NCBI RefSeq assembly: GCF_039539965.1
Contig: NZ_BAABED010000001.1
Location: 1,178,001-1,242,000, forward strand
Source of the DNA: Arthrobacter methylotrophus
Lineage (GTDB): Bacteria; Actinomycetota; Actinomycetes; Actinomycetales; Micrococcaceae
Direction of reading: 5' to 3'
DNA: 64,000 bases
Of this stretch, positions 1-64,000 are shown in pieces. Below the pieces are notes generated by a model. The model saw only the letters and a list, made by a program, of their open reading frames with translations. It was not told the origin of the DNA and did no database searches. The number at the start of each line of letters is the position of its first letter. The stretch's first letter is position 1. Both the position numbers and the translations under genes were made by a program.

Positions 1-28
1 GGCCCATAACTGAAATTGCGGCGGGCCG

Positions 29-1696
29 TCAAGACTTCAGACGAACGTTTGTAAAAACTTCGTTTAAGACAGGCGACGCGGGGTACTTTTCAACACGGTC
101 GGACAGGGCCAAAGCCGAAATGGGGAAGGCAATCGGGACTGCCGGGACGGTGGCAGCGATCTGGGCGTTGATGGTCTGGTACTGCGAATTGCGGTCCGAG
201 CCGTCGGGGAGCCCCCGTGCACGGTCGATTTTTGAAAAGACCTGCGGATCGCTGTAACCGAACTCGCCGTTGTTGTCACCGAAAAGGGTGCCAACGAAGT
301 TGTCCGGGTCCGAGTAGGCGCCGTTCCAGCCGAGCAAATGAAGTGCATGGTCCCCCGGGGATTGGACCTTCTCGAGGTAGCCGTCATCCCAGTTCACAGG
401 CACTGGCTTGATGTTCAGCCCGATGGCCGTGAGCTCCGCACTGATCTCCGCGTAGATCTTCTCCGGAGTGGGAAGGTAGGCGCGGGTGACGTTGAGCGGG
501 TAGTAGAACTTGAGTTCCTCGCCTTTGTAGCCGGATTTGGCGAGCAGCTCCTTCGCCTTGCCGGGGTCATATCCCAAGGACGGGGCGTTGTTGTTGAAGC
601 CGCTCAGCTTGGGTGGGACGAATTGAGACGCCGGAGAGGTGTTGTCGATGAAGAACTTGTGGATGATGGTGTCCTTGTCGATGGCCATCTCTATGGCCTG
701 GCGCACGCCAAGGTTCTGAAGGGGCGCCACGGACTCGTTCATGCCGAGGTACATCACAGAGAACGGGTCCCGTTGGACGATTTGCATCCCCTTCCTGACC
801 AGTTGATCGAAGGTACCGGCGGTGACGAGGTCGTATCCGTCGATGGTGCCGGCAAGCAGGGCTTGGAGGCGGGCCTGCGGATAATCGAAGGGAATGAAAT
901 TGACCGTGGCTATCTCTCCACGGTCTCCCCAGTATCCCTTGTAGCTAGTGAGTGTGATCCGGTCTGCGGTCCACGAAGAGAAGGCGTAGGGACCTGTACC
1001 CACCGGGTGGGAAGCATAGGACGACGCCGGCTGTCCTCCCAGCTTTTTGTCCAGGACGTTGGCATTGCCGTCAGACAAGGCTTTTGGGGAAGACATGGCG
1101 AAAGCAGGCAGGGTCAGGGCTTGAAGGAAGCCGGTGAAGGGCTTGCTCAGGTTGATTTGGACGTGGTCGCCAGAGACAACCTTGCAGTTCTTGAAGATTG
1201 ACAGCGATGGTTCGTCCGAGAAGGACTTGAAGACGCTCTTGAAGGGGATCCCTGGTGCCTGCTGGCGAAGGGTTGCCGGGAAGTTGAACCAACGATTGAA
1301 GTTACTACACACGGCGGCTGCATCAAACGCGGTTCCGTCCTGGAAGGTGACCTTTGACCGCAGCGTGAAATCGTAGCTGAGTCCGTCATTCCCTTGCGAC
1401 CACGCTGTGGCCAGCAGAGGAGTTGGCTGGCCGGTGGAGGCGTCGACTCCCACAAGGCCTTCCATCACTTGCCGGGTGACGCGATACGACTCCGAGTCGT
1501 TCGTCAGGGCAGGGTCGAGTCCCAGGGGCATCGACGGAGTGCCGAAGTTGAAGGTCTTGCTCGGCTCCGCCTGGGTGCCGCTTCCGGCCGATGTTGACGG
1601 AGCAGGTCCTGGATTGGCTGTGCACGAGGCCAAAGCCACGGCCAGAAGGCCTGCGCCGATTTGGAGCGTAACTCGGCGAAGCTTGCTGCTTACCAC
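29..1696 (-). CDS. ABC transporter substrate-binding lipoprotein (peptide/nickel family 5)
   Basis: Probable extracytoplasmic binding protein of an ABC importer for peptides or similar solutes (SBP_bac_5, the DppA/OppA type). The 555-residue length is normal for this family. It starts at GTG preceded by GAGGGG at good spacing. The N-terminus is a lipoprotein signal: basic residues, a hydrophobic stretch and a lipobox ALASC with Cys25, so it should be lipid-anchored on the outer membrane face. Family-typical phrases include VGTGPYAFSSW and DAHL-like C-terminal segments around LLGWNGAYSDPDNF. No permease or ATPase genes lie downstream inside the window (the window edge is 28 bases away), so the transported solute cannot be assigned. 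Confidence 0.9.
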   Translation of the reverse strand: MVSSKLRRVTLQIGAGLLAVALASCTANPGPAPSTSAGSGTQAEPSKTFNFGTPSMPLGLDPALTNDSESYRVTRQVMEGLVGVDASTGQPTPLLATAWSQGNDGLSYDFTLRSKVTFQDGTAFDAAAVCSNFNRWFNFPATLRQQAPGIPFKSVFKSFSDEPSLSIFKNCKVVSGDHVQINLSKPFTGFLQALTLPAFAMSSPKALSDGNANVLDKKLGGQPASSYASHPVGTGPYAFSSWTADRITLTSYKGYWGDRGEIATVNFIPFDYPQARLQALLAGTIDGYDLVTAGTFDQLVRKGMQIVQRDPFSVMYLGMNESVAPLQNLGVRQAIEMAIDKDTIIHKFFIDNTSPASQFVPPKLSGFNNNAPSLGYDPGKAKELLAKSGYKGEELKFYYPLNVTRAYLPTPEKIYAEISAELTAIGLNIKPVPVNWDDGYLEKVQSPGDHALHLLGWNGAYSDPDNFVGTLFGDNNGEFGYSDPQVFSKIDRARGLPDGSDRNSQYQTINAQIAATVPAVPIAFPISALALSDRVEKYPASPVLNEVFTNVRLKS

Positions 1697-1790
1697 TCTT
1701 GTCCCCTCAAGGCAGTCGGACGGGCTGGGGCCCTCGGCAGCCGGGCCGCGGGCCAGTCTAGTTCAGGGCCCTGGGTCCTGGCTGAAAACG

Positions 1791-1823
1791 GGAAGTGCCC
1801 CGATCAAGGACCGGGACACTTCC
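1791..1823 (-). terminator. Terminator of tRNA-Leu
   Basis: Inverted repeat (GGAAGTG.CCCGG type arms) immediately 3' of the tRNA-Leu gene on the minus strand, followed in that direction by CCCGTTTT. The remaining bases between 1697 and this hairpin show no gene. Confidence 0.65.
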
Positions 1824-1828
1824 CTGTG

Positions 1829-1910
1829 TGCGCAAGGGGGGACTTGAACCCCCACGCCCGAAGGCACAGGAACCTAAATCCTGCGTGTCTGCCAATTTCA
1901 CCACTCGCGC
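1829..1910 (-). tRNA. tRNA-Leu (UAG)
   Basis: Read on the minus strand this 82-base segment folds as a class II tRNA: acceptor GCGCGAG pairs with CTTGCGC, the discriminator base is A, the variable arm is long, and the T-arm contains GGTTCAAGTCC. The anticodon loop is TTTAGGT, giving anticodon TAG (UAG), which reads CUN leucine codons. CCA is not encoded. The flanks 1911-2028 hold no recognisable gene. Confidence 0.95.
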
Positions 1911-2028
1911 AGGCGTCGGTGCGTTGGCCTGGAAGCAGATTTCGTGCTCCGGGCCATATACCGGCCTCCATTGTACCCGCGGTTAGCCCCAAGCTGTCCC
2001 AGCCAGGAACGACGCCGCGCAGAGGGAA

Positions 2029-2505
2029 CTACTTGTTGTTGAGCTTGAGGTCCCTGAGGAGCTTTCCGACATGGCCGGTAGCCCGCACGTTGTACTGCGC
2101 CACCGCCACCTTGCCGTCGGGGTCGACAACGATGGTTGAGCGGATCAGCCCTTGGTAAGTGCGGCCGTAGTTCTTCTTTTCGCCCCACGCCGCATACGCG
2201 TCGGCCACGTGATGCCCTTCGTCCGACAGGAGGGGAAACGTCAGTGATTCCTCGGCCGCGAACTTTTCCAGATCCTTCACCGGGTCCGGAGAGACCCCAA
2301 GGACCTCGTAACCGGCATCCTGCAGGACTGCCAGGGAGTCGCGGAAATCACAAGCCTGTTGTGCACATGCCGGGGTGGATGCCGCCGGGTAGAAGTAGAT
2401 GACTGTATTGCGGCCACGATAAGAGGCCAGGGCGACCTCGTGGCCATGATGGTCCTTCAGGGTGAAATCGGGGGCGGTATCACCCGGAATAAGTCGTTCG
2501 GCCAA
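2029..2505 (-). CDS. bcp: Thioredoxin-dependent peroxiredoxin (Bcp/PrxQ)
   Basis: Cytoplasmic thiol peroxidase reducing H2O2 and organic hydroperoxides with thioredoxin. I place the start at TTG (2505) because AAGGAG lies six bases upstream; the frame is open further upstream but that extension (MLSGRGRKR...) does not look like the family. From this start the protein is 158 residues, normal for Bcp. GDTAPDFTL opens the domain, and STPACAQQACDF carries the peroxidatic Cys47 and resolving Cys52, the spacing of the atypical two-cysteine PrxQ class. It is divergent from the MarR regulator, with a 114-base shared intergenic region, so redox control by that regulator is possible but not shown. Confidence 0.93.
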   Translation of the reverse strand: MAERLIPGDTAPDFTLKDHHGHEVALASYRGRNTVIYFYPAASTPACAQQACDFRDSLAVLQDAGYEVLGVSPDPVKDLEKFAAEESLTFPLLSDEGHHVADAYAAWGEKKNYGRTYQGLIRSTIVVDPDGKVAVAQYNVRATGHVGKLLRDLKLNNK

Positions 2506-2606
2506 GATGTGCTCCTTATTGCGTTTTCGTCCGCGCCCACTCAGCATAATGACGAGCTGTCCGCTTCCCGAATTGAATCCGGGCGCAAGCTGTTCATTGC
2601 GGTCGA

Positions 2607-2612
2607 TATACT
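2607..2612 (+). promoter_or_regulatory. -10 element of the MarR gene, leaderless type
   Basis: TATACT ends seven bases before the ATG at 2620, so transcription would begin at or next to the start codon. No ribosome binding site precedes the ATG. No good -35 is visible. Confidence 0.55.
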
Positions 2613-2619
2613 AACCCTT

Positions 2620-3096
2620 ATGCCTGATATGGAACGGTGGCCCACCGGGCGCCTGCTGTCCACAGCGGCGCGGCTCGTGGAGCACGCTTGGAACGAGAAA
2701 CTGCGCGGTATGGGGCTGACTCACGCCGGAGTCATTGTCATGGAAGTCCTTGCCGTAAAGGGACCCACCACCCAATCCATGCTCGCCCAGATTGTTCGCG
2801 TGCAGGCGCAGACGATGGGCAAGACGCTCACCAGGTTGGAGACCCACGGCCATATCAGCCGTACGCGCAGCATCTCGGACCGTCGAAGCCAGGTGGTCAG
2901 CCTGACCGAAGCGGGGGAGCGTACACTCGGGCTCGCCACGCAATTGGAAGGTGAAGTGCTTGCGCCTGTTCCGGTGGATACGGCCAAACTGCGGCGGGAA
3001 CTCCAGGCTTTGGTGCGTGAGCTGGCAAACAGTGGTTCCTCGGCCGTTGTACATGACATTGTCGCAGTCGCGGCGCCCGGGGAAGTCTCCGACTGA
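2620..3096 (+). CDS. MarR family winged-helix transcriptional regulator
   Basis: DNA-binding dimeric regulator of 158 residues. The winged helix is visible: QSMLAQIVRVQAQTMGKTL is the helix-turn-helix and DRRSQVVSLTEAGERTL is the beta wing, with the DxRS motif typical of MarR proteins. The ATG at 2620 is preferred because a TATACT -10 box lies immediately upstream and the region before it has no coding character, although the frame is open for 87 more codons. It is divergent from bcp. The ligand is unknown; MarR proteins next to peroxiredoxins are often redox-responsive, but only two cysteine-free segments of DNA-binding domain are seen here, so that is inference only. Confidence 0.88.
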   Translation: MPDMERWPTGRLLSTAARLVEHAWNEKLRGMGLTHAGVIVMEVLAVKGPTTQSMLAQIVRVQAQTMGKTLTRLETHGHISRTRSISDRRSQVVSLTEAGERTLGLATQLEGEVLAPVPVDTAKLRRELQALVRELANSGSSAVVHDIVAVAAPGEVSD

Positions 3097-3141
3097 GCTT
3101 TGGCTCGCTCGTTCATCCGGTGCGGAGCTGGCCGAACGACA

Positions 3142-3178
3142 AAGATCCCTGGAGGGCGTTTCGCCGTCCAGGGATCTT
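3142..3178. terminator. Bidirectional terminator between marR and tRNA-Lys
   Basis: Strong hairpin with 16-18 base arms (AGATCCCTGGA and its complement, one mismatch) and a short loop. It has T-rich sequence on both sides, TCTTCCTTTT on the plus strand and CTTTGTCGTT on the minus strand, and lies between convergent units. Confidence 0.75.
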
Positions 3179-3186
3179 CCTTTTGG

Positions 3187-3259
3187 TGCACCCCCCGGGA
3201 CTTGAACCCGGAACCCATTGATTAAGAGTCAATTGCTCTGCCAATTGAGCTAGAGGTGC
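3187..3259 (-). tRNA. tRNA-Lys (CUU), copy 1
   Basis: 73-base minus-strand tRNA. Acceptor GCACCTC pairs with GGGGTGC, the anticodon stem-loop is TTGACTCTTAATCAA with anticodon CTT, and the T-arm contains GGTTCAAGTCC. Identical in sequence to the copy at 3333-3405. Confidence 0.95.
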
Positions 3260-3290
3260 AATTGTTTGTTGCTCACGACGCAAAGAAATA

Positions 3291-3320
3291 ACCCTTGGGC
3301 GGCTAGCGCCGCCCAAGGGT
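3291..3320 (-). terminator. Terminator of tRNA-Lys copy 2
   Basis: Perfect 13-base inverted repeat ACCCTTGGGCGGC with a 4-base loop, just 3' of the second tRNA-Lys on the minus strand and followed in that direction by TATTTCTTT. Confidence 0.8.
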
Positions 3321-3332
3321 CCTTCCCTTTGG

Positions 3333-3405
3333 TGCACCCCCCGGGACTTGAACCCGGAACCCATTGATTAAGAGTCAATTGCTCTGCCAATTGAGCTAGA
3401 GGTGC
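3333..3405 (-). tRNA. tRNA-Lys (CUU), copy 2
   Basis: 73-base minus-strand tRNA identical to copy 1, anticodon CTT. Its own terminator follows, so the two copies are separate transcription units or a processed pair. Confidence 0.95.
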
Positions 3406-3479
3406 ATCTGTTGATTTCAATCAGCTGAAGGCTTTTCTTCCCTCGTTGATCTCCGCAACGACATGTAACTCTACACGAC

Positions 3480-3950
3480 ACTTGCCGAAGTGTGAAATCG
3501 AACTGAGCCCCTCGGCCGCCCTTGGCGGGGAGGCTTCAGGAGTAGCGCGAAATCAGGGTTTTGGTTGTTGCTCGGGACCCGCAGGGTGCCGCCCGGCTCC
3601 ATGCTGCTCGGTGAGAAATCCGCCGTCGACGGCCGGACCACTGGCACGGGTTTTCCACCGGGGGCAAGCCGCAGGAACTTTCCGCCAAGCGCAATGCGGT
3701 CCTGAGCCTGCCCCCGGGCGCTGTGAATCTCCTGTGCCGACGTATAGGAAGACGTAGAGGAAACCGTCGGGACCGAAGCGGAAGCGACCGCCGTCGTGGG
3801 TTGGGGCTTTGGGAAAGCCGGAGAAGGTGACGTCGGGCGTGCCGAGGCTCAACCGCCCGTCCGCGGCCCCGGCAGGCCACCTTCACCTGCGGGCACGACG
3901 CCGGGAAACTCGCCGACCGCCGTAGCTCCGATTATCGCCGATTCCTCCGC
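3480..3950 (-). pseudogene. Decayed PQQ-dependent sugar dehydrogenase (GSDH family) remnant
   Basis: Three consecutive minus-strand blocks in different frames match the order of the glucose/sorbosone dehydrogenase beta-propeller. Near 3945-3875: VGEFPGVVPAGEGGLPG, then a stop codon. Near 3850-3735: FSGFPKAPTHDGGRFRFGPD followed by FLYVGTGDS. Near 3720-3640: AQDRIALGGKFLRL. In an intact protein these belong to one frame with some 40 more residues between blocks 1 and 2. A 12-base near-duplication (FLYV twice) interrupts block 2. The N-terminal start, most of the propeller and a single reading frame are missing, so no functional product is expected. It abuts the 3' end of the sunset-domain gene. 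Confidence 0.72.
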
Positions 3951-4894
3951 GGCGGCCGGAAACCGGCTGCTTCGGCGTGGGCACTCGAAACAAACCAGAC
4001 CTCGGCCTTGACCTCGTCGTAGGACGGACTGTCTTCATCGTGGTAGGTCATGGTGTCGGCGTTTCCCTTGACGGCATAGCCATCAGGTCCGCTTCCATCC
4101 GCAGCGGCAGCAGCCGAGCCCTCACCATACGGCTGCTCGGCGGCAAGATGCCCGCCCAGCAGAACCGCGTCAGTGGATTCCGGAGCAGCGTCGACAGTTT
4201 CCGCCGCGGCGGATTCCGCACCTGGAAGCGTTGGTGCATGCGGGTCCGTGTACTCGTGGTGGTGGCTCGGAGCGCCGGCACCTCCCTGGGCGCCGCCTTC
4301 GCTCCATGTGACTTCCCATTCGGCGCTATCTGCCAGCTGCCCGGGGGTGGCTGGTTGAGGTGTTTCCGATCCGGTGCCCGGCGCCAGGTGACTCGCTGGG
4401 GCGGCGGGACCGGAAGGTCCGGCATCGGCCGGCGTGACGTCGTCGGCTGTCACGCCGCCTTCGGGTTCCGGTTCGGGAGCGCCTTGTTCGGGGGCTTCTT
4501 CCTCGGACAGCACGGGCTCTGCAAGCGTGGGCTCGTCGAAAATCGGCTCCCCGGGAACGCTTCCGGCAGCTGGTGACTCTGGCGGGGTGTCCATCCCGGA
4601 TGCGTGGGGTGGGACAGGGCGCTCCCAGTCGTCGACGTCGCCCGGTTCAGAGTCGCCCGGTTCAGATGCGGGTTCGGTGGCGAGTTTCGATTCGGACGCC
4701 GGCACGGTTTCGGGCTCTGGTGCCGCCGTGCGTTCCTCGGCCAAGTCTTGTCCGGCGGTTGGTGACGAGGCGGCTTGCGACGGCGCGGACCCTGCCACGC
4801 CGCTCGAAGAAGACTTCGCGCTGTTGCGGCTCAAGAGCCACCAGACAACCGCGACGATCAACACAATGACGATAACCCAGATCAACCAATCCAT
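3932..4894 (-). CDS. Membrane-anchored protein with C-terminal sunset domain
   Basis: 320 residues. Residues 3-21 form one membrane helix (WLIWVIVIVLIVAVVWWLL), followed by about 220 residues of low-complexity Pro/Ala/Glu-rich linker. The last ~60 residues (AADGSGPDGYAVKGNADTM, then YHDEDSPSYDEVKAEVWF) match what is annotated in actinobacteria as a sunset domain, a short module of unknown function usually at the C-terminus of exported or membrane proteins. Topology is probably a short outside N-terminus with a long tail on one side of the membrane; the sequence does not settle which. The role is unknown. The gene runs divergently from ilvD. The C-terminal few residues (RPPRRNRR) lie where the neighbouring pseudogene begins. 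Confidence 0.82.
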   Translation of the reverse strand: MDWLIWVIVIVLIVAVVWWLLSRNSAKSSSSGVAGSAPSQAASSPTAGQDLAEERTAAPEPETVPASESKLATEPASEPGDSEPGDVDDWERPVPPHASGMDTPPESPAAGSVPGEPIFDEPTLAEPVLSEEEAPEQGAPEPEPEGGVTADDVTPADAGPSGPAAPASHLAPGTGSETPQPATPGQLADSAEWEVTWSEGGAQGGAGAPSHHHEYTDPHAPTLPGAESAAAETVDAAPESTDAVLLGGHLAAEQPYGEGSAAAAADGSGPDGYAVKGNADTMTYHDEDSPSYDEVKAEVWFVSSAHAEAAGFRPPRRNRR

Positions 4895-4998
4895 GGGAGG
4901 AGCCCTTCTGTTCGAGTGGCACAGGTGTCGTGATTTGACGTTACGTCCGCGCCACGGGGCTGTCTAGCACGGCCTATCGATTCGAGGCGTCCCGGCAG

Positions 4999-5051
4999 AT
5001 TTCATGCATTGGGATGCCTGTCCACTATTTGCATGAAATATTGCATGAATT
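4999..5051 (+). promoter_or_regulatory. Three-copy operator-like motif TGCATGAAAT upstream of ilvD
   Basis: ATTTCATGCA at 4999-5008 is the exact reverse complement of TGCATGAAAT at 5030-5039, and a third copy TGCATGAATT follows at 5042-5051, 12 bases on. This stands out as AT-rich in a GC-rich region between the sunset-domain gene and ilvD. I do not recognise the regulator. Confidence 0.5.
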
Positions 5052-5107
5052 AGCACTGAATTTGCCTCCACCCGCCCGCCGTGCTCGTGGCCACAACTCA
5101 AGAGTCA

Positions 5108-5113
5108 TAGACT
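5108..5113 (+). promoter_or_regulatory. -10 element of ilvD, leaderless type
   Basis: TAGACT, seven bases before the ATG at 5121. No ribosome binding site is present before either that ATG or the in-frame GTG at 5115. Confidence 0.5.
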
Positions 5114-5120
5114 CGTGCCC

Positions 5121-6842
5121 ATGAGTGAGCACACCCCCATTGCGTCAGACAGCCAGCCGGACATCAAGCCACGTAGCCGGGTGGTAACGGATGGCATTCA
5201 TGCCGCTCCCGCGCGAGGCATGTTCCGGGCCGTAGGCATGGGCGATGCTGACTTCGCCAAGCCCCAGATCGGTGTCGCGAGTTCGTGGAACGAAATTACG
5301 CCGTGCAACCTCTCGCTGAACCGCCTCGCCCAGGGCGCCAAGGAAGGCGTTCACGCCGGCGGCGGGTTTCCGATGCAGTTCGGCACTATTTCCGTGTCGG
5401 ACGGCATTTCCATGGGACACGAGGGCATGCACTTCTCCCTGGTTTCGCGCGAAGTCATTGCCGACTCCGTCGAGACCGTCATGCAGGCCGAACGCATCGA
5501 CGGCTCCGTTTTGCTGGCCGGTTGCGACAAGTCCCTTCCGGGCATGCTCATGGCTGCCGCCCGCCTGGACCTGGCCAGTGTCTTCCTGTACGCCGGTTCC
5601 ATCATGCCCGGATGGGTCAAGCTCGAGGACGGCTCAGAGAAGGAAGTCACCCTCATTGACGCCTTCGAAGCCGTGGGTGCGTGCGCCGCCGGCAAGATGA
5701 GCAGGGGCGACCTGGACCGCATCGAACGCGCCATTTGCCCGGGCGAGGGTGCCTGCGGCGGCATGTACACGGCCAACACCATGGCGTGCATCGGCGAAGC
5801 GCTCGGCATGTCCCTGCCGGGCTCTGCAGCCCCGCCCTCGGCAGACCGCCGTCGTGATGATTTTGCCCGCAGGTCCGGCGAGGCAGTGGTCAACCTGCTC
5901 CGCCTCGGCATCACCGCCAGGGACATCATGACCAAGAAGGCGTTCGAGAACGCCATCGCCGTCACGATGGCCTTCGGCGGGTCCACCAACGCGGTCCTGC
6001 ACCTGCTCGCGATCGCCCGCGAAGCCGAGGTCGAACTGACCCTGGATGACTTCAACCGCATCGGCGACAAGATCCCGCACCTGGGCGACCTCAAGCCCTT
6101 CGGCCGCTATGTGATGACCGATGTCGACAGGATCGGCGGCGTGCCGGTCATCATGAAGGCACTGCTCGACGCCGGGCTGCTGCACGGGGACTGCCTGACC
6201 GTCACGGGCAAGACCCTTGCGGAGAACCTGGCTTCCATCAACCCGCCGGACCTGGACGGCAAGATTCTGCGCGCCCTGGACAACCCGATCCACAAGACCG
6301 GCGGCATCACCATCCTGCACGGCTCCATGGCCCCGGAAGGCGCCGTCGTCAAGAGCGCAGGCTTCGACGCCGACGTCTTCGAAGGCACCGCCCGCGTGTT
6401 CGAACGCGAACAAGGTGCCCTCGACGCCCTGGACAAGGGCCAGATCATGGCCGGGGACGTCGTCGTGATCCGCTACGAAGGACCCAAGGGCGGCCCGGGC
6501 ATGCGTGAGATGCTCGCCATCACCGGCGCCATCAAGGGCGCGGGCCTGGGCAAGGACGTGCTCCTGCTCACCGATGGCCGCTTCTCCGGCGGCACCACCG
6601 GCCTGTGCATCGGCCACGTTGCGCCGGAAGCTGCCGACGGCGGACCCATCGCCTTCGTCAAGGACGGCGACAAAATCCGCGTGGACATCGCCGCCCGCTC
6701 CTTCGACCTCCTGGTCGACGACGCCGAACTCGAGTCCCGCAAGACCGGCTGGGAACCCCTCCCGGCCAAGTTCACCAAGGGAGTCCTCGCCAAATACGCC
6801 AAACTCGTCCACAGCGCCTCCACGGGCGCCTACTGCGGGTAA
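5121..6842 (+). CDS. ilvD: Dihydroxy-acid dehydratase
   Basis: Third enzyme of isoleucine and valine synthesis: dehydrates 2,3-dihydroxy-3-methylbutanoate or -pentanoate to the 2-keto acid, with an Fe-S cluster and Mg2+. About 573 residues, normal for the actinobacterial form. Cluster ligand region cysteines are in [18 protein letters not shown] and [19 protein letters not shown]; the C-terminal [19 protein letters not shown] is family-specific. The ATG at 5121 is preferred over the GTG six bases upstream because the TAGACT box would start transcription there. It is transcribed alone and separated from the ilvB leader by a large palindrome, so it is probably regulated separately from ilvBHC. 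Confidence 0.97.
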
Positions 6843-6862
6843 CAATCCTGATAGCGCCCGTT

Positions 6863-6930
6863 GCCCAACTAACTCGCACTTGTTGTCGTTTTGAGCCCTC
6901 AGAACGACAACAGCTGCGAGTTAGTTGGGC
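6863..6930. repeat. Long intergenic palindrome after ilvD (REP-like; possible terminator)
   Basis: Arms of 28 bases at 6863-6890 and 6903-6930 match at 26 positions around a 12-base loop. Outer arm sequence is GCCCAACTAACTCGCA. There is no T-run, so the main identity may be a dispersed palindromic repeat rather than a classical terminator, though the fold would be very stable in RNA. Confidence 0.75.
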
Positions 6931-6957
6931 GGAGGGTCCGGCAGGCGGACATTAATG

Positions 6958-6972
6958 TCCAAATAGTGAGAT
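6958..6972 (+). promoter_or_regulatory. Candidate LtbR/NdgR site upstream of ilvB
   Basis: TCCAAATAGTGAGAT, nearly the same as the site before leuB (TTCAAATGGTGAGAC) and sharing CAA-N4-TGAGA with the palindrome before leuC. It lies just upstream of the TTGACA box of the ilvB leader promoter. Confidence 0.5.
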
Positions 6973-6986
6973 AGGGTGTTACTCAA

Positions 6987-7016
6987 TTGACACGAATCTC
7001 ACTCAGAGGGAACACT
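6987..7016 (+). promoter_or_regulatory. Promoter of the ilvBHC operon
   Basis: Consensus -35 TTGACA at 6987-6992, 18-base spacer, -10 AACACT at 7011-7016. Transcription would start at about 7023, the first base of the leader-peptide ATG, so the leader peptide mRNA would be leaderless. Confidence 0.6.
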
Positions 7017-7022
7017 GAACGC

Positions 7023-7079
7023 ATGATCACATTCGTTACTGTCGGCGTCGTCGTACTTACCAAGCGCGTGGCCTTGTAG
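7023..7079 (+). CDS. ilvB leader peptide (attenuator)
   Basis: Eighteen-codon reading frame encoding MITFVTVGVVVLTKRVAL, then TAG. Seven of the 18 residues are Val, Leu or Ile, the end products of the pathway, including a Val-Val-Val-Leu run. A terminator hairpin with a T-tract follows 28 bases after the stop and ilvB starts about 100 bases beyond that. This is the arrangement of ribosome-mediated transcription attenuation described for actinobacterial ilvB operons: scarcity of charged tRNA-Val/Leu/Ile stalls the ribosome and prevents termination. No ribosome binding site precedes the ATG, fitting a leaderless start at the predicted transcription start. Too short for most gene finders. Confidence 0.82.
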   Translation: MITFVTVGVVVLTKRVAL

Positions 7080-7106
7080 CCCGACTGGTAACGAACCGTC
7101 ACGCGC

Positions 7107-7144
7107 AACCCCTCGAAGAGCCGCAAGGCTGAGGGGTTTTTTTA
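7107..7144 (+). terminator. Attenuator terminator of ilvBHC
   Basis: AACCCCTC pairs with GAGGGGTT around a GC-rich loop, followed by seven T residues and ATTT. It stands between the leader peptide and ilvB, so it must be conditional. Confidence 0.85.
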
Positions 7145-7240
7145 TTTCCCGCTGGGGAGAGCGCACTAAGCACCAACCCGCATGAACGCAGTACCAAGCA
7201 GTACCTTTCACTAATTGAAGATCCCCAAAGGAAGAGTCCG

Positions 7241-9142
7241 ATGAGCAAAGGATCGCCGATCAGCCCCTCGCTGATGGCTGCAAAGTCCGCTGGAGCCCCC
7301 AAAGCTCCGGAAAAGGTCGACCGTCCGGCTGACGCCGTCGTCGACAATGCTGCAACTCCCTCTCCTGTACTCGGGCCGAACAACGTTGTACCCCCAACGG
7401 TGATGACCGGCTCGGAAGCTATTGTCCGCTCGCTCGAAGAACTCGGCGTGGACGATATTTTTGGTTTGCCCGGTGGCGCGATCCTCCCCACCTATGACCC
7501 CTTGATGGCCTCCAAGATGAATCACATCCTGGTCCGTCACGAACAGGGAGCCGGCCACGCAGCCCAAGGCTATGCCATGGTTACCGGACGGGTTGGCGTC
7601 TGTATCGCCACCTCGGGACCCGGTGCCACCAACCTCGTTACCGCCATCATGGATGCCCACATGGACTCCGTGCCCATCGTTGCCATTACGGGTCAGGTCT
7701 CGGCCTCCGTCATTGGTACGGATGCCTTCCAGGAAGCAGACATCGTCGGCATCACCATGCCGATCACCAAGCACTCCTTCCTGGTGACTGATCCCAACGA
7801 TATTCCGCATGTCATGGCCGAGGCTTTCCACCTTGCAAGCACCGGACGTCCCGGTCCCGTATTGGTGGACATCGCCAAGAACGCCCAGCAGGGCACCATG
7901 ACGTTCTCATGGCCCCCCAAGATCGATCTGCCGGGCTACCGTCCGGTGCTCCGTGGCCACAACAAGCAGGTGCGCGAGGCCGCCCGGCTGATCGCTGCGG
8001 CCAGCAAGCCTGTGCTCTACGTAGGCGGTGGTGTGGTCAAGGCGCATGCTTCGGCCGAGCTCCGCGAACTCGCAGAGCTCACGGGCGCCCCCGTGGTCAC
8101 TACCCTCATGGCCCGCGGTGCGTTCCCGGATTCCCATCCCCAGCACGTCGGTATGCCGGGCATGCACGGCACGGTCTCTGCGGTCACCGCACTTCAGCAG
8201 TCCGATCTGCTGATCACCCTCGGTGCGCGCTTCGATGACCGGGTGACGGGTGTCCTCAGTACCTTCGCTCCGCACGCCAAGATCATCCACGCCGACATCG
8301 ACCCTGCGGAGATCTCCAAGAACCGCCTGGCCGACGTTCCGATCGTGGGATCCGTCAAGGAGATCATTCCGGAACTCAGCGAGGCCGTCAGGACAGCTTT
8401 CGAACAGTCCGGCACCCCGGACCTCGACAGCTGGTGGGCGTTCCTCAACAACCTCCGCGATACCTACCCACTGGGTTGGACCGAACCGGAAGACGGGCTG
8501 AGTGCTCCGCAGCGGGTTATTGAGCGCATCGGGGCGCTCACGGGCCCCGAAGGCATCTACGTTGCCGGTGTTGGCCAGCACCAGATGTGGGCCGCCCAAT
8601 TTATCAAGTACGAGCGTCCCCATGCCTGGCTCAACTCCGGCGGCGCCGGCACCATGGGCTATGCCGTGCCGGCAGCCATGGGCGCCAAGGTCGGGGAACC
8701 CGACCGCGTGGTCTGGGCGATCGACGGCGACGGCTGCTTCCAGATGACCAACCAGGAACTTGCCACCTGCGCCATCAACAAGATTCCCATCAAGGTGGCC
8801 ATCATCAACAACTCTTCGTTGGGCATGGTGCGGCAGTGGCAGACCCTTTTCTATGAGGGCCGATACTCCAACACCGACCTGAACACCGGCCACGACACCG
8901 TCCGTATCCCGGACTTCGTCAAGCTGGCAGACGCGTACGGCTGCGCCGCGTTCCGCTGCGAACGGGACGAGGACATTGACGCCACCATCCAGAAGGCCCT
9001 GGAAATCAATGACCGCCCGGTGGTCATCGACTTCGTGGTCAGCCCGAACTCCATGGTGTGGCCGATGGTCCCGTCCGGAGTCTCCAACGACCAGATCCAG
9101 GTTGCCCGCAACATGACCCCGGAATGGGAAGAGGAGGACTAG
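7241..9142 (+). CDS. ilvB: Acetolactate synthase large (catalytic) subunit
   Basis: ThDP- and FAD-dependent enzyme condensing two pyruvates, or pyruvate with 2-ketobutyrate, at the first common step of Val/Leu/Ile synthesis. 633 residues, starting at ATG with AAAGGAAG upstream. The N-terminal ThDP domain has [15 protein letters not shown] and the catalytic glutamate in [14 protein letters not shown] (about residue 100). The C-terminal ThDP-binding motif is [17 protein letters not shown] with [14 protein letters not shown]. The first ~45 residues are a low-complexity extension common in actinobacterial IlvB. First gene of ilvB-ilvH-ilvC, two bases before ilvH, controlled by the leader peptide attenuator. 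Confidence 0.98.
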
Positions 9143-9144
9143 CC

Positions 9145-10765
<1,621 letters not shown>

Positions 10766-10858
10766 TCAAGTCAACCGTTGAAGCCGCGGCAGGAGCCGTA
10801 GCAATTCAACACAGAACGCCGTTCGGGATAGGCTCGGAATGAAGCCGCCCGGCATGGA

Positions 10859-10886
10859 GGCCGGACCCGGTATACCGGGTCCGGCC
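10859..10886 (+). terminator. Terminator of ilvBHC
   Basis: Perfect 12-base inverted repeat GGCCGGACCCGG with a TATA loop, followed by TTCGTCGTC. It separates ilvC from serA. Confidence 0.8.
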
Positions 10887-10949
10887 TTCGTCGTCAAAGA
10901 ATCGTTTCACCAAAACCCCACCTGAAAAAGAGAGCTAAAGAGGTCACCG

Positions 10950-12545
10950 GTGACAAGCACCAAGCCAGTAGTACTCCTCGCTGAGGAACTTTCCCCCGCC
11001 ACGATCGAGGCCCTTGGTCCGGACTTCGAGATCCGCCAGACCGACGGCGCGGACCGCTCCCAGCTGCTCTCCGCAATCGTCGACGTCGACGCCATCCTCG
11101 TGCGCTCCGCCACCCAGGTGGACGCCGAGGCCATTGCCGCAGCCAAGAACCTTAAGATCATCGCGCGTGCCGGCGTCGGCCTGGACAACGTGGACATCAA
11201 GGCCGCCACCCAGGCTGGAGTCATGGTGGTCAACGCTCCAACGTCGAACATCGTGTCCGCGGCCGAACTCACGGTAGGGCACATCCTCAGCCTTGCACGC
11301 CACATCCCGCAGGCCAGTTCCGCCCTCAAGGGCGGCGAGTGGAAGCGGTCCAAGTACACGGGTATCGAACTCTTCGAAAAGAAGATCGGCATCATCGGCC
11401 TGGGACGCATCGGCGCCCTTGTGGCCGCACGCCTGCAGGGCTTCGAGACGGAGATCCTCGCGTACGACCCTTACATCACCTCCGCACGTGCGGCGCAGCT
11501 CGGCGTCAAGCTTGTCACCCTCGATGAGCTGCTGGAGAGGTCGGACTTCATTACGATCCACATGCCCAAGACCCCGGAAACCGTCGGGATGCTGGGCGCG
11601 GATGCCTTCAAGAAGATGAAGGAGACGGCCTACGTGGTCAATGTTGCCCGTGGTGGCCTGATCGACGAGGAAGCGCTTCACGAGGCCCTGGAAGACGGTC
11701 AGATCGCCGGAGCCGGCATCGATGTCTTCGTCAAGGAGCCGAGCACCGACCTCCCGTTCTTCGGCATGGACAACGTCATCGTGACGCCCCACCTGGGCGC
11801 GTCCACGGATGAGGCCCAGGAAAAGGCCGGCGTCTCCGTGGCGAAGTCCGTGCGACTCGCCCTCGCCGGTGAACTCGTGCCGGATGCAGTCAACGTTGCC
11901 GGTGGCGTGATCGCTTCCGACGTGCGTCCCGGAATCCCGCTGATCGAGAAGCTCGGGCGGATCTTCACGGCCCTGACCCATGCATCCCTGACGCAGATCG
12001 ACGTCGAGGTCGCGGGCGAAATCGCCAGCCTCGATGTGAAGGTCCTTGAGCTTGCCGCGCTCAAGGGTGTGTTTGCCGACGTCGTGACCGAGCAGGTCTC
12101 CTATGTCAACGCACCCGTCATCGCCGAGCAGCGCGGCATCAACACCCGACTGATCACGACGTCGGAAGCCGAGGACTACCGCAACGTCCTGACCATCCGC
12201 GGGGCGCTCAGCGACGGCTCCCAGATTTCCGTCGCCGGCACCCTCACCGGCCCCAAGCAGGTCCAGAAGCTGGTCGGCGTCAATGGCTACGACGTCGAGA
12301 TCCCGATCAGCGAGCACCTGGTGGTTGTTTCCTACGCGGACCGTCCTGGTGTCATCGGCACCATCGGCCACATCCTGGGCATGAACAACATCAATATCGG
12401 TGGCATGCAGGTGGCCCGCCAGAGCGAAGGCGGGCAGGTCCTTGCGCTGCTGACGATCGATAGCTCGGTGCCGCAGCAGGTCCTTGAAGCAATCAAGGCC
12501 GGTATCGGCGCGGACATGGTTCGCGAAGTGGACCTGGAGGACTAG
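10950..12545 (+). CDS. serA: D-3-phosphoglycerate dehydrogenase
   Basis: First enzyme of serine synthesis, oxidising 3-phosphoglycerate to 3-phosphohydroxypyruvate with NAD+. 531 residues, the long type I form of actinobacteria. The NAD-binding motif is IGIIGLGRIGALVA (near residue 145), followed by catalytic segments NVARGGLIDEEAL and VTPHLGASTDEAQ, an intervening allosteric domain, and a C-terminal ACT domain (VSYADRPGVIGTIGHIL) for serine feedback. GTG start preceded by AAAGAGG. It has its own leader after the ilvC terminator and is followed by a nested terminator, so it is probably monocistronic. Confidence 0.97.
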   Translation: MTSTKPVVLLAEELSPATIEALGPDFEIRQTDGADRSQLLSAIVDVDAILVRSATQVDAEAIAAAKNLKIIARAGVGLDNVDIKAATQAGVMVVNAPTSNIVSAAELTVGHILSLARHIPQASSALKGGEWKRSKYTGIELFEKKIGIIGLGRIGALVAARLQGFETEILAYDPYITSARAAQLGVKLVTLDELLERSDFITIHMPKTPETVGMLGADAFKKMKETAYVVNVARGGLIDEEALHEALEDGQIAGAGIDVFVKEPSTDLPFFGMDNVIVTPHLGASTDEAQEKAGVSVAKSVRLALAGELVPDAVNVAGGVIASDVRPGIPLIEKLGRIFTALTHASLTQIDVEVAGEIASLDVKVLELAALKGVFADVVTEQVSYVNAPVIAEQRGINTRLITTSEAEDYRNVLTIRGALSDGSQISVAGTLTGPKQVQKLVGVNGYDVEIPISEHLVVVSYADRPGVIGTIGHILGMNNINIGGMQVARQSEGGQVLALLTIDSSVPQQVLEAIKAGIGADMVREVDLED

Positions 12546-12597
12546 GATCCGAACCGTTTGAGCTAGCTTTGTGTGCCGCAGTTCACATCGGCCACAT

Positions 12598-12669
12598 ATT
12601 ATTGGCCGGTCTGCCTACAATGGCTTGGTCCGAAATTCGGATCCGGCGGCAGGCCGGCCAATAATTTTT
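12598..12669 (+). terminator. Nested terminator after serA
   Basis: Outer arms 12598-12615 and 12648-12665 (ATTATTGGCCGG type, one G-U) enclose a smaller perfect hairpin GGTCCGAA/TTCGGATC, followed by ATTTTTG. It occupies most of the 210-base gap before the ABC permease gene. Confidence 0.75.
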
Positions 12670-12755
12670 GCACGTACCCGATGGATCCCTCTTGCCTCGG
12701 CATGGTTCCAGGGAGAGCAGCGTGCACGCCCGCAATCCAGGACTCAGGGAGCCCT

Positions 12756-15560
12756 ATGAACGCCGTCCAGAGGTTCATCAGAAGCCGCGTGCTGCTGCTG
12801 ACCGCGGCCATTTTGATCGTCGCCATGTGCTTGTCCGTTTTCATTCAGAGCCAGTCGCAGGCCGCGTTGAACCGGACGGTGGACGAGAACTCACGGGGCC
12901 TGTACGACATCCTGGTCCAGGCCAAATCCGCGAATTCCAAAGACGGCGGGGCACTCATCCAGCCGGACATCGCCAACGGCCAGGGCGGCATCAGCTTCCA
13001 GCAACTCGAGAATATCCGCGGGCTGAACGGCACGTCCGTTGCGGCGCCCATCAGCCTTGTGTCCAGGGTGACGCAAAACCTGGAGACGCCGCGGCTTGAT
13101 GCTATGGATTACCTCGGCTACAACGCCGGCCTGGCTGGGGGTGCCACCGCAGGGGACCCCACTGGAACTGACGCCACGAAGTGGCCCGCTCCGGAATCCG
13201 TGCTTTCCGCGCAGCCCAAGAAGTACCGTTTGACGGCCACTGCCGTGAGCTCCGACGGAGTGTCCCAGCAAACCCTGTTCCAGACCAGCGCTGAAGGCAC
13301 GCTGGGCAAGGCGCAGGTCGTAGAGCAGCAGACTGCCGGGGGCAAGAGCATCCGCATTGCCGGCCCGGCAGGTGAGACCGGCATTAAGTTCCCCGCACCC
13401 GCCGGCGGCTCGGAGCACAATCTCTTCAACCTTTCCGTGGCCCTGCCGATGGCCCCCCAGGTTACGGAATCCGTCGTCGCCGTCGACCCCACGGCTGAAC
13501 GCGCGCTCCTGGGCTCAGCCGGAGACTTCCTGGCGCCGTTGCAAAAGGCGCCGCCTGCCGACACCCGCAACGCGGGGGCGATCGGCCGCTACTTCGAACA
13601 GCTTTTCGCCAAGAGCCCCACGCAGCAGGAGCTCGAGCAGGGCCCGGACTTCCTTGGCGTCAAGCTCAAATACTGGGCTCCCCTCATGACCCAGTACCAG
13701 CAGGCCAAGCGCTCCGGCCAGATCACGGACGCCTCGCAGGCCATCCCCTTGATCGTGCGGCAGGGTACCTCGCTGGACCTGAAATACTCGGTCAAGATCC
13801 AAGAAATCGATGATTCGGGCAAGGTCGTCAACGACGTCGGCACTGTCTCGCGTTCCTTGGACAAGGACTACCTGCCCTTCGTGTCAAAGTCGCCGTTCGC
13901 CCTGGAGTGGCCCGGATCCACGGACCACAGCCAGTTGCTTGGCAACACGGGCAACTTCGGCCAGGGCCTGTACCAGCCGGCCCAGTGGAGCACGGACTTC
14001 GCTGCCGCGCCCAAGTACCAAGCCGGCGAAACTTCTGCGAATGGTGCCGTCGGCAAGTCGGCCACGCCGGGGGATTGGGTGACCGTCAATAAGCTGCCCG
14101 AGAAGTCGGCCTTCGGGGCGATCGTTGACCAGACCCAGCGCAAGCCTGTCGACGAGCGTTCGTACCGTGAGAACCTTTCCACGGGATCCAAGCCTGCTAC
14201 GCCGTTGCCGATGGTCTATGGGACGTTTGATCCGGCCGCGATCCAAAAAACGGCCGGGGATGTCAACAAGCTGCCGTTGGGCGGTTACGACCCCGCCCCG
14301 ATGACGCTTGAGAAGGACGCCGCAGGCAACGCCACCGCAGCCAACACTCTCAAGCCCTCGCTGAGCGCCACGGGTTTGGTGAGCCAGTCTGCAGGTGCCA
14401 TTACGGACTACTATGGTCTAGCCGCAGCGCGCGGTTATGATTCCAACGCCAATGTGATCGATGCCGTGCGGGTCCGGGCCAGTGCGCCCGGCAACTGGAA
14501 GCAGACCCAGCCGGAGGTCGACAAACTCGCCGCCCAGATCCGCGACATGGGACTCGAAGCCACTGTCGTGGCCGGGTCCGCGCGCGAAGACGCCAACATC
14601 TTCGTTCCCGGATACTCCAAGGACGACGCTGGCAAGGAGTCCCCGCTGGGGACCGTCGCGCAGTCGTGGGTCCGTCAGGATGCGGCCGATGCAGTCTCCG
14701 GCTCCCTGACGAGCACCAACATCACCCTCCTCTTCCTGACCCTGTGCGGGGCCACGCTCCTCACAGGAGCTTCCACGGTCAGCTATATTCGTCAGCGACG
14801 CAGTGAAGCCGGGATCCTGCGGGCCATGGGGTGGACCCAAAAGAGGGTTCGGCGCTGGGTGCTTGAAGAATTCGGCATCGGTGCCGGAATCCTTGCCGTG
14901 GCAGGCATTGCGCTGAGTCTTTTGAGCTGGAACCTTGCCACGGTGATTGTTTCGGCGTCCGTGTTGCTCATCTACTTCGCTGCCGCCTTCTTCGCCGCCC
15001 AGCAATTGCGGCACCGCGACGTCGTGGACCAGGAACCGCAACACGACGAACGACTCATTGCCGTGGATTCGCCGCTCACGTTCGCGTACCGCCAGCTGGT
15101 CACCAACCGCTTCAACTCGGTGGCGCTGGCCGTGGCAGTTGGCGTCTTCGGAGCGGCCGTTGGTGCCCTGATCGCGTTGCTCATCGACATTCCACGGGCG
15201 GCAGGAGCCAGTGCCCTCAGTGGCCTGGCCTCGGCCACCGTTGCACTGCCAAGCCTCATCTTGGGAGTCTGCGGGGTGCTGGTGGGCCTGGTGCTGACCT
15301 TGGTCACAGGACGGTTCGAACTCAGGGCCAAGCGCGAACAGCTCGGCACGCTCAAGGCCATGGGCTGGAACCCGGACATGCTAGGCCAGGTCCGCTTCTT
15401 CGAAAATGCGTTGGTCGGGAGTGCGGCCCTGGTCCTGGGCGTCCTGGGAGCGCTGGGCCTTGGCTTGCTGCTCGCACCCTATGCCGCACTCTGGGCTGCC
15501 TTGGCCGGATTGTTGGCTGTACTTTGCTGGATTCCCATTGCAACGAAAGTGGTCAAATGA
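12756..15560 (+). CDS. FtsX-like ABC transporter permease
   Basis: Large membrane protein of about 934 residues. One membrane helix lies near residues 12-32, followed by an unusually long extracytoplasmic region of about 600 residues. Two C-terminal clusters of helices then each resemble an FtsX domain (GGATLLTGASTVSYI with RRSEAGILRAMGWTQKRVRR; later KREQLGTLKAMGWNPDMLGQ). The repeated 'R.E.G.L.AMGW' loop is the coupling-helix signature of MacB/FtsX exporters. I start at ATG 12756 because AGGGAG precedes it; the open frame upstream contains the serA terminator. The stop overlaps the ATPase start (ATGA). Substrate unknown: lipoprotein, peptide or envelope-stress functions are all possible. 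Confidence 0.88.
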   Translation: MNAVQRFIRSRVLLLTAAILIVAMCLSVFIQSQSQAALNRTVDENSRGLYDILVQAKSANSKDGGALIQPDIANGQGGISFQQLENIRGLNGTSVAAPISLVSRVTQNLETPRLDAMDYLGYNAGLAGGATAGDPTGTDATKWPAPESVLSAQPKKYRLTATAVSSDGVSQQTLFQTSAEGTLGKAQVVEQQTAGGKSIRIAGPAGETGIKFPAPAGGSEHNLFNLSVALPMAPQVTESVVAVDPTAERALLGSAGDFLAPLQKAPPADTRNAGAIGRYFEQLFAKSPTQQELEQGPDFLGVKLKYWAPLMTQYQQAKRSGQITDASQAIPLIVRQGTSLDLKYSVKIQEIDDSGKVVNDVGTVSRSLDKDYLPFVSKSPFALEWPGSTDHSQLLGNTGNFGQGLYQPAQWSTDFAAAPKYQAGETSANGAVGKSATPGDWVTVNKLPEKSAFGAIVDQTQRKPVDERSYRENLSTGSKPATPLPMVYGTFDPAAIQKTAGDVNKLPLGGYDPAPMTLEKDAAGNATAANTLKPSLSATGLVSQSAGAITDYYGLAAARGYDSNANVIDAVRVRASAPGNWKQTQPEVDKLAAQIRDMGLEATVVAGSAREDANIFVPGYSKDDAGKESPLGTVAQSWVRQDAADAVSGSLTSTNITLLFLTLCGATLLTGASTVSYIRQRRSEAGILRAMGWTQKRVRRWVLEEFGIGAGILAVAGIALSLLSWNLATVIVSASVLLIYFAAAFFAAQQLRHRDVVDQEPQHDERLIAVDSPLTFAYRQLVTNRFNSVALAVAVGVFGAAVGALIALLIDIPRAAGASALSGLASATVALPSLILGVCGVLVGLVLTLVTGRFELRAKREQLGTLKAMGWNPDMLGQVRFFENALVGSAALVLGVLGALGLGLLLAPYAALWAALAGLLAVLCWIPIATKVVK

Positions 15561-16312
15561 CTGACAATCTCCATCCCGATCTGACCGCGACCACGGAATC
15601 CACCGACGAGTCGTTCCAGACCCGCGCCAACACGATCGTCAAGGCTGCGGACCACGCCACGCCGTTGCAGCTGAGTAATATCACCATCCGCTATGGCGGG
15701 GACAAGGGCGGTGCCGAGCCGGTCAGCGTCGTCGAGGACTTCAACCTCACGCTGCACGCCGGTGAGATGCACTGCGTCGCCGGGCGCAGCGGATCCGGCA
15801 AGACCAGCATCCTGACAGTGGGCGCGGGACTCACGCTTCCGACGTCGGGCCGGGTCCTTTGGGAAGGCGACTCCCTGGAGAAGATGGGCGACGACGAAAT
15901 CGCCGACCGCCGCCGTGCACTGATCGGGTATGTGGACCAGGGCGGCGCCTTGATCGACGGCATGAGCGCGTTGGAGAACGTGCTGTTGCCGGCCGTCCCC
16001 GACGGCGAAGTGGAACAACGTACCGAAATGGCCAAGGACTTGCTGGACTTGGTGGGGCTGGGCCGGCGCATGCGCCACCGTCCGGCGCAGCTTTCCGGCG
16101 GTGAACGCCAGCGGGTCGCCATCGCCCGGGCCCTGATCCTCGGCACCCGGGTCCTCGTGGTCGACGAGCCCACTGCCAGCTTGGACCGTACTTCGGCCAA
16201 CCGCATTATCAGCATCCTGAAAGACACCACTAACGACGGAATTGCCGTGCTGGTGGCTTCCCACGACCACGAGCTTGTGAGGCTCAGCGATACGCTGACT
16301 GAATTGAACTAG
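15557..16312 (+). CDS. ABC transporter ATP-binding protein (MacB/LolD-like)
   Basis: ATPase partner of the preceding FtsX-type permease, 251 residues. ATG 15557 overlaps the permease stop by four bases, so translation is coupled. Walker A is GRSGSGKTS, the signature is LSGGERQRVAIARAL and Walker B is VLVVDEPTA. It has an N-terminal extension of about 35 residues before the nucleotide-binding domain. The close MacB/LolD resemblance suggests mechanotransmission or export rather than import. Followed by a hairpin and metG. Confidence 0.92.
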   Translation: MTDNLHPDLTATTESTDESFQTRANTIVKAADHATPLQLSNITIRYGGDKGGAEPVSVVEDFNLTLHAGEMHCVAGRSGSGKTSILTVGAGLTLPTSGRVLWEGDSLEKMGDDEIADRRRALIGYVDQGGALIDGMSALENVLLPAVPDGEVEQRTEMAKDLLDLVGLGRRMRHRPAQLSGGERQRVAIARALILGTRVLVVDEPTASLDRTSANRIISILKDTTNDGIAVLVASHDHELVRLSDTLTELN

Positions 16313-16324
16313 TAGCCAATGCCT

Positions 16325-16361
16325 CCGGCCCGGCCGTCACATGCGGCCGGTCCGGTCTTTC
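16325..16361 (+). terminator. Hairpin after the ABC exporter operon
   Basis: CCGGCCCGGCCG pairs with CGGCCGGTCCGG (one mismatch), followed by TCTTTCC. Lies between the ATPase gene and metG. Confidence 0.55.
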
Positions 16362-16389
16362 CATCTCCAAGAGAAGGTAACTTCGTAGA

Positions 16390-17949
16390 GTGACGTCTCC
16401 AGATAAACCCCCGTTCTACATCACCACCGCCATCACGTACCCGAACGGCGTGCCGCACATCGGGCATGCGTACGAGTACATCGCCACCGACGCGATGGCC
16501 CGCTTCAAGCGACTCGACGGCTACGACGTGATGTTCCTGACCGGCACGGACGAACACGGCATGAAGATTGCCCAGGCGGCGGAGAAGGAAGGGATCACTC
16601 CCAAGGAGCTCGTGGATCGGAATGCCGAAATCTACAAGGCCGCCCACGCTGCCCTGGGCATTTCGTACGACCGATTCATCCGCACCACCGACGCAGATCA
16701 CTATGCTGCCTCCCAAGCCATCTGGAAGAAGATGGAAGCCAGGGGCGACATCTACCTCTCCAAGTACGAGGGCTGGTACTCGGTCCGCGACGAGGCCTAC
16801 TACACCGAGGACGAAACGGTCCTGAAGGACGACGGCGTCCGCTACTCCCTCGGTACGGACACCGAAGTGACGTGGACCGCGGAGGAGAGCTACTTTTTCC
16901 GCTTGTCCGCTTACCAGGACAAGTTGCTGGCTCTATACGAGGAGCAGCCGGAATTCGGCGCCCCGCAATACCGCTTCAACGAGGTCATCAGCTTCGTCAA
17001 ACAAGGTCTGCAGGACTTGTCCATCAGCCGGACGACTTTCGACTGGGGTGTCCCGGTACCAGGGAACGACAAGCACGTCATGTACGTGTGGGTTGATGCC
17101 CTGACCAATTACCTGACCGGGGTCGGTTACCCGGATGCCGGATCGGAGGCGTTCCGTAAGTTCTGGCCGGCAGACGTCCACATCATTGGCAAGGACATCT
17201 CCCGATTCCACGCGATCTTCTGGCCTGCCTTCCTGATGAGCGCAGGCCTGGAATTGCCCAAGCGGGTCATGATCCACGGCTTCCTGACGAACAATGGCGT
17301 CAAGATGTCCAAGTCCCTCGGCAACGTGGTTGCCCCCAAGGATTTCGTGGAGCAGTACGGGCTGGACCAGGTTCGATTCTTCTTCCTCCGCGAAGTGCCC
17401 TTCGGTGCGGACGGAAGCTACAACCATGAGGCCATCGTGGGCCGCATGAACGCCGATCTGGCCAACAACTTCGGCAACCTCGCGCAGCGTTCGCTGTCGA
17501 TGGTGGCCAAGAATTGCGAAGGCAAGGTTCCGGTACCCGGCGAATTTTCGGCCGAGGACTCCGCACTGCTGGCACAAGCCGGTGGATTGCTGGAGGTGGC
17601 CCGCGCCGCGTTCGAGAAGCAGGAATTCAGTCGCGCCCTCGAGGCCATCTGGGCCGTGCTGGGTGACACCAATGCGTACTTCGCCGAGCAGGCACCGTGG
17701 GTACTGCGCAAGACCGACGTCGAGCGCATGAACACGGTTCTGTACGTCACGCTGGAGGTTGTCCGTATTGTGGCGATTCTCGCCCAGCCGGTCATGCCGA
17801 CGTCGGCGGCCAAGTTGCTCGAGGTGCTGGGACAGCCGGAAGGCGAGGCCCGCCAGTTCGCGGCTATCGCCACTCCGATCGTCGCCGGTACCGAACTCCC
17901 GGCCCCGGCTCCGATCTTCCCGCGTTACGAGGAGCCCGCCGAGTCCTAG
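16390..17949 (+). CDS. metG: Methionine--tRNA ligase
   Basis: Class I aminoacyl-tRNA synthetase charging tRNA-Met. 519 residues, similar to the mycobacterial enzyme and shorter than the enterobacterial dimeric form, so it lacks the C-terminal tRNA-binding extension. The HIGH motif is [13 protein letters not shown] and the KMSKS motif is [13 protein letters not shown] start with GAGAAGG upstream. It lies between two unrelated FtsX-type ABC systems. Its stop codon is inside the first copy of a 20-base direct repeat, part of a repetitive element that also supplies its terminator. Confidence 0.97.
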
Positions 17950-18126
17950 ACGCTCGCTCACTTACGCCGCGTTTTGGGCGGACGCTCGCTCACTTACGCC
18001 ATGCGTAACGCAAACGCTCCTTCAGATGCGTCCGGTCAGTCCGGCCGATCTGAAGGAGCGTTTGTCGTTTCCCGCCCGTATGTGAGTGAGGATCGAAAGA
18101 AAGTGCCGCAAAAAAGAGCGAGCGTC
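17949..18126. repeat. MITE/REP-like element after metG
   Basis: A 20-base unit GACGCTCGCTCACTTACGCC occurs at 17949-17968 and again at 17981-18000. Its first 11 bases recur as an exact inverted copy, GAGCGAGCGTC, at 18116-18126, giving terminal inverted repeats around a 178-base segment with an internal 17-base-stem hairpin. No coding potential. It fills the whole metG-permease gap. Confidence 0.6.
18011..18064. terminator. Terminator hairpin downstream of metG
   Basis: Perfect 17-base arms (CAAACGCTCCTTCAGAT at 18011-18027, complement at 18048-18064), followed by GTCGTTT. Lies between convergent metG and the minus-strand permease, so it may act in both directions. Confidence 0.75.
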
Positions 18127-18143
18127 GGTGGAGGGCTGCCGGC

Positions 18144-20702
18144 CTACGCCGTTGCCAAGCCTTGCACAGGCGACAGCCTTGCGGCGCGCCGGGCCGGCAG
18201 CACGGAGGCGAGGAGCCCTGCCACCACTGCCACGGCGAATACGCCCAGCAACTGCAGCCACGGCACTACCGGAACCACCTCCCCCATGGGGCCGAGGGCA
18301 GCTTTGGCGCCCAGCCATCCGTAAACCACCCCGAGCGATGTGCCCATCACAGCTGCGACGCCTGCCACCAGGACCGCCTCGATCGCCAGCATGCCGCGCA
18401 GTTGCCCCTTGGTCAGGCCGAGTGCCCGGAGGAGTGAGTTCTCACGGGTCCTTTCCAAAACGGAGAGGGACAGCGTGTTGGCGACACCGATCAGAGCGAT
18501 GACGACCGCGACTCCCAGCAGTCCAGTGACCACCAGCAGCATGACGTCGATGATGCTGTTGAACGTCACGCGTTCCAGGGCAGCTCCGCTCACATGTGCG
18601 TCCGGCACGCCGAATGCCGCCGCAACGTGCTTTCGGATGCCCTGTAACTGGTCCGCGTCCAGATTGTCGCCCAGCTTGAGCCACACCGTGCTGTTCCCCG
18701 CCGGAATTTCACCAGCTGGCAGCTTTGCCCCATCTGCGCTGTCCACCAAGGGCTCGATGTGCATGCTCCGCAGCACGACCGAGTCAAGGGTGAGCGTGCC
18801 GCCCTGGGTGGAAATCGTCGTCTTTCCTGTCTTCGATCCAGCCGGGAGGTACACAGAACCCGGCGCGGGTCGCAGTTCCTTGTCACGCAGAATCCGTGCA
18901 GCGTCATCGGAGGAGATGGCGTAGACGGTCCGGGCATCCGTTGGGCTTCCGGTCCCGGGGATACTTCCCACAGGACGCAACAGCACGGCAGCCTCGACGC
19001 CGCTGATCGCTTTGACCTTTTCGACCGCGGCCCCAGGGTCGTTTGATTTGCCGGGCGCTGGCGCTGAACTGCCACCGCTCGACCCGCCACCGCCCAGGTT
19101 CACTGTCATGTCCACAGGGTAGTTCTCGGCGAGTAACGTGTTGAAGGCCTGGCGGGCCGTCGCTGCCCCCGTCATCATGAGGGTCACGAGCGTGACGCCG
19201 ATCAGGAGGGCGGCAGCTGTGGCCGAGGTCCGCCCCGGGTTGCGGACTGCGTTGACGGCCGCGAGATTTCCCGGAACGCCGGCGGGCGCAGCGAGCCGTC
19301 CGGCCACTGCCACCAAGGGCGGGACGAACAGGCTGGCGCACAGCAGCACGCCGAGGAATGACAGTGTTCCAGCCAACATCGCGAGAGGGAGCATGTTGGC
19401 CATCGCGCCCAGGACCAGGCTTGGCGCCCCAACGGCCAGTGCGGCCAAACCGAACCACAACCGCAGCCGGCCCCGCCTGTTATTGACGGTTGCGTCCCCG
19501 GCGGGCCGCAACGCGACCAAGGGCGCGACGGCGGTCGCGGCTTTGGCAGGGACCATCGCCGCGACGACAGTCAGGACGGTTCCGGCCACCAGCCCGGCGA
19601 TGATTGCCGACGGCGGGACAGCCAGGGTGGCGAAGGCCTTGTCCGGGGTGGTCCGTGCCCAAGCGATGAGGGCGGCCATGAGCCCGGTACCGGCGAGCAC
19701 GCCCAGCACGGAGGATGCGAATCCGAGCAGGAGTGCCTCAAGCAGCACGGATGAACGGATCTGGGCCTTTCCGGCTCCAAGGCAGCGCAGTAACCCCAGT
19801 TCCCGGGTGCGCTGGGCAATGAGGACCGAGAAGGTATTGGCGACCACCAGGGTGGCGACGAGGATTGCCACACCTGCGAAAGCCAGTAGTGCCGTCGTGA
19901 GCAGGTCTTGGCCTCCGGTCATTTGCGCCACGCTGGCAGTCACCTTTTCCTGCACGGTCTGCACAGTAGCGCCCTCGACGCCGGCCGCATCCAGGCGTCG
20001 GCCGATGTAGTCCTTGGCCTCCGCTGTGTCCTGGCCCGGCTTGAGTGTGAGCTGGAGCCTGGAGTAGCCCGCGCCCGTGTCGCCCAGGGCAACCACCGTG
20101 CCGGGAGTCGCCACCAACTGCGGAGAGCCTGCTGAAAAGGGATCGTTGCTGGGCTGGATCAGGCCGGTGATCTTGACCGCGGTCCGTGGCTTAGCCCCGG
20201 ACTGCGCCGCGCTGGACGGCGCGCCGCCGGCCTGACCGGTGTCAGGGCCCTGGAGCTCCAGGAGGCTGCCTGCATGGAGGCCAAATCGATTAGCAGTCTT
20301 AACGTCCACGGCGGCTTCGTTTGCCGAAGTGGGGTAGGCGCCGCTGGACAAGACAGACGGTTCCATAATAGCCGGAGCAAGGCTTCGGATCTTGCCGTAT
20401 TGCCCCTCACCTGCAGCGGTGAACATGACGGTCGCGGAGCGCTCGGCATAGCTGTCCTTGACCGCCGGGGCCGACGCGGCGGCATCAACAGCCTCCTGCC
20501 GCAGGGAACCGGATGGCCCTGCATTCACGATGAGATCGGCTTTGCTATACGCCTCGCCAAGGCTCGCGGCGAGCGTCGCCTGCGTGCTGGCTCCGACCAT
20601 GAGGGTGGAGGACAGGAAAGCAACGGACAGCATCACGGCCAGTCCGATCGCGACGAACCGGCTGAAATGTGTGGACAAGTGGGACAGGGCAACGCGAAGC
20701 AT
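18144..20702 (-). CDS. FtsX-like ABC transporter permease (two FtsX domains)
   Basis: 852-residue membrane protein. An N-terminal helix (FVAIGLAVMLSVAFLSSTLM) and extracytoplasmic domain are followed by three-helix FtsX domains, with the loop RTRELGLLRCLGAGKAQIR near residue 300 and a second loop RTRENSLLRALGLTKGQLR near residue 760. A Gly/Ser-rich linker lies in the second outer domain (around residue 545). The architecture is that of actinobacterial exporters linked to two-component systems, often for antimicrobial peptide or cell-envelope stress resistance. It ends a minus-strand cluster (kinase, regulator, ATPase, permease); the ATPase stop is two bases from its start. Confidence 0.9.
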   Translation of the reverse strand: MLRVALSHLSTHFSRFVAIGLAVMLSVAFLSSTLMVGASTQATLAASLGEAYSKADLIVNAGPSGSLRQEAVDAAASAPAVKDSYAERSATVMFTAAGEGQYGKIRSLAPAIMEPSVLSSGAYPTSANEAAVDVKTANRFGLHAGSLLELQGPDTGQAGGAPSSAAQSGAKPRTAVKITGLIQPSNDPFSAGSPQLVATPGTVVALGDTGAGYSRLQLTLKPGQDTAEAKDYIGRRLDAAGVEGATVQTVQEKVTASVAQMTGGQDLLTTALLAFAGVAILVATLVVANTFSVLIAQRTRELGLLRCLGAGKAQIRSSVLLEALLLGFASSVLGVLAGTGLMAALIAWARTTPDKAFATLAVPPSAIIAGLVAGTVLTVVAAMVPAKAATAVAPLVALRPAGDATVNNRRGRLRLWFGLAALAVGAPSLVLGAMANMLPLAMLAGTLSFLGVLLCASLFVPPLVAVAGRLAAPAGVPGNLAAVNAVRNPGRTSATAAALLIGVTLVTLMMTGAATARQAFNTLLAENYPVDMTVNLGGGGSSGGSSAPAPGKSNDPGAAVEKVKAISGVEAAVLLRPVGSIPGTGSPTDARTVYAISSDDAARILRDKELRPAPGSVYLPAGSKTGKTTISTQGGTLTLDSVVLRSMHIEPLVDSADGAKLPAGEIPAGNSTVWLKLGDNLDADQLQGIRKHVAAAFGVPDAHVSGAALERVTFNSIIDVMLLVVTGLLGVAVVIALIGVANTLSLSVLERTRENSLLRALGLTKGQLRGMLAIEAVLVAGVAAVMGTSLGVVYGWLGAKAALGPMGEVVPVVPWLQLLGVFAVAVVAGLLASVLPARRAARLSPVQGLATA

Positions 20703-20704
20703 GC

Positions 20705-21481
20705 TCAGGCCCCCAGCTTGCCAAGGGCAACAAGCACGGACTCTGCGGTGGGATTGGGGAGCTCGCCCACCAGTCCGCCGTCGCTCATCAGCACTACCCG
20801 GTCCGCATAGCTTGCTGCTACGGGGTCGTGCGTCACCATGATGATGGTCTGGCCCAGTTCTTTGCTGCTGCGGCGTAGGAGTGCCAGGACTTCACCACCG
20901 GTTCTTGAGTCCAGATTGCCTGTCGGCTCATCGCCGAAGACGACGTCGGGACGGGTCAGCAAGGCGCGTGCCACGGCGACCCTTTGTTGCTGCCCGCCGG
21001 ACAGCTCATGCGGGCGGTGCGTGAGCCGGTCCTTCAGTCCGAGGGTGCCCACAACGTAGTCGAACCACTTCGCGTCTGCAGTGGTTCCTGCAAGTGCCAG
21101 TGGCAGTTCTATGTTCTGTTGGGCGCTGAGCGTCGGAACCAGGTTGAAGGCTTGAAACACGAAGCCGATGCGTTCGCGGCGCAAAACGGTCAGCTGCCGG
21201 TCGTGGAGCGCCGTGATGTCGGTACCGCCCAGCACGATCCTGCCGGAATCCGCGGTGTCCAGTCCGGCGAGGCAGTGCATGAGCGTGGATTTGCCTGAAC
21301 CGGAGGGTCCCATGATCGCGGTGAAGTGTCCCGCTTGGAAGCTGACGCTGACATTGTCCAGGGCCGTGATTCGGGTATCTGCCTGGCCATAGCCTTTCGA
21401 GAGGTTGAAGGCTTCGACGGCGGGGGCCGCGGGGAACGCCTCGGGGCCGGAGTTTCGGGGGGGCAGCGCGAAAGTTGTCAT
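20705..21481 (-). CDS. ABC transporter ATP-binding protein (MacB-like)
   Basis: ATPase partner of the following permease, 258 residues. Walker A is GPSGSGKST, the signature is LSGGQQQRVAVARAL, Walker B is VVFGDEPTGNLD and the switch histidine is in IIMVTHDP. The sequence follows the LolD/MacB exporter subgroup (FQAFNLVPTLSAQQNIELPL). It lies 141 bases after the response regulator gene, on the same strand. Confidence 0.93.
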   Translation of the reverse strand: MTTFALPPRNSGPEAFPAAPAVEAFNLSKGYGQADTRITALDNVSVSFQAGHFTAIMGPSGSGKSTLMHCLAGLDTADSGRIVLGGTDITALHDRQLTVLRRERIGFVFQAFNLVPTLSAQQNIELPLALAGTTADAKWFDYVVGTLGLKDRLTHRPHELSGGQQQRVAVARALLTRPDVVFGDEPTGNLDSRTGGEVLALLRRSSKELGQTIIMVTHDPVAASYADRVVLMSDGGLVGELPNPTAESVLVALGKLGA

Positions 21482-21622
21482 GCTTCCACGCTATTTCTGC
21501 GGCAAGGGCATCCGGATCAGGCTGCGGGGCGATTATCGGCAGGCTCGGCTCATCCCGTGGTCTGAGCCGGAAGCCCCCCGTTAGTACGAGCGCCGTCGGT
21601 ACGAAGTCCGTCTAGACGAGGC

Positions 21623-22336
21623 TCAATTCCCGGGTGAGACCACCCCGGTCTCGTACGCGATCACCACGATTTGCACCCGGTCCCGCGCGCCAAGCTTGGC
21701 GAGGATACGGCCGACGTGGGTCTTCACGGTGGCCTCGGACAGGAAGAGGCACGCAGCGATCTCGGGGTTCGAGTGACCCTGCGCGATGAGCTCGAACACT
21801 TCGCGCTCGCGGGCGGTGAGGCGTTCGACCGCAGACGCATGCGCTTCCTGCTCCGGTGTCTGGGCGCATAACATCGGCGCAACGTGGTCCAGGAGCCTGC
21901 GTGTCGTGGAAGGAGCAATGACGGCGTCACCGCGGTGTACGGTGCGGATGGCCTCCAGGAGTTCCTCCGGCGGCGCGTCCTTGAGCAGGAAGCCGCTGGC
22001 CCCTGCCTGGATGGCGGCCAAGGCGTATTCGTCGAGATCGAAGGTGGTCAAGACCACGATCTTGATATCTCGGCGCCGGGATCCGTCGGGCTGGGCCGCC
22101 GCATGCTCCAGAATCCGGCGCGTGGCTTCGATGCCGTCCATTCCCGGCATGCGCACGTCCATGAGGACGACGTCGGCGCTCGTGGCTGAGAGGGCCTGGA
22201 CGGCTTCAATACCGTTGCCTGCTTCGGCAACCACTTGCAGATCCGTCTGCGAATTGATGAGCATTCCGAAACCGGAGCGCACCAATTGTTGATCGTCAAC
22301 AAGTGCCACTCGGATGGGAAGGTGCTCTGTCGGCAT
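21623..22336 (-). CDS. Two-component response regulator, NarL/LuxR family
   Basis: 237-residue DNA-binding response regulator. The receiver domain has the acidic pair in VALVDDQQLVRSGFG, the phosphoacceptor Asp60 in VVLMDVRMPGMDG and the conserved Lys in GFLLKDAPPEELL. The C-terminal LuxR-type helix-turn-helix is LTAREREVFELIAQGHSNPE with LSEATVKTHVGRILAKL. It follows the kinase gene with a three-base gap, so it is its cognate partner, and probably controls the downstream ABC exporter. Confidence 0.95.
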   Translation of the reverse strand: MPTEHLPIRVALVDDQQLVRSGFGMLINSQTDLQVVAEAGNGIEAVQALSATSADVVLMDVRMPGMDGIEATRRILEHAAAQPDGSRRRDIKIVVLTTFDLDEYALAAIQAGASGFLLKDAPPEELLEAIRTVHRGDAVIAPSTTRRLLDHVAPMLCAQTPEQEAHASAVERLTAREREVFELIAQGHSNPEIAACLFLSEATVKTHVGRILAKLGARDRVQIVVIAYETGVVSPGN

Positions 22337-22339
22337 GTC

Positions 22340-23524
22340 TTAGGCCTCCGAGTAAGGGATGAAAGCGGAAAGGTGGAAGCCGCCGCCCGTGGCCGGGCCG
22401 GCCGTCAAGGAACCATCGTAAAGGGAGATGCGCTCGGCCATGCCGAGCAATCCCTTCCCGCCGCCGCCCTGGGGCGGTTCGGCGGCGGCGCCTCTGCCGT
22501 CGTCGTGCACATCGATGTGAAGCCCGCGCGACTGCCATTCCAGGGATGTTATGGCGCAGGTCCGGGGCCCGGCGTGTTTGATGACGTTGGTCAGCGCTTC
22601 CTGCACCACCCGGTAGGCGGTGAGTTCGGCGCCCGGCGGCAAGTGGCGCCGCGGTGTGCCGCTTTGTTCGAAGGAGAATTGCAGGCCAGCGGCACGGAAT
22701 CCGAGGAGCAGCTCGTCGAGATCCCCGAGCCCCGGCTGCGGACGAGTGGGGGAAGCCTCGTCGGAGCGGAGCACGCCCAGCAGCCGGCGCATTTCGCCGA
22801 GGGAACCGCGGCCCGTGGCGGCAATGGTGGCGAGGGCATCCGTGGCAACGGCTGGATTGGCGGCTGCGGCGTAGCGGGCACCGTCGGCCTGGGTGATGAT
22901 GACCGAAAGCGAATGGGCCACGATGTCGTGCATTTCCCGAGCGATGTGCGATCGCTCGTCGGCTGCAGCCAGTTGGCGCTCCTGTTGATGCTCGATCTCG
23001 AGGCGGCGGGCGCGGTCTTCGAGCGCTTGAAGCTGAAGCCTGCGGACCCTGGTGAGATCGCCGATCGTCCAACTGACCAGGACCAAGAGCGAGAACAGCA
23101 CCGTATAGAGGGCACCGATGGTCAGGTCGAGGATCCCGATCTCGGGGGTGTTCGAGTACAAGCGGGTGGTCAGCATGACGCTGCCCACGAGTCCCAGGCC
23201 CAAAACCGCGCGGCTCGCCCAAGTGGGGCCGTAGGCGGCAGTCGCATAGATGACGAGTGGCACGGCAATTTGTCCGGTGACGGGCTGCATGGCCAGCGCC
23301 CATTGGATGAGGCAGACGAGAACCACGACGGCGGCCGCATACACCGGGCGGACGCGCCGCCACGCGAGGGGCAGAATGAGTGAGCAGGAAACCAGGAACA
23401 TTCCTGATTGACCGGCGAGAAGATGGATCGAAGCGAAGAGCACCAAAAGCAGCAGCGTCATGGCCAGATCCACCTTGAAGGGATTGCTCCGGAACCAGTT
23501 GTATATCGCATGCCGTTTGTCCAC
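22340..23524 (-). CDS. Sensor histidine kinase (HisKA_3 type)
   Basis: 394-residue membrane kinase. Five or so hydrophobic segments lie in the first 155 residues with very short loops, so the sensor is in the membrane (intramembrane-sensing style) rather than a large outer domain. The dimerisation/phosphorylation motif is [15 protein letters not shown] with His199. The ATP-binding domain has a glycine-rich box DDGRGAAAE and [21 protein letters not shown] start. Divergent from leuB. Together with the regulator and ABC exporter it resembles envelope-stress or peptide-antibiotic detoxification modules, but the signal is unknown. Confidence 0.92.
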
Positions 23525-23589
23525 TCAAGAACTCTAACGGCGGTGCTGGCAACGCCGCGTCATACCGCGGGCGGAGAGAATCGTGATCG

Positions 23590-23604
23590 TTCAAATGGTG
23601 AGAC
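23590..23604 (+). promoter_or_regulatory. Candidate LtbR/NdgR site upstream of leuB
   Basis: TTCAAATGGTGAGAC, matching 12 of 15 bases with the site before ilvB. It is 41 bases upstream of the leuB start. Confidence 0.5.
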
Positions 23605-23644
23605 GATTTTGACCAGCATGTGGATGCCTTGGCAGTCTGAAATC

Positions 23645-24709
23645 ATGAGCGCAACACAACCCGTAGCAACGATCAACCTGGCAGTCATCCCCGGAGACGG
23701 TATTGGCCCCGAAGTCATTGCCGAAGCCCTCAAGGTCCTGGAAAAGGTTGTTGCCAAAGAAGGCGTTGCCTTGGAGCAGACCGAATACAAGCTGGGAGCC
23801 CAGCACTGGCTTGAAACCGGTGAAACCCTCCCGGACGAGGTCTTGGCTGATCTGCGCACCCGCGATGCCATCCTGTTCGGCGCTGTCGGCGCGGCCCCGG
23901 GGGATACCCGAATCCCTTCCGGAATCATTGAACGCGAGATGCTGCTCAAGCTCCGCTTCAGCCTGGACCACTTCGTGAATCTGCGCCCCTCGCGACTCTA
24001 CGGCACGGTGGGCAGCCCCCTGGCCAACCCTGGCACCATCGACTTCATCGTGGTCCGCGAGGGCACCGAGGGGCCGTACGTCGGCAACGGCGGCACGCTG
24101 CGCGGGGGAACGCCCCACGAGGTCGCCACCGAGGTATCGCTCAACACGGCCCACGGCGTCGAACGCGTTGTCCGGGACGCCTTCCGCCGCGCCAGCGAGC
24201 GGCCCCGCAAGCACGTTACCCTCGTCCATAAGCACAACGTCTTGGTCTTTGCGGGCCATTTGTGGAAGCGCACCGTTGAGGCTGTGGCCAAGGAATTTCC
24301 CGAGGTTACCCATGACTACCTCCACATTGACGCTGCGACGATCTTCATGGTGACCGATCCCTCCCGCTTCGATGTGATTGTCACCGACAACCTTTTCGGG
24401 GACATCATCACCGACCTCGCCGCGGCCATCACCGGCGGCATCGGTCTGGCGGCGTCGGGCAACATCAACATGGACCGCACCGCTCCGTCCATGTTCGAAC
24501 CTGTGCATGGCTCCGCCCCGGACATCGCCGGCCAACAGAAAGCGGACCCCACCGCTGCCATCCTGTCGGCGTCGCTATTGCTGGACCACCTTGGCTACAC
24601 CAAGGCCGCCCGCAGGATCGAAGCCGCCGTCGTGGCCGATATCGAAAGCCGCAGCGGCGAAACCCGCAGCACCGCGGCCATCGGCGACGCTATCGCGGCC
24701 GCACTTTAG
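23645..24709 (+). CDS. leuB: 3-isopropylmalate dehydrogenase
   Basis: Third enzyme of leucine synthesis: oxidative decarboxylation of 3-isopropylmalate to 2-ketoisocaproate with NAD+ and a divalent metal. From ATG 23645 ([19 protein letters not shown]) it is 354 residues. Conserved segments include [35 protein letters not shown] and [20 protein letters not shown], which hold the substrate arginines, catalytic Lys and metal-binding Asp residues. The open frame continues upstream, but that part overlaps the kinase gene's 5' end and the operator. A monocistronic leuB separate from leuCD is usual in actinobacteria. Confidence 0.96.
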
Positions 24710-24825
24710 GCCCCTGTACTCAGGAGTAAGCTTTACTTGAATTATTTACCTGCTGCCGTGGTCCGTCGCTGAACCATATCCTCCAAGAGTTGGTTCGCTC
24801 TGCCAGGTAGCCGACTGGAGGAAAC

Positions 24826-25938
24826 ATGACTCAGACTGCCCACGGCGTCGAATTCAGCCAGCAGCTCTCGGAGACCCCGAAGTCTGCTGAGGAGCGTGCA
24901 GCGATCCTGGCAAACCCGGGATTTGGCGACTACTTCACCGACAACACCGTCATTGTCGACTACAGCGTTGACGCAGAGGGCAGGGGCGGCTGGCACAGCG
25001 CGCGGGTAGAGGCCTACGGGCCTATTTCACTGGATCCTTCGGCAGCAGTGCTGCACTACGGCCAGGAGATCTTCGAAGGCCTCAAGGCATACCGCCACGC
25101 TGATGGCTCCATTTGGACTTTCCGCCCCGAGGCCAACGCCGCGCGCCTGAATAAGTCCGCCCGCCGCTTGGCGCTCCCGGAACTGCCGGAGGAATACTTC
25201 CTTGGCGCCATCCGCGAACTCGTGCAGGCAGACAAGGAATGGGTCCCTTCCGGCGACGGTGAAGCCCTGTACTTGCGCCCGTTCATGATCGCCACCGAGG
25301 CATTCCTGGGTGTCCGCGCAGCACGCGAGGTCTCCTTCCGGGTCATCGCTTCCCCGGCAGGCAACTACTTCGGCGGCGAGCTCAAGCCGGTATCCATCTG
25401 GATTTCCCGCGAATACGCCCGTGCAGGTCGCGGCGGCACCGGTGCAGCCAAGTGTGGTGGAAACTACGCTGCCTCCCTGATCGCGCAGATGGAGGCCGAG
25501 GAGAACGGCTGCAAGCAGGTCCTCTTCCTGGACCCCTTCAACGACGATGCCGTCGAGGAACTCGGTGGCATGAATGTGTTCTTCGTCATGAAGGACGGCT
25601 CTCTCGTCACTCCAGCACTGACCGGAACCATCCTCGAAGGCGTGACCCGTTCTTCTGTCATCCAGGTCGCAAAAGACATGGGCCGCGAGGTTTCCGAGCG
25701 CAAGATCACCCTCGCTGAATGGCGCGACGGCGTGGCCTCCGGTGAGATCGCCGAGGTCTTCGCTTGTGGAACCGCGGCCGTCATCACGCCTATCGGTGTG
25801 CTCAAGGACAAGACCGAGTTCATCGGTTCCGAAGATGCGACGGCCGGAGAAACCACCATGGCCATTCGCCAGCAGCTGCTCGGCATCCAGACTGGAACGA
25901 TCGAGGACAAGCACGGCTGGCTGACCCACCTCGCCTAA
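24826..25938 (+). CDS. ilvE: Branched-chain amino acid aminotransferase
   Basis: PLP-dependent fold type IV transaminase making the final Val, Leu and Ile step with glutamate. 370 residues, starting at ATG after GGAGGAAAC. Characteristic segments are YGQEIFEGLKAYRHADGS, the PLP-lysine motif GGTGAAKCGGNYAAS (Lys near residue 208) and EVFACGTAAVITPIG, which binds the cofactor phosphate. The 116-base gap after leuB has no clear terminator, so readthrough from leuB is possible. A bidirectional hairpin follows. Confidence 0.96.
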   Translation: MTQTAHGVEFSQQLSETPKSAEERAAILANPGFGDYFTDNTVIVDYSVDAEGRGGWHSARVEAYGPISLDPSAAVLHYGQEIFEGLKAYRHADGSIWTFRPEANAARLNKSARRLALPELPEEYFLGAIRELVQADKEWVPSGDGEALYLRPFMIATEAFLGVRAAREVSFRVIASPAGNYFGGELKPVSIWISREYARAGRGGTGAAKCGGNYAASLIAQMEAEENGCKQVLFLDPFNDDAVEELGGMNVFFVMKDGSLVTPALTGTILEGVTRSSVIQVAKDMGREVSERKITLAEWRDGVASGEIAEVFACGTAAVITPIGVLKDKTEFIGSEDATAGETTMAIRQQLLGIQTGTIEDKHGWLTHLA

Positions 25939-25961
25939 GACGTAACGGCTTCTGCAGTGCC

Positions 25962-25999
25962 CGACGGCGGCCACCACTTCGGTGGGCGGGCCGCCGTCG
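25962..25999. terminator. Bidirectional terminator between ilvE and SGNH gene
   Basis: CGACGGCGGCC and GGCCGCCGTCG form perfect arms around an inner CCAC/GTGG pairing, followed by TCGTCGTTTC. It lies between convergent genes. Confidence 0.75.
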
Positions 26000-26004
26000 T
26001 CGTT

Positions 26005-26760
26005 TCACCGGGGAACGGGTTGTTCCGCGGGCCGGGACCCATGGAGCAATGGTTCGATGAGGGCTTCCATCTTGGCCTGCAGATATTGTTGCCCCGCTTT
26101 CGAGGGGTGATCGCCATCGGGACCAATGAGGTTCTCGGCATCGTTCATGATCCACCCGAGGTTGATCGGATCGACGAAGTCGGCGCCTGCTCTCAGGGCA
26201 GCGGCTTGGTCCTGGTCGCGGATGTCCAGTCTCTCCTGCTCGGGCATGCCCGTATACGACGGCGGACCGACCACCACGATGTCGGCGAGGGGAGCCCGTG
26301 CCTTGGCCGAGGCGAAGGCCTGCGACGCGGCAATCTCGGTTTCTCCAGGGGCTGTACCCATGTCATTTTCGGAACCGAAGAAAAGCACCAAGCGCGTCGT
26401 GTCAGTTACCGCCGTGTCCACTTGCGAACCGAAGGTCGATCCGTCCTGGCCGACGCTGACGTAGCCGCTGCCATCCTTCGCGGCATTGACCACGGTGGCC
26501 CGGAACTGTTTAAAGGCGGGGTCGTTCTCCATGAGGGTCGGCCAGGCATCAGCAGGGGAGGTGCCATGCCCTGTGCTGAGGGAATCTCCAATGATCACCA
26601 CTGTGGGCTGGGATGAGGTTGCCGCGGACCGGGGTCCCGTGTCGGACGAGCAGGCACTGAGGGTGGCGAGGATTGAGAGGCAAGCGCTGGCGATCGCCGT
26701 CGTCCGGAGAAGTCCTCCGCGTCGGGTGTGAGTCCGCAACAATTCGACCGCCCCCTGCAA
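26005..26760 (-). CDS. SGNH/GDSL-type hydrolase lipoprotein
   Basis: Secreted esterase/lipase-fold protein of about 250 residues, lipid-anchored: a basic N-terminus, hydrophobic stretch and lipobox LSAC at about residue 37. Block I is VIIGDSLSTGHG with the nucleophilic Ser, block III is FFGSENDMG with the oxyanion Asn, and block V is DGDHPSKAGQQYL with catalytic Asp and His, so the triad is complete. The natural ester substrate is unknown; acetylated cell-wall glycans are a common target in this superfamily. The start is uncertain: the TTG at 26760 or a TTG six codons downstream, which has a better-placed AGGGGG. Confidence 0.85.
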   Translation of the reverse strand: MQGAVELLRTHTRRGGLLRTTAIASACLSILATLSACSSDTGPRSAATSSQPTVVIIGDSLSTGHGTSPADAWPTLMENDPAFKQFRATVVNAAKDGSGYVSVGQDGSTFGSQVDTAVTDTTRLVLFFGSENDMGTAPGETEIAASQAFASAKARAPLADIVVVGPPSYTGMPEQERLDIRDQDQAAALRAGADFVDPINLGWIMNDAENLIGPDGDHPSKAGQQYLQAKMEALIEPLLHGSRPAEQPVPR

Positions 26761-26891
26761 CTGTTCACGTCCGCAACTGTCCGATTGCTTTGCACCATGC
26801 TACGTCGTGTGCCGTCGTGTGCCGTCGTGGCATTCGGCAGTGGGCTCCCTCTGCACAGGCCCGGCAATGTGCCGTGTGCCAAGATGGAGAA

Positions 26892-27674
26892 GTGAATCCG
26901 GTCAATGACGCCTCGTTCAAGAACAGCAGTTCCCTCACACGCTTTCGGCTGGCACCCAATCCGGGTCCGATGAGCCTTGACGGCACCAATTCGTATGTCA
27001 TCGCCGCCCCGGACGCTGCGGGAGTTGTCGTCGTCGACCCCGGGCCACTCGACGAACCGCACCTCGCGGCCCTGGCCGCCAGTGGAATGGTTGAGCTCGT
27101 CCTTATCACCCATCGCCACAAAGACCACACTGAGGGGTCCGAGCGCTTCCGCGAACTCACGGGCGCTCCCGTCCGCGCGGCGGATCCGGCACACTGCCAC
27201 GGTGGCGAACCGCTGCGCGGCGGCGAGGTCATTGGAGCGGGAGGCGTCGAAATCCGCGTCCTTGCTACGCCTGGCCATACTTCGGATTCAGTCTGCTTCC
27301 ACCTTCCGGGCGACGGACCAGATGGCTCCGTGCTGACCGGCGATACAATCCTGGGTCGGGGCACCACAGTCCTTGACTATCCCGACGGAAGGCTCGGGGA
27401 CTACCTCTTGAGCCTCGACACGCTCGAAAGCCTCGGTCCGGCAACCCTGCTGCCCGCACACGGTCCGGTCCTGCCGGCTGTGGACGCGGTATGCCGCGAG
27501 TATCGCGCGCACAGGGTGATGCGCCTGGAGCAGATCCGTGAAGCCCTGGTCAGACTCGGGGCCCAAGCCGAGGTCCAGGCCGTCACCGATGCGGTGTACC
27601 CCGACGTCGATCCTTCCGTACGGTGGGCAGCCGAAACCTCGGTGGCGGCGCAATTGGACTATCTGCGCGGCTAG
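26892..27674 (+). CDS. MBL-fold metallo-hydrolase (LACTB2/GloB-like)
   Basis: 260-residue metallo-beta-lactamase-fold hydrolase. The zinc motif THxHxDH appears as THRHKDH, with the downstream His in LATPGHTSDSV and Asp in LTGDTILGRG, so both metal sites are present. A C-terminal helical region after LPAHGP resembles the LACTB2 group. GTG start with GGAGA just upstream. Substrate unknown; thioester or nucleic-acid cleavage are both known in the family. It is divergent from the SGNH lipoprotein gene. Confidence 0.9.
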   Translation: MNPVNDASFKNSSSLTRFRLAPNPGPMSLDGTNSYVIAAPDAAGVVVVDPGPLDEPHLAALAASGMVELVLITHRHKDHTEGSERFRELTGAPVRAADPAHCHGGEPLRGGEVIGAGGVEIRVLATPGHTSDSVCFHLPGDGPDGSVLTGDTILGRGTTVLDYPDGRLGDYLLSLDTLESLGPATLLPAHGPVLPAVDAVCREYRAHRVMRLEQIREALVRLGAQAEVQAVTDAVYPDVDPSVRWAAETSVAAQLDYLRG

Positions 27675-27728
27675 CGGACACTTCCGCAGCGCGCGTGCTG
27701 GCCGCTTGCGGACGGTACCCTAGAGACC

Positions 27729-28505
27729 ATGCGTATCGCCCGGTTTGTTGTTGATTCTGATCCCGTCTACGGCGTCGTCGAAGGTGAGCCTGGCAGTGAA
27801 GTGATCACTGTCATCCATGGCGATCCCTTCTTCAACGGCGTCGAGCGTACTTCGGTCCGCCACAAGTTGGAAGATGTGCGCCTGCTGGCCCCGATCATTC
27901 CGCGCAGCAAGGTGATCGGCGTTGGCCGGAACTTTGCGGAGCACGCCCGGGAATTGGGCAATGAGGTTCCCCAGCACCCCCTGCTGTTCCTGAAGCCGAA
28001 TACGGCCGTTGTGGGCCCCAATGATCCGATCGTGCTGCCTGAGTTCTCCGAAGAAGTTTCCTTTGAAGCGGAACTCTGCGTGGTCATTGGCCGCATTTGC
28101 AAGGACGTCCCGGAAGATCGCGTGGACGATGTCATTTTCGGTTACACCTGCGGCAACGATCTCACTGCACGCGACGTCCAAAAGACAGACCTGCAGTGGG
28201 CGCGTGCCAAGGGCTTCGATACCTCGGCTCCCTTGGGACCGTGGATCGAGACGGAACTTGACCCCGAGGACCTCGCTATCAAGGGCTGGCTCAATGGCGA
28301 ACTCCGCCAGGACGGCAGCACCAAGCAGATGATCCGTAGCGTGCGCGAACTGGTGTCGATCGTTTCGCAGGCTTTCACCTTGCTTCCGGGAGACGTCATC
28401 ATGACGGGCACGCCAGCCGGCGTCGGCCTGCTCCAGGAAGGCGACCGCTACGAGATCGAGATCGAAGGCATCGGACGTTTGTCCAACCCGGTAGTCCGCC
28501 GGTAA
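27729..28505 (+). CDS. Fumarylacetoacetate hydrolase family protein
   Basis: 258-residue FAHD1-like enzyme; members hydrolyse or decarboxylate beta-keto and acylpyruvate-type acids with Mg2+. The metal-binding pattern is visible as SFEAELCVVIGR followed by GNDLTARDVQ, then GDVIMTGTPAGVG near the C-terminus. The first ~50 residues form the short N-terminal FAH domain (MRIARFVVDSDPVYGVVEG). A TACCTA box ends six bases before the ATG, suggesting a leaderless transcript. This gene commonly precedes gltX in Arthrobacter-type genomes; a functional link is not evident. Specific substrate unknown. Confidence 0.9.
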   Translation: MRIARFVVDSDPVYGVVEGEPGSEVITVIHGDPFFNGVERTSVRHKLEDVRLLAPIIPRSKVIGVGRNFAEHARELGNEVPQHPLLFLKPNTAVVGPNDPIVLPEFSEEVSFEAELCVVIGRICKDVPEDRVDDVIFGYTCGNDLTARDVQKTDLQWARAKGFDTSAPLGPWIETELDPEDLAIKGWLNGELRQDGSTKQMIRSVRELVSIVSQAFTLLPGDVIMTGTPAGVGLLQEGDRYEIEIEGIGRLSNPVVRR

Positions 28506-28516
28506 GGGTTGACTGC

Positions 28517-28553
28517 TTGCCTGCTGCTCGGCGCCCCGTCAAGCAGCAGGCAA
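28517..28553. terminator. Hairpin between FAH gene and gltX
   Basis: Perfect 12-base arms TTGCCTGCTGCT and AGCAGCAGGCAA with a 13-base loop. There is no T-run, so it could be a repeat or a weak terminator. Confidence 0.5.
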
Positions 28554-28590
28554 AAGCGGCCGTGCAGCAAGCGGTAAAGTTGGAACCATT

Positions 28591-30114
28591 ATGACTACTG
28601 TTGCTGCGTCGAACTTTTCATTTTCTTCGTCAATTCCTGCCGTGAATGCCGAAACCCCGGTCCGCGTCCGGTTCTGCCCCTCGCCCACGGGAACCCCACA
28701 CGTTGGACTGATCCGTACCGCCCTGTTTAACTGGGCCTACGCGAGGCACACCGGTGGCAAGCTGATCTTCCGCATCGAAGATACCGACTCGGCCCGTGAC
28801 AGTGAAGAAAGCTACCACCAACTGCTTGACGCGCTAAAGTGGCTCGGCATCGACTGGGACGAGGGCGTTGAGGTCGGCGGACCGCACGAGCCGTACCGCC
28901 AGTCGCAGCGCAGCGACGTGTACCAAGACGTCATCGCCAAGCTCAAGGCCGGCGGTCACATCTACGAGTCGTATTCCACTCCCGAGGAGATCGAAGCGCG
29001 GCACCGTGCTGCTGGCCGCGATCCCAAGCTCGGTTACGATGGCTTCGACCGGCATGTCACCGAGGAGCAGCTCGCCCAGTACAAGGCCGAGGGCCGGAAT
29101 GCCGTGTTGCGCCTGCGTATGCCGGACGAGGACCTGACCTTCAACGACCTTGTGCGCGGGGAGATCACGTTCAAGGCCGGCTCCGTTCCCGACTTCGCGG
29201 TGGTGCGCGCCAATGGAGCGCCGCTGTATACACTGGTGAACCCGGTTGATGACGCACTCATGGGCATCACTCACGTCCTCCGCGGCGAAGACCTGCTCAG
29301 CTCCACCCCGCGCCAGATCGCCCTGTACCGCGCGCTATACGCCATCGGCGTGGCGGAGTACATGCCGGAGTTCGGCCACCTTCCCTATGTCATGGGCCAG
29401 GGTAACAAGAAGCTTTCCAAGCGTGATCCGGAATCCAGCCTGTTCCTGCACCGTGAACGTGGCTTCATTCGCGAAGGATTGCTCAACTACCTGTCCCTCC
29501 TGGGCTGGTCCCTGAGCGCAGACGAGGACATCTTCACGGTGGAGCAGCTCGTGGCCAACTTCGACGTCCACGATGTCCTGGGTAACCCGGCGCGCTTCGA
29601 TATCAAAAAGGCCGAAGCCATCAACGGAACGCACGTGCGCATGCTCGCTCCCGAGGACTTCCGAGAGCGGCTCGTCCCGTACCTGCGGGCCGCAGGTTTC
29701 GTGGGGGAGATTTTGACTCAGCGTCAGGAAGAGATCCTTGCCGAGGCCGCACCGCTGGTCCAGGAACGGATCACCCTGCTGGGCGAGGCTCCGGAGATGC
29801 TCGCCTTCCTGTTCAAGAACGACGACGCGATCGACGTCGCCGACGACGCTCGCAAGGGCCTTCCCGAGAACCTGAGCGAGGTGCTGGACGCTGCGTTGGT
29901 TGCGCTGGAACCCCTCGCGGACTGGACAGCAGAAAGCATCCAGACAGCGCTCAAGCAGGCGCTGGTGGAGGATCTCGGTATCAAGCCGCGTCTTGCGTTC
30001 GGCCCCGTGCGCACGGCGATCTCCGGTCGCCGCATCTCGCCGCCGCTGTTCGAATCGATGGTCATTCTGGGCAAGGATTCCTCGCTCATCCGCCTGCGCT
30101 CGTTCCGCGGCTAG
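28591..30114 (+). CDS. gltX: Glutamate--tRNA ligase
   Basis: Class I synthetase charging tRNA-Glu and, in actinobacteria lacking GlnRS, also tRNA-Gln (non-discriminating). 507 residues. The HIGH-type motif is [20 protein letters not shown] and the KMSKS-type motif is KKLSKRDPE. The C-terminal anticodon-binding helices end at [11 protein letters not shown] 28591 follows TAAAGT by ten bases, so the mRNA leader is only a few bases long. The downstream HAD gene starts 12 bases later and is probably cotranscribed. tRNA-Gln and tRNA-Glu genes lie about 2.5 kb further on. Confidence 0.97.
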
Positions 30115-30126
30115 TTCAGGAACGCC

Positions 30127-30840
30127 GTGATCAACGCGCTTCATGAGTCATTCGGCACGGTGCGGGGTGTCCTGTTCGATATTGACGACACCCTGGTGGA
30201 CCTCGAGTACGCCATGACCACGGCCCTGCGTGATGTGAGCGAACATCTCCTGCCCGGCCTGGACCAGGCCGGGTGGGAGAAATTCGGACGGATCTTCACG
30301 CACGAAACCACGCACTTTTACGACCGGTACCTCGCTGGCGAGCTGACGTTCAACGAGCAGCGGCTCCTCCGGGGCCGCGCCGCACTGGGGCATTTCGGCG
30401 TCGAGCTTGGCGGCGACGATTCCCACACGTGGCTCAACGACTATGCCCGCTTGCAGCCCAGCTATGTCAGGGCCTTCAGCGACGTCAAGCCGGTCCTTGA
30501 CGCTCTAGATGCTCTCGGCATTCCGTACGGTGCCGTGAGCAACAATGTCCACGACTACCAGAGGGTCAAGCTCGACAGCGCCGGACTCTCCCGCGTCTTG
30601 GTCCTTGTCGGAACCGACACCGTGGGTGTGCCCAAGCCGGACCCCGCCATTTACCTGGAAGGGGTCCGCCGCTTGGGCACCACCCCGGCTGAGACACTTT
30701 TCGTCGGAGACAACCGGCTGCTCGACGCCGACGGCTCCACCGCCGCCGGATTACGGGGTGTCTGGTTGAACCGTACCGGCGAACTCGTCTCCGACTTTTC
30801 GGGCAGGGAAATAGACTCCTTGTCGCAACTGCTCGGCTGA
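30127..30840 (+). CDS. HAD family hydrolase (phosphatase-like)
   Basis: 237-residue haloacid dehalogenase superfamily protein, subfamily IA. Motif I is LFDIDDTLVDLE with the nucleophile and acid Asp pair, motif II threonine/serine is in GAVSNNVHD, motif III lysine is in VPKPDPAIYLEG and motif IV is FVGDNRLLDADGSTAAG. The alpha-helical cap follows motif I. GTG start after CAGGAACG. Cotranscribed with gltX by spacing. The phosphorylated substrate cannot be named. Confidence 0.9.
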   Translation: MINALHESFGTVRGVLFDIDDTLVDLEYAMTTALRDVSEHLLPGLDQAGWEKFGRIFTHETTHFYDRYLAGELTFNEQRLLRGRAALGHFGVELGGDDSHTWLNDYARLQPSYVRAFSDVKPVLDALDALGIPYGAVSNNVHDYQRVKLDSAGLSRVLVLVGTDTVGVPKPDPAIYLEGVRRLGTTPAETLFVGDNRLLDADGSTAAGLRGVWLNRTGELVSDFSGREIDSLSQLLG

Positions 30841-30852
30841 GCGGCTTCCCGG

Positions 30853-32316
30853 CTACTCGTCGAGCCGGAACTTCCGCAGGAAGACAAACGCGCCCACGGA
30901 ACCGGCACCCAGAACGCCCACGAGGCCGAGCGCCGTGCCGGTATCGGACTTTTCGGCCATGTTCGACGGCGATACCGCTGCGGCGCCCTGATGGAGCTCC
31001 GCGGTGCCCGCCGCAATGCGCGCATTCCCGTCTGCGAGTTTGTCCGCGCCTGCGGACAATTGGGCTGAGCCCGCGGCCAGCTTGGCATTTCCTTCGGACA
31101 ACTTGGAGGCGCCCGCCGCCAACGCCGTTGAACCGTCCAGGAGACCAGGGGAGGACGGATCAGCGGGGCTGCCCTTGATGCCGGCCATCAGTGAATCCGT
31201 GCCCGAGGCCAAACGGGACGTTCCGTCGGTCATGCCGGCCGTGGCCTTGAGGAGTCCCGGGTGCTCCGGGTCGCCCGGAACACCGTCCATGCCCACCCGG
31301 ATCTTTGCCGTTCCATCAGCGAGCATTTGCGTGCCCAAAACTACTCCCGGGGCGGCTGGGTCCTGGCTGTTGAGTTTCCGGGCGAGGGCGGCAAATCCTG
31401 CTGTCAGCTTTCCTGTCCCGGCAGAGATTTTCCCGGTGCCGTCGGCGAGCCGTCCGGTGCCGTCGTGCAGTTGTTCCGCCCCGGCCTCGAGCTGGCCCGC
31501 GCCGGCCTGGAGCTGTCCAGCTCCAGCATCGAGGCGATGTGCGCCATCGTTGAGGGCATTGATCTGGACCTTCAGTGCCGCAAGGGGCACAACGCCCTGG
31601 AGCCCGTTCGCGGCGTCGGCCAGCTGCTGGAGCCCTTGGGCCAAGGCCGCTGATCCCGTGCCTTTGGTGGGATCGTTTCCGGCGCCGGGGAAACCCTTAA
31701 GCTGATCGGTCCCCGCTGCCAACCTGGCCGAACCTGCATCGAGTTGGGCAGCACCGGCGTTGAGTTGGGTGGCCCCGTTGTTCAGCTGGATCGCGCCATT
31801 GTGGAGTTGGGTGGCGCCGTCTGCGAGATTGTTTTCCGCGTTGCCTCCGGGCGTCGGAGTCAACGCGGCTGAAAGCTGCGCGGCCCCGGCGGCGAGTTTC
31901 TGGGCGCCGTCATCCACTTTGTAGACTCCCGGTGCCAGCTTCGCGTCGACGTCGTTCTGGATCTTCTCTGCGCCACTCGCGAGCTTGTCGGCACCATCCT
32001 TCAATTGCTGGGCGCCCGGGGTCAGCTTGCCTTGGATTCCGGTGTGGACCTTCGATGCTCCATCGGCCAGCGTGGCGGCTCCGGTGCTGGCTTCAGCGGC
32101 TCCGCCGGCAAGCCTTGCTGCGCCGTCCTTGAGCTGTCCGGCGCCGGTTGAAGCCTGGCCTGCGCCGTCATTGAGTTGCGCCGAACCTGCAGCGATCTTC
32201 CCGATGACCAAGGCGTAGAAGCCGAGGAGCGCGATTAACAGGAGCGCGAGGACGGCAATAGCGATCATCTGGGCGCGGCTTCGGGTTCTGATGGCAAGGG
32301 CAGGGTTCCGTGTCAC
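30853..32316 (-). CDS. GA-heptad repeat membrane protein (YhgE/Pip-type repeats)
   Basis: 487 residues from the GTG at 32316, chosen because GAGAGGAATT lies just upstream. A membrane helix near residues 15-40 (IAIAVLALLLIALLGFYALV) is followed by some 400 residues of seven-residue repeats of the form x-x-L-x-x-G-A (for example LADGATQLHNGAIQLNNGA), then a C-terminal helix (TGTALGLVGVLGAGSVGAFV) and a charged tail FRKFRLDE. Such xxxLxxG heptads form long rod-like helices in YhgE/Pip and some MmpL-associated proteins. Both ends in the membrane would make an extracellular loop or rod. No ABC-2 permease domain is present. A tandem palindromic operator precedes it. Confidence 0.85.
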   Translation of the reverse strand: MTRNPALAIRTRSRAQMIAIAVLALLLIALLGFYALVIGKIAAGSAQLNDGAGQASTGAGQLKDGAARLAGGAAEASTGAATLADGASKVHTGIQGKLTPGAQQLKDGADKLASGAEKIQNDVDAKLAPGVYKVDDGAQKLAAGAAQLSAALTPTPGGNAENNLADGATQLHNGAIQLNNGATQLNAGAAQLDAGSARLAAGTDQLKGFPGAGNDPTKGTGSAALAQGLQQLADAANGLQGVVPLAALKVQINALNDGAHRLDAGAGQLQAGAGQLEAGAEQLHDGTGRLADGTGKISAGTGKLTAGFAALARKLNSQDPAAPGVVLGTQMLADGTAKIRVGMDGVPGDPEHPGLLKATAGMTDGTSRLASGTDSLMAGIKGSPADPSSPGLLDGSTALAAGASKLSEGNAKLAAGSAQLSAGADKLADGNARIAAGTAELHQGAAAVSPSNMAEKSDTGTALGLVGVLGAGSVGAFVFLRKFRLDE

Positions 32317-32432
32317 GGGCAATTCCTCTCGATGACTTCCCGGCGGCGGCGCTGCTGCCGGGCACCCCCCATGTGACACAGCTAACAGACGACTTGGCCT
32401 GCGGCCGTGCCACGAAATTTGTGTCAAGCTTG

Positions 32433-32461
32433 GTTACCGAGCGGTAACTTACCGAGGGTAA
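32433..32461 (-). promoter_or_regulatory. Tandem palindromic operator, TetR-like
   Basis: GTTACC-GAGC-GGTAAC at 32433-32448 and TTACC-GAG-GGTAA at 32449-32461 lie back to back, just upstream of the heptad-repeat gene and next to a minus-strand TTGACA (32427-32422). Palindromes of the form TTACCG..CGGTAA are typical of TetR-family regulators. No TetR gene is in the window. Confidence 0.55.
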
Positions 32462-32636
32462 ACTTAAAATACGGGTGATTGCAAGGGTCTTTCGCCGGGG
32501 TTGGCGGATCGACGGGGTGGCAGGCGGATCCCATGCGGCGATTTGTGCGCGCCGAAAGTCTCGGGTAAAGTAATTACTCGTGCTGAGGGGCGCGGAGCGA
32601 AGGTTTAGGCCATCGAATCCGGCCTAAAAGCGCCAA

Positions 32637-32708
32637 TGGGATATGGTGTAATTGGCAACACTACGGTTTCTGGTACCGTCATTCTAGGTTCGAGTCCTGG
32701 TATCCCAG
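32637..32708 (+). tRNA. tRNA-Gln (CUG)
   Basis: 72 bases. Acceptor TGGGATA pairs with TATCCCA, discriminator G. The anticodon stem-loop ACGGT-TTCTGGT-ACCGT gives anticodon CTG, and the T-arm contains GGTTCGAGTCC. The 320 bases between the heptad-repeat gene and this tRNA contain only the operator and AT-rich promoter sequence (GGTAAAGTAATTACT). Confidence 0.94.
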
Positions 32709-32846
32709 CTCTAAATAGACCGCATTATTCTGCGGGAATTTGGAATTCTGAATCAGTCCGCTGATTTGAATGAACGCTGAATGTGTGAAATACTCATTCA
32801 GCTTGAATCCCGGAATTGGGATTCAAAAATGTAGTCAAAAGTGCAA
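32709..32846 (+). other. Hairpin-rich AT spacer between two tRNA genes
   Basis: No gene. Three short inverted repeats follow one another: CTGAATCAG-type arms near 32747-32770, GCTGAATG/CATTCAGC near 32776-32803, and TTGAATCCC/GGGATTCAA near 32803-32826. Much more AT-rich than its surroundings. Could be processing structure for a tRNA-Gln/tRNA-Glu precursor. Confidence 0.45.
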
Positions 32847-32919
32847 GGCCCCATCGTATAGCGGCCTAGTACGCCGCCCTCTCACGGCGGTAACGCGGGT
32901 TCGAATCCCGCTGGGGTCA
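32847..32919 (+). tRNA. tRNA-Glu (CUC)
   Basis: 73 bases. Acceptor GGCCCCA pairs with TGGGGTC, discriminator A. The anticodon stem-loop CCGCC-CTCTCAC-GGCGG gives anticodon CTC, and the T-arm contains GGTTCGAATCC. Followed by a strong terminator. Confidence 0.95.
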
Positions 32920-32927
32920 CAAAATGA

Positions 32928-32961
32928 ATCCCCCGGAACCAACAGGTTCCGGGGGATTTTT
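32928..32961 (+). terminator. Terminator of the tRNA-Gln/tRNA-Glu unit
   Basis: ATCCCCCGGAACC and GGTTCCGGGGGAT form perfect arms around AACA, followed by TTTTTCG. Confidence 0.9.
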
Positions 32962-33102
32962 CGTCGTGCAAGATACGGATGGACATCTGGAGCCGTATCT
33001 TGCTCCCCTTGTTTGCCGCGAGAAAGCCCCGGAATAAGGCGACTCGCCGCGTAGCAACCCCTTTTCGAACTCAAAAGAGGGGAGAACGGTGCGGGCGACC
33101 GC

Positions 33103-33666
33103 TCATTCTTCTTTCTGGAGGGCATCTGCGGCGTCCCGGACCTTGATGAGCGTGCGCAGGTTCCGGGTGGTGGTGCTCGCCTTGTAGCGGGGCTTCGAAG
33201 AGATCTTGCTGAAGGGGCTGTCCAAGGTGCCACCCGTTGGAGCGAGCCAAGCAGACGCTTCGGGACCCAGCCGGACCTGCTCGACTCCGCCGTGTCCGGG
33301 GGTGCCGAGCTCTGCGCCGGCGTCGAACAGTTCGTCCAACATGGCGGTGTCCGAGGCGAGGGTGATGTAACTGTGCGTGGTTTTATCGTCGGCGGGATAA
33401 GGGCAAGCGTCCACCAATTCAGCAACCCTTCGTGCGGTGAGGACCACTACCCAGGCGTCATAGCCGAAGGCTTCCCTTAAGCATTCTTCGAACTGCTCTT
33501 TGACCCCCGCGGCGTCCAGCTTGCTCTGAAGGACAACGTTCCCACTGGCCAGCAGGGTCTTGACGCCGGTGAAGGGGCACGCCTTGAGGGCGGTCTTGAG
33601 GTCGGCCATTTTGATGTTGATCCCGCCCACGTTGATCCCGCGCAGGAACACGGCAAAGCTATTCAT
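33103..33666 (-). CDS. DUF1697 domain-containing protein
   Basis: 187-residue conserved protein of unknown function. The DUF1697 opening is clear: FAVFLRGINVGG, IKMADLKTAL and GVKTLLASGNVVL, which is the family signature, with WLAPTGGTLDSPFSKI and RNLRTLIKV near the end. No membrane segment or signal. A TAGGGT box lies six bases upstream of the ATG on the minus strand, suggesting leaderless transcription. It stands alone between the tRNA terminator and the IclR regulator; no function can be inferred from context. Confidence 0.88.
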   Translation of the reverse strand: MNSFAVFLRGINVGGINIKMADLKTALKACPFTGVKTLLASGNVVLQSKLDAAGVKEQFEECLREAFGYDAWVVVLTARRVAELVDACPYPADDKTTHSYITLASDTAMLDELFDAGAELGTPGHGGVEQVRLGPEASAWLAPTGGTLDSPFSKISSKPRYKASTTTRNLRTLIKVRDAADALQKEE

Positions 33667-33721
33667 GCGCCCACCCTACATGCGCACCCGCAAACAGTCC
33701 GGGCGCTACCGGGGTATGCGG

Positions 33722-34441
33722 TCAGTCGTTGTTCTTGCGCAGGGCCTCGGTCAGCACGCGGGCGGCATTGCAGACAACCTCGGCGTGGAGGCGTCCCGGC
33801 TGGCGGGTCAGCCGCTCGATGGGGCCCGAGATGGACACGGCAGCGATGACGCGACCGGAAGGGCCGCGCACCGGCGCAGACACGGAGGCGACCCCGGGCT
33901 CGCGTTCGCCGAGGCTCTGAGCCCAGCCCCGGCGTCGTACTCCCGCCAGGACCGTCGGCGTGAAGCGGGCATTCTGGAGTCCGTCGAGAAGACGATCATG
34001 GTCTTCCCATGCCAGGAGGATCTGGGCGGCGGAGCCGGCCTTCATGGATAGCTGGGTGCCCACGGGAATGGTGTCGCGCAGGCCGATCGGACGTTCGGCC
34101 GAGGCGACGCAGACGCGCCAGTCCCCCTGGCGTCGGAAGATTTGGGCGCTTTCTCCGGTGGCGTCGCGCAATTGGATGAGGACGGGGCCGGCAGACGCGA
34201 TGAGCCTGTCTTCGCCTGCCGCCGAAGCAAGCTCAACAAGGCGGCTCCCGAGGACAAAGCGCCCTTGGATGTCGCGGCTTACGAGCCGGTGGTGGACGAG
34301 CGCCAGCGCCAGCCGGTGTACGGTGGGGCGGGCCAGTCCGGTTGCTGCCACAAGTTGAGCCAAAGTGGTTGGCCCCGCCTCAAGTGCGTCGAGCACCTGG
34401 GCCGCTTTATCGATGACGCCGACTCCACTAGAATTGTCCAT
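33722..34441 (-). CDS. ndgR: IclR family regulator, probable LtbR/NdgR orthologue
   Basis: 239-residue regulator starting at MDNSSGVGVIDKAAQVLDAL. The N-terminal winged helix is TLAQLVAATGLARPTVHRLA, and the C-terminal IclR effector domain contains TQLSMKAGSAAQILLAW and GVASVSAPVRGPSGRVIAAV. It is divergent from leuC, the position held by LtbR in Corynebacterium glutamicum and NdgR in Streptomyces, which control leucine and other amino-acid genes; the assignment rests on family and position. A perfect inverted repeat lies in the shared promoter region, and related sites precede leuB and the ilvB leader. The upstream open frame (15 codons) would overlap the operator, so I use the inner ATG. 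Confidence 0.88.
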   Translation of the reverse strand: MDNSSGVGVIDKAAQVLDALEAGPTTLAQLVAATGLARPTVHRLALALVHHRLVSRDIQGRFVLGSRLVELASAAGEDRLIASAGPVLIQLRDATGESAQIFRRQGDWRVCVASAERPIGLRDTIPVGTQLSMKAGSAAQILLAWEDHDRLLDGLQNARFTPTVLAGVRRRGWAQSLGEREPGVASVSAPVRGPSGRVIAAVSISGPIERLTRQPGRLHAEVVCNAARVLTEALRKNND

Positions 34442-34456
34442 GTAATGATATTGACG

Positions 34457-34471
34457 TCTCAATATCTGAGA
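34457..34471 (+). promoter_or_regulatory. Palindromic operator in the ndgR-leuC intergenic region
   Basis: Perfect inverted repeat TCTCA-ATATC-TGAGA directly after a TTGACG -35-like hexamer (34451-34456) for leuC and 15 bases from the regulator start codon. Well placed to repress both genes. Confidence 0.65.
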
Positions 34472-34553
34472 TGCAAGTTGTTTCACTGGCGCAGTTTGGA
34501 TCGCTGATGTTCAGTGGAAGTAGTCAAGCCAACCGCAGTGAAGGGAGCAGGCC

Positions 34554-36008
34554 GTGGGAAAGACTCTGGCCGAGAAAGTCTGGGATGCACACGTGGTGCG
34601 CAAGGGCGAAGGCGAAGGAGCCAACGCCCAGCCCGATCTTCTGTTCATCGACCTGCACCTAGTGCACGAGGTGACCTCGCCGCAGGCCTTTGAGGGTTTG
34701 CGCTTGGCCGGACGCCCCTTACGCCGTCCCGATCTCACCATCGCCACGGAAGACCACAACACGCCGACACTCGATATCGACAAGCCGATTGCCGATCTCA
34801 CCAGCCGCACGCAGATCCAGACTTTGCGGAACAACTGCAAGGAGTTCGGTGTCCGCCTGCACTCTCTAGGCGATGCCGAACAAGGCATTGTGCACGTCGT
34901 CGGTCCGCAGCTGGGTCTGACCCAGCCCGGCATGACGGTTGTCTGTGGCGATTCCCACACCTCGACCCACGGCGCCTTCGGGGCGCTCGCCATGGGCATT
35001 GGCACCTCCGAGGTGGAACACGTCATGGCAACCCAGACGCTCTCCCTCAAGCCTTTCAAGACCATGGCCATCAACGTGGAGGGCACTCTGCGCCCCGGCG
35101 TGTCGGCAAAGGACATTATCCTGGCCGTCATCGCCAAGATCGGCACCGGCGGCGGCCAAGGCTATGTCCTGGAATACCGCGGCTCGGCCATCCGGACGCT
35201 TTCCATGGACGCCCGCATGACCATCTGCAATATGTCCATCGAGGCCGGCGCCCGTGCGGGACTGGTGGCGCCGGACCAGACGACGTACGACTACATGCAC
35301 GGCCGCCCGCACGCCCCCCAGGGCGAAGAGTGGGACGCAGCCGTCGAGTACTGGAGCACGCTGCACACCGACGACGACGCAACGTTCGACGTCGAGGTAG
35401 ACCTCAATGCCGATACTTTGGAACCGTTTGTCACCTGGGGGACCAACCCGGGCCAGGGTATTTCACTCAACGAAGCGGTGCCGTTCCCCGAGGACTTTGG
35501 TGACGAAAACGCCAAACTGGCGGCCGAACGCGCGCTGCAGTACATGGGCCTGGAAGCCGGCACGCCCATGAAGGACATCCGCGTGGACACCGTCTTCCTG
35601 GGATCCTGCACCAACTCACGCATCGAAGACCTCCGCGCCGCGGCTGACGTGATCCGGGGTCGCGAAAAAGACCCCAAGGTGCGGATGCTGGTGGTTCCGG
35701 GCTCCGCACGCGTCCGCCTGGAGGCTGAAGCAGAGGGCCTGGACAAGGTATTCAAGGATTTCGGAGCCGAGTGGCGCTTCGCCGGCTGCTCGATGTGCCT
35801 GGGCATGAACCCGGACCAGCTCGAGCCGGGGGAGCGCTGTGCATCCACCTCGAACCGCAACTTCGAAGGCCGGCAGGGCAAAGGCGGACGCACGCACCTG
35901 GTTTCACCGGTAGTGGCTGCTGCGACTGCGGTTCGCGGGACACTCAGCTCGCCGTCGGACCTGGAGTCCGCCTTCGTCTCCGCTTCCACCACGACCGACG
36001 CCGCCTAG
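34554..36008 (+). CDS. leuC: 3-isopropylmalate dehydratase large subunit
   Basis: Aconitase-family subunit that, with LeuD, isomerises 2-isopropylmalate to 3-isopropylmalate using a 4Fe-4S cluster. 484 residues, with a GTG start after GAAGGGAG. The cluster cysteines are visible: one in [14 protein letters not shown] and a pair in [13 protein letters not shown]. Other family segments are [16 protein letters not shown] and EHVMATQTL. leuD follows nine bases later with a strong GGAGG. Expression is probably controlled by the divergent IclR regulator through the palindrome at 34457. Confidence 0.97.
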
Positions 36009-36017
36009 GAGGATCCC

Positions 36018-36620
36018 ATGGAAAAGTTCACCACCCACACCGGCATCGGTGTCCCGCTGCGCCAAAGCAATGTCGACACGGACCAGATCATTCCCGCGGT
36101 CTACCTGAAACGGATCACCCGTACCGGCTTCGAAGACGCCCTGTTCGCTGCGTGGCGCAAGGACGCATCCTTCATCCTGAACCAGGAACCTTTCAACGCG
36201 GGCTCCGTCCTGGTGGCCGGGCCTGATTTCGGCACCGGCTCATCCCGCGAACACGCCGTCTGGGCACTGAAGGACTATGGTTTCAAGGCCGTCCTCTCTT
36301 CCCGTTTCGCGGACATTTTCCGCGGGAACTCGGGAAAGCAAGGCCTCCTGGCGGCTGAGCTTGCCCAAGACGACATCGAGCTCATCTGGAAAGTGCTCGA
36401 AAACGCCCCCGGTACCGAGGTCAAGGTGGACCTCGTGTCCAAGACCGTCGAATGCGGCAACGTGGTGGCGCCCTTCGAAATCGATGACTACACGCGCTGG
36501 CGCCTTTTGGAAGGCTTGGACGACATCGGCTTGACGCTCCAGCACGAGGAAGACATCACGGCCTACGAGGCCACGAGGCCTTCCTTCAAGCCGAAAACGC
36601 TGCCTGCAAGGATCCAGTAG
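36018..36620 (+). CDS. leuD: 3-isopropylmalate dehydratase small subunit
   Basis: Swivel-domain partner of LeuC, 200 residues. The N-terminus [20 protein letters not shown] and the substrate-recognition segment [18 protein letters not shown] are typical of the bacterial LeuD. Starts at ATG after GGAGGATCCC. Cotranscribed with leuC and closed by a hairpin terminator before murA. Confidence 0.97.
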
Positions 36621-36654
36621 GCCCGGCCCACGAATCCAATACTCCTGGCCGACG

Positions 36655-36692
36655 GAAGGACCGGCGATGGCGACGAGCCACGCCGGTCCTTC
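36655..36692 (+). terminator. Terminator of leuCD
   Basis: GAAGGACCGGCG and CGCCGGTCCTTC form perfect arms, with an inner TGGC/GCCA pairing, followed by TCCGTTCCTTC. Confidence 0.8.
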
Positions 36693-36810
36693 TCCGTTCC
36701 TTCAAGCATGCCCCGGTGGGCCTCCATTTCGAATCGGTAACGTCAGCTTTTATGCTTAGCTGGAGCCTTTGTAAGTGTGGGGGCATCAACTCGTGAGGAA
36801 ACCGGTATAG

Positions 36811-38136
36811 ATGAGTAGTGTTCTGACAATCCGCGGCGGCGTCCCTTTGACCGGCCGCGTCACCGTCAGAGGTGCCAAGAACCTTGTTCCCAAGGCCATG
36901 GTGGCTTCGCTCCTCGGCAACGAACCTTCGGTGCTGCGGAACGTTCCGGAAATCAAGGACGTGGAGGTGGTCACCAGTCTGCTGCAGCTCCATGGCGTGA
37001 CTGTCCAGAAGGACCCCATCACGGGAGATCTCACGCTGGATCCCCAGAACGCCAAGACAGCGTCCAGCACCGCGATCGACGCCCATGCGGGGGACTCCCG
37101 CATCCCGATCCTGCTGTGTGGGCCATTGATCCATGCCATCGGCGAAGCTTTTATTCCTGACCTGGGTGGCTGCAAGATCGGCGACCGGCCCATCGACTAC
37201 CACCTGAATGTTCTCCGGCAGTTCGGCGCCGTCGTCGAAAAGCGGCCGGGCGGCATCCACATTTCCGCCCCCAAGGGACTCCAGGGTGCCAAGATCTCCC
37301 TGCCGTACCCGTCGGTGGGAGCCACGGAACAGGTACTGCTGAGCGCGACGCGTGCCGAGGGCATCACGGAACTCAGCGGTGCCGCCACTGAACCGGAAAT
37401 CATCGACCTCATCGCTGTGCTGCAAAAGATGGGCGCCATCATCAGCGTCCAGACTGACCGCACCATCCGGATCGAAGGAGTCAAGGACCTCGGTGGCTAC
37501 GACCACCGGGCCCTGGCGGACCGCAACGAATCGGCTTCCTGGGCTTCGGCCGCCTTGGTGACCCGCGGAGATATCTTCGTGGAGGGTGCATCCCAGCGCG
37601 ACATGATGACCTTCTTGAACACCTACCGCAAGGTGGGCGGCGGAATGGACATCCGCGAGGACGGCATCCGTTTCTACCACCCCGGCGGAAAACTCAGCCC
37701 GCTCGTCCTGGAAACGGATGTGCACCCGGGCTTCATGACCGACTGGCAGCAGCCACTGGTGGTCGCTTTGACTCAGGCTGAAGGCGTGTCGATTGTGCAC
37801 GAAACTGTGTACGAAAACCGCTTCGGCTTCACCGATGCGCTGACCCGCATGGGGGCAACCATCCAGGTGCACCGCGAATGCCTCGGCAGTGTGCCGTGCC
37901 GTTTCGGCCAGCGTAATTTCCTGCATTCCGCCGTCGTCTCGGGACCTACACCGCTCAGGGGCACTGACATCGACATTCCCGATCTCCGTGGCGGATTCAG
38001 CCACCTTATTGCGGCGCTTGCCGCGACCGGCACGTCCAGGGTGACCGGGATCGACATCATCAACCGCGGCTACGAGCGCTTCACCGAAAAGCTCGCCGCA
38101 TTAGGTGCCGATTTCGACCTCACCGACTCCAAGTAG
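36811..38136 (+). CDS. murA: UDP-N-acetylglucosamine 1-carboxyvinyltransferase
   Basis: First committed step of peptidoglycan synthesis, transferring enolpyruvate from PEP to UDP-GlcNAc. 441 residues, with GAGGAAACC upstream of ATG. The essential Lys-Asn pair is in RGAKNLVPK, and the active-site loop is LGGCKIGDRPIDYH with Cys121, so this is the fosfomycin-sensitive Cys type and not the Asp type of mycobacteria. The conserved C-terminal DLRGGFSHLIAALAATG is present. It starts a cluster of envelope and lipid genes (plsC, gpsA, ddl), separated from plsC by only 11 bases. Confidence 0.95.
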   Translation: MSSVLTIRGGVPLTGRVTVRGAKNLVPKAMVASLLGNEPSVLRNVPEIKDVEVVTSLLQLHGVTVQKDPITGDLTLDPQNAKTASSTAIDAHAGDSRIPILLCGPLIHAIGEAFIPDLGGCKIGDRPIDYHLNVLRQFGAVVEKRPGGIHISAPKGLQGAKISLPYPSVGATEQVLLSATRAEGITELSGAATEPEIIDLIAVLQKMGAIISVQTDRTIRIEGVKDLGGYDHRALADRNESASWASAALVTRGDIFVEGASQRDMMTFLNTYRKVGGGMDIREDGIRFYHPGGKLSPLVLETDVHPGFMTDWQQPLVVALTQAEGVSIVHETVYENRFGFTDALTRMGATIQVHRECLGSVPCRFGQRNFLHSAVVSGPTPLRGTDIDIPDLRGGFSHLIAALAATGTSRVTGIDIINRGYERFTEKLAALGADFDLTDSK

Positions 38137-38147
38137 CGGGGGACACT

Positions 38148-38924
38148 TTGAAGGAATCGGCCCAGAGCCGTGCCATGTTCGCCGTTCTCGCGGGAGTTGC
38201 CCGTCCGCTCATGAACATCCTCATGGCCAAGAAGTGGGAGGGGACTGAAAAGTTCCCTGCGGGCGGCTTCATTGCCGCCCCGAACCATTGCACCGAGATC
38301 GACCCCATCGTGGTGGGGCACATGCTCTATAACCTCAAGCGTCCGCCGCATTTCCTCGCGAAGGCGGGACTCTTCAAGGTGCCCGTCCTGGGTAGCCTGT
38401 TGCGCGCCACCAACCAGATTCCGGTGGAGCGCTCGACGACGGGAGCGAACCGTTCGCTGCAAGCCGCCCAGGAAGTGGTAGACGCGGGCGGCGCCATCAT
38501 CATCTATCCCGAGGGGACCTTGACGCGTGACCCCGGCTTGTGGCCGATGAAGGGCCACACCGGAGCTGCACGCCTGGCGATCCTGACCGGCGCACCAGTG
38601 GTGCCGATTGCCCATTGGGGTGCCCATGAGGTGTTCCCCCGGTATGCCAAGCGTCTGCATGTCTTCCCCCGGAAGACTTCCCGCATCCTGGTGGGAGAGC
38701 CAGTGGACCTCAGCGCTTTCCAAGGCCGGCCCTTGGACCGGGCAACGCTGGTTGAGGCGACGGACATCATTATGGACGCCATCACCGGACTTCTCGCGAC
38801 CTTGCGCGGAGAAGCTCCGCCCAAGGAACGCTGGGACCCTTCTGCCCACAACCAGTCGAAGCATGGCCGCTTTGAAGCAACTGAAGGAACGGCAGGCAAT
38901 AACGGCGCGGACGGACAGAAGTGA
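38148..38924 (+). CDS. plsC: 1-acyl-sn-glycerol-3-phosphate acyltransferase
   Basis: Membrane-associated acyltransferase of phospholipid synthesis, making phosphatidic acid from lysophosphatidic acid. 258 residues. The catalytic NHxxxxD motif is NHCTEIDP, the substrate motif is YPEGTLTRD, and TGAPVVPIAHWG is the fourth block. The start is a TTG 11 bases after the murA stop, with GCGGGGG upstream. The C-terminal ~40 residues are polar and low-complexity. Its end overlaps the gpsA start (GTGA), so the two are translationally coupled, which fits since both feed glycerolipid synthesis. Confidence 0.93.
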   Translation: MKESAQSRAMFAVLAGVARPLMNILMAKKWEGTEKFPAGGFIAAPNHCTEIDPIVVGHMLYNLKRPPHFLAKAGLFKVPVLGSLLRATNQIPVERSTTGANRSLQAAQEVVDAGGAIIIYPEGTLTRDPGLWPMKGHTGAARLAILTGAPVVPIAHWGAHEVFPRYAKRLHVFPRKTSRILVGEPVDLSAFQGRPLDRATLVEATDIIMDAITGLLATLRGEAPPKERWDPSAHNQSKHGRFEATEGTAGNNGADGQK

Positions 38925-39973
38925 CCGCTGGGGAAGTGCTTACGGCCGACAACGCGGTTGTGGCTGTGCTCGGCGCGGGATCCTGGGGCACGACGTTCGC
39001 CAAGGTCCTGGCGGATGCAGCAATAGCCACTGGCGCAGAGCGCAGCATCCGTATTTGGGGCCGGCGGAACGAAGTGGTTGAGCAGATCAACACCGAGCAC
39101 CGTAACGAGCAGTACTTGAAGGATGTCGCGCTGCCGGATTCCATCACTGCCTCAACCGACGTGTCCAAGGTCCTGGCCGGCGCCGGAATCGTGATTCTCG
39201 CCGTCCCGGCGCAGTCGCTTCGGCCGCAGCTTCGCGAGTGGAAGCCACTCGTGGCCCCAGACGCCGTGGTGGTTTCCCTCATGAAAGGTCTTGAACTCGG
39301 CACGGACGCGCGCATGAGCCAGGTCATCTCCGAGGAACTCGGCATCCCGCAGGAACGGGTAGCGGTAGTTTCGGGGCCCAACCTGGCCATGGAGATCGCG
39401 CGAAAGGAACCGACGGCCTCCGTGGTGGCGTGCAGCGACGAAACCACGGCTGCATCGTTCGCGCTCTACTGCACCGCCCCGTATTTCCGCCCCTACACGA
39501 GCAACGACGTCGTCGGAGTCGAAATCGGCGGGATCGTCAAGAACGTAATCGCCCTCGCCGTCGGCATTTGCGAAGGTAAGCAAATGGGGGACAACACGAA
39601 GGCTTCGGTGATCACCCGCGGCCTCGCGGAGACGTCGCGGCTAGCCCTTGCCCTGGGCGGCGAAGCACGCACGATCGCCGGCCTTGCCGGTCTGGGCGAC
39701 CTCGTGGCGACCTGCTCCTCGCCGCTCTCCCGCAACCATACGGCGGGCCGTCTGCTCGGCCAGGGCCTGACCCTCGAACAGGTTACCGAGCACATGACGC
39801 AGACGGCGGAAGGCATCAAATCCGGGTACGCTGTCTACGAACTAGCCGGAAAACTCGGTGTCGACATGCCGATCACTGCGGCCGTCGTAGCCGTCCTTGA
39901 AGGCAAACTATCCGTTGATGAACTGGGGCCCAGGCTCCTGGCCCGCTCCCTGAAGTCCGAAGGCGACTACTGA
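38921..39973 (+). CDS. gpsA: Glycerol-3-phosphate dehydrogenase [NAD(P)+]
   Basis: Cytoplasmic enzyme reducing dihydroxyacetone phosphate to glycerol-3-phosphate for phospholipid synthesis. 350 residues. The nucleotide-binding motif is VLGAGSWGTTFAKVLAD, GPNLAMEIA is in the active-site region, and the catalytic Lys lies in GGIVKNVIALAVGICEG; NHTAGRLLGQG is the conserved C-terminal arginine segment. GTG start overlapping plsC by four bases; ddl begins two bases after its stop. Confidence 0.96.
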   Translation: MTAGEVLTADNAVVAVLGAGSWGTTFAKVLADAAIATGAERSIRIWGRRNEVVEQINTEHRNEQYLKDVALPDSITASTDVSKVLAGAGIVILAVPAQSLRPQLREWKPLVAPDAVVVSLMKGLELGTDARMSQVISEELGIPQERVAVVSGPNLAMEIARKEPTASVVACSDETTAASFALYCTAPYFRPYTSNDVVGVEIGGIVKNVIALAVGICEGKQMGDNTKASVITRGLAETSRLALALGGEARTIAGLAGLGDLVATCSSPLSRNHTAGRLLGQGLTLEQVTEHMTQTAEGIKSGYAVYELAGKLGVDMPITAAVVAVLEGKLSVDELGPRLLARSLKSEGDY

Positions 39974-39975
39974 CT

Positions 39976-41157
39976 GTGACCGAAGAATCCCTGTCTGCTG
40001 GAACTACTGAGTCCGCTGGAACTGCCGCTTCCGCGAAGCCCGTTGAGCGTCGTCGGCCGCGCGTCGCAGTCCTCTTTGGCGGGCGCTCCAGCGAACACGC
40101 AGTCAGCTGCGTGACGGCGGCTGGAGTGATGGGCGCCATCGACAAAAGCAAGTACGACGTCATTCCCATCGGAATCGCCAAATCCGGCCAGTGGGTGATC
40201 CCTTCCGCCGACATCGGTGAGTGGTCGCTCAGCGCCTCGGCTTTGCCCGAGGTGGCCCCGTCCGGAAGGACTGTAACCCTCGCCGAAGTGGGCGGAGCCC
40301 ACCAATTGATCGTCACGGCCCCGAACGAGGTGCCCGAAGAACTCGGTTCCGTGGATGTCGTATTCCCGCTCCTGCACGGGCCGTGGGGCGAAGACGGCAC
40401 CATCCAGGGACTGCTGGAACTTTCGGACACGCGCTACGTAGGCGCCGGGGTCTTGGCGTCAGCCGTCGGCATGGACAAACACTTCATGAAGGTCGTTTTC
40501 GAGGCCGCGGGCCTTGCCGTGGGACCCTATGTGGCAGTCACTGACCGGAATTGGATCAACGACGCCGAAGCCGTGCGTAAGCGCGTGGACCGCCTCGGCT
40601 TCCCGGTCTTCGTGAAGCCCGCCCGCGCCGGTTCCTCGATGGGGATTTCCAAAGTGGATTCGATGGATGGGCTGGACGCTGCGATTGAGGAAGCACGCCG
40701 ACACGATCTCAAACTCGTGATCGAGGCCGGCATTGTGGGCCGTGAAATCGAGTGCGCCGTCCTTGAGGGGCGTGGCTCTGCTTCCCCGCGCACCTCCATG
40801 CCGGGGGAAATCGCAGTCGCCGCGGGCGAACACGAGTTCTATGACTTCAACGCCAAGTATGTGGAAGACGGCGCTGCTGCCCTCAGCTGCCCGGCGGATC
40901 TTCCGGAAGAAGCCATTGCCCGGGTCCGTGAACATGCCGCGACAGCCTTTGATGCCGTGGGTGCCGAAGGCCTCAGCCGCGTGGACTTTTTCTATACTCC
41001 CGACGGCGAAATCATCATCAACGAGATCAACACGATGCCGGGATTCACGCCCAAGAGCATGTATCCGCAGATGTGGGCGGCTTCCGGGCTTGGCTACTCC
41101 GAGTTGATCGACGAACTCATCGACTTGGCGCTCAACCGGAAGACCGGCTTGCGCTGA
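39976..41157 (+). CDS. ddl: D-alanine--D-alanine ligase
   Basis: ATP-grasp enzyme forming the D-Ala-D-Ala dipeptide of peptidoglycan precursors. 393 residues with a polar 25-residue N-terminal extension. The family opening is VAVLFGGRSSEHAVSC, then PLLHGPWGEDGTIQGLLE, the ATP-grasp loop PARAGSSMGISKV and the metal/product segment INEINTMPGFTPKSMYPQM. The 'MPGFTPKSMYP' ending with Tyr near the serine loop fits a D-Ala ligase, not a D-lactate ligase. GTG start. Last gene of murA-plsC-gpsA-ddl. Confidence 0.96.
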   Translation: MTEESLSAGTTESAGTAASAKPVERRRPRVAVLFGGRSSEHAVSCVTAAGVMGAIDKSKYDVIPIGIAKSGQWVIPSADIGEWSLSASALPEVAPSGRTVTLAEVGGAHQLIVTAPNEVPEELGSVDVVFPLLHGPWGEDGTIQGLLELSDTRYVGAGVLASAVGMDKHFMKVVFEAAGLAVGPYVAVTDRNWINDAEAVRKRVDRLGFPVFVKPARAGSSMGISKVDSMDGLDAAIEEARRHDLKLVIEAGIVGREIECAVLEGRGSASPRTSMPGEIAVAAGEHEFYDFNAKYVEDGAAALSCPADLPEEAIARVREHAATAFDAVGAEGLSRVDFFYTPDGEIIINEINTMPGFTPKSMYPQMWAASGLGYSELIDELIDLALNRKTGLR

Positions 41158-41179
41158 AACCGGTTGGTGTGGAACTTGC

Positions 41180-41695
41180 CTACTTGCCGGGGGTGCTCGA
41201 GGGCAGGTTCTGCAGCAGTTCGGGCTGACCCACGCACTTGCGCGTGGCCTTGATTTTCGACGCGGCAGGTGCCAGATCGGCCAGGACCGTGGCGGAGCTG
41301 ATCTTGTTCGGGTCCATGAGAATTTCGGTGGCGGGCTCGCGGCCGTAGGTTGTGAGGGTCCACACGGGATCGCCCTCCTTGATCACCCAGTCGACGTCGT
41401 TCACGGTGACGCATCGGTCCGTGGTGGGTCCCGGGACGTTGACGCCGCAGCGCAAAATCAACACGGACGGGTCACCCCAAGCTGCCGTGGCCTGGCTGTT
41501 GGTCTTCCTGAGTGCGGCGTCACCGATCGTGTCCGGGAGTGCCACCATCATGGGCGCGCAGGCAGGATTCGCGGCATCCGCCGCTGCTTTGACGTCAACG
41601 ACCGGCGAACAGCCGGTGAGGACAAGGACCCCCGCAGTGGCCGCAGTGGCGATGGCTGGCAAGTATTTCTTGCGGATGTAGGGCTTGAAGCGCAT
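41180..41695 (-). CDS. DUF3515 domain-containing lipoprotein
   Basis: 171-residue lipoprotein: a basic N-terminus, hydrophobic core and lipobox LTGC with Cys29. The mature part has conserved cysteines in NPACAPMM, LRCGV, DRCVTV and KCVGQ, likely forming disulfides, and matches the actinobacterial DUF3515 family, normally encoded beside ddl and thiL. A TAGTCT -10 box ends six bases before the ATG, so the transcript is probably leaderless. Function unknown. In other actinobacteria the thiL block follows closely; here a 15-kb polysaccharide locus intervenes. Confidence 0.88.
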   Translation of the reverse strand: MRFKPYIRKKYLPAIATAATAGVLVLTGCSPVVDVKAAADAANPACAPMMVALPDTIGDAALRKTNSQATAAWGDPSVLILRCGVNVPGPTTDRCVTVNDVDWVIKEGDPVWTLTTYGREPATEILMDPNKISSATVLADLAPAASKIKATRKCVGQPELLQNLPSSTPGK

Positions 41696-41856
41696 CTATC
41701 AAGACTACTTTCCCGGCTGGGCAATCTCACGACGTGACCGTGAAGGGAAGCTGTAAGTAGCATCACCTTTTGACGGCACGGCGTGGTACGGATACCGAGG
41801 GATGAGTCTTTTTGGAGGGTATATGTCGCAGTGACGTAGATCGACTCGAAAAGCTA

Positions 41857-41884
41857 TTGTTGCATCAAGTATGCTGGTTACAAT
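41857..41884 (+). promoter_or_regulatory. Promoter of the polysaccharide operon
   Basis: TTGTTG at 41857-41862, 16-base spacer, TACAAT at 41879-41884, giving a start near 41891 and a leader of about 80 bases before the Pro-rich protein gene. The rest of the 275-base gap after DUF3515 shows no gene. Confidence 0.5.
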
Positions 41885-41970
41885 ATCCATTGACTGGACT
41901 TACCTCCTCTCATGTGGAAAGAGGAACAAGGCAGCGCCGGTGTCGCACCCACCAAAAAGGCGTTGCAGCC

Positions 41971-42687
41971 ATGGGGGCAAATATCTTGAACAAAATGAGA
42001 ATTGCGTTCTGCCTGAAAAGGCTGGGCGCCGCGTTTGCGAGCGCTCTTCTTGCGTGTCTAATGGCGTTGGTACCTTTGCAGGCGGCGTTCGCTGATGGCG
42101 AGACCACTCCGGGTACCGACCCCGGCAACCCACCGCCCGTCGAAGAATCGCCCTCGCCGCCGCCGAGTGTAGATCCGGTGACTCCCACCACGGACCCTGG
42201 GCCGCCTGTTACTGATCCTGTGCCTCCCGTCGTCGAGATACCGCCGATAGTCGTTGTGCCCCCCGTGGCGCCCGCGCCCGGCGACGGTCCCAATTCCGTC
42301 TTTGTGCCCGATCAGGCCTCGGTTCCTTCTGTGCAAGTTTCAAGCGCCCCTTCACAAGCAGGGCCCGTTGATCCTAGGCAACCCGTTCCCAAATCCACTG
42401 CCGATCCGGGGACGGAACTTCAACCGGTCGGACCGGTCGGGACAACTCCGACCCCATCACCCTTACTCTCAAAGTCATCGAGTGCGCCAGCCGCCCCGTC
42501 CCATTCACCCAGCTCTAAGACGCCAGCTGAGCCGGTCAGCGTAGTCAAGGTGGCAGTGGACGCCGCCACCGGAAGTCCGTTCGTGGTCCAGCTCCTGACC
42601 GTGCTGATTCTCTTGGCCGCGGGGTTTGTATACTTCCGTGTTTTGGGCTCCAGGGGAACACGAGCTTCCTCTAAAGCAGTCAAGTAA
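41971..42687 (+). CDS. Secreted, Pro-rich single-pass cell-surface protein
   Basis: 238 residues from the ATG at 41971. An N-terminal signal peptide (FASALLACLMALVPLQAAFA) is followed by about 150 residues rich in Pro, Ser, Thr and Val with repeats such as PPVTDPVPPVV. A C-terminal membrane helix (FVVQLLTVLILLAAGFVYF) and a short basic tail follow. There is no LPxTG sequence. The layout resembles extended wall-spanning anchors whose Pro-rich stalk crosses peptidoglycan. First gene of the polysaccharide cluster, four bases before a glycosyltransferase, so a role at the wall (display, anchoring or spacing of the polymer machinery) is an inference. I recognise no family. Confidence 0.75.
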   Translation: MGANILNKMRIAFCLKRLGAAFASALLACLMALVPLQAAFADGETTPGTDPGNPPPVEESPSPPPSVDPVTPTTDPGPPVTDPVPPVVEIPPIVVVPPVAPAPGDGPNSVFVPDQASVPSVQVSSAPSQAGPVDPRQPVPKSTADPGTELQPVGPVGTTPTPSPLLSKSSSAPAAPSHSPSSKTPAEPVSVVKVAVDAATGSPFVVQLLTVLILLAAGFVYFRVLGSRGTRASSKAVK

Positions 42688-42691
42688 CCGC

Positions 42692-43939
42692 ATGGAAAGC
42701 CCGGAGCATTCCGCGGAGCCCGCACGCCCCAAACCACGTGTTACCGTCCTAACCCATTCATACTGGCCCGAGAGCAGTCCGCCCCAACGCCGATGGAGCG
42801 CGCTGATTGACGAATTCCGCAAATCAGGTTGGGACATTGACGTCGTTACTCCCGTGGCACATTTTCCGGCGGGAAGGCGGGTTCTGCCGGCGTCGACGGC
42901 TGGCCGTTCCTTCCGATCTCAAATCGGACGTCACGGCGAAACGGTCCGCCGCGTGCCTTACTTGCCCCATGGGAATTCGCAACTCGCACGGCTCGTCGAC
43001 CACTGTTATTCCGCATTTTGGACGGTGCCTGCGGCATTGCTTACGCGCAGGCCAGACATCGTAGTTGTCACAGCCCCGAGCCTGCCCATTCTCGGTGCCG
43101 GCTACGTCGTGGCGAAGCTGCGCAAAGTCCCTCTCATTATTGAAATGCGCGACGCTTGGCCGGATTTGGCTCGCGATGCCCGGCTCGTCCAAGGAAAAGT
43201 GAAGAGCCTCTTCGAAGTCATAGTTGATCACGTTCAACGTCGTGCCGACCTTGTCGTGACAGTAACGGACGGATTTGCTGACGTTCTCCGCAGCCGGGGA
43301 ATCCAGAATGTGGCGACGATCTCCAACGGACTGAGCGTCGATTCCGTCCCCGCTTTGCCGCCCCCGCCTGGGAGGCGGGACATTTTCGAGGCTCTCTATT
43401 TGGGCAACCACGGCGAGAGTCAGAACCTGGAGATCGCCATTCGCGCCAGCGCCATTGTGGGCAGTCAGATGCATTTGCACATGGTGGGACATGGAACACG
43501 TAAGCTTGCGCTTCAGAACCTGGCCAAAGAACTAGACGCTCCTGTCACTTTCCATCCTTCCCTGATTGGCCAGGACGTTATGGACCGATATGCCTCCGCG
43601 GATACTTGCATCGTGTCGCTTCGGGACGATTGGAAATCCTTCGAGACGACGGTTCCATCAAAGACATACGAAGTCCTGGCGATCGGGCGGCATATGACGG
43701 CAATCGTCCGCGGGGAGGCTGCACGCATCGTGGCCGAGGCCGAGGCTGGTGACATCGTCCCAAGCCATCCCCAAGCTCTGGCCGCCCTGTGGCAGGAACT
43801 CTCAGGGAACCGTGGCAGGCTCACCCGCTCAGCAGCCAGCCGTGCATGGGTCAAGGAACATGCCGACTATGGAATCCTGTCCGAGCGTTACATGGACTTG
43901 ATCTTGGGCGTCGTCGCCGGATCAATCAGGCGAGCCTGA
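42692..43939 (+). CDS. Glycosyltransferase family 4
   Basis: 415-residue GT-B glycosyltransferase, WbuB-like. The N-terminal domain has VTVLTHSYWPESSPPQRRW, typical of GT4 N-terminal domains, and PLIIEMRDAWPDLA. The C-terminal donor-binding domain has ALYLGNHGESQNLEIAI, FHPSLIGQDVMDRYASADTC and the glutamate segment TTVPSKTYEVLAIGRHM. ATG 42692 is four bases after the previous stop. Its stop overlaps the next GT start by one base, so the operon is translationally coupled. Donor and acceptor sugars cannot be named. Confidence 0.88.
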   Translation: MESPEHSAEPARPKPRVTVLTHSYWPESSPPQRRWSALIDEFRKSGWDIDVVTPVAHFPAGRRVLPASTAGRSFRSQIGRHGETVRRVPYLPHGNSQLARLVDHCYSAFWTVPAALLTRRPDIVVVTAPSLPILGAGYVVAKLRKVPLIIEMRDAWPDLARDARLVQGKVKSLFEVIVDHVQRRADLVVTVTDGFADVLRSRGIQNVATISNGLSVDSVPALPPPPGRRDIFEALYLGNHGESQNLEIAIRASAIVGSQMHLHMVGHGTRKLALQNLAKELDAPVTFHPSLIGQDVMDRYASADTCIVSLRDDWKSFETTVPSKTYEVLAIGRHMTAIVRGEAARIVAEAEAGDIVPSHPQALAALWQELSGNRGRLTRSAASRAWVKEHADYGILSERYMDLILGVVAGSIRRA

Positions 43940-45684
43940 TGGGTTTTATTCGCAACTTTCGACTGGTTATTGGCATCGCGTCGGAGAACATTTCTGATGA
44001 CCCGTTTCATTTCTTGCTCCAGCTCTCCCGGAGACTGCCATCCCGGCTGGTGGGTCGGTTTGCCAGACTCCTGAGTTCGGCCGTCCCAAGGACTTCCACA
44101 ACTGTGCCCGTGGCGCTGGCGGAATTGGTGAGCGGCAACCACACTGGACTCCATCGTCGTCTGCGTCTTGCCTTGAACCGACGGGTGTCGGCCCGCACGG
44201 CAGTCAGGCTGGCCGATCTCGCGCTTATGGCGAACGATCCAGCTCTAGCGGATGAATTCTTGGAAATATCGGACGGGGCACCCGGGCTGCGGGCTGCGCG
44301 TGCCCGCCGTCTTTGGTACGACGGTGCGGTGACGGACGCGGTCGAGGTGCTGGAGGGGGCCAACGAACCCGGAACCGTGTTCGGGGAGAGGCTCGCGGCG
44401 GAGAAGCGGCTCCTCGAAGGATGGGCGCCAGTTCTGCCGGTTTGCCGGGTTGAACCCGTTCCGAACCGCGTCCTGCATTTGCTCACCAATTCGCTGCCAC
44501 ACACCCAGAGTGGTTACGCCCAGCGTTCGCACTCGATCCTCAGATCGCAACAGGATGCGGGCTGGGAGACTCTGGCGGTGACGCGATTAGGTTATCCGGT
44601 CCTCGTCGGCAAGCTCGGAGCACGGGTGTTAGACGAGGTAGACGGCGTGCGGTACACGCGGCTCTTGCCAGCGCGGCTCGCGGCTACCGCCACGGGGCGC
44701 CTTCAGCAACAAGCAGAGGAAACGTTTCGGCGGGCTCTCGAATTCAGGCCGAGCGTGATCCATACCAGTACCCACTACGTCAATGGACTGGTCGCCCGTG
44801 CGGTAGCGGAGTCCTTGGGCATCCCCTGGGTGTATGAAGTGCGCGGTCAGCTGGCCGACACTTGGGCTTCCACCCGAAGCCCCACGGCCCGGGAAAGTGA
44901 GCGATACAGGCTTTTCCAAGATCGCGAGTCCGAGATCATGAGGGCTGCCGATCTGGTGGTGACGTTGGGCCATGCCATGAAAGAGAAAATCGTCGCTGCC
45001 GGTGTACCGGAAGGAAAGATCATCATCGCTCCCAACGCTGTGGGTGGGGACTATCTGCGGGAACCTCTGGGCGTTGGAGAAGCCCGTGCGCAACTCGGGC
45101 TCGACCCAAGTGCGGAGTTCATTGGCACTATCAGCAGCTTGGTGCCATACGAAGGGCTGGACGACCTCATCCTGGCGTTTGCGCTCCTGGCCCCGGTTAG
45201 GCCGAAACTGCACCTCTTGATCGTTGGTGCAGGAGAGTCCCTCCCTTCGCTTCAACAGCTGGCTCGCAGGTCCGGTTTCGGTGGCCGAATAGTCTTCACG
45301 GGCCGCGTGCCCCGAGGCGTTGCCCGGACTTACCACCAAGCCCTGGACGTCTTTGTCGTGCCCCGCAAGGACCTCGAAGTCACTCGTTCCGTCACCCCAC
45401 TGAAGCCAGTTGAAGCCTTGGCAAGTTCGCGTGCAGTCGTGGCCAGCTCGTTGCCGGCATTGGCGGAGATCGTCGACGAGGGTCGAACAGGGCTTCTAGT
45501 GCCGCCGGAAGAGCCTGCCGCGCTTGCGACGGCCTTGGAGACACTTCTTGCAGACGCACAAATGCGCTTATCGATGGGACAGGCCGGCCGAACCCAGGTA
45601 CTGCGAACACGTACGTGGGCCGCCAATGCCGATGCTTGTATTCAGGCTTACGGCAGAATCGAACAGGCAAGGAGATCCAGCTAG
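43939..45684 (+). CDS. Glycosyltransferase family 4 with N-terminal helical extension
   Basis: 581 residues. The first ~170 form a charged, leucine-rich helical region of unknown function (RLRLALNRRVSARTAVRLAD). The rest is a GT-B fold: LLTNSLPHTQSGYAQRSHSI is the acceptor-side start, VYEVRGQLADTW follows, and the donor domain has FIGTISSLVPYEGLDDLILA and the EX7E-like segment VTPLKPVEALASSRAVVAS. Starts at ATG overlapping the previous stop (TGATG). Its own stop overlaps the wzm start. Typical of actinobacterial exopolysaccharide loci. Confidence 0.87.
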   Translation: MGFIRNFRLVIGIASENISDDPFHFLLQLSRRLPSRLVGRFARLLSSAVPRTSTTVPVALAELVSGNHTGLHRRLRLALNRRVSARTAVRLADLALMANDPALADEFLEISDGAPGLRAARARRLWYDGAVTDAVEVLEGANEPGTVFGERLAAEKRLLEGWAPVLPVCRVEPVPNRVLHLLTNSLPHTQSGYAQRSHSILRSQQDAGWETLAVTRLGYPVLVGKLGARVLDEVDGVRYTRLLPARLAATATGRLQQQAEETFRRALEFRPSVIHTSTHYVNGLVARAVAESLGIPWVYEVRGQLADTWASTRSPTARESERYRLFQDRESEIMRAADLVVTLGHAMKEKIVAAGVPEGKIIIAPNAVGGDYLREPLGVGEARAQLGLDPSAEFIGTISSLVPYEGLDDLILAFALLAPVRPKLHLLIVGAGESLPSLQQLARRSGFGGRIVFTGRVPRGVARTYHQALDVFVVPRKDLEVTRSVTPLKPVEALASSRAVVASSLPALAEIVDEGRTGLLVPPEEPAALATALETLLADAQMRLSMGQAGRTQVLRTRTWAANADACIQAYGRIEQARRSS

Positions 45685-46571
45685 TGTCCGCAAAGAAGTC
45701 AAACTTACCGGAACCGGCCGATGTCCGACCGCTCTCCGTTGACATGCGGAGGTTGTCCCGCGTTGGCTCCCGTCCGGGTTTCTTGGATTACCTGGTTCAG
45801 CTCTGGGATTTCCGCCAGTTCATCTTCTACGACGCCAGGGCCAGAGTCCAGAGCGGTACCCGGAGGGACCGCCTCGGTAGTATGTGGCTCCTTCTCAACC
45901 CGGTTCTTAATGGGCTTACCTACTACTTCATTTTCGGCCTGCTTCTGAACACAAGTGGCGGGATTAAGAACTTTGTCGGCTATTTGGTGGTGGGTATCTT
46001 TATCTTCCAGTTCAGCGCTGGGGCCATCACGGCGGGTGCCCGCTCCATCCGTAACGGCAAGTCAGTAGTCCAGGCATTCAACTTCCCGAGGGCGGCTCTC
46101 CCGCTCGGAGCCAACATCCGCGAGCTGCTGGCTGCCGTGCCGCTGGTACTCGCCATGCTTCTCCTGATTGTGGTGATACCTCCCGCTGAAGAGATCACTT
46201 GGCTTTGGTTCTTGGTGGTGCCTGCAGTGCTTTTGCAAGGGCTCTTTAATCTGGGTGTAGGTATGATCCTGGCGCGCATCATCTCGAAAGTGAACGACGT
46301 TACGCATCTGATCCCCTTTGCAATCCGGGCTTGGATGTACGGCTCTGCCGTCTTCTATTCTTATGAGCGCTTCATCTCGCACCCTGTTCTACTCTCGGTG
46401 ATGAAGTTGAATCCGCTATACAACGTCATAGACATCATTCGCAGCTGCGTGCTCTATAACCGTGTACCGTCTTGGGAATCGTGGGCGACTCTTGCGGTCG
46501 TTTCCTTCGCTGCCGTAATGGTTGGCTTCTTCTTTTTCTGGGGTGGTGAAGAGTCGTATGGGCGCGATTGA
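45684..46571 (+). CDS. wzm: Polysaccharide ABC exporter permease
   Basis: 295-residue ABC-2 type permease. An N-terminal cytosolic amphipathic part is followed by about six membrane helices (LNPVLNGLTYYFIFGLLL, FVGYLVVGIFIFQFSAGAI, PLVLAMLLLIVVI, LVVPAVLLQGLFNLGVGMI, ending SFAAVMVGFFFFWGG). This is the Wzm/TagG class that exports undecaprenyl-linked polysaccharide or teichoic acid chains. The GTG start follows AAGGAGATCC. It overlaps the ATPase gene by 14 bases. Confidence 0.9.
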   Translation: MSAKKSNLPEPADVRPLSVDMRRLSRVGSRPGFLDYLVQLWDFRQFIFYDARARVQSGTRRDRLGSMWLLLNPVLNGLTYYFIFGLLLNTSGGIKNFVGYLVVGIFIFQFSAGAITAGARSIRNGKSVVQAFNFPRAALPLGANIRELLAAVPLVLAMLLLIVVIPPAEEITWLWFLVVPAVLLQGLFNLGVGMILARIISKVNDVTHLIPFAIRAWMYGSAVFYSYERFISHPVLLSVMKLNPLYNVIDIIRSCVLYNRVPSWESWATLAVVSFAAVMVGFFFFWGGEESYGRD

Positions 46572-47451
46572 TTACCCGGTCTTCCTCGAAGGCCCTCCCT
46601 GCGTCGTCATCGACAGGGTGCAGATGACCTACCGCGTTGCCTCCTCGGACGATCGGGCAACAGCTTCGCGGCCTGGCCTAAAAGGTGCTCTCCGCAGGGT
46701 CTTGCGGAAGCCGAACATGGTGACGGTCAATGCGTTGAAGGAGATCTCCCTCGTCGTAGAGCGGGGTGAATCCGTTGGCATCATTGGACGTAACGGATCC
46801 GGCAAGAGCACCTTGATGAGGCTTATCAGTGGACAGGAGGCGCCGACGCACGGGGCAGTGTATGCCTCCAGCACACCCATTCTCCTGGGGGTTAACGCCG
46901 CCCTCCAACCCGACCTTTCGGGAGATCAGAACGTGGTGCTCGGCTGTCTGGCCATGGGCATGAACATGGATCAGGTCAACGAACAGTTCGACAAGATTGT
47001 GGAGCTGTCTGGGCTGGATTCGGCGATCTACCTACCCATGAAGTCCTACTCTTCAGGCATGTCTTCCCGCTTGCGCTTTGCCATTGCGGCGGCTGTCAAT
47101 CCAGAAATACTGCTAGTGGATGAAGCGCTCAATACGGGAGATGCCCAATTCGGTAGTCGCAGCAAGGCACGGATGAATGAGCTAAGGGCACAAGCTGGCT
47201 GCGTGTTCATAGTTAGTCACAGTCTGGACACTATTCGGGATATGTGCACCCGCGTTATCTGGTTGGACAAGGGGGATCTGATCATGGACGGACCACCCAT
47301 AGAAACAACGCAGGCCTATCAAGAATTTTCGGTGCATCTTTCCAAGGGAAATAACATGAGCGCCCGCAGAATCAGAGAGGAAGCGCGCTCGAACCTCGTA
47401 GCGACCCGTATCTTGGAACGGGCTAGCGGCCGTCGGACGGAGGGCCGCTGA
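46558..47451 (+). CDS. wzt: Polysaccharide ABC exporter ATP-binding protein
   Basis: 297-residue ATPase of the Wzt/TagH class. An N-terminal extension of some 45 residues before the domain is normal for this group. Walker A is IGRNGSGKSTLM, the signature is YSSGMSSRLRFAIAAA (the degenerate SSGM form typical of Wzt/TagH) and Walker B is EILLVDEALNTGD. About 50 residues follow the H-loop SHSLDTI region, too few for the carbohydrate-binding domain of O9a-type Wzt, so the chain-terminus recognition domain is absent. Start overlaps wzm. Confidence 0.92.
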   Translation: MGAIDYPVFLEGPPCVVIDRVQMTYRVASSDDRATASRPGLKGALRRVLRKPNMVTVNALKEISLVVERGESVGIIGRNGSGKSTLMRLISGQEAPTHGAVYASSTPILLGVNAALQPDLSGDQNVVLGCLAMGMNMDQVNEQFDKIVELSGLDSAIYLPMKSYSSGMSSRLRFAIAAAVNPEILLVDEALNTGDAQFGSRSKARMNELRAQAGCVFIVSHSLDTIRDMCTRVIWLDKGDLIMDGPPIETTQAYQEFSVHLSKGNNMSARRIREEARSNLVATRILERASGRRTEGR

Positions 47452-47452
47452 G

Positions 47453-49336
47453 TTGCTCAAGATTAAGGAATTGCGGACAGCGCTTTGGCACTTTCGCCAC
47501 GGTGGATTGCGTCAGGTGCAAGAGTGGCGGGTCCGTCGTATGGCGGAGGGGCGCGGCCATAAGCCCCCCATGATCGACAAGGGCGACCACAGGGCCCCCT
47601 CGTTCAGGCCTTACCAAATGCCGGGCCTCGCGGCCCGGAGGACAGACCTTACAGTCGGTGTCATCCTTGACGACTTTTCGGCGTCGGCGTTCGCCTTCGA
47701 ATGGAATCTCGTCCTTCTAAGTAAGAAAGAGTGGCGGGAGGAGCTGAAAGAGACAAGGATCGATTTCCTCTTCGTGGAATCTGCATGGAACGGGAACCAC
47801 GGTTCGTGGAAGTACGAGCTGACCGGGACTTCCGGCCCAAAACAAGAGTTTCTAGGGCTTCTTGCGTGGTGCCGCGAGAATTCGATTCCAACAGTTTTCT
47901 GGAACAAGGAGGACCCGCCGCACTACGAAGACTTTCTTCCTGCTGCTCGCCAGTTTGACGTGGTCTTCACCAGCGACTCGGACCGGATCGCGTCCTACAT
48001 CGAAGACCTAGGGCATGATCGCGTCGCCGCACTCCCTTTTGCCGCCCAGCCGGCGATCCACAACCCGATTCGAAACGGAGCGGGACGACATTCTCGGGGG
48101 ACGGCATTCGCTGGAATGTACTTCGCCCACAAGTATCCGGAGCGCCGGCAGCAAATGGACATGCTGCTCAACGCAGCCAGGGATGCCGGCCGCAAGAACG
48201 GTCCGAAGCTCGAGATCTTTTCCCGCCAGCTGGGAGGCGACCCAAACTACCAGTTTCCGTCTCCCTTCAACGAATACGTTGCAGGGAGCCTGGATTACGC
48301 ACGGATGCTCACGGCCTACAGGGCGTACAAGGTGTTCCTTAACGTCAACTCGGTCGTGGATTCGCCGAGCATGTGCGCACGGCGGATCTTTGAGATCACG
48401 GGCTCTGGCACGCCTGTGGTGTCGAGTCCAAGTGCAGCCATCAGACACTTCTTTGAATCCGATGAGGTGCTCGTGGCCAGTTCTCGGGAGCAAGCTGTGC
48501 ATCAGATACGGATGCTTGCCGGTAGTCCTGAATTCAACGACAGGGTAGTCCATAAAGGGCAGCGCCGCATTTGGGCCGAGAACACTTACGCACACCGGGC
48601 GGAAGCCATTGTTTCCGCCGTCCTGGCGGACCGCGTCCAAGCCGTGAAACTACCCAGCGCAAGCGCATTGGTCTGTACCATCCGGCCCGATCAACTCGAA
48701 CACGTGTTTGCAACGATCGGTAGCCAGCTGGGTGTGAACCTCGAGTTGGTTCTCTTGGCACATGGATTCCAAGCCGACCCTGGCTTTCTTTCTTCCTTGG
48801 CCGCAGCGTACGGCGTGATCAATTACAGAGTTTTGTCGGCCCCAGGAGATCTAACCCTTGGTGAGTGCCTGAATCTCTGCGTCGAAGCTGCAACCGGTGA
48901 CGTGCTGACCAAGATGGACGACGACGACTACTACGGACCACATTATCTAGCCGACCTGATGTACGCGCTTCAGTACTCCAACGCGGATGTCGTCGGGAAG
49001 CTCGCTCACTACATGAATTTCTCTTCCAGTCGTGCCACAGTATTGCGGATTCCTCACATGGAACACAGATTCAGCCGATTGGTCATGGGACCGACCATTA
49101 CTGCGCGCCGGGAGGTCTTCGAGGCAAACCCTTTTGAAGCCTTGAACAGAGGAGAAGACACGGCATTTCTCAATTCCGTGGCTAATAGTGGAGGCTCCAT
49201 CTACGCAGCTGACAGGTTCAACTTCTGCCAAATGAGGCAGGGCAGCGGCCACACTTGGGACGTGCCGGACGAAGAACTGGCGGCCTCCGGCGAAATCAAG
49301 TTCTTCGGAGATCCACGTGAACAAATCACGGTATGA
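47453..49336 (+). CDS. Two-domain glycosyltransferase: CgeB-like GT-B plus GT2
   Basis: 627 residues. Residues ~65-400 resemble the CgeB/DUF3880 group: an N-terminal half with IDFLFVESAWNGNHGSWKY and VFWNKEDPPHYEDF, and a donor half with FAGMYFAHKYPERRQQMD, NVNSVVDSPSMCARRIFEI and GSGTPVVSS. Residues ~410-620 form a GT2-like GT-A domain with the metal motif DVLTKMDDDDYYGPHYL and RGEDTAFL. TTG start two bases after the wzt stop. Two catalytic domains in one chain would suit polymerisation of a two-sugar repeat or two successive linkages. Sugar specificity is not readable. Confidence 0.85.
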   Translation: MLKIKELRTALWHFRHGGLRQVQEWRVRRMAEGRGHKPPMIDKGDHRAPSFRPYQMPGLAARRTDLTVGVILDDFSASAFAFEWNLVLLSKKEWREELKETRIDFLFVESAWNGNHGSWKYELTGTSGPKQEFLGLLAWCRENSIPTVFWNKEDPPHYEDFLPAARQFDVVFTSDSDRIASYIEDLGHDRVAALPFAAQPAIHNPIRNGAGRHSRGTAFAGMYFAHKYPERRQQMDMLLNAARDAGRKNGPKLEIFSRQLGGDPNYQFPSPFNEYVAGSLDYARMLTAYRAYKVFLNVNSVVDSPSMCARRIFEITGSGTPVVSSPSAAIRHFFESDEVLVASSREQAVHQIRMLAGSPEFNDRVVHKGQRRIWAENTYAHRAEAIVSAVLADRVQAVKLPSASALVCTIRPDQLEHVFATIGSQLGVNLELVLLAHGFQADPGFLSSLAAAYGVINYRVLSAPGDLTLGECLNLCVEAATGDVLTKMDDDDYYGPHYLADLMYALQYSNADVVGKLAHYMNFSSSRATVLRIPHMEHRFSRLVMGPTITARREVFEANPFEALNRGEDTAFLNSVANSGGSIYAADRFNFCQMRQGSGHTWDVPDEELAASGEIKFFGDPREQITV

Positions 49337-49352
49337 AAAAAGGGGACAGAAA

Positions 49353-50606
49353 TTGACATCCATCGAGAATGTCGCAGTTATAGGTTTGGGCTACATAGGA
49401 TTGCCCACGGCTTCGATTCTTGCAACGAACGGCCTCAACGTCATTGGTGTTGACGTTGACCAGCGCACTGTCGATGCCGTAAACCGAGGGGAGGTGACTT
49501 TCGTTGAACCCGACCTTGCCGTACAGGTCGCTGGCGCCGTAAGCCAGGGGCGTCTCAAGGCCACCACCGATACACCTGCAGCGCAGGCCTACATCGTTGC
49601 CGTTCCTACCCCATTCAGGGATGACCATTCGGCTGATCTAAGCTACATCGAGGCGGCCGCCAGTGGCATTGCGCCACAGCTTCAGGGTGGCGAATTGATC
49701 ATTCTGGAGTCAACATCACCGCCTCGAGCAACCCGGCATATGGCCGAATACATTCTTGGTCTTCGCCCCGACCTGTCAATCGACGGCGCCGGGGATACAT
49801 CAGTGATTCATTTTGCTCACTGTCCGGAGCGCGTGCTTCCGGGCCGGGTCATGATCGAGCTAGTGACCAACGACAGGATTGTCGGCGGGATGACCCCGGA
49901 GGCTGCTGCTATGGCCAAGGAACTCTATGCGGTCTTCTGCCAAGGTGAAATCCTCGTCACCGACGACGTTACGGCCGAAATGGCCAAGCTTGTTGAGAAC
50001 TCTTACCGAGATGTCAACATCGCATTCGCCAACGAGTTGTCAGTCATTAGCGATAAAATCGGTATCAACGTCTGGGAGCTTATTAAGCTCGCGAACCATC
50101 ACCCGCGAGTGAACATCCTCCAGCCGGGTCCGGGCGTGGGCGGCCACTGCATTGCGGTGGATCCGTGGTTCATCGTCGCTGCTGCGCCTGAGGAATCAAG
50201 ACTCATCCGCACCGCACGGGAGGTCAATGACGCCAAGCCACGGTGGGTCATCGACAAGGTCCATGATGCCGTCGCTGGTCTTCCAGCCGACGCTGAGATT
50301 GCGCTTCTAGGTCTCTCATTCAAAGCCAACATTGACGACTTGCGAGAGTCTCCTGCCATCGAGATTGCCGCACGGTTGGCCGATGAACTTGGGGGGCGCA
50401 GGATCAATATTTCCGAGCCGCATGTTGAATCGCTTCCCGATTCGCTCGCCGGCTTTGGCAATTGCAAGCTTCGGAGTCTGGAAGATGCGTTATATCGTTC
50501 GACGATCGTCGTTTTGCTCGTGGACCACGATTCATTTCGTGAGGTACGCCCCATCCAACTGGAAGCCAAGTTTCTGATTGACACGCGAGGTGTGTTGAAG
50601 GCATGA
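49353..50606 (+). CDS. wecC: UDP-N-acetyl-D-mannosamine dehydrogenase
   Basis: Nucleotide-sugar 6-dehydrogenase oxidising UDP-ManNAc to UDP-ManNAcA with two NAD+. 417 residues from a TTG preceded by AAGGGG. The N-terminal Rossmann motif is VAVIGLGYIGLPTASILA, the substrate segment is ESTSPPRATRHM, and the catalytic cysteine is in GPGVGGHCIAVDPWF. ESTSPP with HCPERVLPGR is the WecC pattern as opposed to UDP-glucose dehydrogenase. Its partner epimerase wecB is encoded 4 kb downstream on the other strand. Overlaps the next gene by four bases (ATGA). Confidence 0.93.
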   Translation: MTSIENVAVIGLGYIGLPTASILATNGLNVIGVDVDQRTVDAVNRGEVTFVEPDLAVQVAGAVSQGRLKATTDTPAAQAYIVAVPTPFRDDHSADLSYIEAAASGIAPQLQGGELIILESTSPPRATRHMAEYILGLRPDLSIDGAGDTSVIHFAHCPERVLPGRVMIELVTNDRIVGGMTPEAAAMAKELYAVFCQGEILVTDDVTAEMAKLVENSYRDVNIAFANELSVISDKIGINVWELIKLANHHPRVNILQPGPGVGGHCIAVDPWFIVAAAPEESRLIRTAREVNDAKPRWVIDKVHDAVAGLPADAEIALLGLSFKANIDDLRESPAIEIAARLADELGGRRINISEPHVESLPDSLAGFGNCKLRSLEDALYRSTIVVLLVDHDSFREVRPIQLEAKFLIDTRGVLKA

Positions 50607-51394
50607 AACCACTTCCTGTTGACTCCGGATTCCTGCCTGTTTCCATGAACTTTGGGTCTGGTGAGGAGTTTCCACACTTTACTGAAAGCGGTGTCATCTG
50701 TAGTCCAGAAGATGACGTAGCCGCGTTAAAGGATATTCCGGGGATCTTGCATATCGTTCATTCAATGGCTGATTTCCATGCTCTTTCGGAGGAGTGCCAG
50801 AGCAATCTAGTTGTTTTAGCGGGCGGAGAGAGTCTACTAAGGCTGTTAGCTGCACAATCCGGACTCAAAGCGGATACTACAATATTTTGGCTTATACATA
50901 AGAGGTTCATCGACACTTGGCACGCCATTTCGAGCATAAATTTGCCACAAAGATCGGCCATTACAGCATTCATTAGCCGATTCGAATCAAGTTGGATCGT
51001 TATCGATTATTCTGAATATTACTTGGATAATACGTCCTTCTATAATGGGTATATTGCTGGACTCAAATTCTCCGATTCAATACCACAATCCGAAAACACT
51101 AAAGCCGTAGGTTCGGAGATTGAACTCAGTAAGCTGAAGCAGAAGCACGTAAACCTACTGGAGACGCTCGGGAGCCTGGACCTCTCCCTCCCCAGGGCGG
51201 GCGTTGTGAGCACCGAGGAAACTTTGCTCACAACGCGGCTAGAAAATGAGCTAATTCTCCTAAAGCGAAAACATGATGCTTTACAGAGGAAATATATCGC
51301 GCTTTCCAATTCAAAATTGGGAAAACTAACACTTAGTATGTGGGGCCGTAAGAGGGCCAAGGCAGCGATGAAGACTGATCTCAGGGACAAATAG
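50603..51394 (+). CDS. Hypothetical protein of the polysaccharide locus
   Basis: 263 residues, no family recognised. No signal peptide or membrane helix. Residues ~25-170 look like a compact alpha/beta domain with hydrophobic strands (GILHIVHSMADF, NLVVLAGGESLL, TIFWLIHKRF). Residues ~185-240 are strongly charged and heptad-like (ELSKLKQKHVNLLETLG, LENELILLKRKHDALQRKY), probably a coiled coil. The tail LSNSKLGKLTLSMWGRKR resembles basic tails seen at the ends of some polysaccharide glycosyltransferases (inference). Start overlaps wecC. The gene is visibly more AT-rich than the core genes, suggesting transfer. Confidence 0.75.
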   Translation: MKPLPVDSGFLPVSMNFGSGEEFPHFTESGVICSPEDDVAALKDIPGILHIVHSMADFHALSEECQSNLVVLAGGESLLRLLAAQSGLKADTTIFWLIHKRFIDTWHAISSINLPQRSAITAFISRFESSWIVIDYSEYYLDNTSFYNGYIAGLKFSDSIPQSENTKAVGSEIELSKLKQKHVNLLETLGSLDLSLPRAGVVSTEETLLTTRLENELILLKRKHDALQRKYIALSNSKLGKLTLSMWGRKRAKAAMKTDLRDK

Positions 51395-51474
51395 ACCATG
51401 AAAGAAACTACAATCCCCGGCGCCGGGAAAATGACGAATACGGTTCTCGGATAGTCCAGGATCCTGGACTTCGA

Positions 51475-53631
51475 GTGCGGGAAATCGCTGCTGTCCATGG
51501 TCTTGGAACACCAGGACTCATCACGGAGGTAGCCGCGACGGCCCCACTCTATGGCGTTAGTGTTATCGTTCCATCCTTCATGGGTAGCGACCGCATAGCC
51601 GAATGCTTAGATTCTTTGGAGGCTCAGGATCTTGACCCAAAGTCATTTGAAGTGATCGTCGTTATGAATGGGCCCGATGACGGCACCATTGACGTTGCGC
51701 GACGATTCTCGCAGCGCTTTCCCCTCGGCCATTTGCGACTAATCAAGCAGTCTCTTGCAAGTGCCGGGGCTGCCCGCAATTTTGGACTGGCCTTGGCCCG
51801 TTTCTCATTCGTCACGATGGTGGACGACGACGATCGAGTAGGGAGGCGCTTCCTGTCGTCGATGTTGAAGGTGGCAGGCCCTGGGCAAGTCGCAATCGCC
51901 CCGATCATCGACGTGCATCCGGACGGAACTTGGGATCGGAACAACGCTCTTAATAAGAAGATATTTGCTCGGGCAGGCAAACCATTCGTCTTCTCCTCGG
52001 CGAGTGACCTCATTGGATTTAACGCGTGCAAGCTAATCCCTGCCGCCGGAGTGAAGGATATTAGCTATTCTGAATCGCTTCGCAGCGGTGAGGACATCTG
52101 TTTCATGGCCGAAGTAGCGGTACTAAACAGTTTTACGGCGCAAGTCGGATCGTTGGACGAGGAGGCTGCATATTTTAGAGTGCTCCGAAACGACTCGATT
52201 TCAAGGAAGCCTCTTGACTTCGACTTCGCTGTCGCGCAACGACTGGCGGTCATAGAGAAGTTAGAGGAGTGTCGTAGTTGGGACAGCGGAGCTAAGGATT
52301 CCACACTCAAGACTTTGGTCAACGCGCAAGCAAATTTTCTTCGACGATACCTGGACTTGTTTCCGGAGGAACGCGACCGAGTGGTTGAAGCGATTGATGC
52401 TTCGGCAATCAAGGATTTTCCCTGGCCCCGAATCAATGACGGGTATGCGAAAGACCTTGCGATCAGCTACTGCTTTTCCCCGTTTGCTGATACGAGCGCC
52501 GTAATCGCAGCCAAAACAATTGCCGAACGCTCCAAAATCGTGGATGTGATTTCAAATGACATGAGTGCTGTGCGGAAGCTCGATAGTAATATTGAAACAA
52601 TCGCTGCCCGATTCATTGATAAAATGTTTGTCGTAGACGCGCCGGTTTCCTTCGCCGGATGGGATCAAATTTCCGAATTCGTTAGCCGTGGAATAGCAGT
52701 TGCTGATCGCCAAGATGCACTCAACGGCGGATACGAGACCATGTACAGTCGAGTTCTATGGGCCGGCTCGCATTTTCTGGGCGCGATGTTCAAGGTTCGG
52801 CACCCTGCAGTTATTTGGAGCGCCGAATTTTCCGATCCTTTAAGCTTTGATTCCCAAGGACTTCCGCGGGCGGGCGACTTGAAGCGAGACGGGCTGTTTG
52901 AAGTTTTGGACCGTGCGGTTCGGTCGAAAGGCTATTCCGGACCCAACTCGGATAACCTCTTCGTGTGGTGTGAGTATATCTCCTATGTCCTGGCAGATGA
53001 ACTCATATTTACCAATGAGAACCAACTGGAATACATGCTGTCCAAGGTTGATGAACCAAAATTGCAGAACGCAATCAGATCAAAAGCTGTAGTCCGGGTC
53101 CATCCGACTCCACCCGCAAGAAGTTACGGAGTGGTTCCCTCAGAATATTCCCTGTCGGGGTCTGTTGTGAATATTGGATATTTTGGTGCGTTCTACGAAA
53201 ATCGGGGTCTTTTCGAGGTCTTAACCGCCCTTATGAATGCTCCGCTCGACATACGTCGCGGACTTCGGCTTCATGTGTTTACTAACAAACCCGAATTCGT
53301 TGAGAAGCAGGCACTAAGCATGGGTCTCACAGGAATCGTTAAAACACAGAGCTACCGGCCGTACTTAGAATTCCTGAATCTCGCAACGCGGTTCGATGTT
53401 TTGCTGGTCAACGACGTCGAGAGAGCTGGTGAGCTCGCGATCAATCCGTTCCTGCCTTCAAAGTATTCGGACTACAAGGGGTCAGGTGTGGCGATCTGGG
53501 GCCTGGTTGATGGCGGAAGTGCCCTCAGTAGGGAACCGTTGCGCTTCAAATCCGGTGTAGGCAACGGGCCGGAGGCATTGGTGATTCTTGGCGAAATATT
53601 CCGGACGTATCGTCGAGATCGGGGGAATTAG
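51475..53631 (+). CDS. Two-domain glycosyltransferase: GT2 plus GT-B-like domain
   Basis: 718 residues. The N-terminal GT2 (GT-A) domain begins VSVIVPSFMGSDRIAECLDS and has the DXD-type motif VTMVDDDDRVG and SGEDICFMAEVAVLNS. The C-terminal ~350 residues look like a GT-B fold: FVVDAPVSFAG, VRHPAVIWSAEFSDPLSF (acceptor side) and VVNIGYFGAFYENRGLFEVL, LRLHVFTNKPEF, FLPSKYSDYKGSGVAIWGLV (donor side). The domain order is the reverse of the earlier two-domain enzyme in this operon. GTG start without a strong ribosome binding site. AT-rich relative to the core. Last plus-strand gene of the locus, ending 15 bases from the convergent operon. Confidence 0.82.
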   Translation: MREIAAVHGLGTPGLITEVAATAPLYGVSVIVPSFMGSDRIAECLDSLEAQDLDPKSFEVIVVMNGPDDGTIDVARRFSQRFPLGHLRLIKQSLASAGAARNFGLALARFSFVTMVDDDDRVGRRFLSSMLKVAGPGQVAIAPIIDVHPDGTWDRNNALNKKIFARAGKPFVFSSASDLIGFNACKLIPAAGVKDISYSESLRSGEDICFMAEVAVLNSFTAQVGSLDEEAAYFRVLRNDSISRKPLDFDFAVAQRLAVIEKLEECRSWDSGAKDSTLKTLVNAQANFLRRYLDLFPEERDRVVEAIDASAIKDFPWPRINDGYAKDLAISYCFSPFADTSAVIAAKTIAERSKIVDVISNDMSAVRKLDSNIETIAARFIDKMFVVDAPVSFAGWDQISEFVSRGIAVADRQDALNGGYETMYSRVLWAGSHFLGAMFKVRHPAVIWSAEFSDPLSFDSQGLPRAGDLKRDGLFEVLDRAVRSKGYSGPNSDNLFVWCEYISYVLADELIFTNENQLEYMLSKVDEPKLQNAIRSKAVVRVHPTPPARSYGVVPSEYSLSGSVVNIGYFGAFYENRGLFEVLTALMNAPLDIRRGLRLHVFTNKPEFVEKQALSMGLTGIVKTQSYRPYLEFLNLATRFDVLLVNDVERAGELAINPFLPSKYSDYKGSGVAIWGLVDGGSALSREPLRFKSGVGNGPEALVILGEIFRTYRRDRGN

Positions 53632-53646
53632 GAGGCTAATTGGCTT

Positions 53647-54813
53647 CTAATATTCTCGTGGCCGGTAATGTCTACTTAGGTTACTAGCACCTACCGGCGG
53701 CCATGGTATTTCATGGACCTCGTCGGAATTCAGCGCTGTAAAGTATATATCGGCCAGTATTCCCGCGAAGGTCGCTGTCTTCCGGAACAGTGTTGTTACT
53801 GCGGTTCTGCCCGGGTTCACGGCAAGCCGGGGACGAAAGGCGTTAATCCCCGAGGAGGCGATGTTTGCGTCAAGTTGTTCAAATCTTGTGCGTAGGAATT
53901 TTTGGCCAGTGACCGTGTGGGACATCCGTGAGAAGGCCAGAGGGATTTCCCACACGTTGGACCAATCCCTTGACCACGTAGGCGCTTCCGAGTCATCGTT
54001 GGGTCCAATTGGCAGCTGGAAGCACACGGTATCTAGCGCGCGAGCCAGAAGGGAACGCCATTCACGAGCCCGGAAAGGGGGTAGGACTTCGCAGATCGGC
54101 ATTCCAAATCCTACAATAGTTGCCTGATAGGCAACGCTAGCTCCAGTGGTCGGCATTCCATCCCAATCTTCGCTGTAGGGCCACCAACCGGGACGCCATG
54201 CACCAAATCGTCGTTCGACGTGGTCCACGATCTCTATGACTTGTTTGAGAAATTCCTCCGTCCCGGTGAGCTGGTAAGCCCGCGATAGGGTGTTGGCGGC
54301 GTAGATGTCTCCGTTGAGGATGTCCACGTGTCTGGCTTGTGCGTTCTTGTAGATGGCCCCTTTATTTTCCACCGCCACTTGCGTCAGCAAATATTCGGCC
54401 GCCGCGTTGAGTGACTCTTTGGCGCACTCTAGATCAAGACTCAGACTAAGGTTAAACAGGGCCGTTGCCGATGCGCCGATTTCGGCGATGTCCCGAAGAC
54501 CTTGGCTTCCGATGGCCTGGTTGTAATTACTTGAGAAGGATCCATCCGAATTCTGACGCCTCCGAACATCTTCGGCCAACAATGTAGCGGTGGCGGCGCC
54601 TTGCCCACCATTGATGGAACGGTCCAGTGCGAGGAACGCAGCGACCTGACTTTGGGTGCAGCATGTCGCGGGTAGATGTGTTTCGGGATCAACGATGGTG
54701 AATGTCTGGGACGCGTTGGTCCTTGGAAGTATTGATTCGAAATACGGGAGCAAAGTATTAGTCAGTCGCCTTAGACGCTCCTTGCTCATGATGGAATTTG
54801 TGAATCCGTCCAA
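53647..54813 (-). CDS. Unknown protein, predicted alpha/alpha-toroid fold
   Basis: 388 residues with no signal peptide or membrane helix. The sequence is mostly amphipathic helices with repeated aromatic/Gly segments (SQVAAFLALDRSINGGQGAA, EDVRRRQNSDGSFSSNYNQA, WWPYSEDWDGMPTTGASVAY), reminiscent of alpha/alpha-barrel enzymes such as glycoside hydrolases, polysaccharide lyases, C5-epimerases or terpene-cyclase-like toroids. Acidic and aromatic residues in WPYSEDWDGMP and WSRDWSNVWEIPLAF could line a sugar-binding cleft. TTG start with AGGAG nine bases upstream. Last gene after wecB on the minus strand, so a role in processing or modifying the ManNAcA polymer or its precursor is plausible. The family is not identified. 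Confidence 0.75.
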   Translation of the reverse strand: MDGFTNSIMSKERLRRLTNTLLPYFESILPRTNASQTFTIVDPETHLPATCCTQSQVAAFLALDRSINGGQGAATATLLAEDVRRRQNSDGSFSSNYNQAIGSQGLRDIAEIGASATALFNLSLSLDLECAKESLNAAAEYLLTQVAVENKGAIYKNAQARHVDILNGDIYAANTLSRAYQLTGTEEFLKQVIEIVDHVERRFGAWRPGWWPYSEDWDGMPTTGASVAYQATIVGFGMPICEVLPPFRAREWRSLLARALDTVCFQLPIGPNDDSEAPTWSRDWSNVWEIPLAFSRMSHTVTGQKFLRTRFEQLDANIASSGINAFRPRLAVNPGRTAVTTLFRKTATFAGILADIYFTALNSDEVHEIPWPPVGASNLSRHYRPREY

Positions 54814-54868
54814 GCCGTCTTACTCCTGTTCTATTTGGACGATGGTTGCTTCCGCGGGCTCAGGGGAC

Positions 54869-56008
54869 TTACGAAAAACTATCGATTCGCATGCCAACCC
54901 CCAACAACTGCGCCACCGCTGCGACTGTCCGCTCTGCCGCCCTGCCGTCGCCATAGGGGTTCACGGCGTTGGCCATGCCATCAAAATGATCCGGCTCGTT
55001 CAACAGACGGTCCACTTCCTTGACGATTCGGTCCTCGCTTGTACCTATCAACCGAACAGTACCGGCATGGACCGCCTCCGGGCGTTCTGTGTTGTCGCGC
55101 ATGACGAGCACAGGCTTCCCCAGGCTGGGGGCTTCCTCCTGGACTCCGCCCGAATCCGTCAGGACGATGTGCGCCAAGGACAGCATTCGGGTGAACTCGC
55201 CATAGGCCAGAGGCTCGGTGACAATGACGTTACTCTTTCCGTCAAGTGCAGGGAGGACGGCCTCGCGGACCACAGGGTTCTTGTGGGCTGGCAGGACGAT
55301 CACCAATTCCGGCTCAGCGTCGGCGATCCGGGCCAAGGCGCGTCCGACTCCACGCATTGCATCACCCTGGTTTTCACGGCGGTGGGTTGTGACCAAAAGG
55401 ATCCGGCGTCCACTTGTGGCCAGTTCTTCCAGCTGGGGATCCGAGAAGGCAATGTTCTTGCCCACGGTGGTAAGCAAAGCGTCGATCACGGTATTACCGG
55501 TGACGACGATGTCGTCCTCGGGGATTCCCTCGGCGAGCAAATTCGCTTTGCTGATACTGGTGGGGGCAAGGTGCAGGCTGGAGATCTGACTGGTGATCTT
55601 CCGGTTTGCTTCCTCAGGGAAAGGGGAAAACAGATCTCCGCTACGCAATCCGGCTTCAACATGTACCACGGGGATTCCGTGGTAAAAGGCCGCGATGGCA
55701 CCTGCGGTGGACGTTGTCGTATCTCCTTGGACGATGACGGCATCCGGCCTGTTGGCTGAAAAGAGTTTGTCCAAGCCATCGATAGTCCGGGTCATGATGG
55801 CCGAAAGAGACTGACGCTGCTGCAAAATGTTCAAGTCGTGGTCCGGGACGATACCGAAGAGTTCGTTGACCTGGTCCAGCATTTCGCGATGCTGACCGGT
55901 GACAGTAACAATGCAGTCGAAATCAGCAGACTTCTGCAGTGCAGTGATGATGGGAGCCATCTTGATGGCTTCCGGGCGCGTGCCAAAGACGGGCATGACG
56001 CTGCGCAT
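54869..56008 (-). CDS. wecB: UDP-N-acetylglucosamine 2-epimerase (non-hydrolysing)
   Basis: Interconverts UDP-GlcNAc and UDP-ManNAc, supplying wecC. 379 residues from the ATG at 56008, preceded by GGGGG. Family signatures are VFGTRPEAIKMAPII, VTVTGQHREMLDQV, VIVQGDTTTSTAGAIAAFY, VHVEAGLRSGD, PEEANRKITSQISSLHLAPT, TTHRRENQGDAM and LTDSGGVQEEAPSLGKPVLVMR, which include the UDP-binding His/Arg/Glu and catalytic residues. The mature length and motif set match the bacterial WecB/MnaA enzyme. Belongs to a four-gene minus-strand unit. Confidence 0.95.
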   Translation of the reverse strand: MRSVMPVFGTRPEAIKMAPIITALQKSADFDCIVTVTGQHREMLDQVNELFGIVPDHDLNILQQRQSLSAIMTRTIDGLDKLFSANRPDAVIVQGDTTTSTAGAIAAFYHGIPVVHVEAGLRSGDLFSPFPEEANRKITSQISSLHLAPTSISKANLLAEGIPEDDIVVTGNTVIDALLTTVGKNIAFSDPQLEELATSGRRILLVTTHRRENQGDAMRGVGRALARIADAEPELVIVLPAHKNPVVREAVLPALDGKSNVIVTEPLAYGEFTRMLSLAHIVLTDSGGVQEEAPSLGKPVLVMRDNTERPEAVHAGTVRLIGTSEDRIVKEVDRLLNEPDHFDGMANAVNPYGDGRAAERTVAAVAQLLGVGMRIDSFS

Positions 56009-56092
56009 TATTTCCCCCAAGGAATAGCAAAAGGCTGACCTTCAATGCTATCCCACAGTCAATCGAGGTGATGAATTGTTGCGGGGGGCGAC

Positions 56093-56338
56093 TCAACCAA
56101 TAACAATCAGCGCGACAACCAGTGTGGGGATAGATAGCGCGACCAATATGACGATTCCAAGTGCCACGAGTTTCTTTCGGAAGTGCCGAATTTCCCCAGG
56201 CAGCCTAGAGGTGTCGATACTCGCAACCGATCCGCCTCCCGGCAGCTGCCAGTCGCGGATCTCCCCGAGGACCGGACGCGTGCGCAGGTGTCGGGGAGCG
56301 GGCTGCAGATTCGCTACGGGAAGGACAGACTCGCTCAC
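56093..56338 (-). CDS. Small single-pass membrane protein
   Basis: 81 residues from a GTG with a strong GAGGAGG just upstream. The first ~50 residues are hydrophilic with several Pro and Arg (RHLRTRPVLGEIRDW). The last ~25 form one hydrophobic helix (LVALGIVILVALSIPTLVVA) ending at the C-terminus, so it is probably tail-anchored. No family recognised. It lies between the YdcF-like gene and wecB on the same strand, so it may be an accessory or regulatory subunit of the surface-polymer machinery, but that is guesswork. Confidence 0.65.
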   Translation of the reverse strand: MSESVLPVANLQPAPRHLRTRPVLGEIRDWQLPGGGSVASIDTSRLPGEIRHFRKKLVALGIVILVALSIPTLVVALIVIG

Positions 56339-56402
56339 GGTTCCCTCCTCAACGGGTTGATGCGGACCAGCATCCATGATTCAGGCCTATTCTTGCATTC
56401 GT

Positions 56403-56975
56403 CTATCTTGAATCGCATTCCGGGCGCAGTAGAGCATCCAACAGCCCGCCCGTCTCGATGGCGAAGCGCCTCAACCATTGACCGGCGCTCAGTTCCGGAT
56501 CGGAGGCAAACATTTGGACGTCCGCCGTCGTGCACTGACTTATCAATGTGCCCGCTCTGATCTGGTGGTAGCGCGATGTTACAACTGTGACGGAACCCCA
56601 ACCCTTTTCAGCCACTAGCTTCCCAATGGCGCGTGCTTCGCCGCGCGTGTCATTTTCGTCCAAGGTGAGGCAGACAAGGGAAGGGTCAGGTCTCGGTAAG
56701 GTGTTACAGAGTTCGTCGGCGCTGACGTTTCCAGGGGTACCTGTATGTGAGACGGCCAGCACCGGAATTCCCAAGTCGCTTTTCAGTTTCTCCGCCACGG
56801 GAAGCCTTTCGGAGCTGGCTCCCCCCAGCATGATCACGGCATCTGTACGGTGTGGGGTGTTCACCGGCACATTGAAGAACAGTTGGAATGCCACGATCAG
56901 CCAGGCCACAAACGCAATAGATCCTGCGACGACGAGCCGGCGTGCAATCATCACGGCTACTGCGGAATTAGGCAC
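56403..56975 (-). CDS. YdcF/ElyC-like (DUF218) membrane protein
   Basis: 190 residues. One N-terminal membrane helix (LVVAGSIAFVAWLIVAFQLFF), then an extracytoplasmic DUF218 domain: TDAVIMLGGASSERLPVAEK, the motif LDENDTRGEARAIGKLVAEKG and VTVVTSRYHQIRAGTLI are the family blocks. Members such as ElyC and SanA act in cell-envelope homeostasis and undecaprenyl-carrier metabolism, which fits a polysaccharide locus, though the biochemical activity is not established. GTG start at 56975. First gene of the minus-strand wecB operon, divergent from thiL. Confidence 0.86.
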   Translation of the reverse strand: MPNSAVAVMIARRLVVAGSIAFVAWLIVAFQLFFNVPVNTPHRTDAVIMLGGASSERLPVAEKLKSDLGIPVLAVSHTGTPGNVSADELCNTLPRPDPSLVCLTLDENDTRGEARAIGKLVAEKGWGSVTVVTSRYHQIRAGTLISQCTTADVQMFASDPELSAGQWLRRFAIETGGLLDALLRPECDSR

Positions 56976-57055
56976 GCCATCCAGTCTGGCATGAGTCCAA
57001 CAAATAGAAGAAAGCCGAAGAACCGTCCAGATGCTTTAATGTCGGCCCGAGCCGA

Positions 57056-57061
57056 TAGCGT
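57056..57061 (+). promoter_or_regulatory. -10 element of thiL, leaderless type
   Basis: TAGCGT ends six bases before the GTG start at 57068, and no ribosome binding site is present. No TPP riboswitch-like sequence is seen. Confidence 0.45.
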
Positions 57062-57067
57062 AGAGCT

Positions 57068-58081
57068 GTGTCCATAGAACAACAGACTGTCGGCGAACTT
57101 TCCGAGGGCGAACTCCTCGCGCGTATTTTTCCGCGCCTGCGCCCTAGCAGCAGTGTGCTGCTGGGCCCGGGGGATGACGCCGCTGTTGTGGCCGCTCCGG
57201 ATGGCCGGACGCTTGTCTCCATTGACACCCAGACCCAGGACCAGGATTTCCGCCTGGAATGGAACAACGGATACCGGACCACAGGGTATGACGTCGGGTG
57301 GAAGTCGGCCGCACAGAATCTCAGCGATATCAATGCGATGGGTGGTACCGCGGTGTCGCTTGTCGTGAGCCTGACTATGCCGCCCGGTACACCGGTGCAG
57401 TGGGTGGAGGACTTCGCAGATGGCTTGACTGCCGGCATCGTAGGCCTGGGTGCGGCCGACTGCTCAGTGGCCGGGGGAGACTTGGGCCGTGGCCGCGAAA
57501 TCGCAGTGACGGTGGCAGTGATCGGGAGCATGCACGGGCTCTCCGCCGTGTTGCGTTCCGGGGCTCGTCCGGGAGACACTTTGGCGCTTGCCGGCACCGT
57601 TGGCCGGGCCGCCGCCGGTTTGGCCCTTCTTGAAAGCACCATACCCGTGGGAGAACTGAACCCTGTCCAGCGCGGACTCATGGACAGCCAATGCCGGCCG
57701 CAACCACCCCTTGCGGCAGGTCCGCAGGGTGCGAAGGCAGGAGCGACGGCCATGATGGACGTTTCAGATGGGCTTTTGCGTGACGGGGCCCGTCTCGCCG
57801 AAGCCAGTGGCGTCGCGCTCGACCTCGACCCCATCGCGCTCAAGGCTCTCGCCGCTCCCTTGGAAGCCGCCTCGGCCCCGCTTGGCCGCGATCCCATGGA
57901 CTGGATCCTGGGGGGTGGGGAGGACCACAGCCTGCTGGCCACTTTTCCAGCAAATGTTCAGCTACCACCCGGCTTCACTGCGATAGGCTCGATCCAGGCC
58001 GTTGCCGAAGGACAGCACAGCGGCGTCCGGATAGCGGGAATGCCCGCTGACACCGTGGGATGGGATCACTTTGCAGACTAA
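57068..58081 (+). CDS. thiL: Thiamine-monophosphate kinase
   Basis: Last step of thiamine pyrophosphate synthesis: ATP-dependent phosphorylation of TMP. 337 residues. The N-terminal GPGDDAAVVAAPDGR is the PurM-like Mg/ATP loop, SDINAMGGTAVSLVVSL is the second acidic block and MMDVSDGLLRDGARLAEASG the third; GGGEDHSLLATF is near the C-terminus. The GTG start is probably leaderless. It resumes the conserved core array (thiL, DAK2, recG, rsmD) after the polysaccharide locus. The DAK2 gene overlaps its end. Confidence 0.94.
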   Translation: MSIEQQTVGELSEGELLARIFPRLRPSSSVLLGPGDDAAVVAAPDGRTLVSIDTQTQDQDFRLEWNNGYRTTGYDVGWKSAAQNLSDINAMGGTAVSLVVSLTMPPGTPVQWVEDFADGLTAGIVGLGAADCSVAGGDLGRGREIAVTVAVIGSMHGLSAVLRSGARPGDTLALAGTVGRAAAGLALLESTIPVGELNPVQRGLMDSQCRPQPPLAAGPQGAKAGATAMMDVSDGLLRDGARLAEASGVALDLDPIALKALAAPLEAASAPLGRDPMDWILGGGEDHSLLATFPANVQLPPGFTAIGSIQAVAEGQHSGVRIAGMPADTVGWDHFAD

Positions 58082-59144
58082 GATTGCCGCAAATACGCAC
58101 GCCATGAAGCGGTGGCTGGGCAAAGCGGAGACGACGCTCGGCAACCACAGCGACCGCCTCAATGCCATCAACATCTTCCCCGTGGCCGATGGCGATACTG
58201 GCACCAACCTCTACCTCACTGTCCGAGCCGCAGCGGCGGCATTTGTTGACACTTCCGTTTTCGATGAACCGGTTAATGACGTGGGTGCCGTTCTGGCAAC
58301 GGCCGGCCGGGCGGCAATGGAGCAGGCTCGCGGCAACTCCGGAACTCTTTTTGCGGTCTTTTTGTGCGCCGTCGCTGAACCCTTGACTGGGCACACACGC
58401 CTCAGCGCGCCCCTTCTTGCGACCGCACTGAACCGAGCCCAGCTCCGGGCGTGGTCGGCCTTGAGCGAGCCTGTGCCCGGCACCATGCTTTCCGTCCTGG
58501 AGGCTGCCGCCCGGGCAGCAGGTGAATGTGACACCGCGCACCACCGCGATGACAGCAACCAGGCGTTGGGCCTGGCGCTCGATGCCGCCGTCAATGCGGC
58601 GCTGGAAGCGGTGGTGCGAACCGAGGACCAGCTTGCCCCGCTACACGCCGCCCATGTGGTGGACGCCGGCGGAGTGGGTATGTTGTTGATCCTGGACTGC
58701 CTGCGTTCGGCCGTGCTCGGCGAAGAGCTCCAGGGCGAGCTCTTGGATGGCCTGCACGGCTACGACCTGCAGGATCCTCATATCCACGCAGGAATGCCGG
58801 ACGACGACGGTGTCGAGGTCATGTGCACCATCAACCTTTCGCCGCTCGCCGCCGCCACACTGCGTCAACGGCTCGACGAACTCGGCGACTCCGTCATTAT
58901 GAGCCAAGTCGGCAGCGCTAGCCCGGTGGGCGGAGCGGCTGCGCAGGACGACGACGATGACGATGATGATGACGACGCTGCGGAAATCAGCTACCGTTGG
59001 CGCGTGCATGTTCACGTGCCCGACGCGGAACCTGCCGTGGCAGTCATCCGTTCGCTAGGTGACCCCACCGACATCTCGGTCAGCCAGCTCTCTATGCCGC
59101 GCGACCCCGGCCTTCCGGCAGGCCAGCACGGGCATGAATCCTGA
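58071..59144 (+). CDS. DAK2 domain-containing protein (DhaL/FakA N-terminal-like)
   Basis: 357 residues. Residues ~5-200 are a DAK2/DhaL nucleotide-binding domain with INIFPVADGDTGTNLYLT, the Asp cluster that binds two Mg2+ and ATP phosphates, and ARGNSGTLFAVFLCAVAE and HVVDAGGVGMLLILDCLR. In firmicutes FakA has the same domain fused to a longer acyl-chain-partner region; here the C-terminal part is shorter and holds a run of ten aspartates (~residue 300). Likely a kinase acting with an unknown partner (fatty acid or dihydroxyacetone type). The TTG start overlaps thiL; an inner ATG at 58103 is an alternative. Its end overlaps the recG start. Confidence 0.85.
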   Translation: MQTKIAANTHAMKRWLGKAETTLGNHSDRLNAINIFPVADGDTGTNLYLTVRAAAAAFVDTSVFDEPVNDVGAVLATAGRAAMEQARGNSGTLFAVFLCAVAEPLTGHTRLSAPLLATALNRAQLRAWSALSEPVPGTMLSVLEAAARAAGECDTAHHRDDSNQALGLALDAAVNAALEAVVRTEDQLAPLHAAHVVDAGGVGMLLILDCLRSAVLGEELQGELLDGLHGYDLQDPHIHAGMPDDDGVEVMCTINLSPLAAATLRQRLDELGDSVIMSQVGSASPVGGAAAQDDDDDDDDDDAAEISYRWRVHVHVPDAEPAVAVIRSLGDPTDISVSQLSMPRDPGLPAGQHGHES

Positions 59145-61413
59145 GCTTCAGCTTCCCCTCGAGCGAAGGATCGGCAAACGATCCGCCTCCGTCATCGGGA
59201 AGCACCTTGGCCTGGACACGGTCGGGGAGCTCCTGAACTACTTTCCCCGCCGCTATCTCAGCCGAGGGGAGCTGACGCCCATCAGCAAACTGCCGTTGGA
59301 TGAAGAGGCCACCCTTATCGCCAGGGTGCTGTCCAATTCCACGAGGCAGATGCGCGCGAGGCGGGGCTCGTTGACGGATGTGGTGGTCACGGACGAGGCC
59401 GGTGGCGGGCAGATTCCGGGAACCCTGAAGATCAGCTTCTTCAACGGTTTCCGTGCCCGCAGTGAGCTCCAACCGGGGCGCCGGGTGATGTTCTCCGGTA
59501 AGGTCAGCCGTTACGGCGGATCACTGGGCATGACCAATCCAGACTTCATGGTGCTCGATGAGGACCCTGAGATGGCGGGTGCTGTTGATCCGGAGAAACT
59601 CGCGGCCATGCCCATCCCTGTCTATCCGGCCACTGCGAAGCTCACCAGCTGGTCCATCCACAAGGTCATCACCACGCTCCTGGACACCGTCGAGGTGGAC
59701 AGCATCGAGGATCCGCTGCCTTCTGACATTGTGTCCCGGGAGAAATTCCTAGGGGTAGGGGAGGCGTATCGGCTGATCCATTCGCCCGAAACGGCAATGG
59801 ACTGGCAGCGGGCCCGGGACCGTTTCCGCTACCAGGAAGCCCTGGTTTTGCAGACGGCGCTGGCACGGCGTCGGTCTCAACTGGCGGCCGAAGAGGCAAC
59901 CGCGCGCCGGCCCCTGCCGAATGGCCTCCTGGCTTCCTTCGATCGGCAGCTGCCGTTCACGCTGACGGCCGGGCAGGCCGCCGTCGGAAAGACGCTGGCC
60001 CATGAGCTGGCGCAGGACTCGCCAATGAACCGCCTCCTACAGGGCGAGGTTGGTTCGGGCAAGACGATCGTGGCCTTGCGGGCGATGCTGCAGGTGGTGG
60101 ACGCCGGTGGACAAGCGGCGTTGCTTGCCCCGACTGAGGTCCTCGCGGCACAACACTTCGATTCCATCCGGCGGACCTTGGGTCCGCTGGCCCGCGATGG
60201 TTTGTTCGGCGGGGCCGGGATGCTGGGCGGGGCCGGATTGTCGGACAGCGACCCTGGGAGAGGGCCAGGATCGGTCCAGGTCACGTTGCTGACAGGCTCG
60301 CTTCCGACGGCTTCCCGCAAGCAAGCCATGCTGGACGCGGCCTCGGGTAACGCCGGCATTGTGATCGGTACCCACGCGCTGCTGAGCGACAAGACGTCCT
60401 TCCAGGACCTCGGGCTGATCGTCGTCGATGAGCAGCACCGATTCGGGGTGGAGCAGCGTGACGCCCTGCGCGCCAAGGCAAACCGGCCACCCCACCTGTT
60501 GGTGATGACCGCCACTCCCATCCCGCGCACGGTGGCCATGACCGTCTTCGGTGACCTCGAAACGTCCGTGTTGGATGAACTTCCCGCTGGCCGGGCACCC
60601 ATCTCCACCCATGTGGTGGGACTCGCTGAAAACCCTGGCTGGGCGGCCAGGATCTGGAAACGCTCGCGGGAAGAGATCGACGCCGGCCACCAGGTGTACG
60701 TCGTGTGTCCCAAGATCGGGGACGACGACGACGGCGACTTCAGCCCCGGCGAGGCGGAACCGGGCGACGCCGAACTTTCGGAAGAGGGTCCCGCTCGCGA
60801 GCTCGCTTCGGTGACCGCCGTCGTCGAGACGCTCAGCCAGGAGCCGGCCCTGAGAGATGTCCGGGTGGGACCCCTCCACGGGCGGCAGGACGCGGCCCTT
60901 AAGTCCGAAACCATGGCCTCGTTCACCGCCAACCAAACCCAGCTGCTGGTCTCCACTACGGTCATCGAAGTGGGTGTGGATGTCCATAACGCCACACTGA
61001 TGGTGATCCTCGATGCTGACCGCTTCGGCATTTCACAGCTCCACCAGTTGCGCGGAAGGGTGGGCCGCGGTGGGCTTCCGGGCACGTGCCTGCTGGTCAC
61101 CACGCTCGAACCCGGCCATCCAAGCCGCAGGCGCCTGGACGCAGTTGCTTCCACCACGGATGGTTTCGTCCTTTCCCAGAAAGACCTCAAGCTACGCCGT
61201 GAAGGCGACATCCTGGGGGCCTCGCAATCCGGCGGGCGCTCCACCCTCAAGCTATTGCGCGTCCTGGAGCACGAGGACGTGATTGCCCGCGCCCGCACCG
61301 ATGCCCAGCGGCTCGTGGCCGAGGATCCAGGGTTGGAAGGCCAACAAGCCCTCGCGGCGGCGATTGACGAATATCTCAACCCCGAAAAGGAGGCGTTCCT
61401 TGAACGCGGCTAA
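59134..61413 (+). CDS. recG: ATP-dependent DNA helicase RecG
   Basis: Branch-migrating helicase that remodels stalled replication forks and Holliday junctions. 759 residues from the ATG at 59134, which overlaps the DAK2 stop. An N-terminal wedge/OB domain (LLNYFPRRYLSRGELTPISK) precedes helicase motifs: Walker A LLQGEVGSGKTIVALRAM, DEQH box IVVDEQHRFGVEQRD, motif III TATPIPRT, and motifs V-VI VSTTVIEVGVDV and QLHQLRGRVGRGG. An inserted Gly-rich loop (FGGAGMLGGAGLSDSD) and an acidic stretch DDDDGDFSPGE are lineage-specific. Confidence 0.96.
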   Translation: MNPELQLPLERRIGKRSASVIGKHLGLDTVGELLNYFPRRYLSRGELTPISKLPLDEEATLIARVLSNSTRQMRARRGSLTDVVVTDEAGGGQIPGTLKISFFNGFRARSELQPGRRVMFSGKVSRYGGSLGMTNPDFMVLDEDPEMAGAVDPEKLAAMPIPVYPATAKLTSWSIHKVITTLLDTVEVDSIEDPLPSDIVSREKFLGVGEAYRLIHSPETAMDWQRARDRFRYQEALVLQTALARRRSQLAAEEATARRPLPNGLLASFDRQLPFTLTAGQAAVGKTLAHELAQDSPMNRLLQGEVGSGKTIVALRAMLQVVDAGGQAALLAPTEVLAAQHFDSIRRTLGPLARDGLFGGAGMLGGAGLSDSDPGRGPGSVQVTLLTGSLPTASRKQAMLDAASGNAGIVIGTHALLSDKTSFQDLGLIVVDEQHRFGVEQRDALRAKANRPPHLLVMTATPIPRTVAMTVFGDLETSVLDELPAGRAPISTHVVGLAENPGWAARIWKRSREEIDAGHQVYVVCPKIGDDDDGDFSPGEAEPGDAELSEEGPARELASVTAVVETLSQEPALRDVRVGPLHGRQDAALKSETMASFTANQTQLLVSTTVIEVGVDVHNATLMVILDADRFGISQLHQLRGRVGRGGLPGTCLLVTTLEPGHPSRRRLDAVASTTDGFVLSQKDLKLRREGDILGASQSGGRSTLKLLRVLEHEDVIARARTDAQRLVAEDPGLEGQQALAAAIDEYLNPEKEAFLERG

Positions 61414-61464
61414 GGAACCCACGCCCGAAAGAACCCTCGTAGGCGCCGCCCCCGGGGAAAGCCG

Positions 61465-62031
61465 GTGAGCCGGATCATTGCAGGCATCGTTGGCGGAAAC
61501 CCCTTGGTCAGTGTCCCGGGAAATGCCACCCGGCCCACGACGGACCGCGTCAAGGAGGCCTTGTTCTCGCGGCTCGAGGCCCTCGACGCGATCGACGACG
61601 CCCGGGTGTTGGACCTGTATGCGGGTTCGGGTTCGCTCGGCATCGAAAGCGCCAGCCGAGGCGCACGTTCGTCAGAACTCGTGGAGTTTGATGCCCGCGC
61701 TTCCGAGGTCTGCCAGCGAAACGCCGACATGGCCAACCAAGTGCTGGGGCGCAGAACAGCGATGGTCCACCGCTCCAAGGTGGAGTCCTTTCTGGAACGC
61801 GCCGCGGATGACGTCCTCTGGGACTTGGTCTTTCTGGATCCGCCGTACCCTTTGGACGAAGCTTCCCTCAAGGCCGTCCTCACCAAGCTTGCCTTCCACC
61901 TGGACGAGGGGGCCGTCGTCGTCGTCGAGCGTTCCTCACGCTCTCCGGAACCGGACTGGCCGGACACCCTCGAACGCTTTGCCGACAAGAAGTACGGCGA
62001 AACCAAGCTCTGGTTCGCCGAACCTGTCTAG
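61465..62031 (+). CDS. rsmD: 16S rRNA (guanine(966)-N(2))-methyltransferase
   Basis: SAM-dependent N2-methylation of G966 of 16S rRNA. 188 residues, normal length. MSRIIAGIVGGNPL and RPTTDRVKEALFSRLE open the protein, the SAM-binding motif is VLDLYAGSGSLGIESASRGA and the catalytic motif is LVFLDPPYPLDE (N/DPPY). GTG start after GGGGAAAG. Its usual position after recG in actinobacteria. The coaD gene that often follows is absent here. Confidence 0.95.
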   Translation: MSRIIAGIVGGNPLVSVPGNATRPTTDRVKEALFSRLEALDAIDDARVLDLYAGSGSLGIESASRGARSSELVEFDARASEVCQRNADMANQVLGRRTAMVHRSKVESFLERAADDVLWDLVFLDPPYPLDEASLKAVLTKLAFHLDEGAVVVVERSSRSPEPDWPDTLERFADKKYGETKLWFAEPV

Positions 62032-62038
62032 CTGCGAC

Positions 62039-62845
62039 TCAACGGGAGATCCGGTCCAGTTCCACTCCGCTCAAGACCGCCGCAGGATGCGGCCCACGGG
62101 CCAGGAGTTCCGTTGTCCAACCGGAGGGCCACGGCCAGCGCGTCCCCACCAGGATGATGTTGCCGGGGTACCGGCCGGCGAACATGCCGCTCTCGGCGAA
62201 GGCCGCAACGTCGGGCATGGCCCGCCGCATCGCCGCGACTTGGCTCCGCACCAAGGTCAAGGCCGCTTCATCGCCGACGTTGACAATGAGCACCCCATCG
62301 GGCCGAAGCCGCGCCGCGGCCTCCTCGTAGAACTCCTGGCAGGCAATATGTGCCGGAGCCTCGGGACCGGAAAAGATGTCCAGGATCACGACGTCGAACT
62401 GGAGTTCCGAAAGCAACTCGGCAAGGACTTCGCGGGCGTCTCCGATATGCGTCTCCAAGCGGGTACCGTCCGGCATGGGCAACTTCTGCAGCACGAAGTC
62501 CAGCAATTCGCGTTCGAGTTCGACGGCGTGTTGTTCCGAGCCCGGTCTCGTCGCCTCGATGTAGCGGGCGAGGGTCAATGCCCCGGCCCCGAGGTGAAGG
62601 GCAGCGATGGCTTGCCCTCGGGGCGCTGCAAGATCAACCACATGGCCGATCCTGCGCAAGTACTCGTAGAAGATTTCCGCGGGTTCGGCGAGATTGACAT
62701 GGGATTGCTCGGCGTCACCGATCCGTAGGACGTAGGCGCCGTCAATCAGTCCATCGGCTTCGATCGCTGCGTGCTGACCTGTGGTCCGCAGGAAACGCCG
62801 TCCTTCATGGCGTTCGCGGGGCGACTCGTTTTCGCGGCTCGGCAC
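62039..62845 (-). CDS. Spermidine synthase-like (fused-MFS type) methyltransferase-fold protein
   Basis: 268 residues with a Rossmann fold. LHLGAGALTLARYI is the nucleotide-like glycine motif, HAVELERELLDFVLQKL the acidic loop, THIGDAREVLAEL and DVVILDIFSGPEAPAHIACQ the aminopropyltransferase-like segments. Such short actinobacterial proteins are usually annotated spermidine synthase or spermidine synthase-like; the polyamine-binding residues cannot be confirmed by eye, so real activity is uncertain. GTG start two bases after the aminotransferase stop, so the two genes are coupled. Ends nine bases from the convergent rsmD. Confidence 0.82.
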   Translation of the reverse strand: MPSRENESPRERHEGRRFLRTTGQHAAIEADGLIDGAYVLRIGDAEQSHVNLAEPAEIFYEYLRRIGHVVDLAAPRGQAIAALHLGAGALTLARYIEATRPGSEQHAVELERELLDFVLQKLPMPDGTRLETHIGDAREVLAELLSELQFDVVILDIFSGPEAPAHIACQEFYEEAAARLRPDGVLIVNVGDEAALTLVRSQVAAMRRAMPDVAAFAESGMFAGRYPGNIILVGTRWPWPSGWTTELLARGPHPAAVLSGVELDRISR

Positions 62846-62847
62846 GA

Positions 62848-64000
62848 TCAGAGCTTGTCCCGCAATGTGGCTAGCCTGGCGGCTGCTTCTTCCAGCACCC
62901 CGGTTTTCTTGCAGAAGGCGAATCGAAGAAGACTTCGCGTCCTTTCCGCGCCTTCGGGATGGCAGAACACGGGGACGGGGATGGCAGCCACGCCGACGAG
63001 TCCCGGCAGCCGTCGCGCCAGATCCACGGAGTCCTGGATACCCAAGGGGGCAGTGTCCACGTTGATGAAGTATGTTCCCTGCGGCGCGTAGACGCCAAAA
63101 CCGGCGGCCCGCAGACCCTCGGCCAGGATGTCCCGCTTGTGTTGCAGAGTGGAAGCGATGCCGGCGTAGAACTCATCGGGCAAGGCCAGGCCTACGGCGA
63201 TCGCACTTTGGAAGGGCGTACCGGAACTGTAGCTGAGGAATTGTTTGACCGTACGGATCGCCGCCACCAGGTGGGCAGGGCCGCTGAGCCAGCCGATCTT
63301 CCAGCCGGTGAAGGAGAACGTCTTGCCTGCTGAGGAGATGGTGACGCTTCGTTCAGCGGCTCCGGGGATGCCGGCGATCGGAAGGTGCTGCACTCCGAAG
63401 GTGAGGTGCTCGTAGACTTCATCGCTGAGGATCACGGCGTCGTATTTCCTGGCGAGCTCCACCACGCGTTCCAGCACCTCGCGCGGGAAGACCGCGCCGG
63501 TGGGATTGTGCGGGTTGTTGAGGAGCACCACCTTGGTGCGCTCACTGAACGCCGATTCCAAGGCGTTCAGATCCGGAAGGAAATCGGGCGCCAGCAAGGG
63601 AGCGCTCACGTGTGTGGCGCCTGCGAGGCCGATGATGGCGCCATATGAGTCATAGAAGGGCTCGAAGGTCAGGACCTCATCGCCGGGCTCGATGAAGGCG
63701 AGCAATGATGCGGCGATCGCTTCAGTGGCCCCTGTGGTCACAATGACCTCGGTCTGCGGATCCGGGGTCAGTCCGTAGAAACGCTCCTGGTGCGCGGCAA
63801 TGGCCTCGCGAAGTTCGGGGATGCCTTTGCCGGGGGCGTACTGGTTGGCTCCGGCCGTGATGGCTGCCTGTGCTGCTGCTTTGATTTCCGCGGGACCGTC
63901 TTCGTCCGGGAATCCCTGGCCCAGGTTGATGGCGCCGGTGGAGTTTGCCAGGGTGGTCATCTCTTCGAAGATGGTCACTCCGAGGCTCCCGTCGGCGGAC
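62848..64000 (-). CDS. PLP-dependent class I/II aminotransferase (partial, 5' end outside window)
   Basis: Fold type I transaminase, 376 residues visible from an internal GTG plus seven more codons to the window edge, so the true N-terminus lies beyond it (SADGSLGVTIFEEM is still in frame). Family segments include GAINLGQGFPDEDGP, TTGATEAIAASLLAF, NNPHNPTGAVF, DEVYEHLTFG and the PLP-lysine motif SSAGKTFSFTGWKIGWLSGP. The GQGFPD opening places it with kynurenine/methionine-type (YbdL, Bna3) aminotransferases. It may use a range of aromatic, sulfur or branched-chain amino acids. Its stop lies two bases from the start of the spermidine-synthase-like gene, same strand. Confidence 0.9.
   Translation of the reverse strand, partial: SADGSLGVTIFEEMTTLANSTGAINLGQGFPDEDGPAEIKAAAQAAITAGANQYAPGKGIPELREAIAAHQERFYGLTPDPQTEVIVTTGATEAIAASLLAFIEPGDEVLTFEPFYDSYGAIIGLAGATHVSAPLLAPDFLPDLNALESAFSERTKVVLLNNPHNPTGAVFPREVLERVVELARKYDAVILSDEVYEHLTFGVQHLPIAGIPGAAERSVTISSAGKTFSFTGWKIGWLSGPAHLVAAIRTVKQFLSYSSGTPFQSAIAVGLALPDEFYAGIASTLQHKRDILAEGLRAAGFGVYAPQGTYFINVDTAPLGIQDSVDLARRLPGLVGVAAIPVPVFCHPEGAERTRSLLRFAFCKKTGVLEEAAARLATLRDKL

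Follow-up and report, generated by a model that had tools for sequence, protein, structure and literature searches.

A candidate ManNAcA wall-glycopolymer locus at a shared exchange site between DUF3515 and thiL in Arthrobacter methylotrophus

The window, a 64,000-nucleotide stretch of the Arthrobacter methylotrophus genome, contains what we read, with a probability of about 0.7, as a wall-glycopolymer locus at a conserved exchange site, specifying a ManNAcA polymer and moved by recombination in its flanks. A Pfam scan of the window shows gpsA-ddl-DUF3515 split from thiL-DAK2-recG-rsmD by 15.4 kb (41,696-57,067), bearing out the original prediction of about 15 kb of glycan genes between DUF3515 and thiL. 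The insert encodes two GT4 glycosyltransferases, an ABC transporter pair (permease and ATPase), a GT1_2+GT2 protein, a UDP-sugar dehydrogenase, a further GT2 glycosyltransferase, WecB and a DUF218 protein, along with several products matching no Pfam model. Its GC content is 0.563, versus 0.632 in the left and 0.649 in the right flank, with a minimum per kb of 0.51 at 50-54 kb. The features are:

36811-38136, left flank: EPSP-synthase family (Pfam)
38148-38924, left flank: acyltransferase (Pfam)
38921-39973, left flank: gpsA (Pfam)
39976-41157, left flank: ddl (Pfam)
41180-41695, minus: DUF3515, lipoprotein-like; left boundary (Pfam PF12028)
41812-42687, plus: proline-rich protein with C-terminal TM-like segment, first left-arm gene (no Pfam match)
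42626-43939, plus: GT4a glycosyltransferase, left arm; maximal ORF, the real start probably lying further downstream (Pfam, alignment, 80 named loci)
43789-45684, plus: GT4b glycosyltransferase with N-terminal extension, left arm; maximal ORF (Pfam, related loci)
45615-46571, plus: ABC-2 permease, TagG/Wzm-like (PF01061, genome survey)
46522-47451, plus: ABC ATPase, TagH/Wzt-like (PF00005)
47453-49336, plus: GT1_2 and GT2 glycosyltransferase, which we take to be CgeB-like, left arm (Pfam)
49317-50606, plus: wecC, UDP-ManNAc dehydrogenase, end of left arm (NCBIfam PRK11064 equivalog)
50603-51394, plus: 263-aa protein, start of variable middle (no close protein match)
51475-53631, plus: large GT2 glycosyltransferase, variable middle (PF00535)
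53647-54813, minus: tor388, predicted (alpha/alpha)6-barrel protein, variable middle (no Pfam match; structure model)
54869-56020, minus: wecB, non-hydrolysing UDP-GlcNAc 2-epimerase, right arm (TIGR00236; PDB 1vgv)
56093-56377, minus: small 94-aa protein, right arm (no Pfam match)
56403-56975, minus: DUF218 protein, right arm (PF02698)
57053-57067: right junction, where homology to genomes G012 and G022 restarts 15 bp before thiL (blastn)
57068-58081, plus: thiL, AIRS-family; right core boundary (Pfam)
58071-59144, right flank: DAK2 (Pfam)
59059-61413, right flank: RecG (Pfam)
61465-62031, right flank: RsmD-type Cons_hypoth95 (Pfam)

By blastn and column identity, the junctions lie inside DUF3515 and just before thiL. 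Left-side homology to G012 and G022, the nearest genomes, stops at 41612 and 41643 (blastn), and identity to them falls from 0.84 to 0.40-0.45 per 100 columns at the DUF3515 5' end, a stretch in which these two are 0.85 identical to each other; relative to both genomes, the signal-peptide codons (about 41612-41643 to 41695) are foreign. On the other side, thiL finds one strong match apiece in 57 of the 59 genomes searched, its role in this neighbourhood holding for the genomes where it was checked.

Neither nearest genome has such a locus there: G012 has a ddl-thiL gap of 0.64 kb and G022 one of 3.6 kb with a metalloprotease-like gene (Pfam matches under cut-off). Of 37 genomes of the GTDB genus, 25 have a short gap, five carry other cargo in it and seven a window-type locus; in all 17 scorable genomes from other Micrococcales families the gap measures about 71-1962 bp (22 were examined; two lack a thiL match, two are split between contigs and one is rearranged). 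The site is used by 44 of 80 named related loci, including those of Arthrobacter gallicola, luteolus and koreensis, that is, Arthrobacter in the broad sense; in G024 its sole insert is an LCP gene. Relatives with the DUF3515 block close to thiL, the check proposed for an insertion into a core array, are found. The insertion reading stands in that the flanking blocks are adjacent outside the family and have no such locus between them in G012 and G022, and fails as a one-off event because the same arms recur at the same site in the genus and among the named loci. Occupancy in all related genera, which was named as the finding to set against insertion, is seen in part of them only, given the short gaps just counted. 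The DUF3515-thiL interval is a shared site with repeated absence and exchange.

Comparison of nine islands revealed alike arms and largely different middles. The fixed arms comprise two GT4 proteins, the TagG/TagH-like exporter, CgeB-GT2 and wecC on one side, and wecB and usually DUF218 (eight of nine islands) on the other; the window's own DUF218 match is marginal (27.8 bits against a 27.6 cut-off). In related loci the proline-rich protein has 32 tblastn matches, and over its last ~50 residues the 22 listed are 49-65% identical; the 94-aa protein has 36-38% identical relatives in G010 and G014. Middles elsewhere encode teichoic-type polymerases (three TagF-type proteins in G010), C5-epimerase-like proteins, and pyruvyl or acetyl transferases; those of G005 and G027 are mostly common, and those of G010 and G014 partly so. 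The window's middle consists of the orphan 263-aa protein, the GT2 and tor388. The GT2 is 54-62% identical to proteins of L078, L139, L083, L073, L080, L102 and L114; a protein search with the 263-aa product returned only itself, and relatives at 26-33% adjoin the GT2 gene in L073, L078, L080, L083 and L139. LCP genes lie near the left end in four of the nine islands (called by Pfam on the G005 copy, the others by 54-91% identity), and relatives occur in 47 of 80 named loci, and in 23 of the 45 placed at the DUF3515-thiL site; TagF-type matches occur in 7 of 80. The locus in the window lacks an LCP gene of its own, and no TagF-type (PF04464) match was found among its products scanned by Pfam. 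Outside the locus the genome encodes three LCP (PF03816) and two PF00953 proteins.

The tor388 family, 44 listed proteins counting the window's own, matches no Pfam model. The structure model (pLDDT 90.3) predicts an (alpha/alpha)6-barrel like the cellobiose 2-epimerase, GH76 and GH88 folds. Two PDB sequence matches (E 0.3-0.41), to unrelated proteins, look like chance and were set aside. The AGE/cellobiose 2-epimerase superfamily has a catalytic histidine pair; among 42 aligned family rows one histidine, H198, is invariant. The model suggests that tor388 is a member of the AGE/cellobiose 2-epimerase-type fold, which alone leaves its reaction unsettled.

Related loci have a second address, between paa and bkd genes, where two different insertion points occur. 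In all 11 genomes with a paa-bkd or otherwise-unplaced locus the DUF3515-thiL site lacks it, the ddl-thiL gap being 0.65-0.79 kb in ten and 3.8 kb with a metalloprotease-like gene in one. The paa-bkd label comes from one or both flanks for L073, L077, L083, L104, L110, L111, L112, L113 and G023, from two genes left of GT4a for L106 and L109, and from the short gap at DUF3515-thiL alone for L074. In a tree of six arm genes (27 of 83 arm rows, chosen by hand, leaving out G010, whose row in a four-gene tree could be a mixture of two copies), the locus in the window groups as sister of other-address loci of other species with support 100/100, and these closest arms come from species far off in the core tree. 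The core tree, built on genes flanking the locus that may themselves recombine, places SW1, which also bears the locus at DUF3515-thiL, beside the window's clade as its sister (support 0.891; 0.669 for the G000-G012 pairing). Pairing the arms of the window and SW1 is rejected (p 0.002, the groups under test having been defined once the first tree was known). Arm-gene history conflicts with the core tree for the window's locus. A simple move of this locus back from paa-bkd was considered and dropped, since with two insertion points there an ancestral first address followed by two moves away is at least as cheap.

We infer that the locus is exchanged by recombination through the flanking core genes, without an integrase. 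Recombination of this kind would fit the second, truncated thiL of G076 and the repeated pieces of thiL in G115. That the locus is instead ancestral here, inherited vertically and lost by G012 and G022 with nothing inserted, is a reading to which we give about one chance in three: loci occupy the site throughout Arthrobacter sensu lato, retention in the window with loss in its two neighbors accords with SW1 having the locus at the same site, and the two paa-bkd insertion points make an ancestral first site no more costly. Against it stand the rejected sisterhood of the SW1 and window arms, the position of the window's closest arms in core-tree-distant species, and a DUF3515 5' end that differs from the mutually matching ends of the two nearest genomes. 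A genomic island carried by its own integrase or transposase is highly improbable. Low GC, presence and absence between close genomes, and the two rve integrase genes that G254 has some 4 kb away from tor388 fit such an island, but no integrase or transposase family was found among the scanned products of the window insert, in line with the original prediction, and blastn found no repeats of at least 30 bp in 38900-59200. There are no tRNA genes at the insert ends, the nearest found being at 32.6-32.9 kb of the window. On these absences an integrase-borne island was rejected for the window's locus. A plasmid-borne exporter was likewise rejected: matches occur on 61 of 72,556 plasmid records, every one below 60% identity (best listed, 36.7%).

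Judged from gene families, the product is most likely a ManNAcA-containing, teichuronic-like polymer. WecB and WecC exceed their NCBIfam equivalog cut-offs (TIGR00236, 470.5 bits versus 210; PRK11064, 582 versus 459), so that UDP-sugar uronate synthesis is encoded in the locus; at the family level the pair makes UDP-ManNAc and UDP-ManNAcA. The WecC GVGGHC stretch aligns to Cap5O. The left-arm glycosyltransferases would then assemble, on a lipid carrier, a chain that contains ManNAcA, and the middle, here the GT2, orphan and barrel proteins, may supply strain-specific sugars or modifications. Since wecB and wecC are fixed-arm genes also in loci with a TagF-type middle, ManNAcA is probably in a shared inner or linker part, the middle setting the outer repeat. 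Export would fall to the ABC pair, which passes Pfam cut-offs (PF01061, PF00005) as an ABC-2 polysaccharide exporter kind and is TagG/TagH-like at scores under the NCBIfam cut-offs. The chain may be linked to peptidoglycan by LCP enzymes, for which several sister loci have a gene near their left end and this genome has the three genes elsewhere, while recombination in the flanking core genes would let the locus be gained, lost and swapped. A capsule or exopolysaccharide free of peptidoglycan is an unlikely product of these genes. GT4/GT2 sets with Wzm/Wzt-like exporters serve capsules too, and some sub-threshold NCBIfam matches are exopolysaccharide proteins; the LCP genes of four islands, the TagF-type proteins of others and the best ATPase matches, teichoic-acid exporters under cut-off, argue for the wall.

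Known systems resemble the locus in part. Wall teichoic acid systems (TagGH, TagF, LCP) share the exporter type, with LCP and TagF-type proteins in sister loci, and differ in the TagF-type protein missing from the window's scanned products and in the sub-cut-off TagG/H scores. Capsule and O-antigen loci have fixed flanks and a variable centre replaced through flanking homology, much as here, but the window's setting is a Gram-positive wall and its relatives' loci also occur at another address. Searches of the open-licence literature showed no description of an Arthrobacter wall-polymer locus. Micrococcus luteus, a related bacterium, has a teichuronic acid described as a wall polymer of ManNAcA-Glc repeats in the passages on it (PMC3005890); the likeness lies in the polymer, for which ManNAcA is predicted here. 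Teichuronic acid (TUA) loci of Streptomyces (utr genes), receptors of umbrella toxins, are described in the relevant passages as combining core genes with a highly variable rest, as including a UDP-sugar dehydrogenase and a 2-epimerase, and as differing between close species and missing from some (PMC13274773). By the same passages S. griseus TUA differs in containing ManNAc3NAcA and in being attached to WTA, and those on horizontal transfer and genomic location mention no change of chromosomal address, unlike the window's relatives (PMC13274773). The window's arms, compared with these loci, bear the TagGH-like exporter and wecB/wecC.

More speculatively, and with low probability, the arms might make a common ManNAcA inner chain that the middle finishes, locus swaps and address changes then amounting to serotype switching against phages or lectin-guided toxins. 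The finishing options would include a TagF-type polymerase, a C5-epimerase-like protein, which could turn ManNAcA into L-GulNAcA, an acetyltransferase, and tor388, which might be the first of an unnamed sugar-modifying family common to Arthrobacter relatives and Paenibacillus.

The recombination site named here, DUF3515-thiL, lies in the core genome, and tor388 stands for a family of barrel proteins, unmatched by any Pfam model, whose activity can be assayed. For Arthrobacter and its allies the analysis defines a candidate wall-polymer locus and maps both its fixed frame and its exchangeable slots, so that the type of wall polymer may become predictable from genomes and testable as a phage or toxin receptor, the latter a role reported for Streptomyces TUA (PMC13274773, in the passages on it).

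The window (G000:C1:1178001-1242000, in a genome of 5.08 Mb) carries a glycan gene set in the 15.4-kb interval between the core genes DUF3515 and thiL, arranged as follows.

Up to 41,695, DUF3515 on the minus strand: left core genes, namely EPSP-synthase family, acyltransferase, gpsA, ddl and DUF3515
Insert, plus strand: proline-rich protein, glycosyltransferases GT4a and GT4b, ABC-2 permease, ABC ATPase, CgeB-like/GT2, wecC, a 263-aa orphan, large GT2
Insert, minus strand: tor388 (an (alpha/alpha)6-barrel protein without a Pfam model), wecB, a 94-aa protein, DUF218
From 57,068: right core genes, namely thiL, then DAK2, recG and an RsmD-type gene

ORF starts in the insert are the longest possible, and several ORFs overlap. 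Its GC fraction is 0.563, versus 0.632 and 0.649 for the flanks.

The ddl-thiL distance was taken from match coordinates in 59 genomes, 22 belonging to other families within the order and 37 to the GTDB genus, the window's included. In seventeen of the 22 the two genes share a contig and a strand, and the gap is about 71-1962 bp in every case; the five left unscored comprise two without a thiL match, two split over contigs and one rearranged. Within the genus the gap is short (0.6-1.0 kb) in 25 genomes, counting G030, whose gene matches are broken, and 1.9-4.0 kb in five, which hold a metalloprotease-like gene (G022), an LCP relative (G024; LCP is a wall-polymer ligase family), unknown genes (G025, G029) or dTDP-rhamnose genes (G031). 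The other seven (G000, G005, G010, G014, G019, G027, G032) carry the locus at this site, two being divided between contigs. Exporter relatives of at least 52% identity occur in nine of the 37: these seven and also G023 and G034, whose locus is sited away from DUF3515-thiL. In G010 and G019 a large metalloprotease-like gene (L033:2721-5408; L055:9250-11817; L214:2441-5029) accompanies the polysaccharide locus at the site; in G022 and G061 such a gene is there without that locus.

A GT4a profile search of a species-genome collection matched 221 stretches, 168 encoding a relative, of which the best 80 (the named loci) come, by record title, from Arthrobacter, Pseudarthrobacter, Paenarthrobacter, Tersicoccus, Kocuria and other Micrococcaceae, with one record titled Sporosarcina. 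That record (L103, Sporosarcina beigongshangi) bears a locus of Arthrobacter type that includes DUF3515 and LCP, and is possibly mislabelled or contaminated. DUF3515 lies on the same locus in 44 of the 80, and L122 was put at that address by coordinates; in four, three with LCP, GT4a lies between wecB and thiL. Eleven are elsewhere on the chromosome, twelve are from Kocuria and two from Tersicoccus. Six fall outside the placement rule, among them L100, in whose genome the remaining left-arm genes sit beside DUF3515, and L087, a contig of G014. All 11 genomes of the elsewhere group (G059-G069) have a DUF3515-thiL site without the locus, the ddl-thiL gap being 0.65-0.79 kb in ten and 3.8 kb, with a metalloprotease-like gene, in one. 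In the genomes checked from Kocuria (six) and Tersicoccus (two) the gap is 0.7-2.1 kb, so their locus also lies elsewhere.

The ends of the locus are fixed and its middle is largely exchangeable. Nine islands show a recognisable left arm (GT4a-GT4b-TagG-TagH-CgeB/GT2-wecC) and wecB. DUF218 was found in eight of them, the exception being G032, where wecB adjoins thiL. LCP relatives occur close to the left end of four islands (G005, G010, G023, G034), the G010 copy between ddl and DUF3515. Middle genes vary: G005 and G027 have pyruvyltransferase, FAD and GSCFA genes in common (Pfam was run on those of G005), G010 encodes three PF04464 proteins, of which two carry a fused glycosyltransferase, and G010 and G014 share a nucleotidyltransferase and a 601-aa protein. 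The orphan and large GT2 travel together (L073, L078, L080, L083, L139). The position of tor388 after the large GT2 is taken, among other genes, by a C5-epim_C protein in G062 and a hexapeptide acetyltransferase in G059. Seven of the 80 named loci have a TagF-type match in the 10 kb retrieved on their right side. G010 has a second CgeB-GT2 and wecC pair between DUF218 and thiL (L055:5966-8988), and thus two partial left arms.

A second address lies between phenylacetate genes (paa, enoyl-CoA hydratase) and AsnC-bkd. The insertion point there differs among strains: in G059, G061 and G062 the locus is on the paa side of a 461-aa gene, and in G023 on the opposite side, with DUF218 adjoining AsnC, as also in G034. 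Near both locus ends, G023 (L068/L069) and G034 (L070/L071) have two diverged copies of a 546-aa protein, whose family gives a sub-threshold DUF4434 match. In G008 and G033, wecB-DUF218 stands next to AsnC-bkd but no related exporter is present; this pair is apparently what is left of the locus. In the window's own genome, 18.4 kb of sequence retrieved at the AsnC-bkd end contained no arm gene.

A tree of six arm genes was built from 27 rows selected out of 83. In it, the window and 11 other-address loci form one branch (100/100), with the window sister to L073, L074, L077 and L083 (100/100). For groups named after the first tree was seen, grouping the 11 without the window was rejected (p 8e-50), as was pairing the window on arm genes with SW1 (p 0.002), a core-tree relative with the locus beside DUF3515. 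The core tree (flanking genes, 45 rows) joins the window to G012 (0.669), then G022 (1.0), then SW1 (0.891). This disagreement between trees favours horizontal exchange of the locus. The move may have run in either direction: the arm tree requires two changes of address, and an ancestral DUF3515-thiL address that was left twice is at least as economical as bringing the window's locus back.

Up to about 41,612-41,643, inside DUF3515, identity of the window to G012 and G022 is mostly 0.80-0.95 per 100 columns, with 0.63-0.72 in the spacer between ddl and DUF3515. It then falls to 0.40-0.45, where G012 and G022 still match each other at 0.85; on the right the match restarts at 57,053. The DUF3515 signal-peptide codons are therefore part of the foreign stretch, as expected of a donor having the same address. 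Compared by eye, no other fetched DUF3515 has a similar signal peptide, and so no donor is named. Two thiL duplications are read as traces of recombination in that gene: (i) In Arthrobacter sp. Bz4 (G076, L226:1344-4048) a full thiL adjoins wecB and a truncated one with in-frame stops adjoins DAK2; the two are separated by a stretch of 0.48 GC that contains a glycosyltransferase-like ORF. (ii) In G115 (L224:128-9514) a GT2, tor388 and a C5-epim_C protein lie between directly repeated copies of an ion-channel gene and of thiL pieces (96% and 83%). The tor388 gene of G254 has two rve-type, IS-like integrase genes at a distance of about 4 kb (L223:2022-4524).

WecB and WecC of the window pass NCBIfam equivalog cut-offs and are predicted to give UDP-ManNAcA. 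Published work describes a ManNAcA-Glc repeat as the teichuronic acid (TUA) of M. luteus (PMC3005890), hypervariable TUA loci in Streptomyces and umbrella toxins that use Streptomyces TUA as receptor (PMC13274773), and LCP enzymes in general (PMC7831098); the open-licence papers searched yielded no description of an Arthrobacter wall-polymer locus. The original prediction saw the locus correctly, and its placement between two core blocks agrees with the short gap in all scorable genomes of other families, but a single insertion is not supported, since the address is common (seven of 37 genus genomes, 44 of 80 named loci) and recurrently exchanged. The locus is a real exchange locus, most likely for a wall glycopolymer, ordinary in kind but unusually clear.
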